From contig JAJQGP010000097.1 of NCBI GenBank assembly GCA_021200475.1, forward strand, positions 1 to 40,756: a stretch of 40,756 bases of DNA. The letters run 5' to 3'. Of this stretch, positions 1 to 40,756 are shown one piece after another. This DNA is from Lachnospiraceae bacterium. Lineage in GTDB: Bacteria > Bacillota > Clostridia > Lachnospirales > Lachnospiraceae. Within the stretch, counting starts at the first letter, position 1, and each line of letters opens with the position of its first letter. The translations under genes and the position numbers were made by a program. Under the pieces are notes generated by a model that made no database searches, was not told where the DNA came from, and saw only the letters and a list, made by a program, of their open reading frames with translations.

Positions 1-1
1 A

Positions 2-528
2 ACGGGATCAGAGCGCATCAAATTAGTCCGAAAAAATCGGGAGTTATCGTTTAAAAGAAATGAAGTGAAAAAAAGCTCTCCTATAACAACAGCAATCCCC
101 GGAAATCCTGTATCTTTATTGAGGAGGAGCGAACACAGAGGCAGTCGGTAGTATTGAAGGATGTTTGTTATCGAATTACAGCAGCAATGGTGCTCCGTCC
201 AGAATTTGGAGGCACTCCTATGCAACTCTATAACCAATTTGAACGGAGGGTGAAAAAGGGGCAGAACTTTGTGCAGCCATCGATGGGAACACGGGAGTTT
301 CCGGCTTATTACGAATGGGGAGCCACAGAGCAAAATCCAATAAACGACAGTATGGATCTGGGACTGATGGTCTACGATGTTTTTAACCTGCATCAATGGA
401 GAGTAGGGAAAAAAGCCGAACCGGACGTTTCACTTTATCGCGCAAGAATGGAAAACGGAATCATTTCAGTACCTCCTTATGATTCTGCTCTGGTACTGAA
501 ACCAGGCAAGGAGGTGAATATATGCTGA
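2..528 (+). pseudogene. cas5c: Cas5c (type I-C), 5'-truncated by the window edge and frameshifted
   Basis: Cas5c is the Cascade subunit that in type I-C also cuts the CRISPR precursor RNA and holds the crRNA 5' handle. From base 2 one frame is open and carries the family motif KRNEVK (bases 53-70). It then meets an A7 run (68-74). The rest of the protein is in another frame, with IEEERTQRQ, KKGQNF, MGTREF and DVSLYRARMENG, ending at 528. One extra A in the A7 run joins the two frames into a normal Cas5c sequence. Without it, only a piece from a TTG at 154 or similar could be made. The Lys-His pair that cuts RNA in Bacillus halodurans Cas5d aligns here with Gln-Leu (QLYNQF). The end overlaps cas8c by 7 bases, so the two are translationally coupled. 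The family call is firm; whether the gene works is open. Confidence 0.85.
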
Positions 529-2335
529 GTGAACTTGCAGAATATGCCTGTAGCCATAATCTGGTAGCCCAGGCTGGTTTTAAACCGAAAGCACTGAAAG
601 GGTACATACACTTATCTGAGGATGGTGAGTTTATTGGTATCACTGTCAGAGAAAAAGGAGCAGAGTCTGTCTATGCGCCGGATATCGGTTCTGCTGCAAA
701 TGGAACGAGATACTGTAATCCATTAATTGAAAAGGCAAAGATTCCTCTTTGTATGGTGGAGAATGAGAAGAAAGATAAAAACATTCCTACAAAACATGAA
801 TTCTTTTTGTCAATGCTGGAAGATGGAGGAAGATATGAACCAAAATATCAGGTAATCGCTCAGACGTTGCGTTCGGATGAGATAAGAAATAAGATGATTG
901 ATTCTCTTTCGCAAAACAAGCTAAAGGGAACTGATCCAATCGGTTTTGTCGTAGACGGCGTTCCTGCGGAACGAAGTCAGGCCTGCGGTATTTGGTGGAG
1001 TGAATACCGGAAGAAATTTAGTGAAACGCCAACGGATGAATTGCCACGGTGTCTGATAACAGGGGAACTTGCCCCGGCTCTTGTGACTGTGCCCAAGGTG
1101 TCTGGTCTTATGAGTGTAGGCGGACATACTTCCGGAGATGCATTTCTTTGCTTTGACAAAGACGCTTTTCAGTCCTATGGCTTGAAAAAAAGTGCGAACG
1201 CGCCTGTTTCAGAAGAAGGGATGACGGCAGTTAATGCTGCTTTGAATGAACTGATCGAGAAAGCTCCTGTTTTTGGCGGTGCTAAGATGGTACACTGGTA
1301 TGCGGGTGAAATACCGGATGAGGTAGATCCATTTGGAGATTTAATGGATGGAATGTGGGGTGAGGAAGAACCAGAGGAAAATGAAGAATCAGAAGAGGCC
1401 GACGAAGCGTCTTTGCAAGAGCAGAATGCTGTTGAGAAAGAGAAAAGTGCACATCAAAATGCAAAACAATTTTTGAAAAGCGTCTGGACAGGTGAAAGAC
1501 CAGCCATGCTTTCTGCACGCTATTACATTATGCCATTGTCCGGTGCGGGCGGTCGCATGATGGTGCGTGGATGGTATGAGGGAAGCTTTGAAGATTTGTA
1601 TAAAAACATTGATCAATGGTTTGATGATTTACAACTGGTACGTGCGAATGGAAGGGGTATGACAAAACCTCCGAAATTAGCAGCATTGTGCTATTGCCTG
1701 CTGAGACCTGGAAGTGATTCTAAACGAGAGATGGAGGAACATTTTAACAAGGATTTGGCAAATCTTGCTGGACGTATTATTAATGCAATAATCAGTGGAA
1801 ATCCTTTGCCTGATGAGGTTGCAGCACGTTCTCTGTACCGTATTCGTTCAGCTAATTATTCCGGTTCTGGAGAAGAGAAAAAAATTCGTACCATCTGGAA
1901 TTAAGAGCATTTCAATTATTAAAAGCATGGCTGGTGAGGCGCCAGCGGCAGAGAGGAGATGAAAATATTATGGGAACAGATGTTGAAACAGCATCCTGCA
2001 CGATCGCTTATTGTTGCGGACAGCTAATGGCGGTATATGCGGCAATTCAGGAAGAGGCTACAGAAGTCAATGTTGGTGTTGTAGAAAAATATTATGCGGC
2101 TGCAAGTTCTTCTCCGGCCCTTGTTATTGGTAAGCTTGCTCAGCTTTCTCAATACTATCTTTCTGATTTGGAAAAGAAACATTTTATTCGTTATGACAGA
2201 ATGTTGGGAGAAATATATACCAGAATGGGACAGGCTCGGATTCCTGTTACAATGAATCTGGAGCAGCAGACGGAGTTTGCGTTGGGTTATTATCAACAGC
2301 GAGCAGCTATTTATACACCATCAAGAAAAAAATGA
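522..2335 (+). pseudogene. cas8c: Cas8c/Csd1 large subunit, frameshifted at an A7 tract
   Basis: Cas8c is the large subunit of the type I-C Cascade and reads the PAM. The first frame runs 522-1904 (460 aa) and stops just after SGSGEEKKIRT. The usual C-terminal part (LLKAWLVRR, then a Cas8c tail ending FALGYYQQR) follows directly in another frame to 2335. The break falls at an A7 run, 1878-1884. One added A joins the frames into about 600 aa, the normal Csd1 length. The A-rich site could allow polymerase slippage, could be a real mutation, or could be a base-calling error. The start ATG at 522 lies inside the end of cas5c. If the frame is not restored, the truncated product lacks the C-terminal helical bundle. 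Confidence 0.85.
1970..2335 (+). CDS. cas11c: Cas11c small subunit (C-terminal part of Cas8c, own start)
   Basis: This is the last 121 residues of the Cas8c coding region. In studied type I-C systems the small subunit Cas11c is made from an internal start inside cas8c. Here an ATG at 1970 follows a good ribosome-binding site (GAGAGGAG, about 1951-1958). A longer version could start at GTG 1934. The protein matches the Csd1 tail: GQLMAVYAAIQEEA, then KYYAAASSSPALVIGKL, then LEQQTEFALGYYQQ at the end. Because the cas8c frameshift lies upstream, this subunit would be produced whether or not full-length Cas8c is. It is followed after 16 bases by cas7c. The match to the Cas8c C-terminus is clear; separate translation is inferred from the family and the ribosome-binding site. 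Confidence 0.7.
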   Translation: MGTDVETASCTIAYCCGQLMAVYAAIQEEATEVNVGVVEKYYAAASSSPALVIGKLAQLSQYYLSDLEKKHFIRYDRMLGEIYTRMGQARIPVTMNLEQQTEFALGYYQQRAAIYTPSRKK

Positions 2336-2351
2336 GGAGGGGAAAATAATT

Positions 2352-3344
2352 ATGCCTATTGAAAATCGCTATGAATTTATGTATTACATCGAATGCCGCA
2401 ATGGAAATCCTAATGGAGATCCAGATCTGGGAAACTCGCCGAGAATGGATCCACAGGATATGCATGGATATATCACAGATGTGGCAATCAAGCGCCGTAT
2501 CCGCAATTATGTCCAGGCAGCTTATAATGGAGAAGACGGCATGGAGATGTTGGTTCGAAGTGCCAGCAATATAAATACCGGAATTGCCAGAGCAAAAGAA
2601 CTGGCTGGTGTGGAAGTGTCCGCAAAAGGAAAAAACGAAGTTTATGCTGGACGAAAAGCTGCCTGTGGTATGTTTTATGATGTTCGTACTTTTGGCGCGG
2701 TGATGTCTACCGGACCGAATGCAGGTCAGGTTCGCGGCCCGGTTCAGCTGACATTTGCTCGGTCGTTAGATCCGATCGAGTCGCAGGATATTTCGATTAC
2801 CAGAATGGCAAAAGCGGCGGACGTTTCTGGTGCGAAGACAGCAGCTGATTATGAAGCTTGGGAGGCAGAACAGTCAGAGGATACGCTGCGAACGATGGGA
2901 CGTAAACAGTTTACTCCTTATGGCCTTTATGAGGCGCGCGGATTTATCAGTGCCAATCTGGCACAGGAAACAGGATTTGATGAAAAGGATTTGAGGATCT
3001 TTTTTGAAGCGATTCTGAATATGTATGAACATGATCGTTCCGCGAGCAAGGGAGAGATGGCTGTTATTACGCCATTGGTGATATTCCGCCACACCGGCAC
3101 TGACTCTGATGAAAATCAACGTAAGAGACAGGCTAAGCTTGGCTGTGCACCAGCACATCGGCTTTTTGAGCTGGTAGAGGTAGAGAAGAAAGCAGAAGTA
3201 GATTATCCGCGCTCGTGGAAAGATTATCATTCAGTGATTCGTCTGGATGCCAGGCCGTCAGGGGTAGATATCGGTTTTTTAACGTCACCGTATGGAGAAA
3301 TCAGCTGGAATCAGGTACCGGAAGATGCAGAATTTTTCAGATGA
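2352..3344 (+). CDS. cas7c: Cas7c/Csd2, CRISPR Cascade backbone subunit
   Basis: Cas7c polymerises along the crRNA to form the backbone of the type I-C Cascade. The 330-aa protein opens with the family hallmark RNGNPNGDPDLGNSPRMDP (residues 11-29), followed by TDVAIKRRIRNYV. It also has GAVMSTGPNAGQVRGPVQ and a typical ending. The start at 2352 is chosen because it follows GAGGAGGGG and begins just before the conserved N-terminus; the frame is open further upstream but without family sequence. It is intact and lies tightly between cas11c and cas4, whose start overlaps its last 20 bases. Length is slightly above the usual 280-300 aa. Identification is firm. Confidence 0.95.
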   Translation: MPIENRYEFMYYIECRNGNPNGDPDLGNSPRMDPQDMHGYITDVAIKRRIRNYVQAAYNGEDGMEMLVRSASNINTGIARAKELAGVEVSAKGKNEVYAGRKAACGMFYDVRTFGAVMSTGPNAGQVRGPVQLTFARSLDPIESQDISITRMAKAADVSGAKTAADYEAWEAEQSEDTLRTMGRKQFTPYGLYEARGFISANLAQETGFDEKDLRIFFEAILNMYEHDRSASKGEMAVITPLVIFRHTGTDSDENQRKRQAKLGCAPAHRLFELVEVEKKAEVDYPRSWKDYHSVIRLDARPSGVDIGFLTSPYGEISWNQVPEDAEFFR

Positions 3345-3999
3345 TCAGGAATTGTTTCCTTTATCGTGGCTGTCTCAGTATGGCTATTGTCCGAGACGGT
3401 GTGGGCTTTTGGCATTGGAACAGGTATGGGAAGAAAACGCAGAAACAGCATCTGGCCGTGTGCAACACCAACGAGTACATACTGCCCGTGTGGAGCATAA
3501 GGGAAATGATATTTTTCTATATGAGCTTAGCGTTTATTCACGTACTCTCGGAGTCAGTGGAAAATGTGATTGTATTGAAGCTAATGCATCACCGGATGGG
3601 GTAGTATTTCCTTATGGAGAAGGAAAGTATCAGCTTTATCCGGTGGAATATAAACATGGAACTGTGAGACAGGAAGAAGAGTATCATATTCAGCTATGCG
3701 CACAGGCAATTTGTCTGGAAGAACAGTTTGGATGTTCAATTCCGAAGGGCGCAATTTTTTACATTAATGCGCACCGACGTGATGAGGTAGCGTTAACCGA
3801 TAATTTACGGCAAAAAACGATAGAGACTGCGAAAAAGATACGGGAACTGCTGTCACAGGAAACGATTCCTGTAGAAAAATACAGCGCGAAATGTAAAAGA
3901 TGCTCTATACTTCCCGCCTGTCAGCCAAGGTGGAAACACAGCGCAAAGAAATACTGCCAGTCTCTGTGGGATATGGCCCTTGCGGAGGAAGAGCGATGA
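3325..3999 (+). CDS. cas4: Cas4, CRISPR adaptation nuclease
   Basis: Cas4 trims and orients prespacers for Cas1-Cas2, setting PAM-correct insertion. The 224-aa protein has the full iron-sulfur cysteine set: one in SQYGYCPRRCGL near the N-terminus and three in CKRCSILPAC at the end. The RecB-type nuclease residues are also visible: the GRVQHQRVH histidine, SGKCDCIE (Asp) and YPVEYKHG (Glu-x-Lys). The start chosen (MQNFSDD) overlaps the end of cas7c and leaves the first conserved cysteine about 20 residues in, as is usual. The end overlaps cas1 by ATGA. It appears intact, so spacer uptake could still work even if interference does not. Confidence 0.95.
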   Translation: MQNFSDDQELFPLSWLSQYGYCPRRCGLLALEQVWEENAETASGRVQHQRVHTARVEHKGNDIFLYELSVYSRTLGVSGKCDCIEANASPDGVVFPYGEGKYQLYPVEYKHGTVRQEEEYHIQLCAQAICLEEQFGCSIPKGAIFYINAHRRDEVALTDNLRQKTIETAKKIRELLSQETIPVEKYSAKCKRCSILPACQPRWKHSAKKYCQSLWDMALAEEER

Positions 4000-5012
4000 A
4001 GCAACTGAAAAATACTCTTTATATTTTGACGCCAGAAACGTATCTGGCACTCCAGAATGAAAATATTGCTGTCAAAGTAGGGGGAGAAGAGAAAGTCCGT
4101 GTGCCTGCAAATACAATAGATTCTATTTATTGTTTTGGAAATGTGTCGGTGTCAACTCCTCTGATATCTTTTTGTGGTGAGCGTGGAATATCTTTGTGTT
4201 TTTTCTCAGAATACGGAAAGTTTTATGGGAGAATTCAGGGACCAGTACATGGAAATGTACTATTGAGGCGCAGACAATATGCCGCTCTGGAGGATTGCAA
4301 TCAGAGAACTCGGTATGCCCGTAGTTTTCTGTTGGGAAAATTATCTTCCGAAAAGGTTTTCCTTCAGCGAATGCGGCGTGAGCATAAAGAAGGCGAAGCA
4401 GAGTTTTCAAGTGCGATAAATAAAATCACGGGTATTTCGGCACAATTGAAAGAGTGTGCCACGGTTGATTCTATGAGGGGACTGGAAGGTGCGGCAGCAG
4501 CAGCTTATTTCGCTGCTTTTCCCGCTGCGCTGAAAAGTCAGACCCTGACATTTTCCAGTCGAAACCGTCGCCCGCCGGAAGATCCGGTAAATGCATTGCT
4601 CTCCTTTTTATATACTTTGCTGAAAAATGACGTACAGTCTGCACTCGAAGGAGTGGGGCTGGATCCGGCAGCAGGTTTTTTGCATACACTTCGACCGGGA
4701 CGGCCGGCGTTAGCGCTAGACCTGATGGAAGAGTTGCGGGCACCTCTTTGCGATAGATTAGCAATTGCTCTTATCAATCGTGGACAGGTTTCGGAAAGAA
4801 GTTTTTTACAGCTGAATCCGCCTGTATTATTGAGCGAAGATGGGAGGAAAATAGTTCTGACTGCATGGCAAAGAAGAAAACAGGAAGAAATACAGCATCT
4901 TTTTTTGGAGGAAACGATGCCAATAGGGATGATTCCCCATGCACAGGCAATGCTTTTTGCTCGTGTGATAAGAGGAGAATTGGATGAATATCCGCCTTTT
5001 AACTGGAGGTAA
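3996..5012 (+). CDS. cas1: Cas1, CRISPR integrase
   Basis: Cas1 is the metal-dependent integrase that inserts new spacers at the leader end of the array. The 338-aa protein begins MKQLKNTLYILTPETYLAL with the N-terminal beta domain. The active-site residues are in place: Glu in SMRGLEGAAAAAYF, His in AAGFLHTLRPGRPAL, and the acidic residue in DLMEELRAPLCDRL. The start at 3996 forms an ATGA overlap with cas4 and is the conserved one; longer in-frame starts run through cas4. Spacing to cas2 is 6 bases. Length is normal for type I-C Cas1. Confidence 0.96.
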   Translation: MKQLKNTLYILTPETYLALQNENIAVKVGGEEKVRVPANTIDSIYCFGNVSVSTPLISFCGERGISLCFFSEYGKFYGRIQGPVHGNVLLRRRQYAALEDCNQRTRYARSFLLGKLSSEKVFLQRMRREHKEGEAEFSSAINKITGISAQLKECATVDSMRGLEGAAAAAYFAAFPAALKSQTLTFSSRNRRPPEDPVNALLSFLYTLLKNDVQSALEGVGLDPAAGFLHTLRPGRPALALDLMEELRAPLCDRLAIALINRGQVSERSFLQLNPPVLLSEDGRKIVLTAWQRRKQEEIQHLFLEETMPIGMIPHAQAMLFARVIRGELDEYPPFNWR

Positions 5013-5018
5013 CCACTT

Positions 5019-5309
5019 ATGATGATTGTGCTTTCGTATGATGTTGACACAACGGACGCAGCAGGGGCAAAACGTTTGCGCAAGGTGGCGAAGATATGCG
5101 AGTCTTATGGCTGCCGGGTACAGAATTCAGTTTTTGAATTAATTGTTGATCCTGCACAATTGGTAGCTCTAAAAGCACAAATACAGCAGACAATCAACGA
5201 AGAGAAAGATTCTGTGCGATTATACCGTCTGGGAAGTAATTGGCGTCCTAAAATAGAATCGATTGGAAAAGGATTGCGGTATGAGCAGGATGGCGTAATT
5301 ATGCTATGA
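5019..5309 (+). CDS. cas2: Cas2, CRISPR adaptation protein
   Basis: Cas2 is the dimeric scaffold that bridges two Cas1 dimers in the spacer integration complex. The 96-aa protein has the ferredoxin-like fold signature at its start (MMIVLSYDVDTTD), the RKVAKICESYGCRVQNSVFE segment typical of type I-C, and a SVRLYRLGSNW strand. Either of the two first methionines could be used; an AACTGGAGG ribosome-binding site lies at the end of cas1. It is the last cas gene and is followed by the leader, the standard I-C order cas3-5-8-7-4-1-2-array. Confidence 0.96.
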   Translation: MMIVLSYDVDTTDAAGAKRLRKVAKICESYGCRVQNSVFELIVDPAQLVALKAQIQQTINEEKDSVRLYRLGSNWRPKIESIGKGLRYEQDGVIML

Positions 5310-5500
5310 GGAGAAAAAGCGCGAACCATAATCAAGTGGAAAAACCTAAGAGGTTCGCGCAGATAAATTTTAATATTATGTAATTTCTGGTTCTCGTATT
5401 TATCATAATTGATAGTTATCTGGCCGTGTAAATTATATAAGCAATATATTTAACTGTAGTTATTGCATAAAAATTGTGGAGATTTTTGGCAATAATTGCA
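5310..5500 (+). promoter_or_regulatory. CRISPR leader
   Basis: This 191-base AT-rich non-coding stretch separates cas2 from the first perfect repeat. It starts with a 9-bp perfect inverted repeat, GCGCGAACC (5319-5327) and GGTTCGCGC (5352-5360). I recall similar GCGCGAACC/GGTTCGCGC arms after cas2 in other I-C loci. The array promoter should be here; TTGATA at 5409 with TATATA at 5434 is a weak candidate with long spacing. Perfect repeats adjoin this side and decayed ones lie at the other end, so this is the leader end and the array is read on the + strand. Confidence 0.75.
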
Positions 5501-7446
5501 GTTGTTGCCCCTGCGGGGGCATGACTTGAAACATCCCGTCAATCCGCTTTTCCTTCACCAGATCCGGTTGTTGCCCCTGCGGGGGCATGACTTGAAACCG
5601 CCTTCATCCAGGAAAAGTCCTTGTCCTTATTCGTTGTTGCCCCTGCGGGGGCATGACTTGAAACCCTGAACGGCCTTGGCAAGGATGCTGCACAGATCAT
5701 GTTGTTGCCCCTGCGGGGGCATGACTTGAAACCAATCTTCAATTGATGATGTACCAGATTGGATATTGTTGTTGCCCCTGCGGGGGCATGACTTGAAACA
5801 GGCGTTCAGTACGCGTGAGAGAGGGAAGCAGCGTTGTTGCCCCTGCGGGGGCATGACTTGAAACGGACATTTCGCTGTCGGAATATAAATAAATGTGGGT
5901 TGTTGCCCCTGCGGGGGCATGACTTGAAACAGATGTCCTTTTGCGATCATTGCTGGGGAAAACGGTTGTTGCCCCTGCGGGGGCATGACTTGAAACTACG
6001 GAAACCAGTCGAATGTACAGGGTACATCGTGTTGTTGCCCCTGCGGGGGCATGACTTGAAACATATGACAGGGAACAAATATCAAGAGCTGGCAGGTTGT
6101 TGCCCCTGCGGGGGCATGACTTGAAACCCATTACACAATTTTTACTTAGCTCTGGTAAGTCTGTTGTTGCCCCTGCGGGGGCATGACTTGAAACTGGATA
6201 TAACTGCTTTGATACATCTATGTGGTCTGTTGTTGCCCCTGCGGGGGCATGACTTGAAACATTGGAGATTTGCCAAAAGCTGAGCCAGAGAAGCGTTGTT
6301 GCCCCTGCGGGGGTATGACTTGAAACATCAAAATTATTCTTGCGCTCCGTCAGCCGCCCGTTGTTGCCCCTGCGGGGGCATGACTTGAAACTGGAAGATC
6401 GGCTCAATAGTGTAGGCCAGGCGTCAGTTGTTGCCCCTGCGGGGGCATGACTTGAAACTGCCATAGCCACAGATCCATTCATCACAGATTCAGTTGTTGC
6501 CCCTGCGGGGGCATGACTTGAAACATCTGCCTGTGATTGATAAGATTAACGAGGCGGCGTTGTTGCCCCTGCGGGGGCATGACTTGAAACGTTCCAAGAC
6601 GGCGGAAATACCGCACATTCTCTGTTGTTGCCCCTGCGGGGGCATGACTTGAAACTTAATTTCAGGTCATAAGGCAGATGCGCGTTGACCGGTTGTTGCC
6701 CCTGCGGGGGCATGACTTGAAACAATAATGTCGTAAGCGTCGATGACACCCGCAGTTGTTGTTGCCCCTGCGGGGGCATGACTTGAAACATGCCGTCCAT
6801 CCACCATGCACCAGCGATAATCGTTGTTGCCCCTGCGGGGGCATGACTTGAAACTAAAGAAGGATATGCTTATTGCAAAAGTAAGGTGTTGTTGCCCCTG
6901 CGGGGGCATGACTTGAAACCGCTTACGAGACATACTTTGATCTGTCGGAACTGGTTGTTGCCCCTGCGGGGGCATGACTTGAAACGGCGTGATCTGCGCG
7001 GTACTGTCTGCGGCGATCTAGTTGTTGCCCCTGCGGGGGCATGACTTGAAACCCGGGTTTAAGTCCCAGAATATTTTACGCCGCTTTGTTGTTGCCCCTG
7101 CGGGGGCATGACTTGAAACAATCCGGTTGCCTCATAATTTGTTGTAATCGAGGTTGTTGCCCCTGCGGGGGCATGACTTGAAACAGGCAATGGATTACCA
7201 TGCCCGGCTTGATTTCTTGTTGTTGCCCCTGCGGGGGCATGACTTGAAACTTGGAATTCGCTCCTTGTACAGTTAAGCGGCAATGTTGTTGCCCCTGCGG
7301 GGGCATGACTTGAAACACGTTTGACGTATCGAAGCCGCTCACATCAAGTTATTATTGCCCCTGCGGGAGCATGACCTGAAACGATACTGTAACAATATTA
7401 GCTACGGCGAGAACTGTTGTTGCCCTGCAGGGGTATGACTTGAAAC
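5501..7446 (+). CRISPR. Type I-C CRISPR array, 30 repeats and 29 spacers
   Basis: The 32-bp repeat starts GTTGTTGCCCCTGCGGGGGC and ends ATGACTTGAAAC. It contains a 6-bp stem TGCCCC/GGGGCA with a TGCG loop, and the 3' part gives the usual I-C handle ending TTGAAAC. Counting by hand gives 30 repeats. The first is 5501-5532 and the last perfect one 7285-7316. Repeat 13 (6295-6326) has one C-to-T change. The last two (7351-7382 with four changes; 7416-7446, 31 bp, with a lost C) are decayed, which marks the trailer end. Spacers are 33-36 bp, mostly 34, and all differ. I could not assign any target. The repeat departs from the common I-C consensus (GTGGATTGAAA ending) more than the lone repeat at 31627 does. 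Confidence 0.98.
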
Positions 7447-7529
7447 TACTGGGTGATATGAGAAGGGCGGAGAACGGGACCGAAAACAGATATTATACAC
7501 CACGGACGGATGTGGGGGAGAAAACAATG

Positions 7530-7559
7530 GAGAAAAACAGGGCGATCAAACGACCGCCC
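7530..7559 (-). terminator. Terminator of hicAB
   Basis: On the - strand, GGGCG and CGCCC (7555-7559 and 7540-7544) form a short stem with a 10-base loop, followed by TGTTTTTC. It lies 12 bases past the hicB stop codon and would end hicAB transcription before it runs antisense into the CRISPR array. The stem is only 5 bp, so strength is uncertain. Confidence 0.55.
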
Positions 7560-7571
7560 AGAACCAAGAGA

Positions 7572-7967
7572 TTAAGCAAACTTTTCCATCAGACCTTCCT
7601 GCAGCACCTGGGAGCAGTTGATTCCACGCTTATCAGCAAGAGCGGCCATCCATGCAGGAAGGGAGACATTCTTTCGGACAGCTCGCGTATCAATCGCGGC
7701 GCGGTACGCGAGGGAGTCAATCTGAATCAGGGTAAGGACAGCGTTGTCTGGGCGTTCGATGTCACATTGTGGTGACGGCGGGTTAATATCTTCGGGGTGA
7801 TCATCTTCTGCATCAACGAGCCAGATAGACGCAGCATCAGTGATCTGTTCGATCGCGTCAGCGAAGTCTTTTCCGGTGGTGATGCAACCGGGAAGATCGG
7901 GAACTCTGGCAAAGAAGCCAGATCCGTCTTTTTCCGGAACAAGAATAGCTGTGTAAATATATTTCAT
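7572..7967 (-). CDS. hicB: HicB-type antitoxin
   Basis: HicB neutralises the HicA ribonuclease and represses the hicAB promoter. The 131-aa protein has the degenerate RNase H-like HicB fold at the N-terminus (MKYIYTAILVPEKDGSGFFA, then VPDLPGCITTGKDFADAI). At the C-terminus is a ribbon-helix-helix DNA-binding segment (RKNVSLPAWMAALADKRG, then SQVLQEGL). The start at 7967 follows AAGGAGAACGCC; the frame extends 13 codons upstream without family sequence. It is the second gene after hicA, 41 bases apart, on the strand opposite the array. Confidence 0.9.
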   Translation of the reverse strand: MKYIYTAILVPEKDGSGFFARVPDLPGCITTGKDFADAIEQITDAASIWLVDAEDDHPEDINPPSPQCDIERPDNAVLTLIQIDSLAYRAAIDTRAVRKNVSLPAWMAALADKRGINCSQVLQEGLMEKFA

Positions 7968-8008
7968 GGCGTTCTCCTTTCGGAAGGAGGGAGCAGGCGC
8001 TTCCAACC

Positions 8009-8197
8009 TTACTTGTTTTGATTTTGTTTGATTTCCCTGCGGATATATCGAAGATCATTTTCATTGAAGTCGTGTCTTTTCAATGGAATCGTGCTATTGT
8101 ATTCGGCATTGTAAAATATGTCGTGGTTTCCACCACTCCGCTTGAAGATATATCCGGAAGACTTAAGTTCTTTTAGTGCGATGTCTCTTGGCTTCAT
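8009..8197 (-). CDS. hicA: HicA-type toxin (mRNA interferase)
   Basis: HicA is a small double-stranded-RNA-binding-fold ribonuclease that stops translation when HicB is lost. The 62-aa protein begins MKPRDIALKELKSSGY and has the family's central GGNHDIFY segment with the catalytic His at residue 25, then IPLKRHDFNENDLRYIRREI. The start at 8197 follows a strong AAGGAGGTAAAC site; the upstream in-frame ATG at 8221 is less likely. It precedes hicB in one operon. The promoter must lie in the AT-rich 100 bases shared with the divergent gene at 8297. Confidence 0.9.
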   Translation of the reverse strand: MKPRDIALKELKSSGYIFKRSGGNHDIFYNAEYNSTIPLKRHDFNENDLRYIRREIKQNQNK

Positions 8198-8296
8198 GTT
8201 TACCTCCTTATGAAGATACAATACACAAGATTACACAAAAAGTCAAGAGAAATACATAAAAATACACAAATAAATTTGGTTAAGAGAGGAGAAGTT

Positions 8297-9853
8297 ATGA
8301 AAACACTGATTTTAAATGGTTCCCCAAAGGGAAAAAACAGCGTTACCCTACACACCTGCCTGTACATACAGAAACAATATCCGGAGCATTCATATGAAAT
8401 ACTGGATGTTGGCCAGAAAATTCGTTCTTTTGAAAAGGATATGTCATCGGCAGTGAAAGCTCTGGAGTGGGCAGATTTGATTGTGTTTTGCTATCCGGTG
8501 TATACGTTTCTGGCTCCGGCGCAGCTGCATCGTTTTATCCGATTAATGAAGGAGAGCGGATGCGATGTCTCTGGAAAGTTTGCGACGCAGATTACGACTT
8601 CCAAACACTTTTTTGATGTGACAGCGCATCGTTTTATCCAGGACAACTGTGCGGACTTCGGTCTTAAATACATTAAGGGATTGTCGGCGGATATGGAAGA
8701 TCTGCCGACAAAACAGGGGCAGCGGGATGCGAGAAAGTTCTGGAGGTATGTGGAGTATTGCGTGCGACATGATCTTTATGAGCCTGCTTCGGTTCCTGCT
8801 ATTTCGGAAAAAACGATGGGAAGTTCTGCTTTATCGGGAGAAGAGCAGAATGCTGCCGTTGTAAATGCATATACAAATAACGTCCGGATGATAGATGAGC
8901 CGGAAGACCGGATTTCAGATGGAGATGTTGAGAAGAAAAGTGCGGAAGCTTCCTGGCAGATGAAGACAAAAACCGCAGAAGGACAGGACGAACCAGGGAC
9001 AATGAAACCAGCAATAACAAAGAAACCAGCAATAAAAAGGAAAACGAAAACAGGAAAGGGAAAGACGGGGAGAAAAACAGGAACCGGAGGGAAGGATATC
9101 GTGATTGTAGCCTCTATAAGACCGGGTGATACAGAGCTCTCTGCAATGATCGCTGAGTTTCAGTCGGTCTGCCCGTATCCTGTCCGTGTGATGAATATAG
9201 AGGAGTTCCCGTTTCAGGGAGGGTGCATCAGCTGTTTCCACTGTGCGGCGGATGGCACCTGTATTTATAAGGATGGATTTGCCGATATGCTGCGGGAGCA
9301 GATTCAGAGTGCGGATGCGATTCTTTATGCGTTTACGATTCAGGATCATTCGATGGGGCCGCGCTTTAAGCTGTATGATGACCGGCAGTTCTGCAATGGG
9401 CATCGCACGGTTACGATGGGGATGCCGATGGGGTATCTGATTGCCGGTAACCTGGAAGCGGAGGAAAATCTGCGCATGGTGATTGAGGCGCGCTGCGAGG
9501 TGGGGTACAATTTCCTCTGCGGTATGGCTACGAATTCAGAAGAAATCCGTAAGATGAATGCGCGGCTGCTTTACGCGCTGCGCCACGCGTATGTCCAGCC
9601 ACAGAACTTTTACGGTGTGGGCGGCATGAAAATATTCCGCGATCTGATTTATGTCATGCGTGGCTTTATGAAAGCGGACCACCAGTTTTATAAAAAGAAT
9701 GGCATTTATGATTTTCCGCAGAAGAAGAAGGGGCAGATTCTTCTGATGATGCTGGTGGGTGCTTTGATGAACAATCCGAAGCTGCGCGCTAAAGCGGGAA
9801 AACAGATGACGGAAGGGATGGTCGCTCCTTATAAGAAGGTGCTGGAGGAGTGA
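8297..9853 (+). CDS. Tandem flavodoxin-like NAD(P)H-dependent oxidoreductase / iron-sulfur flavoprotein
   Basis: A 518-aa protein built of two flavodoxin-fold halves. The first starts MKTLILNGSPKGKNSVT, the FMN-phosphate loop of NADPH-dependent FMN reductases, followed by CYPVYTFLAPAQLHRFI. A Lys/Arg/Thr-rich linker (about residues 235-275) joins it to a second half that starts DIVIVASIRPGDTELSAMI. The second half carries GGCISCFHCAADGTC, like the cysteine cluster of iron-sulfur flavoproteins. Single-domain proteins of each kind are common; the fusion is less so. Substrate is unknown. The start at 8297 follows GAGAGGAGAAGTT; the longer frame to 8210 overlaps the hicA start. The next gene (CobW-like) follows after 74 bases and may share the transcript. 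Confidence 0.75.
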   Translation: MKTLILNGSPKGKNSVTLHTCLYIQKQYPEHSYEILDVGQKIRSFEKDMSSAVKALEWADLIVFCYPVYTFLAPAQLHRFIRLMKESGCDVSGKFATQITTSKHFFDVTAHRFIQDNCADFGLKYIKGLSADMEDLPTKQGQRDARKFWRYVEYCVRHDLYEPASVPAISEKTMGSSALSGEEQNAAVVNAYTNNVRMIDEPEDRISDGDVEKKSAEASWQMKTKTAEGQDEPGTMKPAITKKPAIKRKTKTGKGKTGRKTGTGGKDIVIVASIRPGDTELSAMIAEFQSVCPYPVRVMNIEEFPFQGGCISCFHCAADGTCIYKDGFADMLREQIQSADAILYAFTIQDHSMGPRFKLYDDRQFCNGHRTVTMGMPMGYLIAGNLEAEENLRMVIEARCEVGYNFLCGMATNSEEIRKMNARLLYALRHAYVQPQNFYGVGGMKIFRDLIYVMRGFMKADHQFYKKNGIYDFPQKKKGQILLMMLVGALMNNPKLRAKAGKQMTEGMVAPYKKVLEE

Positions 9854-9927
9854 ATACGACAAGGTAGAAAAGACAGATAAGAAGAGGAAGAGCAGAATGA
9901 TGGAATACAAGGCGGTGGAAAGACGAT

Positions 9928-11001
9928 ATGATAAAAATTGATCTGATTACAGGATTTTTGGGCGCGGGCAAGACGACGTTTCTGAAGAAATATGCAGACT
10001 TCCTGATACGAAAAGGGATGAATATCGGCATTCTGGAGAATGATTATGGTGCGGTGAATGTGGATATGATGCTGCTGCAGGATCTGATGGGAGATCACTG
10101 TGAGCTGGAGATGGTGGCCGGGGGCTGTCACCGGGACTGCCATCGCCGCCGCTTTCAGTCGAAGCTGATTGCGATGGGGATGTGCGGCTATGACCGTGTA
10201 CTGGTGGAGCCATCCGGGATTTATGATGTGGATGAGTTTTTTGATGTGCTTCATGAGGACCCGCTGGAGCAGTGGTATGAGATCGGAAATGTGATTGCAA
10301 TTGTAGATGCGAAGCTGGAAGAGGATTTGTCGGAAGAGGCGGAGTATCTTTTGGCGTCGGAGGTGGCTGACGCGGGCTGTGTGGTGATGAGTAAGAGTCA
10401 GGATGCTTCGGAAACAGAGATTGCGGAGACAATACGACATCTGAATCGTGCGCTGGGGGCTGCGCGGTGTAGCCGTCGGTTTGGCTTTGAGGCGATGGAG
10501 ATGGCGAAATGTGACCGCCAGCTTGGTTCTGAGGCAATGGAGATGGCGAAATGTGGCAGCCTGCTTGGCTTTGAGGCGATAGATACGGCGCAGTGCGGTT
10601 GCCGGCTTGGCTCTGATGTGATAACGGGTGACTGGAATCTGTTTACAGAATCAGACTTTGAAAGAATCCTTTCCTGCGGATATCGGAATGAGAGTTTTCA
10701 GAAAAGAAGCGCGGAGGATGAGCTTTTTTCCTCGGTATATTTTATGAATGTGCGTATGTCTGAGGAGGAACTGCGCTCAGCGGTCGGCCGAATATTTATG
10801 GACGAAGCCTGCGGAAATGTGTTTCGCATAAAAGGATTTTTGCGCGTGCCTGGGGAGGCGGATGCCAGGGAGGACACATGGGTGCAGCTGAACGCGACCC
10901 GCAGTGAGGTCACGCTCAGTCCAATCCAGGCAGGGCAGGAGGTTCTGATCGTGATCGGCGAGAATCTGCATGAGGAGGCTATCCAAGTACAACTTGGATG
11001 A
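9928..11001 (+). CDS. CobW/G3E-family GTPase with a cysteine-bearing tandem repeat
   Basis: G3E GTPases load or insert metals. This 357-aa protein opens MIKIDLITGFLGAGKTTFL, with the P-loop GAGKTT; ILENDYG and LVEPSGIYD are also typical of the CobW family. The usual CxCC metal motif appears here as GGCHRDCHRRR. Residues about 181-231 are an inserted tandem repeat of 14 residues that begins with Cys and contains GFEAMEMAK-like sequence. After it comes a C-terminal domain with VYFMNVRMSEEELRSAV and IKGFLRV, like the CobW C-terminal domain. Metal and client are unknown. The flavoprotein upstream could be a client or partner, but only proximity suggests that. Confidence 0.8.
   Translation: MIKIDLITGFLGAGKTTFLKKYADFLIRKGMNIGILENDYGAVNVDMMLLQDLMGDHCELEMVAGGCHRDCHRRRFQSKLIAMGMCGYDRVLVEPSGIYDVDEFFDVLHEDPLEQWYEIGNVIAIVDAKLEEDLSEEAEYLLASEVADAGCVVMSKSQDASETEIAETIRHLNRALGAARCSRRFGFEAMEMAKCDRQLGSEAMEMAKCGSLLGFEAIDTAQCGCRLGSDVITGDWNLFTESDFERILSCGYRNESFQKRSAEDELFSSVYFMNVRMSEEELRSAVGRIFMDEACGNVFRIKGFLRVPGEADAREDTWVQLNATRSEVTLSPIQAGQEVLIVIGENLHEEAIQVQLG
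10468..10620 (+). repeat. 42-bp coding tandem repeat inside the CobW-like gene
   Basis: Copies start at 10468, 10510, 10552 and 10594 (the last partial). Each 42-bp unit encodes 14 residues on the plan Cys-x-x-x-[Phe/Leu]-Gly-[Phe/Ser]-Glu-Ala-[Met/Ile]-x-x-Ala-[Lys/Gln]. Units 1 and 2 share EAMEMAKC exactly; units 3 and 4 have drifted. The reading frame is kept throughout, so copy number can change without breaking the gene. Confidence 0.85.
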
Positions 11002-11094
11002 CAAGGAACCTGTCTTTGTGTATAATCAATCCTGCTGGAATGATGGAAAACTTGTTGGGGATTGGTTGATACATAGAAAGCGAGGAGACCGGAA

Positions 11095-11382
11095 ATGGCG
11101 TATAATAGGAATTCAGACCTGGGATGGCTTTTTGATGAGAGATTCGTATCAGGAGAGGGTTGTTTTTCGCAGACGAATGAATACGAGGATACGCAGGAAT
11201 TGCGTGATACGGCGGAAGTGGAATTGCGCGAGCAGCTTTCGGTCGGGGCAGCGGATTTGTTTGATGCTTATAAGGAGTATTCGGGGAAAATCACAGAACA
11301 GAAATGCAGGGAGTGCTGGGTGCAGGGGATGGCGCAGGGAATTCGCATGACCGCGGAAGCTTTTTTGACAGGGGAGCGATAG
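11095..11382 (+). CDS. Small hypothetical protein
   Basis: A 95-aa acidic, probably helical soluble protein with a clear ribosome-binding site (GCGAGGAGACCGGAA). The second half (SVGAADLFDAYKEYSGKIT, then QGMAQGIRMTAEAFLTGE) resembles the pattern of DUF6809-type small proteins of Lachnospiraceae, in which a helical segment ends in a Gly-x-Arg-[Leu/Met]-x-x-Glu-x-Phe-like tail. That is from memory and not certain. No signal peptide or membrane segment. It is the last + strand gene before two - strand regulators. Confidence 0.6.
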   Translation: MAYNRNSDLGWLFDERFVSGEGCFSQTNEYEDTQELRDTAEVELREQLSVGAADLFDAYKEYSGKITEQKCRECWVQGMAQGIRMTAEAFLTGER

Positions 11383-11434
11383 CAGAGGCGAGGACGGATC
11401 CTGTCCATTTTTCGTGAGGGCCACCCGGCGAGGG

Positions 11435-11522
11435 TCTATCCCATCCGGTTTTGGATGGGATCTGGCAGCTGCACCTGAGACACCATCGCCATAAGTCTAT
11501 CCAATTCGGTTTTGGATGGGAT
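11435..11522. repeat. Pair of 27-bp direct repeats with an internal palindrome
   Basis: Two copies (11435-11461 and 11496-11522) match at 25 of 27 bases and share CGGTTTTGGATGGGAT. The first is a perfect 9-bp palindrome, ATCCCATCC and GGATGGGAT around GGTTTT; the second has lost part of the left arm. They lie just past the end of the - strand XRE gene, in a spacer between convergent genes. They may be the remains of a terminator or of a duplicated gene end. Confidence 0.6.
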
Positions 11523-11538
11523 GCCGTCCGTTTGGCCC

Positions 11539-11772
11539 TTATACTTCCGCATTTGCCGTTCTTTCCGGATAGACATAATCATCCGCGGAAAGATTGAGCA
11601 TGCGCATTGCTTTACAGAATACAGCGAGGCTTGGCACACATTTTCCGCATTCCAGGTTTCTTACGTAGAATGCGGATACGCCGAGCTGTTCGGCGAACTG
11701 GTTTTGAGTCCAGTGATGTTCCTTGCGCGCCGTTTTAATCATGTCTCCGAGACGTTTTTCTGAATCGTTCAT
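11539..11772 (-). CDS. XRE-family helix-turn-helix protein, short
   Basis: A 77-aa DNA-binding protein consisting almost only of the Cro/C1-type HTH. The core is LGDMIKTARKEHHWTQNQFA and EQLGVSAFYVRNLECGKCVP, with a third helix SLAVFCKAMRMLNLSADDY. It overlaps the 3' end of the next XRE gene by ATGA, so both are likely one transcript. After its stop, a different frame continues with SKTELDRLMAMVSQ, a segment like the C-terminal helix of longer regulators of this kind, so it may have been shortened by a frameshift. Target operator unknown. Confidence 0.8.
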   Translation of the reverse strand: MNDSEKRLGDMIKTARKEHHWTQNQFAEQLGVSAFYVRNLECGKCVPSLAVFCKAMRMLNLSADDYVYPERTANAEV

Positions 11773-12038
11773 TCTGTAATGTCCTTTCCTTTTTCATTTG
11801 TGAGTCCTAAAAGATAATCGGCAGATACATGGAAATGGTTTGCCAGTGCTTTGACCTCCATGTCGCTGACGAAACGATCGCCTTTTTCGATTCGCAGAAT
11901 CGTCAGCTCGTTGAATTCGGCTCCTTCTGTCTGCAGCCTTGCGGCCAGCGACTTTTGGGAAATACCTTCTTTGTTTCGCAATTCCCGCAGTTTGGTTCCG
12001 ATGATATTTTTGCTTTTTCCGTCCCAATAGATTTTCAT
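11769..12038 (-). CDS. XRE-family helix-turn-helix regulator
   Basis: An 89-aa protein with one HTH_3-type domain: IGTKLRELRNKEGISQKSLA, the turn and recognition region NELTILRIEKGDRFVSDMEV, and the closing KALANHFHVSADYLLGLT typical of Firmicute repressors. It is the first gene of a two-gene XRE operon; the second starts within its last four bases. The ribosome-binding site (GGGAGATAACAG) is rather far from the ATG. No phage or mobile gene is adjacent, so the regulated target is not evident. Confidence 0.85.
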   Translation of the reverse strand: MKIYWDGKSKNIIGTKLRELRNKEGISQKSLAARLQTEGAEFNELTILRIEKGDRFVSDMEVKALANHFHVSADYLLGLTNEKGKDITE

Positions 12039-12376
12039 GCCATCTGTTATCTCCCATTTCTATAGTTGAGCTGCTGCTATGAATCACTTATGCATTTTGC
12101 ATCATCTGATACGCGAATCGCAGATCAGAAAAGTCTTGCCGCAGCGTAGACCTGCGGCGGCATGCGTCAATCTGATTACAGGTTATGCGAAACTCTTCCT
12201 GTAATGGAAATACATGGACTTCATTGTACTGATTTGAAAACCTGATACACTTCTAAAGATGAAGTTTTCCCGAAAAGATTTGTTCCAGACGTTTACAATC
12301 AGGCTTCTGCCATTTTGAAGGGTTCTGTTACGATTTCCTTCTTGTCCAACTCCCCCTATCGTGGTAAAATGTTTTT
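12039..12376. other. Intergenic stretch with two inverted repeats
   Basis: I see no gene here. It should hold the promoter of the XRE pair (- strand) and one promoter-like pair on the + strand, TTGTCC and TAAAAT (12365-12370) 17 bases apart, directly before the palindromic element at 12377. Two inverted repeats are visible: GCCGCAG/CTGCGGC near 12138-12158, and ATTACAGG (12175-12182) with CCTGTAAT (12198-12205), which could be an operator for the XRE proteins. Confidence 0.45.
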
Positions 12377-12490
12377 AACCGTTCAGAACAGCATCAAAAT
12401 GAAAAGGTGCTGCGTGCCAGTGGCACGCGTTTAGCACCGACCGAAGCGAAGCTGAGACCAGGCTGTGCAACGGAGCGGTTCTGAACCGTT
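12377..12490 (+). repeat. Palindromic interspersed element, copy A
   Basis: A 114-bp element with ends AACCGTTCAGAAC and GTTCTGAACCGTT. It begins like copy B (GTTCAGAACAGCATC, then AAATGAAAA). It then has its own hairpin, GGTGCT...AGCACC enclosing CGTGCC-AGT-GGCACG, and a module with ACCGACCGAAGCGAAGC. The hairpin corresponds to the insert in copy D, with different stem bases but kept pairing. TAAAAT lies 6 bases upstream. It is 80 bases before murE. Confidence 0.75.
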
Positions 12491-12570
12491 TGGAATCAGC
12501 GGCAGGTGACTGTGCCCGCCACTGTTTCATATTTATATAAGGAAAGAATTGACAAAGGAGAACCGATGAG

Positions 12571-14076
12571 ATGAAGCTGGAAAAACTGCTGGAGCAGATA
12601 GAGTATAGATGTTTGCAGGGAACAGTTGATACGGATGTGAAGAAACTGGTAAATGATTCGCGGAAGGTCGAGGAGGGTTCTCTGTTTTTTTGTATAAAGG
12701 GAGCGGTGACGGACGGACATAAGTATGTGCCGGATGTGGTGGTGAAGGGCGCGAAGGTGCTGATCGTGCAGGATGCAGTGGAGGCGCCGGAGGATGTGAC
12801 GGTGATCCGGGTGGCGGATACGCGCTATGCGATGGCTCTGATGTCGGCGGCGTTTTTTGGCTATCCGGCGAATGAGATGCGCATTATCGGTGTGACCGGG
12901 ACGAAGGGCAAGACGACGACGACTTATATGGTAAAGTCGATTCTGGAGTCGGCCGGGTATAAGGTTGGCCTGATCGGGACGATTGAGGCGATTATCGGCG
13001 ATGAGAAGATCCCGGCGCACAATACGACGCCGGAGTCTTACACGATCCAGGAATATTTCCGCCGCATGGCGGACGCGGGCTGCCAGGTGGTGGTGATGGA
13101 GGTCTCTTCGCAGGGGCTGATGCTGGAGCGCACGGCGGGGATTCCGTTTGAAATTGGTATTTTTACAAATATCGAGCCGGATCATATCGGACCGGCGGAG
13201 CATGAAAGCTTTGAGGATTACCTGGAGTGTAAAAGCCGACTGTTTCAACAGTGCAGGTATGGGATTCTGAATGCGGATGATGCCCATCTGGAGGAGATTC
13301 TGAAAGGGCACACCTGTGAGGTGGAGACCTTTGGCCTGTCGGAACAGGCGGATGTGCGTGCAGAGAATCTGGATCTGGTATCGCGGCCGGGGTACCTGGG
13401 GATTTCGTATACGGTTTCGTGGAAAAATGAGAGTTCTTCCGGAGCGGCCGATCGGACTTCTTTTGATGTTGAGATTGACATTCCAGGTAAGTTTAGTGTA
13501 TATAATTCTCTGACAGCGATTGCGATCTGCCGTCATTTCAGGGTGGGGATCGAAGACATTCAGAAAGCACTGAAGGTGGCAAAGGTGAAGGGGCGTGTGG
13601 AGCTGGTAAAGGTTTCCGATACGTTCACGCTGATGATTGATTATGCGCACAACGCGATGGCGCTCCAGAGCCTTCTGGAGACGCTGCGCGAATATCATCC
13701 GCACCGCCTGATCAGTGTATTTGGCTGCGGGGGAAACCGCTCGAAGCTTCGCCGCTATGAGATGGGGGAAGTTTCCGGAAGGCTTGCGGATCTGACGGTG
13801 ATCACGTCGGATAATCCGCGTTTTGAGGAGCCGGAGGCGATTATCGAGGATATTGTGAGTGGCATCAGGAAGACGGATGGAACGTATGTGAAGATTACCG
13901 ACCGCAGGGAAGCGATTGCCTGGGCCATTCACCATGGAGAGCCGGGCGATATCATTGTTCTGGCGGGCAAAGGACATGAGGACTACCAGGAGATCTGCGG
14001 TGTGCAGTACCCGATGGATGAGCGGGTGCTGATCCGCGAAATTCTGGCAGAGGATGAAAAAAATGCCGGAATGTAA
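12571..14076 (+). CDS. murE: MurE, UDP-MurNAc-tripeptide synthetase (meso-DAP type motif)
   Basis: MurE adds the third amino acid to UDP-MurNAc-L-Ala-D-Glu in the cytoplasm, an ATP-dependent step of peptidoglycan synthesis. The 501-aa protein has the Mur ligase order. The N-terminal substrate domain includes VNDSRKVEEGSLFFCIKG. The ATP loop is GVTGTKGKTTT (108-118), followed by HNTTPES and VMEVSSQGL, then IDYAHN. In the C-terminal domain, DNPR (414-417) is the signature of meso-diaminopimelate rather than lysine addition. The ribosome-binding site is AAAGGAG. A second MurE or the usual dcw cluster is not nearby. priA follows after 74 bases. Confidence 0.95.
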   Translation: MKLEKLLEQIEYRCLQGTVDTDVKKLVNDSRKVEEGSLFFCIKGAVTDGHKYVPDVVVKGAKVLIVQDAVEAPEDVTVIRVADTRYAMALMSAAFFGYPANEMRIIGVTGTKGKTTTTYMVKSILESAGYKVGLIGTIEAIIGDEKIPAHNTTPESYTIQEYFRRMADAGCQVVVMEVSSQGLMLERTAGIPFEIGIFTNIEPDHIGPAEHESFEDYLECKSRLFQQCRYGILNADDAHLEEILKGHTCEVETFGLSEQADVRAENLDLVSRPGYLGISYTVSWKNESSSGAADRTSFDVEIDIPGKFSVYNSLTAIAICRHFRVGIEDIQKALKVAKVKGRVELVKVSDTFTLMIDYAHNAMALQSLLETLREYHPHRLISVFGCGGNRSKLRRYEMGEVSGRLADLTVITSDNPRFEEPEAIIEDIVSGIRKTDGTYVKITDRREAIAWAIHHGEPGDIIVLAGKGHEDYQEICGVQYPMDERVLIREILAEDEKNAGM

Positions 14077-14150
14077 CTTGCGTGTCGATACACCGGGGCG
14101 GAAGCGTTATTTGGATGTTTTTTGGACAGGATGCACGGAGAGGAAAGGAT

Positions 14151-16502
14151 ATGGATTTGTACGCGGATATCATGATTGATATCTCACACAGCAAATTGGA
14201 TCAGACATTTCAGTATCGGATTCCCCCGGAGCTGGTGGGCATTCTGGAGCCGGGAGACGTGGTGGAGCTTCCATTCGGAAACGGAAACCGGCTGAAAAAA
14301 GGATATGTACTCCGCATTTCGACAGCTCTTTCGTGTCCTCCGGAAAAGATGAAGACAATTGTCAGGTGCGTGACGGAGCTCGGCGGAGCGCAGTCGAAGC
14401 TGATTACGCTGGCGCTCTGGATGCGCGATTATTATGGCTCGACGACCGTGCAGGCGCTGCGCACGGTGCTTCCGTTTCGGGATAAGGCTGCCGCGAAAAA
14501 GAAAAAGAGTGTCCGCCTGGCGATCGATATGGAAGCAGCAAAGAAGCAGCTGGAGGAATTGCGAAAAAAGCATCAGACAGCGCGGGCGCGGCTTTTAGAG
14601 GCGCTGCTTTCAGAGCCGGTGCTTCCGCAGGAGGTCGCGACGGGGACCCTGCGCATCACGCAGCCGGTGCTGCGTGCGATGGAACAGATGGGGATCATCC
14701 GCTGCGAGTCGGAGCAGGTATATCGTACACCAGCAGTATTAGAGCAGTTGAAAATGCAGGTGAATGCGGAAAATGGAAGTGAGCAGGCGAATTTACCTGG
14801 GGAGAATTCCCAATCAGTCACAGGTTTTACTTTGACGAGGGAACAGCAAAATGCGGTGGACACGATTTGTGCGTCTCTGCGTGGAACCAAACGACATACA
14901 GAATCCATGTCTCAGTGTAAGGGAAATGTTTCCCGGCCTGGAACGAATACGGTCGCTGGCACGGAGTTCCTGATTCATGGCGCGACCGGCAGCGGCAAGA
15001 CAGCGGTCTATATGGAGCTGATCGCGGAGACATTGCGGCAGGGAAAGCAGGCGATTCTGCTGATTCCGGAGATTTCTCTGACGTATCAGAATGTCGTCCG
15101 CTTTTATCACGCGTTTGGCGACCGGATTTCGATTTTACATTCGCGGCTTTCGCAGGCCGAACGGTATGATCAGTTTGAGCGGGCGAAGGAGGGCGAGATC
15201 GATGTGATGATCGGGCCGCGCTCCGCATTGTTTACGCCGTTTGAGCGCCTGGGGCTGATCATTATTGATGAGGAGCATGAGCCTTCTTATAAGAGTGAGA
15301 CGACGCCGCGCTATGACGCGCGGGAGGTTGCGCGCAAACGAGCGGCTCTGGAGGGAGCCATTCTGGTGCTGGGCTCTGCGACCCCTTCTCTGGAATCGTA
15401 TTATGCGGCAAAACATGGAAAGAGTACCCTGCTTACGATGAATCATCGCCCGACGGGCGGGCAGCTCGCGGATGTGACCATCGTGGATATGCGCAGGGAG
15501 CTGCGGGAAGGGAACAGCTCGATTTTAAGCCGCACATTGCTTGAAAAAATCCGTTTGCACCTGGAGCAGGGGCAGCAGTGTATGCTGTTTCTCAACCGCC
15601 GGGGGTATGCGGGGTTTGTTTCCTGCCGTTCGTGCGGCCACGTGATGAAATGTCCGCACTGCGACGTGTCCCTTTCGCTTCATCAGGGAGGACGGCTGGT
15701 CTGCCATTACTGCGGCTATACCGAACGGGCAGTGAAAAAATGTCCGGTCTGCGGTTCGCCGTTTATCGGCGGATTCAAGGCGGGAACGCAGCAGATTGAG
15801 GCTGTGGTGGCTGCCGCATTCCCCGGGGTGCGGATTCTGCGGATGGACGCAGATACAACGAGGGGAAAGGATGGGCACGCGGAGATTTTGCGGGCGTTTG
15901 GTGCCCACGAGGCGGATATTCTGATTGGTACGCAGATGATTGTGAAGGGACATGATTTCCCACAGGTGGCGCTGGTTGGTGCGCTTGCTGCGGATCTGTC
16001 GCTGAATATCAGTGATTTTCGGGCCGCGGAGCGTACGTATCAGCTGCTGACGCAGGCGGCGGGCAGAGCCGGACGCGGGAAGATTCCGGGTGAGGTAGTG
16101 ATTCAGACCTACATGCCGGAACACTATGCGATCACCTGTTCAGCGGCGCAGACCTATGAGCCGTTTTACGAACAGGAGATGAGTTACCGCGCTCTTTCGG
16201 GGTACCCGCCGTCGGGCAGCCTGATGTCGGTGCACTGTGCTTCGCCGGATCAGGAGCGCCTGGCCGCCGCGGCCGGTTATCTGGCGCGTTTTGCCGGTCA
16301 GCTGGCGGAAAAGTATCATGCGGTCGTGATGGGACCTGCGGACGAAGCAATCGCGAAGATGAAGGATACCTACCGAATGGTTTTTTATATCAGGCACAAG
16401 GATTCCAAAGCCCTGACATCGATGAAAAATTACATGGAGCAGTATATTGAGATGAACAGCGGCTTTCATGATATTATGATAAATTTTGAAAGGCAGGATT
16501 AA
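14151..16502 (+). CDS. priA: PriA, primosomal replication-restart helicase
   Basis: PriA recognises stalled forks and reloads the replicative helicase. The 783-aa protein has the N-terminal DNA-binding domain (DIMIDISHSKLDQTFQYRIP). The helicase follows, with Walker A GATGSGKT (277-284), IIIDEEHEPSYKSE (DEEH at about 373), GSATPSLES and TQAAGRAGRG. Between the helicase lobes are the zinc-binding cysteines (CRSCGHVMKCPHC, CHYCGY, CPVCGS). About 50 residues of Ser/Asn/Gln-rich sequence before Walker A look like a lineage-specific insertion. The start at 14151 follows GAGAGGAAAGG and matches the conserved N-terminus; the longer frame from 14082 does not. Confidence 0.95.
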   Translation: MDLYADIMIDISHSKLDQTFQYRIPPELVGILEPGDVVELPFGNGNRLKKGYVLRISTALSCPPEKMKTIVRCVTELGGAQSKLITLALWMRDYYGSTTVQALRTVLPFRDKAAAKKKKSVRLAIDMEAAKKQLEELRKKHQTARARLLEALLSEPVLPQEVATGTLRITQPVLRAMEQMGIIRCESEQVYRTPAVLEQLKMQVNAENGSEQANLPGENSQSVTGFTLTREQQNAVDTICASLRGTKRHTESMSQCKGNVSRPGTNTVAGTEFLIHGATGSGKTAVYMELIAETLRQGKQAILLIPEISLTYQNVVRFYHAFGDRISILHSRLSQAERYDQFERAKEGEIDVMIGPRSALFTPFERLGLIIIDEEHEPSYKSETTPRYDAREVARKRAALEGAILVLGSATPSLESYYAAKHGKSTLLTMNHRPTGGQLADVTIVDMRRELREGNSSILSRTLLEKIRLHLEQGQQCMLFLNRRGYAGFVSCRSCGHVMKCPHCDVSLSLHQGGRLVCHYCGYTERAVKKCPVCGSPFIGGFKAGTQQIEAVVAAAFPGVRILRMDADTTRGKDGHAEILRAFGAHEADILIGTQMIVKGHDFPQVALVGALAADLSLNISDFRAAERTYQLLTQAAGRAGRGKIPGEVVIQTYMPEHYAITCSAAQTYEPFYEQEMSYRALSGYPPSGSLMSVHCASPDQERLAAAAGYLARFAGQLAEKYHAVVMGPADEAIAKMKDTYRMVFYIRHKDSKALTSMKNYMEQYIEMNSGFHDIMINFERQD

Positions 16503-16506
16503 AACA

Positions 16507-17022
16507 ATGGCTTTGAGACAGATTAGAATTTACGGAGATGAGAAACTGGCAAAGGCTTGCCGTCCAGTGCAGTTTGTGAGCCCGCGCACCAAACTGCTGA
16601 TCCGGGACATGCTGGATACCATGTATGAGGCGAACGGCGTCGGACTGGCCGCGCCACAGGTGGGGATTCTCAAACAGATCGTGGTGATTGATATCGGAGA
16701 CGCAGAGGGAGAAGACGCCGAGCCGGGAATCGGCTGCGGAGACGGTCCGCTTGTCATGATCAATCCGGAGATTCTGGAGACCTCCGGAGAGCAGACCGGT
16801 CAGGAGGGCTGTCTGAGTCTGCCGGGGCAGGCGGGTATGGTGACGCGTCCGGAATATGTAAAGGTAAAGGCATTTGATGAGGATATGAAGGAGTTTGAAG
16901 TGGAGGGCAGAGGCCTTCTGGCGCGCGCAATCTGCCATGAGTGTGACCATCTGCAGGGAATCATGTATGTCGAAAAGGTGGAGGGTGACCTGTTTGAGGT
17001 GACCGACGAGGAAGAAGAGTGA
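16507..17022 (+). CDS. def: Peptide deformylase
   Basis: Removes the N-formyl group from nascent proteins at the ribosome exit. All three motifs are present in the 171-aa protein: GVGLAAPQ (44-51), EGCLS (100-104) and HECDH (144-148), which supply the Cys and two His metal ligands and the Glu. A short acidic/Gly insertion (about residues 65-80) precedes the second motif. The start at 16507 lies 5 bases after priA and has an AGGCAGG site. fmt follows after 7 bases, so the enzymes that add and remove the formyl group are co-expressed, the usual order. Confidence 0.96.
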   Translation: MALRQIRIYGDEKLAKACRPVQFVSPRTKLLIRDMLDTMYEANGVGLAAPQVGILKQIVVIDIGDAEGEDAEPGIGCGDGPLVMINPEILETSGEQTGQEGCLSLPGQAGMVTRPEYVKVKAFDEDMKEFEVEGRGLLARAICHECDHLQGIMYVEKVEGDLFEVTDEEEE

Positions 17023-17029
17023 GAATGGT

Positions 17030-18076
17030 ATGCTGAAAAATGTAGTCTTTATGGGAACACCTGATTTTGCGGTGGGTACACTAAAGGCACTGATCGCGTC
17101 AGAAAAATATCAGGTACAGGCCGTTTTTTCCCAGCCGGATAAACCGAAAGGCCGCAGCGGAGCACTTCAGATGTCTCCGGTAAAAGCGGCGGCAGTGGAG
17201 GCCGGGATTCCGGTGTACCAGCCGGTAAAAATCCGGGAGCCGCAGTGGCTTGCTCTTTTGACGGAGCTGCGTCCGGATGTGATTGTGGTGGTGGCGTTCG
17301 GGCAGATCATACCCCAGGCAATCCTTGATCTGCCGGAATACGGCTGTATCAATGTCCACGCATCGCTGCTTCCGAAATACCGCGGCGCCGCGCCGATCCA
17401 GTGGGCGGTGATCAATGGGGAAAAGGAGTCCGGGGTGACCACGATGCGCATGGATGCCGGACTCGATACCGGGGATATGATTTTGCGAAAAACGGTGGAG
17501 CTGGATAAAAATGAGACAGGCGGGAGCCTGTTTGACAAGTTAAGTGTGACCGGAGCCGGATTGCTTCTGGAGACGCTGGAGGCTCTCGAAAATGGGACCG
17601 CCGGCTTTGAAAAACAGCCGGAAGTCAGTCCAACGCCTTACGCGGCGATGCTGAAAAAAGAGGATGGCCGTATCGACTGGAGCATGAGTGCGCACGCGAT
17701 CGAGTGCCGGATCCGCGGCCTGGACCCATGGCCGGGCGCCTGGACCAGATTTCACGGGAAGCTGTTGAAAATCTGGAAGGCGGAGGTCGTGGAAGAACGA
17801 CACCAGACCGCTGAAGGATATTCGCAGCCCGAGGAAGATCAGCGGAAGACGGCAGAAGATCAGCCACAGGCTGCGGCAGGCTCGGCGCAGGTTTCGTTTG
17901 CGGCGCAAAATCAGGATACCTGCGGTGTCGTATGTGCGGTTACAAAAAATGCGCTTCATGTACAGACCGGAGATGGTATCCTTTCGATTTCAGAACTACA
18001 GCCGGAAGGAAAAAAAAGGATGTCTATTGATGCATTTCTGCGCGGCTATCCGGTTAAAACCGGGGAGAATCTATAA
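17030..18076 (+). CDS. fmt: Methionyl-tRNA formyltransferase
   Basis: Formylates initiator Met-tRNA using 10-formyl-tetrahydrofolate. The 348-aa protein has the N-terminal FMGTPDFAV start, VVAFGQIIPQAIL, the active-site HASLLPKYRGAAPIQWA (His at 110), and the SGVTTMRMDAGLDTGDM stretch. The C-terminal OB domain is interrupted by a Gln/Glu/Ala-rich insertion of about 45 residues (around 250-295) that is not part of the usual fold. An A8 run (18010-18017) near the 3' end is read in frame here, in contrast to the A7 breaks in cas5c and cas8c. Confidence 0.96.
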   Translation: MLKNVVFMGTPDFAVGTLKALIASEKYQVQAVFSQPDKPKGRSGALQMSPVKAAAVEAGIPVYQPVKIREPQWLALLTELRPDVIVVVAFGQIIPQAILDLPEYGCINVHASLLPKYRGAAPIQWAVINGEKESGVTTMRMDAGLDTGDMILRKTVELDKNETGGSLFDKLSVTGAGLLLETLEALENGTAGFEKQPEVSPTPYAAMLKKEDGRIDWSMSAHAIECRIRGLDPWPGAWTRFHGKLLKIWKAEVVEERHQTAEGYSQPEEDQRKTAEDQPQAAAGSAQVSFAAQNQDTCGVVCAVTKNALHVQTGDGILSISELQPEGKKRMSIDAFLRGYPVKTGENL

Positions 18077-18222
18077 AAAGATTTGCAATAATCCATGCGG
18101 TGTGATATTCTGGATGTGAAGTGGTTGTTCATAACCAAAGCCTGGATTAAGGATCTGCTGTTCATAACAGCTGCAATGTGGAATGAAAAAGGTGGATAAA
18201 ATCAGGAGAGGAGGGCAACAAT

Positions 18223-18408
18223 ATGCCGACAAACGAAAAAGAATATAATGGTTATTTGTTTGACCAACTGACTTTGCTGGAAGATATTGAAGAAGTTGCC
18301 AAAGAAGAGGGAGCAAAAGAAACTCTGAAATTGATTGACAAAAAGCGTCGACAGGTAGAGCGAAAATTATATCAGGCGCCGCCGCTTCCTCAGGATAATG
18401 TATCATAA
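18223..18408 (+). CDS. Small hypothetical protein
   Basis: A 61-aa, highly charged, probably all-helical protein (EDIEEVAKEEGAKETLKLID, then KKRRQVERKLYQ) with a Pro-rich tail. It has an excellent ribosome-binding site (GGAGAGGAGGGCAAC), which supports expression. I recognise no family. It sits between fmt and the zinc peptidase gene and is followed by a hairpin terminator, so it may be its own transcript or the end of the fmt one. Confidence 0.6.
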   Translation: MPTNEKEYNGYLFDQLTLLEDIEEVAKEEGAKETLKLIDKKRRQVERKLYQAPPLPQDNVS

Positions 18409-18415
18409 GCATATG

Positions 18416-18440
18416 GCCGCCGGGATTCTGGCGGCTTTAT
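18416..18440 (+). terminator. Hairpin terminator after the small ORF
   Basis: GCCGCC (18416-18421) and GGCGGC (18430-18435) form a 6-bp GC stem with an 8-base loop, followed by TTTATT. The U-run is short, so termination is probably partial. Confidence 0.6.
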
Positions 18441-18471
18441 TAACCTTTTTTAAATATCGGAGGAGTGCTCA

Positions 18472-19170
18472 ATGTATTATGGATATTATGGCTTTGACTG
18501 GACGTATCTGCTGGTAATTATTGGTCTGGTACTTTCCCTGGCAGCGTCCGCTCATGTGAAGAATACCTTCCGGAAATATGACAGCGTGCGCAGTATGCAC
18601 AATCTGACCGGAGCGATGGCGGCACAGAAGGTGCTGCAGAGCGCCGGACTTTATGATGTGCGGATTGAGCGGGTATCCGGCGAACTGACGGATCATTATG
18701 ATCCGCGCACAAAGACGCTGCGGCTTTCAAACAGTACCTACGGTTCAAATTCGGTGGCGGCGGTCTGTGTGGCGGCGCATGAGTGCGGACACGCGGTGCA
18801 GGATCAGGTGGGGTATGCTCCGCTGGCGTTTCGCAGCTCTCTGGTACCGGTGGCGAATTTTGGCTCCTCGCTGGGGTGGCCGATCTTCCTGTTTGGGTGG
18901 ATTCTATCCTTTCAGCCGCTGATCACGGCGGGAATTGTATTGTTTACGCTGGCGGTACTGTTTCAGCTTGTGACACTGCCGGTAGAATTTAACGCATCCT
19001 CCCGTGCCCTGCGGATTCTTGAGGATACACATGTTCTGGGAGACCAGGAGCTTGCCGTCGGCCGAAAAGTGCTCGGAGCGGCGGCGTTGACGTATGTAGC
19101 CAGTCTGGCGGCTTCTTTGCTGCAGCTGCTGCGGCTGGTGCTTCTGTCAGGAGGGAGACGACGCAGATGA
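18472..19170 (+). CDS. Membrane zinc metallopeptidase, YugP type
   Basis: A 232-aa integral membrane protein of the neutral zinc metallopeptidase family (YugP of Bacillus). It has an N-terminal membrane segment, the zinc motif AAHECGHAVQ (HECGH at 103-107), two hydrophobic helices in the middle (SSLGWPIFLFGWIL and ITAGIVLFTLAVLF), then LPVEFNASSRALRIL, a strongly conserved segment of this family. The extreme N-terminus is Tyr/Gly-rich. Its physiological substrate is not known. It overlaps rsmB by ATGA and, as in many Clostridia, belongs to the fmt-rsmB-rlmN operon. Confidence 0.9.
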   Translation: MYYGYYGFDWTYLLVIIGLVLSLAASAHVKNTFRKYDSVRSMHNLTGAMAAQKVLQSAGLYDVRIERVSGELTDHYDPRTKTLRLSNSTYGSNSVAAVCVAAHECGHAVQDQVGYAPLAFRSSLVPVANFGSSLGWPIFLFGWILSFQPLITAGIVLFTLAVLFQLVTLPVEFNASSRALRILEDTHVLGDQELAVGRKVLGAAALTYVASLAASLLQLLRLVLLSGGRRRR

Positions 19171-20519
19171 CGAAACCGGTAAACATTCGTGAGATATGCC
19201 TCGGCATGCTGATGGAGATCACCGAGGAAGAGGCCTACAGCCATGTGGTTCTGCGGGAGACACTGGAGAAATATCAGTATCTGGAAAAGCGGGACCGCGC
19301 GTTTATCACGAGAGTCGTAGAGGGCACACTGGAGCATATGATCCAGATCGATTATATTATCGAGCAGTTTTCCAATGTGCCCGTTTATAATATGAAGCCG
19401 CTGATCCGCAATTTGCTGCGGATGTCGGTGTATCAGCTCAAGTATATGGACAGCGTGCCGGATTCCGCGGTGTGTAATGAAGCGGTTCGGCTGGCACAGA
19501 AAAGAGGTTTTTATAATCTGAAAGGCTTTGTGAACGGTGTATTGCGCAATACTGCGCGCCGTCTGTCTCAGGTTCGCTATCCGGATCCTCAGCGGGAACC
19601 CATGCGTTATCTGTCGGTGAAATATTCGTTTCCAATCTGGATGATCAACAAATGGATGACGCAGTTTGGATATGAGACGACGGAGATCATGTGTCGGGAT
19701 TCTCATGTGACGAGAGGCACAATCGTGCGCTGCAATCTGGCAAAGGCGTCCAAAGAGGAGATCATTCAGGAGCTCACGGCGCAGAACATCACGGTAAAGC
19801 AGCATCCTTATCTGGATTACGCGCTGGAAATCTCAGATTACAATTATATCGGGGCGGTTTCCGCATTCCGTAAGGGCTGGATTCAGGTGCAGGATATCAG
19901 TTCCATGCTTGTGGCGGAGATTGCTGCGCCAAACTGGGGAGATTACTGCATCGATGTCTGTGCGGCTCCCGGGGGCAAAAGCCTGCATATCGCAGATAAG
20001 CTGATGGGCAGCGGCTATGTGGAAGCGCGCGATATTTCCGAGCGCAAGGTGCAGATGATGCAGGAAAACATCGAGCGCACAGAGGCCATCAACATTCGTG
20101 CGATGCGGATGGACGCAACGGTGATGGATGAGGAGTCCAGGGGAAAAGCGGATATTGTATTGGCGGATGTCCCCTGCTCTGGTCTCGGCGTGATCCGGAA
20201 AAAACAGGATATCAAGTACAAAATGTCGGAAAAACAGCAGCAGGATATCATCCGGCTGCAGAGACGGATTCTGCAGAATGTGCAGAATTATGTCCGTCCG
20301 GGCGGGACGCTGATTTACAGCACCTGTACGGTAGGGGCGGATGAGAATCAGTATAATATGAAATGGTTTCTGGAGAATTTTCCATTCCATCTGGAGAGCA
20401 TTGATTCTTATATTTGTGATGAATTGAAAAGCCGTACGACTGCCGGAGGATATATCCAGCTTTTGCCGGGAGTCCATCAGTCCGACGGATTCTTTATCGC
20501 GCGGCTTGGGAGGAATTGA
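19167..20519 (+). CDS. rsmB: RsmB, 16S rRNA m5C967 methyltransferase
   Basis: Methylates C967 of 16S rRNA with S-adenosylmethionine. The 450-aa protein has the NusB-like RNA-binding domain at the N-terminus (RDRAFITRVVEGTLEHMIQID; NLLRMSVYQLKYMD). The Rossmann methyltransferase follows: DVCAAPGGKSLHIADKL, then ADVPCSGLGVIRKKQDIKY with Cys 337, and YSTCTVGADENQ with the nucleophile Cys 387. Length is normal. The start overlaps the zinc peptidase gene by four bases and rlmN starts 3 bases after its stop, so the three genes are translated as one unit. Confidence 0.96.
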   Translation: MTKPVNIREICLGMLMEITEEEAYSHVVLRETLEKYQYLEKRDRAFITRVVEGTLEHMIQIDYIIEQFSNVPVYNMKPLIRNLLRMSVYQLKYMDSVPDSAVCNEAVRLAQKRGFYNLKGFVNGVLRNTARRLSQVRYPDPQREPMRYLSVKYSFPIWMINKWMTQFGYETTEIMCRDSHVTRGTIVRCNLAKASKEEIIQELTAQNITVKQHPYLDYALEISDYNYIGAVSAFRKGWIQVQDISSMLVAEIAAPNWGDYCIDVCAAPGGKSLHIADKLMGSGYVEARDISERKVQMMQENIERTEAINIRAMRMDATVMDEESRGKADIVLADVPCSGLGVIRKKQDIKYKMSEKQQQDIIRLQRRILQNVQNYVRPGGTLIYSTCTVGADENQYNMKWFLENFPFHLESIDSYICDELKSRTTAGGYIQLLPGVHQSDGFFIARLGRN

Positions 20520-20522
20520 GCG

Positions 20523-21623
20523 ATGAAAGAGAAGACCGGTGCGGCTGCGGCGGAAACGGTCGGTTCAGAGACAGCGGCGCAGGAAACGAAAACAGACATC
20601 AAGTCCCTGACCTTAGAGGAGCTTACGGCGGAAGTGATTGCGTCTGGAGAAAAAACATTTCGCGCGAAACAGCTTTATCAGTGGATGCATCAGAAGCTGG
20701 CACGCAATTATGATGAGATGACGAATCTGCCGAAGACCTTTCGGGAAAAGCTGGCCAAGGAGTATACATACACTTCGCATACGCTGGTGGAACGCCGTGT
20801 CTCAGCAGTGGATGGAACAGAGAAATATCTGTTTGAACTTTCCGATGGCAATGTGATTGAAAGCGTATTGATGCGCTATCATTTTGGAAATTCCGTCTGT
20901 ATCTCCTCTCAGGTTGGCTGCCGGATGGGCTGCCGCTTTTGCGCTTCGACCATCGGGGGACTTACGAGAAATCTTCTCCCTTCTGAAATGCTTGACCAGG
21001 TCTATGCCATCCAGCGGCTGACCGGGGAGCGCGTTTCACACCTTGTGGTCATGGGAACCGGGGAGCCGCTGGATAACTACGATCATCTGCTTCGCTTTAT
21101 CCGGCTTTTATCCGACGAAAATGGCCTGCATATCAGCCAGAGAAATATTACGGTATCGACCTGCGGACTTGCAGAAAAAATCCGCGGCCTGACACAGGAA
21201 CGGCTGCAGATCACGCTGGCGTTGTCGCTGCATGCTTCTTCGCAGGAAAAACGAAAAGAGCTGATGCCGGTCGCGTACCGGTATGAGCTGGGGGATGTGC
21301 TGGATGCCTGCCGGTATTATTTTGAACAGACCGGGAGGTGAATGACATTTGAGTACAGTCTGGTTGGAGGAGTGAATGACACCTCGAAAGACGCAGAGCA
21401 GCTTGCGAAGCTTCTGAAGGGAATGAACTGCCATATCAATCTGATACCGGTCAACCCGATCAAAGAAAGGGATTACGTACAATCTGAGCAGCGGGTGATC
21501 ACTGCATTCAAAAATAAACTTGAAAAATACGGAATAAATGTTACTATTAGGAGAGAGATGGGGCGCGATATCAGCGGCGCCTGTGGTCAGCTCCGCAAGG
21601 GGTATCTGGAGCAGGCGCAATAA
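20523..21623 (+). pseudogene. rlmN: RlmN, 23S rRNA/tRNA adenine-C2 methyltransferase, interrupted by an in-frame TGA
   Basis: RlmN is a radical-SAM enzyme that methylates A2503 of 23S rRNA and A37 of some tRNAs. The frame 20523-21341 (272 aa) holds the CxxxCxxC cluster (GCRMGCRFCAS; Cys 133, 137, 140) and GTGEPLDNYD. It stops at TGA 21339-21341. The same frame resumes at once with MTFEYSLVGGVNDTSKDAEQ and ends at 21623; this part carries the second catalytic cysteine (ACGQL, Cys 354). The family normally has TGRR-x-TFEY here, so the TGA most simply replaces a CGA arginine codon (one C-to-T change). Without the stop the protein would be 366 aa, a normal size. GGGAGG precedes the TGA and an ATG follows it, so restart is possible but the spacing is tight. 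Confidence 0.9.
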
Positions 21624-21723
21624 AATCGCGCTGTGCGCGATGGCGCCTGCGCAGGTGGTAAGGAATCTCCCGCGAGCGGGACCTTACCACAGTAAATGGA
21701 GCAGGCGCAATAAAATCGCGCTG
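21607..21723 (+). repeat. 27-bp direct repeat around a hairpin, duplicating the rlmN end
   Basis: TGGAGCAGGCGCAATAAAAT plus CGCGCTG occurs at 21607-21633 and again at 21697-21723, exactly 90 bases apart. The first copy includes the rlmN stop codon. Between them is a hairpin with a perfect 9-bp outer stem GTGGTAAGG/CCTTACCAC and an inner CCCGC/GCGGG stem. The second unit has a shortened version (TTCTTACCACAG). This looks like a tandem duplication of the gene end plus its downstream hairpin, later eroded. Confidence 0.75.
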
Positions 21724-21776
21724 CGTGTGGGTGGCAGGATATTCTTACCACAGGCTACAGAGAAAGGACATGCACA

Positions 21777-22496
21777 ATGAAGGTTTACAGCGTCACGGAC
21801 ATTGGCAGGAGGCGAACTTCAAATCAGGATTTTATCTATGCCTCGGATCAGCCGGTCGGCAATCTTCCGAATCTGATGATTGTTGCGGACGGGATGGGGG
21901 GACACAATGCGGGAGATCTGGCTTCCCGCTACACGGTAGAATCTATGATCGAGTATCTGGGGCAGGCGCAGGAGAAACGGCCGATCCCGCTTCTTTCAGA
22001 AGCGATTCATTTTGCGAATGACCAGGTGATTGAGAAAGCATCGACGGATAAAACCCTGGAGGGGATGGGGACGACCGTGGTGGCCGCAGTGGTCAAGGAT
22101 GGATATCTGTATGTAGCGAATGTTGGTGACAGCAGGCTGTATCTGATGGATCAGGAGATTTCTCAGATTACCAGGGATCATTCCCTGGTGGAAGAGATGG
22201 TACGGATGGGGGAGCTGCAGCGCAAGGACGCGCGTACGCATCCGGATAAGAATGTTATTACCAGGGCGATCGGGGTGAAATCGCCTGTGCGGGTTGATTT
22301 TTTCGATGTGAAGCTGGAACCGGGCGATCATATTCTGCTTTGCTCAGACGGCCTTACCAATATGGTCGAGGATGCGGAGATTCTGCAGATTGTCAAAAAA
22401 TATCGTTCACCGAAGGAGGCGGCGCAGCATCTGGTGAATGAGGCAAACAAAAACGGAGGGAAAGATAATATCTCTGTGGTTCTCGCTGAGGTTTAA
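21777..22496 (+). CDS. prpC: PP2C-type serine/threonine protein phosphatase
   Basis: Dephosphorylates proteins phosphorylated by the neighbouring PASTA kinase. The 239-aa protein has the metal-binding PP2C motifs in order: SVTDIGRRRTSNQD, VADGMGGHNAG (Asp 38), GTTVVAAVV, ANVGDSRLYL, TRAIG, LCSDGLTNMV and the closing GGKDNISVVL. The start at 21777 follows AGAAAGGACATGCACA. It lies 11 bases upstream of the kinase gene, the conserved prpC-prkC pair of Firmicutes, and a short way below the damaged rlmN. Confidence 0.95.
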   Translation: MKVYSVTDIGRRRTSNQDFIYASDQPVGNLPNLMIVADGMGGHNAGDLASRYTVESMIEYLGQAQEKRPIPLLSEAIHFANDQVIEKASTDKTLEGMGTTVVAAVVKDGYLYVANVGDSRLYLMDQEISQITRDHSLVEEMVRMGELQRKDARTHPDKNVITRAIGVKSPVRVDFFDVKLEPGDHILLCSDGLTNMVEDAEILQIVKKYRSPKEAAQHLVNEANKNGGKDNISVVLAEV

Positions 22497-22507
22497 GGGG
22501 AGAGGAT

Positions 22508-24787
22508 ATGTTAAGTGCAGGAGTATTTATACAGAACAGGTATGAGATTATGTCCCGTATCGGTTCCGGTGGTATGGCGGATGTTTATAAGGCAAAGGAC
22601 CATAAGCTGAACCGTTTTGTGGCTGTTAAGGTGCTGAAAAATGAATTCCGGGACGACAAGGTGCTTGTCTCCAAATTCCGGGCAGAGGCACAGGCAGCAG
22701 CCGGACTGGCTCATGGGAACATTGTCAATATTTATGATGTCGGGGAAGAAGCCGGGATCAATTATATCGTGATGGAGCTGGTGGAAGGCATTACTCTGAA
22801 AGAGTACATTGCAAGTAAGGGGCACCTCTCGGCAAGAGAGATGACCAGTATTGCACTGCAGATTTCTGCCGGTCTGGAGGCTGCTCACAACAACGGGATT
22901 ATTCACCGTGATGTGAAGCCGCAGAACATCATTATTTCCACGGATGGAAAGGTAAAGGTGGCGGATTTCGGAATCGCGCGGGCAGCGAGTACGAATACGA
23001 TCACGTCTACGATGATGGGATCCGTACATTATACATCACCAGAGCAGGCGCGGGGCGGGTACAGCGATGAGAAGAGCGATATTTATTCGCTTGGCATTAC
23101 GATGTATGAAATGCTGACCGGTCATGTCCCGTTTGACGGGGATACGGCGGTGGCGATTGCACTGCATCATTTACAGGATGAATTGCATGGGCCGAAGGAA
23201 GAATTTCCGGAAATCCCTTACAGTACAAACCAGATTATCCTGAAATGTACGCAGAAAAGCGCAGATCGCCGTTATCCGAATATGACGGAGCTGATTCGTG
23301 ACCTGCGGGAGTCCCTGGTCAATCCGGAAGGGGATTTTGTGACCTGGGTGGTGCCGGATCGGACTTCCCAGACGATTGTGATGTCGAAGGAAGAGATGGC
23401 ACAGATTAAGGCGGAGCAGCGCATGCCGTCTTATGATGAGACGCTGAATGTGGGTGCGGCGGCGAATATGCATGTACAGGAGACCGGATCGATACAGAAC
23501 CGTGCTTATCAGCCGGGCAGCTATTACCAGAAGAGTCAGTATCAGGACGTCTCGCCGATGGACGGTTCCTATGACGGCACCCGCTGGAGCGGAGGATATC
23601 GGACGGATGCGGGGATTGATTCCGGTTATTATGGCTCTTATGATGGCTCCTATGGGGAAACTGGCGTCTATGATCTGGAAAACAATGATCAGGAAGAGGG
23701 CTATGAGCTGGATGAGTCTTTTGAGGACTCGCGTACACGCAGAAAAAAAGACCATGATACGGACAGCGATCTGAATCCAAAGCTGGAGAAGGCCGTGACG
23801 CTGGGCGGTATTATCATTGCGGTGATCGTTGGCATTGTTTTTCTGGTTCTTCTCGCAAAAGCGTTTGGCCTGATGAATTTTTCAGGAAATAAAAAATCAG
23901 CTTCCGATGGGGACAACATTGTGATAGAGACTTCTTCTGAATCTGAGACAGAGACAGAGACCGAGAAGCAGACGGAGTCAGAGACAGAATCAGAGACTTC
24001 AGCGGAATTTGTGCTGGATAATCTCAGCAATATGGCGCTCACGCAGGCGCAGGCGCTTCTGATCACAAAGGGCTTGAAATACACGGTGGATCAGACGCAG
24101 TACAGCGACACAGTGGCAAGCGGATATATTATATCGACGGATCCGGAATATGGAGAACTGGTAAGTACTGGCGATACGATTACTCTTTACGTCAGCCAGG
24201 GACCGGAGGAGACGGAAGAGAGTGAGGAAACGGTTACAGAATATAAGACCCTGTGGAATCTGACCGGATATACGGTGGAACGGGCGGAGGAAGCTCTGGA
24301 AATGCTCGGTCTGACTGCGGCTTACGCATATGAGTCCAGCGACACGATCAGTGCAGGCATGGTGACGCGTACAAGTGCGGAGGATACGGACAATCAGGTT
24401 CCCAAGGGAAGTACGGTTACTCTTTACATCAGTACCGGACCGGATACCTCATCTGACTCATCGGATGATGACAATATTACCATAGAGGACAGCAGCAGTA
24501 CGACCTCTTCTTCCGATACGACCACAAGCGGCATCTGGATGTGCAATGCTTCTCTGACGGCGCCTTCCGGATATACAGGCCAGCCTGTGCGGATTACACT
24601 TTACCAGAATGGTACGGAGACGACGATTTTTGAGGGGACGACAACGTTTCCTTATACGCTTCAGGTGGAAGGTGCGAGTGGAGAGTCTACGGGAATTGCG
24701 TATGTCTATCTGCTCGACGAGGAGACTGGCGAGGTGATCAGCAAGATTGAATATTCCGGGATCACATTCAGTGAAGTCAGTTCGTAG
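22508..24787 (+). CDS. prkC: PrkC, PASTA-domain serine/threonine kinase
   Basis: A membrane kinase that senses muropeptides or lipid II and regulates cell-wall growth. The 759-aa protein has the kinase domain at about 1-270: GSGGMADVYKAKD, AVKVL, HRDVKPQNIII, VADFGIARA and MGSVHYTSPEQARGG. A long Gly/Ser/Tyr/Asp-rich juxtamembrane stretch follows, then one membrane helix (about 432-453, GGIIIAVIVGIVFLVLLAKA). Outside the cell there is a Glu/Thr/Ser-rich spacer, two PASTA domains (about 498-565 and 578-650) and a C-terminal beta domain of about 80 residues after a Ser/Thr/Asp linker. Many homologues have three or more PASTA units, so two plus a different end domain is on the short side. Confidence 0.95.
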   Translation: MLSAGVFIQNRYEIMSRIGSGGMADVYKAKDHKLNRFVAVKVLKNEFRDDKVLVSKFRAEAQAAAGLAHGNIVNIYDVGEEAGINYIVMELVEGITLKEYIASKGHLSAREMTSIALQISAGLEAAHNNGIIHRDVKPQNIIISTDGKVKVADFGIARAASTNTITSTMMGSVHYTSPEQARGGYSDEKSDIYSLGITMYEMLTGHVPFDGDTAVAIALHHLQDELHGPKEEFPEIPYSTNQIILKCTQKSADRRYPNMTELIRDLRESLVNPEGDFVTWVVPDRTSQTIVMSKEEMAQIKAEQRMPSYDETLNVGAAANMHVQETGSIQNRAYQPGSYYQKSQYQDVSPMDGSYDGTRWSGGYRTDAGIDSGYYGSYDGSYGETGVYDLENNDQEEGYELDESFEDSRTRRKKDHDTDSDLNPKLEKAVTLGGIIIAVIVGIVFLVLLAKAFGLMNFSGNKKSASDGDNIVIETSSESETETETEKQTESETESETSAEFVLDNLSNMALTQAQALLITKGLKYTVDQTQYSDTVASGYIISTDPEYGELVSTGDTITLYVSQGPEETEESEETVTEYKTLWNLTGYTVERAEEALEMLGLTAAYAYESSDTISAGMVTRTSAEDTDNQVPKGSTVTLYISTGPDTSSDSSDDDNITIEDSSSTTSSSDTTTSGIWMCNASLTAPSGYTGQPVRITLYQNGTETTIFEGTTTFPYTLQVEGASGESTGIAYVYLLDEETGEVISKIEYSGITFSEVSS

Positions 24788-24887
24788 CGGCAGGCTTTGT
24801 CCTGCCTGGCAGGTTGGAAAAAGAAGACGGAACGGGTCTTGCAGGGGCGGGGTTTCCCGCCGGGATTAAAAATCCGACGGAGGATGA

Positions 24888-25817
24888 ATGCGTGGAAAGA
24901 TAATCAGAGGGGTCGGCGGCTTTTACTACGTACACGCGGAGGATGGAGCGGTTTACGAGTGCAGAGCGAAAGGAATTTTTCGAAAGGACAAGATGAAACC
25001 TCTTGTCGGCGATGATGTTGAGATTTCCGTATTGGATGAAAAGGAAAAAACCGGGAATGTTGACCGGCTGCTGCCACGGAAAAATATGCTGATTCGTCCG
25101 GCCGCAGCCAATGTTGACCAGGCGATGGTGGTGTTTGCTCTGACGCAGCCCAAACCAAATCTGAACCTGCTGGATCGTTTTCTGATCCTTATGAATCGTC
25201 AGGAGATTCCGGTGATTATCTGTTTTAACAAAACCGATCTGGCGGATGAGGAGCAGGCACGGGAGCTGGGGCGGATTTATCGCGGCTGCGGCTGTGAGGT
25301 GCGCTTTGTCAGCGCCGCACAGGGCGAAGGACTGGATGCGGTCCGCACCCTTCTGGAGGCAAAGACGACCGTACTGGCAGGGCCTTCCGGAGTTGGTAAA
25401 TCTTCGCTGACGAATTGTTTTTTGCCGGCAGAACACATGGAGGTCGGAGAGATCAGCCGGAAGATTGATCGGGGAAAGCATACGACCCGGCATACAGAGC
25501 TTCTGGTGCTGAAGCCTTACGCAGGGAGGAAACCGGTCAGAAATGCTTCAGAAACGATGGCTCCTGGCAACAGTTATCTTCTGGATACGCCCGGCTTCAG
25601 TTCTTTATATTTACAGGACATCGAATACGAAGAATTGAAAGACTATTTTCATGAATTTACCCCTTATGAGACGCGCTGCCGGTTTCAGGGCTGTATGCAT
25701 CTGAAGGAGCCGGATTGTGCAGTGAAAGAGGCCGTAGAGGCAGGGGAAATTCATCACGCCAGATACGAGAGCTACGTGCTGCTGGCGAAGGAATTGAAGG
25801 ACAGGCGAAAGTATTGA
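24888..25817 (+). CDS. rsgA: RsgA, ribosome small-subunit-dependent GTPase
   Basis: A late 30S assembly factor that checks the decoding centre. The 309-aa protein has an N-terminal OB fold (RGVGGFYYVHAEDGAVYECR; KPLVGDDVEI) and the circularly permuted GTPase with CFNKTDL, then GPSGVGKSS (about 165), then DTPGFSSL. The zinc site follows (CRFQGCMHLKEPDC and a His, from about residue 264). Between prkC and this gene is a 100-base spacer with short GC hairpins (GGCAGG/CCTGCC at 24790-24807) but no U-run. The ribosome-binding site is ACGGAGGATGA. A repeat element follows 28 bases after the stop. Confidence 0.96.
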   Translation: MRGKIIRGVGGFYYVHAEDGAVYECRAKGIFRKDKMKPLVGDDVEISVLDEKEKTGNVDRLLPRKNMLIRPAAANVDQAMVVFALTQPKPNLNLLDRFLILMNRQEIPVIICFNKTDLADEEQARELGRIYRGCGCEVRFVSAAQGEGLDAVRTLLEAKTTVLAGPSGVGKSSLTNCFLPAEHMEVGEISRKIDRGKHTTRHTELLVLKPYAGRKPVRNASETMAPGNSYLLDTPGFSSLYLQDIEYEELKDYFHEFTPYETRCRFQGCMHLKEPDCAVKEAVEAGEIHHARYESYVLLAKELKDRRKY

Positions 25818-25845
25818 AGCACAGCGCACAGGTATAAAATGAGGG

Positions 25846-26019
25846 TAACAGTTCAGAACAGCATCGAAATGAAAAGACAGACTGTGCAGGTTTACCTGCT
25901 AAAGGCTGTATTTTCATTTCGGGATGGGCGGAACGCCCATCAAGCCACAGACATATGACGCGTTAGCGGCATATAGCCTGCATCGCAGGCGGTCTGCGGC
26001 CTGCTGTTCTGAATAGTTA
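25846..26019 (+). repeat. Palindromic interspersed element, copy B
   Basis: A 174-bp element with ends TAACAGTTCAGAACAGC and GCTGTTCTGAATAGTTA. In order it can fold into: CGAAATGAAAA/TTTTCATTTCG enclosing GCAGGT-TT-ACCTGC; GATGGGCG-GAA-CGCCCATC; ATATGaCGC-gtta-GCGgCATAT; and GCCTGC-ATC-GCAGGC. TAAAAT (25835-25840) lies 6 bases upstream. A tail fragment of the same family (CAGTTCTGAATTGTCAC) reaches about 26084. It fills the spacer between rsgA and rpe. Copy D is the same element in the other orientation with an extra hairpin. Confidence 0.85.
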
Positions 26020-26116
26020 CAAATGAGGAATGATTCAGGAGGGCAGAGCGCAGGTCTGCGCTTCGTTTCAGTTCTGAATTGTCACACAAAAGGGATACGA
26101 TACAGGGAGAACAAAT

Positions 26117-26794
26117 ATGGAGCGGAAAAACATACTGGCGCCGTCTATTCTGGCGGCTGATTTCAAACATCTGGGCAAGGAAGTAGAGACAGTGGCAAAG
26201 GCAGGTGCCGGTTACCTGCACATCGATGTGATGGATGGAGTCTTTGTGCCGAGCATTTCTTTTGGTATGCCGGTGATCTCCTCGATCCGCAGTGCGACGG
26301 ACTGTGTTTTTGACGTTCACCTGATGATCACGGAGCCGGAAAAATACATAGCGGATTTTGCCGCCTGCGGTGCGGACAGCATTACAGTGCATGCCGAGAC
26401 CGCAAAGCATCTGCAGCGAATCCTCCATGATATCAAAAGCCGCGGTCTGCGCGCAGGAGTCGCGCTCAATCCGGCTACGCCGCTGAATGTACTGGATTAT
26501 GTCCTTCCCTATCTGGATATGGTTTTGATCATGACGGTGAATCCGGGCTATGGCGGACAGGCCTATATTCCGGAAATGACCGGAAAAATCCGTACGCTTC
26601 GCCAAAAGGCGCTTGAACTCGGCCTTCCCCTTGACATTGAGGTGGATGGCGGCATTAATGATCGGACGCTGCGGACCGTTCTTGAGGCCGGTGCGAATGT
26701 CTGTGTGGCCGGTTCTGCAGTATTTGGCGGCGACCGTGCGGCAAATGTGGAAAAGATGCTGGGAGTGATGGCTGAATATAAAGAATACGAGTAA
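26117..26794 (+). CDS. rpe: Ribulose-phosphate 3-epimerase
   Basis: Interconverts ribulose-5-phosphate and xylulose-5-phosphate in the pentose phosphate pathway. The 225-aa TIM-barrel protein shows LAPSILAADF, the metal-binding HIDVMDGVFVPSISFG, FDVHLMI, HAETAKH, ALNPATPL, MTVNPGYGGQAYIPEM and EVDGGINDRT, with GSAVFGG near the C-terminus. The ribosome-binding site is AGGGAGAAC. It closes the conserved prpC-prkC-rsgA-rpe group but is separated from rsgA by the repeat element, which would lie in its mRNA leader if co-transcribed. Confidence 0.97.
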   Translation: MERKNILAPSILAADFKHLGKEVETVAKAGAGYLHIDVMDGVFVPSISFGMPVISSIRSATDCVFDVHLMITEPEKYIADFAACGADSITVHAETAKHLQRILHDIKSRGLRAGVALNPATPLNVLDYVLPYLDMVLIMTVNPGYGGQAYIPEMTGKIRTLRQKALELGLPLDIEVDGGINDRTLRTVLEAGANVCVAGSAVFGGDRAANVEKMLGVMAEYKEYE

Positions 26795-26823
26795 CACTTC
26801 CAGGCAGAAAAAAGAATTCGGAG

Positions 26824-26859
26824 AAACAAAAAGCAGCCGGCAGGGGCTGCTTTTTGTTT
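26824..26859 (+). terminator. Strong bidirectional terminator after rpe
   Basis: A perfect 15-bp inverted repeat (26824-26838 and 26845-26859): an A-rich arm, GCAGCC, a 6-base loop, GGCTGC, then TTTTTGTTT. It can work on both strands between the convergent rpe and fprA genes. Confidence 0.9.
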
Positions 26860-26868
26860 CAAAATAGT

Positions 26869-26934
26869 ACGATTCAGAACAGCACGCCGCAGGTCTGCGT
26901 CCTGCTTCGGTCGGTGTTGTTCTGAACGGTTGAC
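26869..26934 (+). repeat. Palindromic interspersed element, short copy C
   Basis: A 66-bp member with ends ACGATTCAGAACAGC and GTTGTTCTGAACGGT. It has the inner hairpin CGCAG-GT-CTGCG and the CTTCGGTCGGTG module also seen, in opposite orientation, in copies A and D. It lies between the rpe terminator and the end of fprA, so it is in a convergent spacer. Confidence 0.65.
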
Positions 26935-26948
26935 CGGAATCCGGAATA

Positions 26949-28112
26949 TTATACCAGGGCGTCGGCCAGTGCTTCCAGCTCGGTAAGGTTCGCAGCACTG
27001 AGCGCGGAACGGATGGTAACGACAGGCTCGACCTCTGTGATATTTTTCATTTCGGCGATCTGCGCTTTCATGAATCTGGCTGAAGCCGGAGCCCAGGTGC
27101 CGTTCTGAATATAGCCTACCTTGCGGTTCTGGAAGTTTTTGATCTTCAGGTGGTACAGGAAGTCTTCCATAGCCGGGAAAAGGGAAGCGTCATAGGTGAC
27201 AGAAGCAAGCACAAGACGGTCATAGCGGTATGCGTATTCTATCGCCACGGACATATCGTCCCGGTTTAAATCAAAGACAGCTACGTTTTGCACGCCCTTC
27301 TGCCTGAGAATCTCTTCTAAGCGGCGTACCGCTTTCGCGGTGTTGCCATGCAGGGAGGCGTAAGCGATCACGATGCCCTCCTCTTCCGGTGTATAACTGC
27401 TCCAGGTGAGGTATTTGTCGATGTAATAGCCGAGATTTTCCTTCAAAACCGGGCCATGAAGCGGGAGAATGGCTGCGATGGAAAGACCGGAGGCCTTTTT
27501 TAAAAGATTCTGTACCTGTGCGCCATATTTCCCAACGATATTGATGTAGTAGCGTCTGGCCTCTGTGATCCAGTCTATGTCGGAGCTTAACGCACCGAAA
27601 GTGCCGAAACCATCTGCGGAAAACAGAAGCTTCTCTGTCTGCTCATATGTAACCATGACTTCCGGCCAGTGCACGAAAGGAGCCAGGAAAAACTGCAGTG
27701 TATGGCTGCCGAGAGAGAGCGTGTCGCCCTCCGCGACTGTGAGCGTCTTTACGGCTGTGGTCTTTATAGCAAAGAATTGTTCGATCATAGGGAAGGTCTT
27801 CTGGTTCCCCACAAGAGTGACTTCCGGGTACTCCTCCACGAAGCGGCGGATGCTGCCGGAATGATCTGGTTCCAGGTGCTGCACAACGAGAAAATCCGGT
27901 TTCCGCTCACCGAGCGCTGTGCGCACATTTGCCAGCCATTCTTCTGTGCCGCGCGGGTCTACCGTGTCCATGACGGCAATTTTTTCATCAAAAATGATGT
28001 ACGAGTTGTAAGAAACACCATACGGTATTCTGTACTGGCTCTCGAACAGGTCAAGTGTAGTGTCGTCCACACCGACATAGGTGACAGAGTCAGAAACAAA
28101 CATGTCTTTCAT
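26949..28112 (-). CDS. fprA: FprA-type flavodiiron protein
   Basis: A-type flavoproteins reduce O2 to water or NO to N2O, protecting anaerobes. The 387-aa protein has the metallo-beta-lactamase-like diiron domain, with the iron-binding HLEPDHSGS (His 79, Glu 81, Asp 83, His 84) and APFVHWPEVMVTY. A flavodoxin domain follows from about residue 247 (IVIAYASLHGNTAKAV; LASVTYDASLFPAMEDFL). The last 40 residues end in a short acidic/Leu tail. It overlaps the DUF4364 gene upstream by ATGA, so both come from the promoter at 28753-28781. Confidence 0.93.
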   Translation of the reverse strand: MKDMFVSDSVTYVGVDDTTLDLFESQYRIPYGVSYNSYIIFDEKIAVMDTVDPRGTEEWLANVRTALGERKPDFLVVQHLEPDHSGSIRRFVEEYPEVTLVGNQKTFPMIEQFFAIKTTAVKTLTVAEGDTLSLGSHTLQFFLAPFVHWPEVMVTYEQTEKLLFSADGFGTFGALSSDIDWITEARRYYINIVGKYGAQVQNLLKKASGLSIAAILPLHGPVLKENLGYYIDKYLTWSSYTPEEEGIVIAYASLHGNTAKAVRRLEEILRQKGVQNVAVFDLNRDDMSVAIEYAYRYDRLVLASVTYDASLFPAMEDFLYHLKIKNFQNRKVGYIQNGTWAPASARFMKAQIAEMKNITEVEPVVTIRSALSAANLTELEALADALV

Positions 28113-28621
28113 AATAACTCCTCCATAATGAATTGATAAATGCGCTGGCTGTGTTCCCGCCAGCTGCGGCAGGCGGATTTCGCCTGACTTTCCGTCGCGA
28201 CCGTGATGGTCAGATCGATTGGGTTGGAAAACTTCTCTTTCACCAGACAGCGCACGGCGTAGTCCCCGCTTGTCGTCTTGTAGTAATCCGCGAGGACGGA
28301 GACCTCGTCACGCATCCGGACTTTGTTTTCGGACATATACCGGTCCGCCTCCTGGCGGATGGAAGGCGAGATGCGATGGCGAAAATATTTCAAAGCCTCC
28401 GTGCCGCCATCCTTTATCGAGTAGTACACGCAATCCTGGATGGTCTCGCTCTGGATCATCTGACTATCCTCCAGGTCTCCAAGCACCGAATGGAGTGTGA
28501 AGTAGTCGGTATAGCCCTGATTGAGGATAAAATCGGAAATCTGCGCGTCCGTCAGTGGAAAATCCGCTTTGTCCAGCATATACAGAATGATCAGCTTGTA
28601 AAGCGTAATCGGTTCAGACAT
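28109..28621 (-). CDS. DUF4364 family protein
   Basis: A 170-aa protein of a family common in Clostridia. The N-terminal part reads as a winged-helix-like domain (ITLYKLIILYMLDKADFPLT, then FTLHSVLGDLEDSQMI) with a mixed alpha/beta half after it (TSGDYAVRCLVKEKFSNPID). DNA binding is plausible but not shown. It is translationally coupled to fprA, so it may respond to the same signal or simply share the transcript. The start follows AGAGAGGTGGTTACTG. Confidence 0.85.
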   Translation of the reverse strand: MSEPITLYKLIILYMLDKADFPLTDAQISDFILNQGYTDYFTLHSVLGDLEDSQMIQSETIQDCVYYSIKDGGTEALKYFRHRISPSIRQEADRYMSENKVRMRDEVSVLADYYKTTSGDYAVRCLVKEKFSNPIDLTITVATESQAKSACRSWREHSQRIYQFIMEELL

Positions 28622-28752
28622 CAGTAACCACCTCTCTTTACTGTTATTGCGTCAACCGTTTTCTGGAAAAACGTGTGACAGGAACTTCGTTTCCCACATG
28701 AACCGTCCTGTTTTGCTGTGTCTGTTGAAACACGACCAACCCATACGAGGAA

Positions 28753-28781
28753 AGTATATCATCGGAAGAGAATTTCGTAAA
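28753..28781 (-). promoter_or_regulatory. Promoter of the DUF4364-fprA operon
   Basis: Read on the - strand, TTTACG and TATACT lie exactly 17 bases apart, a good sigma-A match. The transcript would start about 125 bases before the DUF4364 start codon. Confidence 0.6.
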
Positions 28782-28811
28782 GTGGGGAAAATTGCTGATT
28801 GGTATAGTTTC

Positions 28812-29067
28812 GATGCTGTTCTGAACTGTTATTAAAAATAGGTAAATATTCAGAATAGCAGGCCACAGACCGCCTTCTTCGAAGGCTATATGCCGCTAAC
28901 GCGTCATATGTCTGAGGCTTGATGGGCGTCTCCGTTTCACTTCGGTCGGTGCTAAACGATCGTCCACTGGACGATCAGCACCCGCCCATCCCGAAAAGAA
29001 AATACAGCCTTTAGCAGGTAAACCTGCACAGTCTGTCTTTTCTTTTCGATGCTGTTCTGAACTGTTA
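28812..29067 (-). repeat. Palindromic interspersed element: solo end plus copy D
   Basis: 28812-28831 is a lone 20-base end (GATGCTGTTCTGAACTGTTA). Copy D follows at 28843-29067 (225 bp) in the opposite orientation to copy B, ending in the same 20 bases at 29048-29067. Its arms match copy B closely but differ at paired positions: the CGAAATGAAAA stem has become CGAAAAGAAAA with the partner changed to match, and GCCTGC/GCAGGC has become GCCTTC/GAAGGC. It contains an added hairpin, GGTGCT...AGCACC around GATCGTCC-ACT-GGACGATC, related to copy A. It fills the spacer between two divergent genes. Confidence 0.85.
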
Positions 29068-29111
29068 AGAGAAAAATAAGATTGCTTCATAAAAAAAGAT
29101 GGATTGGGTCG

Positions 29112-29140
29112 TTGAAACAAAGGCGATGTCATGGTATACT
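29112..29140 (+). promoter_or_regulatory. Promoter of the surface-protein operon
   Basis: TTGAAA (29112-29117) and TATACT (29135-29140) are separated by exactly 17 bases, a near-consensus sigma-A promoter. It lies 114 bases upstream of the anchored acidic protein gene and 45 bases after repeat copy D. Confidence 0.75.
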
Positions 29141-29253
29141 AATTAACTGGATTGGATGATTTCTATGCTGGCTGAGGCGGAATGCGGCAGGCATACAGGT
29201 GATAACAGGCTGTTGCGGACAGTTCTGCTGGTTGATTGGAACGGAGAAAAGAC

Positions 29254-29793
29254 ATGGATGAACAGAAGAAAACGCTGGGACGTTCCCGCGTCTATACGGG
29301 GAATCCGGACAATGGTGAGTCTGGGGAGATACCGGAAGAAAGCCGACGCAGCAGACGTGCGCAGCCGATCGGAACGGTACCGAAGGAACATCTTTCAGAG
29401 CCATCCGGGCGCAGGCGCAGGGATGAGGAGACCGATGCGAAGATGCGTCTGCTCTGGGGTGTTTTGTTTGTATTGATTGTGGTACTGGTGGCTGCGATGA
29501 TCTATGAAGTCGTTTTGGGATATGGCAGTCTCGAGACCGGGTCCGAGCGTATGGGGACGAATGCGCAGGAGACAGAGCTTTTGTCCGATACAGAGGAAAC
29601 TGCGACAGAACAGCAGCAGACGGAGGAAGAGACGGAAATGGAGACCATATCTGTGACCGGCCAGGATGCTTCTGGCAGCCAGGACTCTGCCAACGAGCAG
29701 GAGACCGATGGCAGTCAGGATGCGCAGACGACAGATACGGGAGAGGGAACCGCGCTGTCTCTGGACGTCACACTGGCTGGCCTGGCTGAGTAA
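29254..29793 (+). CDS. Membrane-anchored acidic low-complexity protein
   Basis: A 179-aa protein with a basic cytoplasmic N-terminal part of about 65 residues (RRSRRAQ, GRRRRDEE), one membrane helix (LLWGVLFVLIVVLVAAMIYE), and an extracellular tail rich in Glu, Thr, Gln and Ser (TEEETEMET-like runs). No enzymatic motif. The layout is like an anchored or scaffold protein of the cell envelope. The chosen start at 29254 follows CGGAGAAAAGAC. It precedes the deacetylase-like gene by 36 bases, and both share the same basic-TM-acidic plan. Function unknown. Confidence 0.7.
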   Translation: MDEQKKTLGRSRVYTGNPDNGESGEIPEESRRSRRAQPIGTVPKEHLSEPSGRRRRDEETDAKMRLLWGVLFVLIVVLVAAMIYEVVLGYGSLETGSERMGTNAQETELLSDTEETATEQQQTEEETEMETISVTGQDASGSQDSANEQETDGSQDAQTTDTGEGTALSLDVTLAGLAE

Positions 29794-29829
29794 AAGGAGA
29801 ACAAAGGGGAACGGATGAAGGAGGGGAAA

Positions 29830-31566
29830 ATGGGAGACCAGGATTATAATCCGCAGGAGCGGCGCACGAAGCGACGAAAAAATGAGCTTCTTATGAAGTG
29901 TGCGATATCACTTCTGGTGCTGGCTCTTGTGGTGATGGGAGCATTGCTTGTGAAGGAGGTCGTCATTCCGGAGGTGGTGAAGCTGAGCTCTGCCGGAGAT
30001 CAGCAGCAGGGCAGCGTGAATACGGCTGAGACGGGCAGTCTGGCGGATGGTTCAGAGACGGATGATTCCGGGACAGGATCGGATGGCGATACGGCTGTCA
30101 CGACGTTGAATGAGACTGGGGGAACAGATGTGGTGAGTACCGCCGGGGAGGAAACCGGTACCGATGAAGTCCTGGAGACGGATGCTGGTTCTGCTGTGCA
30201 GTCCGAAGCGTCTGGTACGGACGATGATATATTTACGACTGCCGAAGAAGCCGAGATCGACGCAGTGCTGATGGAGGCGGAAAATCTGGCCGCCATGTAT
30301 GATTATGACAGTGCGATTGCCTGTGTGCAGGCATCGGAATATTATGAGCTGAGCGAGACGCTGCAGCAGGCGGCTTCCAGCTACGAAAAGACGAAAGCAA
30401 ACTGTGTGTCCTGGGCGCCGGAAGAGGTGACGCACATCTTTTTCCACACGATTATCTGGGACGCGTCAAAGGCATTTGACGGCGATCTTTATGCAGAAGG
30501 CTACAATCAGTATATGGTGACGATGGACGAGTTTTCTGCGATAATGGAGACCATGTACGAGGAAGGCTATGTCATGGTCAGCATGCATGATATGTGCGAG
30601 GTCAATGACGATGGTACGGTCACCCGCAAGGAAATCCTGCTCCCGGAAGGGAAAACTCCTTTCGTGCTTTCGCAGGATGATGTGTGCTATTATCATTATA
30701 TGGACGGAGACGGCTTTGCGTCGCGGCTGGTACTGGATGAGAATGGCGATGTGAAGGCGGAGTATATCGAAGATGACGGTACGGTATCTGTCGGAGATTA
30801 TGATCTGATTCCGTGGATTGACACGTTTGTGGATCTTCACCCGGACTTCGCCTATCACGGGCATAAGGGGACGATCGCACTGACCGGCTATGAGGGGATC
30901 CTCGGTTACCGGACAGATGAGGTATATCTGACGCGTGATGAAGACCGTCTCACAAGCTGGCAAAGGGAATTTCTGGAAGAAAACCCGGATTTCGATGAAG
31001 CGGCCTGGCAGGCGGAAGTGGACGCGGCTACGGCTGTCGCGGACACGCTGAAGGCAGACGGCTGGGAATTCGCGAGTCACACCTGGGGGCATATTGATCC
31101 TCTGGCGAAAGGCCTGGAGGGGACGATGACAGATACAGAGCGGTGGAAGAGTAATGTTGAGACGATCGTGGGCGAGACGGATATCATTATCTTTGCGTTT
31201 GGCGCGGATATCAGCGACTGGACAGAATACTCAGAGGACAATGAGTATTATATCTATCTGAAAGAGCAGGGGTACAATATCTTCTGCTGTGTGGATTCGA
31301 CGCAGTACTGGGTACAGTTTAACGGCACATCCATGCGGATGGGCAGGAGAAATATCGATGGGTACCGGATGTATTACAACGCGGATCTGCTCTCAGACCT
31401 GTTTGACGTGAGCGCGGTATGGGATGCACTGCGTCCGGATACGGTGGCGGAGCTCTCTGACGCGGCCGGGACGATGAGTTCGGAGTACACCGCTTCCGAT
31501 TCTTTGGAGGAAAGCAGCACGGAAGCGACTGCCGATGAGGGCAGTGCGGCCGGAGAGGACAGCTAG
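29830..31566 (+). CDS. Membrane-anchored polysaccharide deacetylase-like protein
   Basis: A 578-aa protein with a short basic start, one membrane helix (CAISLLVLALVVMGALLV), a Thr/Ser/Glu/Gly/Asp-rich spacer (about 45-140), a short helical segment, then a NodB-type carbohydrate esterase domain outside the cell. Visible motifs are FVLSQDDVCYYHY (the Asp-Asp of the metal site), FASHTWGHIDP (the His-x-x-x-His metal site) and FAFGADISDW. The likely role is deacetylation of a cell-wall or capsule sugar; the substrate is unknown. Between the Asp-Asp and His motifs lies a large insertion (about 100 residues) compared with minimal NodB domains. The start at 29830 has AAGGAGGGG; ATG 29815 is the alternative. 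Confidence 0.8.
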   Translation: MGDQDYNPQERRTKRRKNELLMKCAISLLVLALVVMGALLVKEVVIPEVVKLSSAGDQQQGSVNTAETGSLADGSETDDSGTGSDGDTAVTTLNETGGTDVVSTAGEETGTDEVLETDAGSAVQSEASGTDDDIFTTAEEAEIDAVLMEAENLAAMYDYDSAIACVQASEYYELSETLQQAASSYEKTKANCVSWAPEEVTHIFFHTIIWDASKAFDGDLYAEGYNQYMVTMDEFSAIMETMYEEGYVMVSMHDMCEVNDDGTVTRKEILLPEGKTPFVLSQDDVCYYHYMDGDGFASRLVLDENGDVKAEYIEDDGTVSVGDYDLIPWIDTFVDLHPDFAYHGHKGTIALTGYEGILGYRTDEVYLTRDEDRLTSWQREFLEENPDFDEAAWQAEVDAATAVADTLKADGWEFASHTWGHIDPLAKGLEGTMTDTERWKSNVETIVGETDIIIFAFGADISDWTEYSEDNEYYIYLKEQGYNIFCCVDSTQYWVQFNGTSMRMGRRNIDGYRMYYNADLLSDLFDVSAVWDALRPDTVAELSDAAGTMSSEYTASDSLEESSTEATADEGSAAGEDS

Positions 31567-31626
31567 GGAGCTGTTTGGCGTCCGGCTGTCTGCATATAGA
31601 TACAGATACCTCGTTGAGCATTTTTC

Positions 31627-31658
31627 GTTGCTCCCCGGGCGGGAGCGTGGATTGAAAA
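31627..31658 (+). repeat. Solitary type I-C CRISPR-like repeat in the rfbB leader
   Basis: A 32-base sequence starts GTTGCTCCCCGGGCGGGAGC and ends GTGGATTGAAAA. It has the length, the GCTCCC/GGGAGC stem and the GTGGATTGAAA end of the common I-C repeat. It matches the local array repeat at only 23 of 32 positions. There is no second copy or spacer next to it. Its end is directly followed by the AAGGAGG ribosome-binding site of rfbB. Confidence 0.7.
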
Positions 31659-31669
31659 GGAGGAAAGCT

Positions 31670-32752
31670 ATGAGAACCTATCTTGTAACAGGAGGAGCCG
31701 GTTTCATCGGTTCAAACTACATTCACTACATGTTTCGCAAATATGGAGATGAAATCCGGATTATCAATGTGGACAAGTTGACCTATGCGGGCAATCTTGA
31801 AAATCTGCGTGATGTGGAAAATCGGGAAAATTATACCTTTATCCGTGCGGACATCTGTGATACAGAGGCGATAAACCGGATTTTTGAAGAGAATGAGATC
31901 GACCGCGTGGTTCATTTTGCGGCGGAAAGCCATGTAGACCGGAGTATTCGGGATCCGGAGGTTTTTGTAAAGACGAATGTACTGGGCACACTGGTGATGC
32001 TGAATGCGGCGAAGGCAGCCTGGGAGCTCCCGGACGGTACCTTTCAGGAGGGGAAAAAGTTTCTCCACGTATCGACCGACGAGGTCTATGGTTCACTGGA
32101 AAATGAGGGGGAGTATTTTTACGAGACGACTCCTTATGCACCGCACAGCCCCTACTCCGCGAGCAAGGCTTCCTCGGATATGCTCGTAAAGGCCTATATG
32201 GATACCTACCGCTTCCCGGCGAACATCACGAACTGCAGCAACAACTACGGTCCGTATCAGTTTCCGGAAAAGCTGATCCCGCTGATTATCAATAACGCGC
32301 TTCAGGGCAAGCCGCTCCCGGTCTATGGCGATGGCAAAAATGTCCGTGACTGGCTTTATGTCGAGGATCACGCGAAGGGCATCGACCTGGTGCAGGAGAA
32401 GGGACGTCTGTTCGAGACTTATAATATTGGCGGGCACAATGAACGGCAGAATATTCAGATCATTCACATCATCCTGGATACGCTCCAGGAGATGCTCCCC
32501 GACGATGATCCCCGCAAGGCGCTTGTCAGTGAAAAGCTGATCACTTATGTGACGGACCGGAAAGGACATGACCGCCGCTACGCGATTGCTCCGGACAAGA
32601 TTCGCGCGGAGGTGGGCTGGGAGCCGGAGACAAAGTTTGAGGATGGCATTCGTCTTACAATTCGCTGGTTCTTCGAGCACGAAGACTGGATGGCCAATGT
32701 CACCAGCGGTGATTATCAGAAATATTATGATGAGATGTATAAAGGAAGATAA
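31670..32752 (+). CDS. rfbB: dTDP-glucose 4,6-dehydratase
   Basis: Second enzyme of dTDP-L-rhamnose synthesis; converts dTDP-glucose to the 4-keto-6-deoxy sugar with bound NAD. The 360-aa SDR protein has the NAD motif TGGAGFIGSNY (from residue 7), HFAAESHVDRSI, HVSTDEVYGSL, the catalytic Tyr-x-x-x-Lys in YSASKASSDM, and NCSNNYGPYQFPEKLIPL. The C-terminal RPGHDRRYAI-like stretch appears as RKGHDRRYAI. The start at 31670 follows AAGGAGGAAAGCT; the frame extends upstream through the lone CRISPR-like repeat without family sequence. rfbC lies at 39953-40540 on the other strand; rfbA and rfbD are not in the window. Confidence 0.96.
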   Translation: MRTYLVTGGAGFIGSNYIHYMFRKYGDEIRIINVDKLTYAGNLENLRDVENRENYTFIRADICDTEAINRIFEENEIDRVVHFAAESHVDRSIRDPEVFVKTNVLGTLVMLNAAKAAWELPDGTFQEGKKFLHVSTDEVYGSLENEGEYFYETTPYAPHSPYSASKASSDMLVKAYMDTYRFPANITNCSNNYGPYQFPEKLIPLIINNALQGKPLPVYGDGKNVRDWLYVEDHAKGIDLVQEKGRLFETYNIGGHNERQNIQIIHIILDTLQEMLPDDDPRKALVSEKLITYVTDRKGHDRRYAIAPDKIRAEVGWEPETKFEDGIRLTIRWFFEHEDWMANVTSGDYQKYYDEMYKGR

Positions 32753-32778
32753 GCATTAAACGGATTATGAGGATGATG

Positions 32779-32848
32779 AAAGCCTCCGATCTCACAGACA
32801 GACGTGAAAGAAACGCCCGTGTCTGCAAGAGAATCGGAGGCTTTTTTT
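32779..32848 (+). terminator. Bidirectional terminator between rfbB and the glycosyltransferase
   Basis: AAAGCCTCCGAT (32779-32790) pairs with ATCGGAGGCTTT (32833-32844), followed by more T; an inner CAGAC/GTCTG pair extends the structure. It closes the convergent rfbB and glycosyltransferase transcripts, and its right edge touches the glycosyltransferase stop codon. Confidence 0.8.
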
Positions 32849-35363
32849 ATTCCGTTTCCTGGCGGATGCCGCAGCCTCCGTCCAGGAGGGTCAGGTGCGG
32901 GCTGTAGTAGGGATCCCCCTTTTCCAGAAAGGCTTTCCAGCGGTTTTGGAAACGATGGATCTCTTTTTGAAAGCGTTCCTGTTTTTCCGGTGTATCTTCA
33001 TATCCACGCGATTTGGATTCATAGTGATAGAGTTCTACATTGGGGTCCATCACGATCAGATACCCTTTTTCCCGGATACGCAGACAGAGATCGACATCAT
33101 TGAGCGCGACCACGAAATTCTCGTCGAAGCCATCGATGGATTCAAAGACAGAGCGCTTTACCATCATGCAGGCTGCGGTAACCGCGCTGATGTCCTGCAC
33201 CGCCTTCAGGCGGCCAAGATAGCCGGTATCTGCGCGGCTGCAGAAGGGATGAACATGCCCGGCAAAGCCGCCGATGCCGATCACTACCCCCGCATGCTGT
33301 ACCTGTCCGTCCGCGTAATAGAGCTTGGCTCCCACTGCGGCTGTATTTTCCCGCTGACAGAATCCAAGCATTTCCCGGATCCAGAAGGGAGAGATGACTT
33401 CCGTGTCGTTGTTGAGGAATACCAGATATTCTCCGTTCGCGTGGCGGACACCAAAATTGTTGATCGCGGAGTAATTAAAGCCTCCCTCCCAGGTCACGAC
33501 CCGGAAATTCGCATGCTCACACCTCATTCGTTCATAATACGCAAATGTTTCAGGCGCTTCACTGTTGTTCTCTACGATAAGAATTTCATAATTGCAATAA
33601 TCCGTTTTGGCGAAGATGGACTGTACACAGGCGTCCAGAAGCTCCAGGTGATCCTTATTCGGAATGACGATGGTAACCAGCGGCAGGCGGGACGGAGACG
33701 CCTCTTTTACCTTCAGCCGCATGCGGTACATGATAAAAATATCGGTATATTCCACCTCCGCCTCATAACCAAGCCGCGTGTAATGCTCCGTGAGCGCCAG
33801 CTTTCCGGCGTCTATGGCGTATTGCTTGCTGTCCTGGTTGCCGGCGGTGGAGCCGCTGTAGGCGCGCCAGTGGTAGAGAATCTTCGGAATATGGCCGACG
33901 CGATCAGTCTTTTCAATACAGCGCAGGAGAAAATCATGATCCTGTGCGCCGTCGCACTGCTTCCGCAGAAGTCCCACATCGAACGCCAGTGAGGTACGTA
34001 CCATAGTCAGATGGCAGATGTAGTTGATACTCCGCAGAAAGTCCGGGTTGAAGTCCGGCTTGAAGCGGGGGTTGCTAAAATGCTTTGAGCTCTCATCGGT
34101 CAGATCTTCATCCGTGTAGATCAGATCCAGCGCCGGATTTTCGTTCAGTTTTTTTACCAATTCATAGAGCGCGTTTGGCTCCAGCAGATCGTCATGGTCG
34201 GAAAAGACCAGAAATTCGCCTTTGGCCATGCGGATTGCCGCGTTTGTATTTTCGGAGATGCCGTCATTTCTCGCAAGGCACTGCAGGCGGATCCGCGGCT
34301 CATGACCGTAGTGTTTTTTGATCAGCGCGGCTGGTTCCGGCTGTGTGCTTCCATCCGCCAGGCAGACTTCAAAATGGGAATACGTCTGCGCAAGAATCGA
34401 ATCCAGCAGCTCCCGCAGATAGCGCTCTGGCGTATTGTAGAGCGGAATGACAATGCTAAGCAGAGGCGCGTAGGAAAAGGATTCTTTTCTCTGCCTGCGC
34501 AGCTCGGTGCGGCTGACATTGTGCTGCTTGCGCCAGTTCGCGTAAGGAATATCGGTGAGTGTGCTTGCGTTTCGCAGATGCGTAAGGAATCCTTTTGGAC
34601 CTTTGCGGCGAATCTCATCCCGGAGACGGCTCGGACTGAAGCGGGTGAGCAGAAGCAGGCACCGCCCCGCACTGGTTCCCATCCAGATGAGCCGCCCTCT
34701 GGGGAGACGGAGAGATTTGTCTGTATAGGGATTCTGCATCCGGATGAGCAGGGCAGAACCCTGAAAATCGTCCATAGGCATCGTGAACGAAAATCCCCAG
34801 GAACGATCCTGGTAAAAGTCCGGATTCAGGTGCAGCGCATCCACCAGGTCAGGGCGGAGGGACCTTTTTGGCTGGATGGGTAAGAGCGTTCCGTTTTCAT
34901 CCGTGATCTGAGGAAAGCATTCCCCGGTGATATCTACAATCCAGCCGCGGATGGTAATGACATTGTCAATACATCCGCAGACGTCCAGAAAGTACTGGAT
35001 AGAGGAATCAAAATAAGCTTTTTTCAGTTTTGCCGTACTTCGTGAGAAAATCATGCGGCTGGTATTGCCGGCATGCAGCTCAATCGTCAGCTTCTGGTGT
35101 GCTTCCATATAATGTTCGATGTCTGGCACGGTGATTTGAAAACCAAGCTCAGCCTGCAGCGGAGCATAGTCAGCATGAAGACTGACAACGTCCGGGCGAG
35201 GGAGAAGGACGCATTCGGCTTCGACTGACGTGCCGGTTTCATCAAGTACCTGAAAAACAGCAGATTCCCCAGGGTCTGTGACTTTCCATCCGCGCAGGAT
35301 AAATGTGCCGCCGGGTTTCCATCCGAAGGCCTCCTGATCTATTTTTATTTTCTTTATACTCAT
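32847..35363 (-). CDS. Two-module family-2 glycosyltransferase
   Basis: An 838-aa cytoplasmic enzyme. The first 250 residues form a beta-rich part of unknown role, with several repeated patterns of the FxWxxGGTFxLRGW kind. Two GT-A modules follow. Module 1 starts PLLSIVIPLYNTPERYLREL and has FSDHDDLLEPNALYEL and YTDEDLTDE. Module 2 starts PLVTIVIPNKDHLELLDACV and has VFLNNDTEVISPFW, then GFDENFVVALNDVDLCLRI. Such double GT2 proteins build rhamnan or other repeat-unit polysaccharides. Each module keeps its acidic metal motif, so both may be active. The start at 35363 matches GGGGAGAAAACC. It is the last gene of the rfbC-wzm-wzt transcript direction. Confidence 0.88.
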   Translation of the reverse strand: MSIKKIKIDQEAFGWKPGGTFILRGWKVTDPGESAVFQVLDETGTSVEAECVLLPRPDVVSLHADYAPLQAELGFQITVPDIEHYMEAHQKLTIELHAGNTSRMIFSRSTAKLKKAYFDSSIQYFLDVCGCIDNVITIRGWIVDITGECFPQITDENGTLLPIQPKRSLRPDLVDALHLNPDFYQDRSWGFSFTMPMDDFQGSALLIRMQNPYTDKSLRLPRGRLIWMGTSAGRCLLLLTRFSPSRLRDEIRRKGPKGFLTHLRNASTLTDIPYANWRKQHNVSRTELRRQRKESFSYAPLLSIVIPLYNTPERYLRELLDSILAQTYSHFEVCLADGSTQPEPAALIKKHYGHEPRIRLQCLARNDGISENTNAAIRMAKGEFLVFSDHDDLLEPNALYELVKKLNENPALDLIYTDEDLTDESSKHFSNPRFKPDFNPDFLRSINYICHLTMVRTSLAFDVGLLRKQCDGAQDHDFLLRCIEKTDRVGHIPKILYHWRAYSGSTAGNQDSKQYAIDAGKLALTEHYTRLGYEAEVEYTDIFIMYRMRLKVKEASPSRLPLVTIVIPNKDHLELLDACVQSIFAKTDYCNYEILIVENNSEAPETFAYYERMRCEHANFRVVTWEGGFNYSAINNFGVRHANGEYLVFLNNDTEVISPFWIREMLGFCQRENTAAVGAKLYYADGQVQHAGVVIGIGGFAGHVHPFCSRADTGYLGRLKAVQDISAVTAACMMVKRSVFESIDGFDENFVVALNDVDLCLRIREKGYLIVMDPNVELYHYESKSRGYEDTPEKQERFQKEIHRFQNRWKAFLEKGDPYYSPHLTLLDGGCGIRQETE

Positions 35364-35446
35364 GATTCCGGTTTTCTCCCCAATTTGATTCGGTTTATAG
35401 CCTGGCACGTTCCCGGTTTGTATACAGGAGGTGCAAGACGTATCAG

Positions 35447-36685
35447 TTATTTCGCAGCAGATCCTTCCTGCGGCTTCAGAACAGAGGTTACGGTATCTTT
35501 CCAGCGGATCAGACGCGAATTTTTCAGTTCCTGATATTCTCTGGCAAGCCGGCCGACCTCCTTCATGGGTGCCTGACCCGGCTGGAAGGCTTCAAGCTCC
35601 ACGAGGAAGCTTCTGGCGCCCTCCGGGATTTCGGTAAGAAAGATATTCGGGTCTTCCTCCGAAAAATAAATCCAGTCGCCATTTACGCCGCCTTCACGCA
35701 GACAAAAAGCAGCCCGTTCTGTCTGAGAGACAAAGCGAAATTCTCGCAGATGTACAATGGAAGCGTGGCTGCCTGGATCCATGCGCAGTGCTTTGACCCC
35801 GTTCGGAATGGGAATCTCCTGCCGCAGGTGCCAGCAGGGTTTCTCCTGCATGTGGTAAAGAACTGAGTTTTCCTCGCGAAAGCCGTCGCCGTAATCAAAA
35901 TAAACCTGTAAATCCTCTAAAGCAAGGTGCTCCTCCGCAGGAAAAGCTCCTTCGCTGATGGCGGGATAGAGATTGCGGATAGGGACATGCCCCTGAAGGA
36001 TGTACTTCTGAAAATGGGCTTCCATCGCCGCAAAAGCGGTTTTTTCCTCTTCGGTGATCCCCATCTGTCCCATAAAATCAAAGCGCCGGAATTCTTCCCC
36101 GCGGTTTGCATTGTCTGTAAAATGCAGGATGATCCGGTACAGGAGAAAATTCACCGGGATGGGAAATTCAAAGCTCCATTCATAGTCAATCGCGGTCCAG
36201 TGTCCGTTTGAGACCAGGATGTTTTCACAGAGCAGGTCGATGTCTGTACACGGTGCGCAATCGGTACCGGCTGGCAGTGAAACCTCTCCAAAGACCCGGC
36301 GGAATTCTTCACAGGGAGAAAAAGAAGCTCCCGTGTGGAGTGAACGGATGAAACGCAGACAGTCCAGAAAATCCCGGGCGCACGCATCCATGCCTTTGGT
36401 GTGCAGGGTGAACAGCAGCTGTTCTTCCAGGGATTCCCCTTCCAGGTATTCCAGCTCGACTCCGTCTGAGGTCGGTATACAGTGGTTCCAGGAAAGCCGC
36501 GTGCCGGCAGTCAGCTCGGAAAGGGTCTGATAATGGCGGTAAAGTGCCTCGATATGCGCCTTGCCCTCCGGATAAATCGCCCTCTTGCGGACACTGCGTC
36601 TGCCGTTCTCTTCCAGAATATCGGTGCGGATCGAGAAATCCCGGCTTCTTTCGTTGGAATATTTTGAATAGATGATGTCTTTCAT
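35447..36685 (-). CDS. Kinase-like (APH/WbdD-like fold) protein
   Basis: A 412-aa protein that I cannot name, but the middle carries kinase-like motifs: LEYLEGESLEEQL (hinge-like), CTDIDLLCENILVSNGHW (catalytic-loop pattern Asp-x4-Asn) and TAIDYEWSFEFPIP (metal-binding Asp-x-Glu in place of DFG). The N-terminal part has a candidate lysine (KRAIYPEGKAH). The last 150 residues are beta-rich, possibly sugar-binding (QEIPIPNGVKALRMDPGSH; EGARSFLVELEAF). It overlaps the upstream methyltransferase by ATGA and sits in a polysaccharide export operon. This suggests phosphorylation of a glycan end, as the WbdD kinase does; that is inference. Confidence 0.6.
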   Translation of the reverse strand: MKDIIYSKYSNERSRDFSIRTDILEENGRRSVRKRAIYPEGKAHIEALYRHYQTLSELTAGTRLSWNHCIPTSDGVELEYLEGESLEEQLLFTLHTKGMDACARDFLDCLRFIRSLHTGASFSPCEEFRRVFGEVSLPAGTDCAPCTDIDLLCENILVSNGHWTAIDYEWSFEFPIPVNFLLYRIILHFTDNANRGEEFRRFDFMGQMGITEEEKTAFAAMEAHFQKYILQGHVPIRNLYPAISEGAFPAEEHLALEDLQVYFDYGDGFREENSVLYHMQEKPCWHLRQEIPIPNGVKALRMDPGSHASIVHLREFRFVSQTERAAFCLREGGVNGDWIYFSEEDPNIFLTEIPEGARSFLVELEAFQPGQAPMKEVGRLAREYQELKNSRLIRWKDTVTSVLKPQEGSAAK

Positions 36686-37623
36686 GGCTGTTCCTCCTGT
36701 TCCAGGAAAACCAAAAAGGAATTGGAAAACTGCGGGAACAGTCCGTTTTCGATGAGACTGTCAAATACCTTTCCCTCATCAAACAGCAGAAGCCGCCGCC
36801 GGTCGTAATTGTTGAGGTTGTTTTTCAGGTCTCCTTTGCGTGGAAGATAGCGGTCGGAGTAGATGGAAAACGGGAATTTATAATCCGGATAAGGGTAGTA
36901 AAAAGTAGTTTTGAAGTCTCCGGCTTCACCAAAAAGCTTTTCCAGTTCCTGTTGCGAAATTGTGCGTACACCTGAGGCGGGGGTGCGGGAATAGCCTTCC
37001 AGCCCTTCAAAGAGCCTGCCGACGTGATCTTCCGTGCAGCCGGCCCAGTACTTAAGCCCCAGCCGGTTTTCGATCGCGATCAGAATCTTTCCGCCGGGCG
37101 CCAGATGACGCGCAATGGTGGTGAGCATATGGACAAAAGGGTTTTCTGCCTTTGTATAGAGCGCAGCGTATTCGAAAACACCGATCAGGGTGATGTAGTC
37201 GTATTTTTCTGTGAGCCGTTTTTCGACATCCTCAAACGCGCCCAGCAGGATGGTGATATTGTCATAATCGCGGTGCCGCCAGGCATTGACGAGGCTGCGC
37301 TGCCGGGAAAGGTCGATACAGGTGACACTCCCGGCCTTTGCCGCGAGCGCACCGGTGACGGCTCCGCAGCCGGCGCCGATCTCGAGAACCTTATCTTCTT
37401 TGCGGATGGGCACCCAGGAGAGAAGGTTGTGGCGGATGTGGGAAAAATGATACATCACAGGCCAGCTTTTTTTCTCTGCGATTACCGCATTATAGTCTGC
37501 TTCATTCTTACAGCTTTTCGCTATCTCAAGGAGCTCCTGTTCTATGGAACCGTCGCTGTAGCGGTCTTCGCCGGAGTAGCAGGTGTCGTCTAGAATCACG
37601 CTGCCAATTTTTTCCTGCATCAT
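36682..37623 (-). CDS. Class I SAM-dependent methyltransferase
   Basis: A 313-aa Rossmann methyltransferase: motif I VLEIGAGCGAVTGALAAKAG, the acidic end of strand 2 CIDLS, then GAFEDVEKRL, DYITLIGVFEYAALY and HLAPGGKILIAIENRLGLKY. The C-terminal third has a YRTIS-like RTISQQELEKLF and aromatic segments (TTFYYPYPDYKFP). The start at 37623 follows GGAGGAATAGAC. It is coupled to the kinase-like gene by a 4-base overlap and follows wzt after 44 bases. A role in capping or decorating the exported polysaccharide is likely from context; the substrate cannot be read from sequence. Confidence 0.85.
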   Translation of the reverse strand: MMQEKIGSVILDDTCYSGEDRYSDGSIEQELLEIAKSCKNEADYNAVIAEKKSWPVMYHFSHIRHNLLSWVPIRKEDKVLEIGAGCGAVTGALAAKAGSVTCIDLSRQRSLVNAWRHRDYDNITILLGAFEDVEKRLTEKYDYITLIGVFEYAALYTKAENPFVHMLTTIARHLAPGGKILIAIENRLGLKYWAGCTEDHVGRLFEGLEGYSRTPASGVRTISQQELEKLFGEAGDFKTTFYYPYPDYKFPFSIYSDRYLPRKGDLKNNLNNYDRRRLLLFDEGKVFDSLIENGLFPQFSNSFLVFLEQEEQP

Positions 37624-37667
37624 GTCTATTCCTCCGAAGTGCATATTTTTGTGAAGGTACGGAGCAG

Positions 37668-38921
37668 TTACGAGGTCGTAACCGTCACTTCCGAATTCAT
37701 ATCATAAAAGCCAACGGTATCCTTTACCGATATGACGGTCAGATTGCAGGCATCGTAGAGCCGGTGGAAAACATGAAATTCCCCTTCCATATAGCCGGTA
37801 CAGCCGAAGGAGATCAGATAATTTCCGCCCTGCAGGTTCATTTCCTGGGTAAAATCCACTTCCGCGATGCTTCCGGCTTTTGCGGGAAGCGCGACCTTTT
37901 CGTACATGGTATTGGTACCGGTGATTTCCGTTCCCTTCATGTCCTTGATCGTAAAAGCGGCGACCGGTTCCTGTAAATCCTCATGGAAACGAATCCGCAT
38001 TTTAATCGTACAGAGCTTACCTTTTTCAACGGTATTCGTCAGCATCCCGCGACCGTCTGTCACGGCAAAATCAATGATCTCTGCCTGTTTTTCCCCGTAT
38101 TCCAGCAGGTGTGGATTGACTTCTATCGCCTGTTTCCAGGCTCCGGCACCCTCTGGGGCCGTTCCCCTGGGCGGTTCTCCTTCCTGGTGAACCAGGAGCC
38201 GTTTATACAGATCGACCATGGCTTTCGGCCGGCCCTCATCCAGCTTGGTGCCCTGGTTCAGCACGATCACGCGGTCACAGTATTTGCTGATGCTGCTCAG
38301 ATCATGGCTGACAAAGAGAATGGTTTTCCCCTGTTTTTTGAATTCTTCGAATTTGTGGTAGCATTTGGCCTGGAAAAACACATCGCCGACCGAGAGCGCC
38401 TCGTCGACGATCAGGATTTCCGGGTCGATGTTGATAGCGACCGCAAACGCCAGACGCACGAACATTCCGCTGGAATAGGTCTTTACCGGCTGGTTCACAA
38501 AGTCGCCGATGTCTGCGAAACGCAGGATCTCGGGGAGACGCTGTTCGATTTCTTCATCCGTAAAGCCGAGCATGGAGCCGTTCAGGTAGACATTCTCAAT
38601 ACCGGTGTATTCCATATTAAACCCGGCGCCCAGCTCCAGAAGTGCGGAGATGCGTCCGTTCACTGTGACGGAACCCTCCGTCGGGGTGAGGACGCCGGTG
38701 ATGATTTTGAGAATCGTGGATTTCCCGGAGCCATTGACACCGATAATTCCGACTGTTTCGCCTTCCTGCACGGTGAAACTCACCTGATCCAGCGCACGGT
38801 GTTCCCGGTAGCGTTTTTTTCGGGTCAGTCCCAGGCCTTCCCTCAGTCGGTCAGAGGGTTTGTTGTAGAGTTTGTAGACCTTGCTGACCTGATCCACGCG
38901 GATCGCAAATTTGTTATCCAA
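37668..38921 (-). CDS. wzt: Polysaccharide ABC exporter ATPase (Wzt/TagH type) with C-terminal extension
   Basis: Drives export of a lipid-linked polysaccharide with the Wzm permease. The 417-aa protein has the ABC domain at 1-250: Walker A GVNGSGKST (61-69), LLELGAGFNMEYTGIENVYL (typical of Wzt/TagH), signature YSSGMFVRLAFA, Walker B EILIVDEALSVGD and the switch VSHDLSS. Residues about 270-417 are a beta-sandwich extension (VTDGRGMLTNTVEKGKLCTI; MKGTEITGTNTMYEK) like the Wzt C-terminal domain that reads the capped end of the glycan in the O9a system. That makes a terminator-dependent exporter plausible. Confidence 0.92.
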   Translation of the reverse strand: MDNKFAIRVDQVSKVYKLYNKPSDRLREGLGLTRKKRYREHRALDQVSFTVQEGETVGIIGVNGSGKSTILKIITGVLTPTEGSVTVNGRISALLELGAGFNMEYTGIENVYLNGSMLGFTDEEIEQRLPEILRFADIGDFVNQPVKTYSSGMFVRLAFAVAINIDPEILIVDEALSVGDVFFQAKCYHKFEEFKKQGKTILFVSHDLSSISKYCDRVIVLNQGTKLDEGRPKAMVDLYKRLLVHQEGEPPRGTAPEGAGAWKQAIEVNPHLLEYGEKQAEIIDFAVTDGRGMLTNTVEKGKLCTIKMRIRFHEDLQEPVAAFTIKDMKGTEITGTNTMYEKVALPAKAGSIAEVDFTQEMNLQGGNYLISFGCTGYMEGEFHVFHRLYDACNLTVISVKDTVGFYDMNSEVTVTTS

Positions 38922-39070
38922 TTGAATTTACCTGCCTCTCTTTATTCCCGCGAAGCGATGAACCTGGCAGACACGCCTGCGGGGAATATCTGGTGCCTGG
39001 AATTGATCAGAGTGTTACAGGTCACACCCTGCCCCACAGCTCGTGCGTGGGCGGGTTATGGCCAGTGAAA

Positions 39071-39895
39071 TCAGAGTACGTCCGCAAAATGTCCCTTCAG
39101 GCGGTTGAACACCCAGCTGCCGATCGCAAAGCCTGCGGCAAGAAATACCCAGAAATAGAGCGTCCAGAGCGGGTCTTCAAAAAACCAGCGCTGACTGATC
39201 AGGGCGTTCCGGTAGCCATGAACGATATAATAGACTGGGTTCAGTCTTAAAACGGTAAGAGCAGCCGGTCCCCAGGAATAGGAGTTGAGCATGCTCTCTT
39301 CCCACATGATCGGAGTCAGCCAGACGCCGACCTGCAGCAGGATGGAGACAATCTGCGAGAGATCCCGAAAGAAGATTACCACGGAGCTGGTGATATACGC
39401 GAATGCCAGGATCAGAAGAAACAGGCAGAACGCGTAGTAGATCAGCTCCAGATAATAGACCGAAGGAAAACGGCCGTAGCATCCAAATAAAATAATCACG
39501 AAAAGGATGAAAAAACAGTGAACCACGGTGGCGGAAAGCAGCTTGACCATCGGCAGGATGTCGATGTCGAAGACCACTTTTTTCACCAGGTAGCTGTATT
39601 CCAGGAAGGAGTTGGTTGCATTTGTGAGTCCTTCCTGAAAGAAAAGCCAGGGGATGATTCCTGCCACCAGATAAAGCACAAACGGCGTCCCACCTTCCGC
39701 AGAGCTTCCCCCGCGCATGGCCACGCCAAACACAAAATAATAGACCAGAATCGTTACGATGGGCTGAATGAAGGCCCAGACGGTACCAAAATAAGACCCC
39801 GCGAATCGGTTCCGGAGGTCATTTTTGGCCATTTTTTTCAGTAAGCGTCTGTTTTTATACAGGTCCTTTGGCAGCTTAAAACGTTCTTTCTTCAT
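39071..39895 (-). CDS. wzm: Polysaccharide ABC exporter permease (Wzm/TagG type)
   Basis: The 274-aa inner-membrane partner of Wzt. It begins with an amphipathic basic start (RFKLPKDLYKNRRLLKKMAK), then NRFAGSYFGTVWAFIQPIVT and the family segment GGTPFVLYLVAGIIPWLFFQEGL. About six hydrophobic helices follow (PMVKLLSATVVHCFFILFVI, FCLFLLILAFAYITSSVVIF), with RDLSQIVSILLQVGVWLTPI and ALTVLRLNPVYYIVHGYR, all characteristic of ABC-2-type glycan exporters. The gap to wzt (149 bases) contains a GC-rich imperfect hairpin but no clear promoter. Confidence 0.93.
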   Translation of the reverse strand: MKKERFKLPKDLYKNRRLLKKMAKNDLRNRFAGSYFGTVWAFIQPIVTILVYYFVFGVAMRGGSSAEGGTPFVLYLVAGIIPWLFFQEGLTNATNSFLEYSYLVKKVVFDIDILPMVKLLSATVVHCFFILFVIILFGCYGRFPSVYYLELIYYAFCLFLLILAFAYITSSVVIFFRDLSQIVSILLQVGVWLTPIMWEESMLNSYSWGPAALTVLRLNPVYYIVHGYRNALISQRWFFEDPLWTLYFWVFLAAGFAIGSWVFNRLKGHFADVL

Positions 39896-39952
39896 ATTAT
39901 AAATACATTATCCTCTTTGGAGTCATAAAGCGGCGCGGATGAATCGATGTGC

Positions 39953-40540
39953 TCAGGACAAAGCCGGTGTGACACAATCGGAGGCGCGCTTCGCGGTATA
40001 TTCAGAGAAAGACCCCCATTTTTGATCTTTTTCAGAGAGAATCAGTTCCATGCCATCCGGAATGGGCCAGTCCACACCGATCTCAGGATCATTCCAGGCA
40101 ATACCGCCTTCGTCATTGGGATGATAAAAGTCCGTGCACTTGTAGGCAAACTCTGCCTGATCAGAAAGGACGATAAATCCATGCGCGAAATTCTTCGGAA
40201 TAAAAAACTGTTTTTTGTTTTCTGCGGAAAGCAGGACGCCAAACCACTTGCCGTAGGTCGCGGATCCCGGCCGGAGATCGACCGCCACATCAAATACTTC
40301 GCCAGCCACGACGCGCACCAGCTTGTCCTGCGGGTGGTTGATCTGAAAATGCAGACCGCGGAGTACCCCTTTCCGGGAGGAGGACTGGTTGTCCTGCACA
40401 AAGCTCATATCGATCCCCGCCGCCGCGAAGTCGTTGTAATGATAGGTTTCCATAAAATAGCCGCGGGCATCCCCGAAAACAGTCGGGGTAATGACCTTCA
40501 GGCCTTCGATTTCACAGGTTTCTACTGTTATTTTTCCCAT
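39953..40540 (-). CDS. rfbC: dTDP-4-dehydrorhamnose 3,5-epimerase
   Basis: Third enzyme of dTDP-L-rhamnose synthesis; epimerises the 4-keto sugar at C3 and C5. The 195-aa cupin protein has FGDARGYFMETY, FVQDNQSSSRKGVLRGLHFQ with the catalytic His 64, KLVRVVAGEVFDVAVDLRPG, FFIPKNFAHGFIVLSD, FAYKCTDFYHP and GIAWNDPEIGVDWP. Length is normal. It is the first gene of the - strand exporter group, with a promoter at 40614-40642 and ribosome-binding site CAGGAGATATAAA. Its leader contains a solo end of the palindromic element. The presence of rfbB and rfbC implies rhamnose in the surface polymer. Confidence 0.96.
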   Translation of the reverse strand: MGKITVETCEIEGLKVITPTVFGDARGYFMETYHYNDFAAAGIDMSFVQDNQSSSRKGVLRGLHFQINHPQDKLVRVVAGEVFDVAVDLRPGSATYGKWFGVLLSAENKKQFFIPKNFAHGFIVLSDQAEFAYKCTDFYHPNDEGGIAWNDPEIGVDWPIPDGMELILSEKDQKWGSFSEYTAKRASDCVTPALS

Positions 40541-40572
40541 TTTATATCTCCTGGTTTTTGATAGTATTGCAG

Positions 40573-40592
40573 TAACAGTTCAGAACAGCATC
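40573..40592 (+). repeat. Solo 20-base end of the palindromic element (F)
   Basis: TAACAGTTCAGAACAGCATC is identical to the first 20 bases of copies B and E but is followed by unrelated sequence. It lies inside the predicted 5' leader of rfbC, between the promoter at 40614-40642 and the start codon. Confidence 0.7.
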
Positions 40593-40613
40593 CGCCGCTG
40601 TCACACTTCCCTG

Positions 40614-40642
40614 ATTCTACCATAGTCGCAAAAATCTAACAA
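40614..40642 (-). promoter_or_regulatory. Promoter of rfbC and the exporter genes
   Basis: On the - strand, TTGTTA and TAGAAT are exactly 17 bases apart. The start point would be about 65 bases before the rfbC start codon and upstream of the solo element end at 40573-40592. Confidence 0.6.
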
Positions 40643-40670
40643 GAGGAAATCAAAGAAAGTCTTTTACTTG

Positions 40671-40699
40671 TTTACAGCTTTTGGCGGATATGCTAAAAT
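40671..40699 (+). promoter_or_regulatory. Promoter directly before element copy E
   Basis: TTTACA (40671-40676) and TAAAAT (40694-40699) are 17 bases apart, a good sigma-A promoter. The predicted start of transcription falls at the first bases of copy E, five bases after the -10 box. Confidence 0.65.
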
Positions 40700-40703
40700 G
40701 TGG

Positions 40704-40756
40704 TAACAGTTCAGAACAGCATCGAAATGAAAAGACAGACTGTGCAGGTTTACCTG
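40704..40756 (+). repeat. Palindromic interspersed element, copy E (cut by window end)
   Basis: These 53 bases are identical to the first 53 of copy B (25846-25898), from TAACAGTTCAGAACAGC through GCAGGTTTACCTG, and run off the window end. The copy is in + orientation and directly downstream of the promoter at 40671-40699. Confidence 0.85.

Follow-up and report, generated by a model that had tools for sequence, protein, structure and literature searches.

The 40,756-bp window analysed here, the whole of one contig (C175) of a draft Lachnospiraceae genome, carries copies of a short sequence family that very probably consists of non-autonomous, MITE-like insertion elements, with an 8-bp AT-rich target duplication, a cloverleaf interior, a transposase supplied in trans and a fold kept at the DNA level. 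Its 8-bp target duplications and the sites that are empty in relatives mark it as a MITE-like mobile element, one of the two natures (miniature mobile element or structured RNA) that the first-pass annotation of this DNA had put forward. Several features of MITEs were found: a length below 500 bp with terminal inverted repeats, target-site duplications (TSDs), many dispersed copies, empty sites and no transposase gene.

Copies in the window

A 17-mer end occurs nine times in the 40.8-kb window at up to three mismatches, against 0.04 occurrences expected (positions 12376, 12475, 25846, 26003, 26916, 28815, 29051, 40573 and 40704). The copies and fragments are as follows.

12376..12491, + strand: copy A; a left end, a single hairpin module of ~51 bp and a diverged right end; flanks match at 3 of 8 positions, decayed
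25837..25844, no strand: left target-site duplication of copy B, AAATGAGG, 8 of 8
25845..26020, + strand: copy B; full three-armed element, G-TAAC...GTTA-C
26021..26028, no strand: right target-site duplication of copy B, AAATGAGG, 8 of 8
26029..26084, - strand: probable decayed further copy adjoining B; end at 26068 with four mismatches
26867..26932, - strand: copy C; short 66-bp form with convergent genes on either side; flanks match at 2 of 8 positions
28808..28831, - strand: solo left end, fragment
28843..29067, - strand: copy D; 225 bp, a full element whose arm II holds one more hairpin module of ~51 bp; flanks match at 4 of 8 positions
40573..40592, + strand: solo left end, fragment
40704..40756, + strand: copy E; truncated by the contig end, leaving the first 53 bp, which are identical to B

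Every copy and solo end named in the first-pass annotation was found in place, with coordinates within a few bases, and both orientations occur, as it had reported; the probable decayed copy next to B was absent from its list. The only target duplication that can still be read in the window is that of B. At the site of copy C, the 66-bp form is present in isolate C.8_1 (G010) too.

Ends and target duplications

Copies are polar, with a left end TAACAGTTCAGAACAGCATCGAAA and, on the other strand, a right end TAACTATTCAGAACAGCAGGCC; written with the outermost base, these are (G)TAACAGTTCAGAACAGCATCGAAATGAAAAGACAG and, on the opposite strand, (G)TAACTATTCAGAACAGCAGGCCGCAG. Intact copies are bounded by inverted ends of ~17 bp, G-TAACAGTTCAG...CTGAACTGTTA-C, whose outermost bases are G-TAAC at the start and GTTA-C at the end. 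The terminal G...C is flanked by an 8-bp direct repeat, AAATGAGG in the case of copy B.

We compared the flanks of 55 end pairs from loci of the own genome, a set that includes a few doubtful pairings. Eleven matched at all eight positions and 18 at six or more, compared with 0.5% and 3.7% per pair for shuffled flanks, and 37 matched at five or fewer, i.e., had no readable TSD. The terminal G...C was outermost in 10 of the 11 exact cases. Across all loci, a set in which orthologues from different species may be represented repeatedly, pairs with own-type ends matched perfectly in 33 of 142 cases (0.35 expected) and at seven or more positions in 51 (1.34 expected); perfect matches were also seen in seven of 34 pairs with GCCATG ends (0.24 expected) and in four of 123 pairs with other or decayed ends (0.07 expected). 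A separate variant end, GACCAGTTCCGAACAGC, was noted in two copies 324 bp apart (L088:938-1262).

Exact duplications are 80% A+T, and the target consensus is a T-rich octamer with TA on each side. The left flank resembles a −10 box (TA..AT-TTTT-G), but a promoter reading was rejected as there is no −35 signal; since the right flank carries the same TA at equal distance, we read the flank motif as a target preference. The fixed 8-bp length of the duplication points to a DDE-type transposase acting in trans. Such an enzyme would recognise the element ends and make 8-bp staggered cuts in the AT-rich gaps between genes.

Empty sites and gene context

We searched all loci with the joined flanks of 123 elements and obtained seven single matches across the junction, of which five were aligned (the other two are in L197 and L205). 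At least two matching sites are empty in relatives, which answers the call of the first-pass annotation for a search of this kind: L002 (174 bp) has a counterpart in L233 with no insert, 97.9% identical over 584 bp, and L028 one in L158, 88.3% identical over 591 bp. The comparisons of L059 and L151 with L227 gave no empty site, L227 retaining a solo end, and the alignment of L159 with L115 is not clearly an empty site.

At L002:1486-1980, the copy interrupts codon 5 of a BrnT-like toxin–antitoxin gene that is intact in the relative (L233:5197-5484; Pfam PF04365, E 4.9e-29), so insertion into genes does occur. The earlier statement that no copy breaks a gene therefore holds for the gene calls in the window but not genome-wide. 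When 125 elements were placed against the calls of a simple codon-usage gene caller, 120 lay between calls and five inside called ORFs, four of these within 80 bp of the ORF start. Among the 120 intergenic elements, 48 run along and 46 against co-directional genes, 13 lie between divergent and 11 between convergent genes, and two have a gene on one side only; orientation relative to genes is random (48:46).

Copy number and distribution

The own genome (3.2 Mb, 180 contigs) holds 225 copies of the 18-base end at up to two mismatches and 74 occurrences of the 12-mer core, with none in the control for either, and the number of ends implies something like a hundred element copies. When copy B was run by BLASTN on this genome, the check proposed for finding further copies, 63 matches were returned, a second 174-bp copy identical to it among them. 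Seven contigs of the draft genome G000 (C13, C36, C46, C111, C148, C152 and C178) start within an element, with an element end ~50–95 bases from where the contig begins, which suggests that the repeat interrupted the assembly. For genomics of the genus this has a practical side: some of its genomes carry element copies of the order of a hundred, and several draft contigs end inside one.

DNA of copy B matches 22 of the 25 same-genus genomes searched (own included) and none of 16 genomes of other families. Exact ends were found in 11 of 36 genus genomes, in none of 24 others, and in two of 299 genomes sampled across the family. A covariance model (R1; 172 positions, threshold E ≤ 0.001), built and run on genomes as had been suggested, reached further, with relatives in 30 of 200 family genomes, or 29 of 199 genera with the own genus included, the weaker of these matches being candidates; six of the 30 positive genomes have at least 10 matches, with the number scored per genome limited to 14. 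In some of the positive genera the ends read GTAACAGTTCAGCCATGC. The exact end form GTAACWRTTCAGCCATGC was present in 23 of 397 genomes, with none in the control.

In a class-wide sample, seven of 391 genomes matched, four of them outside the family, where L424 and L425 alone seem convincing. L426 and L427, also outside it, were set aside: arm I alone is covered, and they resemble ordinary terminators. Searches of viral contigs gave three matches that are one identical stretch with no partner end, plus one more likewise with none; the copy search of plasmids gave no match.

Modular interiors

Elements range from 36 to 326 bp, in size classes that include 50, 62, 66, 113, 174, 225, 275 and 326 bp, several of them ~51 bp apart; the 174-bp class is the commonest (30 of 125 elements). 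Each 51-bp unit forms a hairpin tipped by CC-AGT-GG; its stems vary but still match, and its GTTTAGC..CGACCGAAGCGAAGCG tail is constant. Of 61 CCAGTGG hairpins counted, not all of them within elements, 48 have one of six stem versions. With 225 ends in the genome and size steps of ~51 bp, the description of a modular, palindromic, dispersed family is well founded. G+C content is ~50%. The longest open stretches are 39, 56 and 72 aa in pieces of 176, 226 and 327 bases; at no more than 326 bp and 72 aa, the forms are too short to hold a transposase gene.

Between relatives, the interior at a given site can differ by entire hairpin modules or be reduced to 44–50 bp. Forms of 326 bp in L024 and L222 face a 44-bp form in L230 at an orthologous site. 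L024 carries the 51-bp module in all three arms, and between L024 and L222 the stem of one module has been swapped wholesale with full compensation. The interior has also changed in place between L234 (174 bp) and L242, and in isolate C.8_1 the site of copy D (225 bp) is occupied by a 50-bp form between the same flanks (L197:533-582). The short forms look like internal deletions. In a Candidatus Enterocloster stretch (L187:1043-1200), the same GTAACAGTTCAGAACAGC end encloses hairpins that seem unrelated to those of the element, which hints at replaceable arms.

A conserved cloverleaf

Copy B is predicted to fold into a closing stem, formed by the two ends, with three arms (−94.1 kcal/mol, z −11.0); the opposite strand gives z −11.8 and copy D z −9.7. 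Other species of the genus have homologous cloverleafs, some with other closing stems (GCCATG...CATGGC) and similar loops: in related species stems vary with compensation and loops stay.

For alignment A2 (MAFFT, 18 chosen sequences) we took 12 of the 15 divergent loci (L097–L110 and L117), together with L011 and five own-type copies; L103, L104 and L107, whose ends are unreadable, were excluded. In a further count, on alignment A1, L195 and L220 were dropped for having another interior. Both-sided changes were seen in 43 of the 70 pairs of A2, and 90.0% of cells pair, compared with 78.4% after shuffling and 31%–39% with the partner slid; the structure of A2 was taken from one of its own sequences, so the slide control favours that structure.

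The very strong fold on either strand, the compensatory changes and the loops conserved across species would also suit a structured non-coding or cis-regulatory RNA (riboswitch-like or sRNA) that spread by chance duplication and whose cloverleaf works as RNA. To separate strands, we used the fact that a selected RNA strand should tolerate G-U over A-C, an A-C on one strand being a G-U on the other. On a model-fitted alignment, which is fitted to one strand, the G-U:A-C ratio was 165:47. This excess shrank to 81:68 (distinct single-step types, 34:36) in a strand-neutral count over 69 pairs common to both strands' folds, on a structure-free alignment of 55 sequences. That count used 55 of the 88 rows of alignment A4, identical sequences and lengths outside 155–182 having been dropped, and 263 of its cells are neither pairs nor G-U/A-C, partly through misalignment. 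Among 29 sequences at least 75% identical to B the ratio was 21:13, a slight G-U excess like that of the neutral count. Double Watson–Crick changes filled 352 cells over all 54 compared sequences, against 130 for single-step G-U and A-C intermediates together.

Selection on one RNA strand is thus not clearly supported, although a minor effect at the RNA level, or transcripts from both strands, may be at work. Target duplications and empty sites show insertion, copies run along genes about as often as against them (48 versus 46), and there is no Rfam match at threshold, all of which makes the functional-RNA explanation improbable. Of the suggestion that this is a structured RNA, the part that stands is a fold conserved with compensatory changes; one-strand selection is not clear, and orientation to genes is even. 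The near balance of G-U and A-C, together with random orientation, favours selection or repair at the DNA level, and folded DNA or template switching from arm to arm fits better than one functional RNA. In a MITE-like element of this sort, what maintains the cloverleaf would be selection on, or correction of, folded DNA (a hairpin or cruciform, with template switching between arms) rather than a role for one RNA strand.

MITEs are generally considered to require nothing beyond their ends. An interior fold conserved across genera exceeds that requirement and counts against the MITE-like explanation, as do the many end pairs in which no TSD can be read, the small G-U excess and the absence of a transposase with these ends from the search results. 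Conservation of this fold by compensatory change raises the question of whether transposition, or survival after it, depends on DNA folding. We tentatively suggest, as a possibility short of an even chance, that the folded interior is part of the transposition machinery: a transposase, perhaps host-encoded or lost fast, might recognise a DNA cloverleaf through its ends and conserved arm loops (for example TTTA at the tip of arm I and GGCGGAACGCC in arm II), with stems drifting only when compensated and loops staying recognisable across genera.

Possible sources of a transposase

IS66 insertion sequences have GTAA... ends and 8-bp duplications, as stated in the accessible text of PMC11946415, and the element shares both. 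It could specifically be an IS66-derived MITE mobilised by transposases of the IS66 family; this reading is one case within the MITE-like explanation and does not exclude it. Three of nine IS66 stretches from relatives (L276, L279 and L280) do show GTAA ends with exact 8-bp TSDs. Their resolved ends, however, read GTAAACGTCAAACC, GTAAATGTAAAACC or GTAAGCGTCAAAT and differ from the element after these first bases, and IS66 gave no match in the own genome (98% complete) or in the copy-bearing relatives G010, G013 and G021, which have 39, 35 and 11 BLAST matches to the element. IS66 was found in 13 of the 37 relatives' genomes searched, and its presence does not track copy number. With a different sequence after GTAA, no transposase gene in the element and no IS66 match in its host, we regard descent from IS66 as conceivable but rather doubtful.

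A search for a transposase with matching ends had also been proposed; none was seen, either in the IS66 search of the own genome or in end-pair scans of the loci. No facing pair of ends 420–8000 bp apart with a TSD of 7/8 was present in 424 loci (1.80 Mb), where most ends have <3 kb of inward sequence. This makes the scan for an autonomous copy a weak one, at least 3 kb of inward sequence being available at 180 of 539 distinct ends (434 loci, 1.83 Mb). The 65 exact ends of the own genome gave no facing pair 0.4–5 kb apart. Two candidates were rejected: an end pair in L197, whose flanks match at 6/8, was judged a chance match, and a 2.3-kb pair in G268 came apart, as one end has a closer partner (173 bp, TSD 8/8), which leaves the other single. 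The 8-bp duplication and the shared ends (GTAACNNTTCAG) together make a precise bait for the missing transposase.

Relation to described families

REP and BIME sequences are dispersed extragenic palindromes that form clusters of modules, and the element is likewise intergenic, palindromic, dispersed and modular inside. To our knowledge, REP elements are not expected to create target duplications, whereas 8-bp TSDs are clear here and full inverted termini are present; REP/BIME-type palindromes moved by a RAYT (Y1) transposase are accordingly a most unlikely explanation.

The first-pass annotation could not assign the family to a described class, and this is borne out: Rfam 15 gave no match at gathering threshold over the window, and no description of the element was found among the papers listed by searches of the open-licence literature or in the accessible text of PMC5171806. 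A lax Rfam search of eight loci returned four matches, all below gathering. One of them, mir-1954 (28.4 bits; gathering 99), overlaps an element in L108 and appears to be a hairpin that matches by chance.

Bacterial MITEs, as characterised in the accessible text of PMC10969869, are <500 bp long, with inverted ends, direct repeats, AT-rich intergenic targets and a foldable transcript, and are typically AT-rich themselves. The element is alike in all of the former respects and unlike in having ~50% G+C and an interior conserved by structure between species.

Likened by description, this is a new, structurally conserved MITE-like family that appears nearest in style to pneumococcal BOX. According to the accessible text of PMC3049150, BOX elements of Streptococcus pneumoniae are modular, with a variable number of modules (67–637 bp; 125 elements in one genome), inverted ends, target duplications and a predicted stem–loop fold. 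The resemblance would lie in variable internal modules between fixed ends, the element growing in ~51-bp steps, and is an analogy of design, not membership. BOX belongs to another organism; the element, unlike it, is a three-armed cloverleaf common to several genera, with compensatory stems and modules nested in the arms.

Other features of the window

A type I-C CRISPR-Cas locus occupies window positions 522-7460.

522-1904: Cas8c-like, below model cut-off
2277-3344: Cas7
3292-3999: Cas4
3900-5012: Cas1
5500-7460: CRISPR array, ~30 repeats of GTTGTTGCCCCTGCGGGGGCATGACTTGAAAC

A 32-bp direct repeat, GTATCTGGAGCAGGCGCAATAAAATCGCGCTG, occurs twice at 21602-21723, 90 bp apart and 94% alike.
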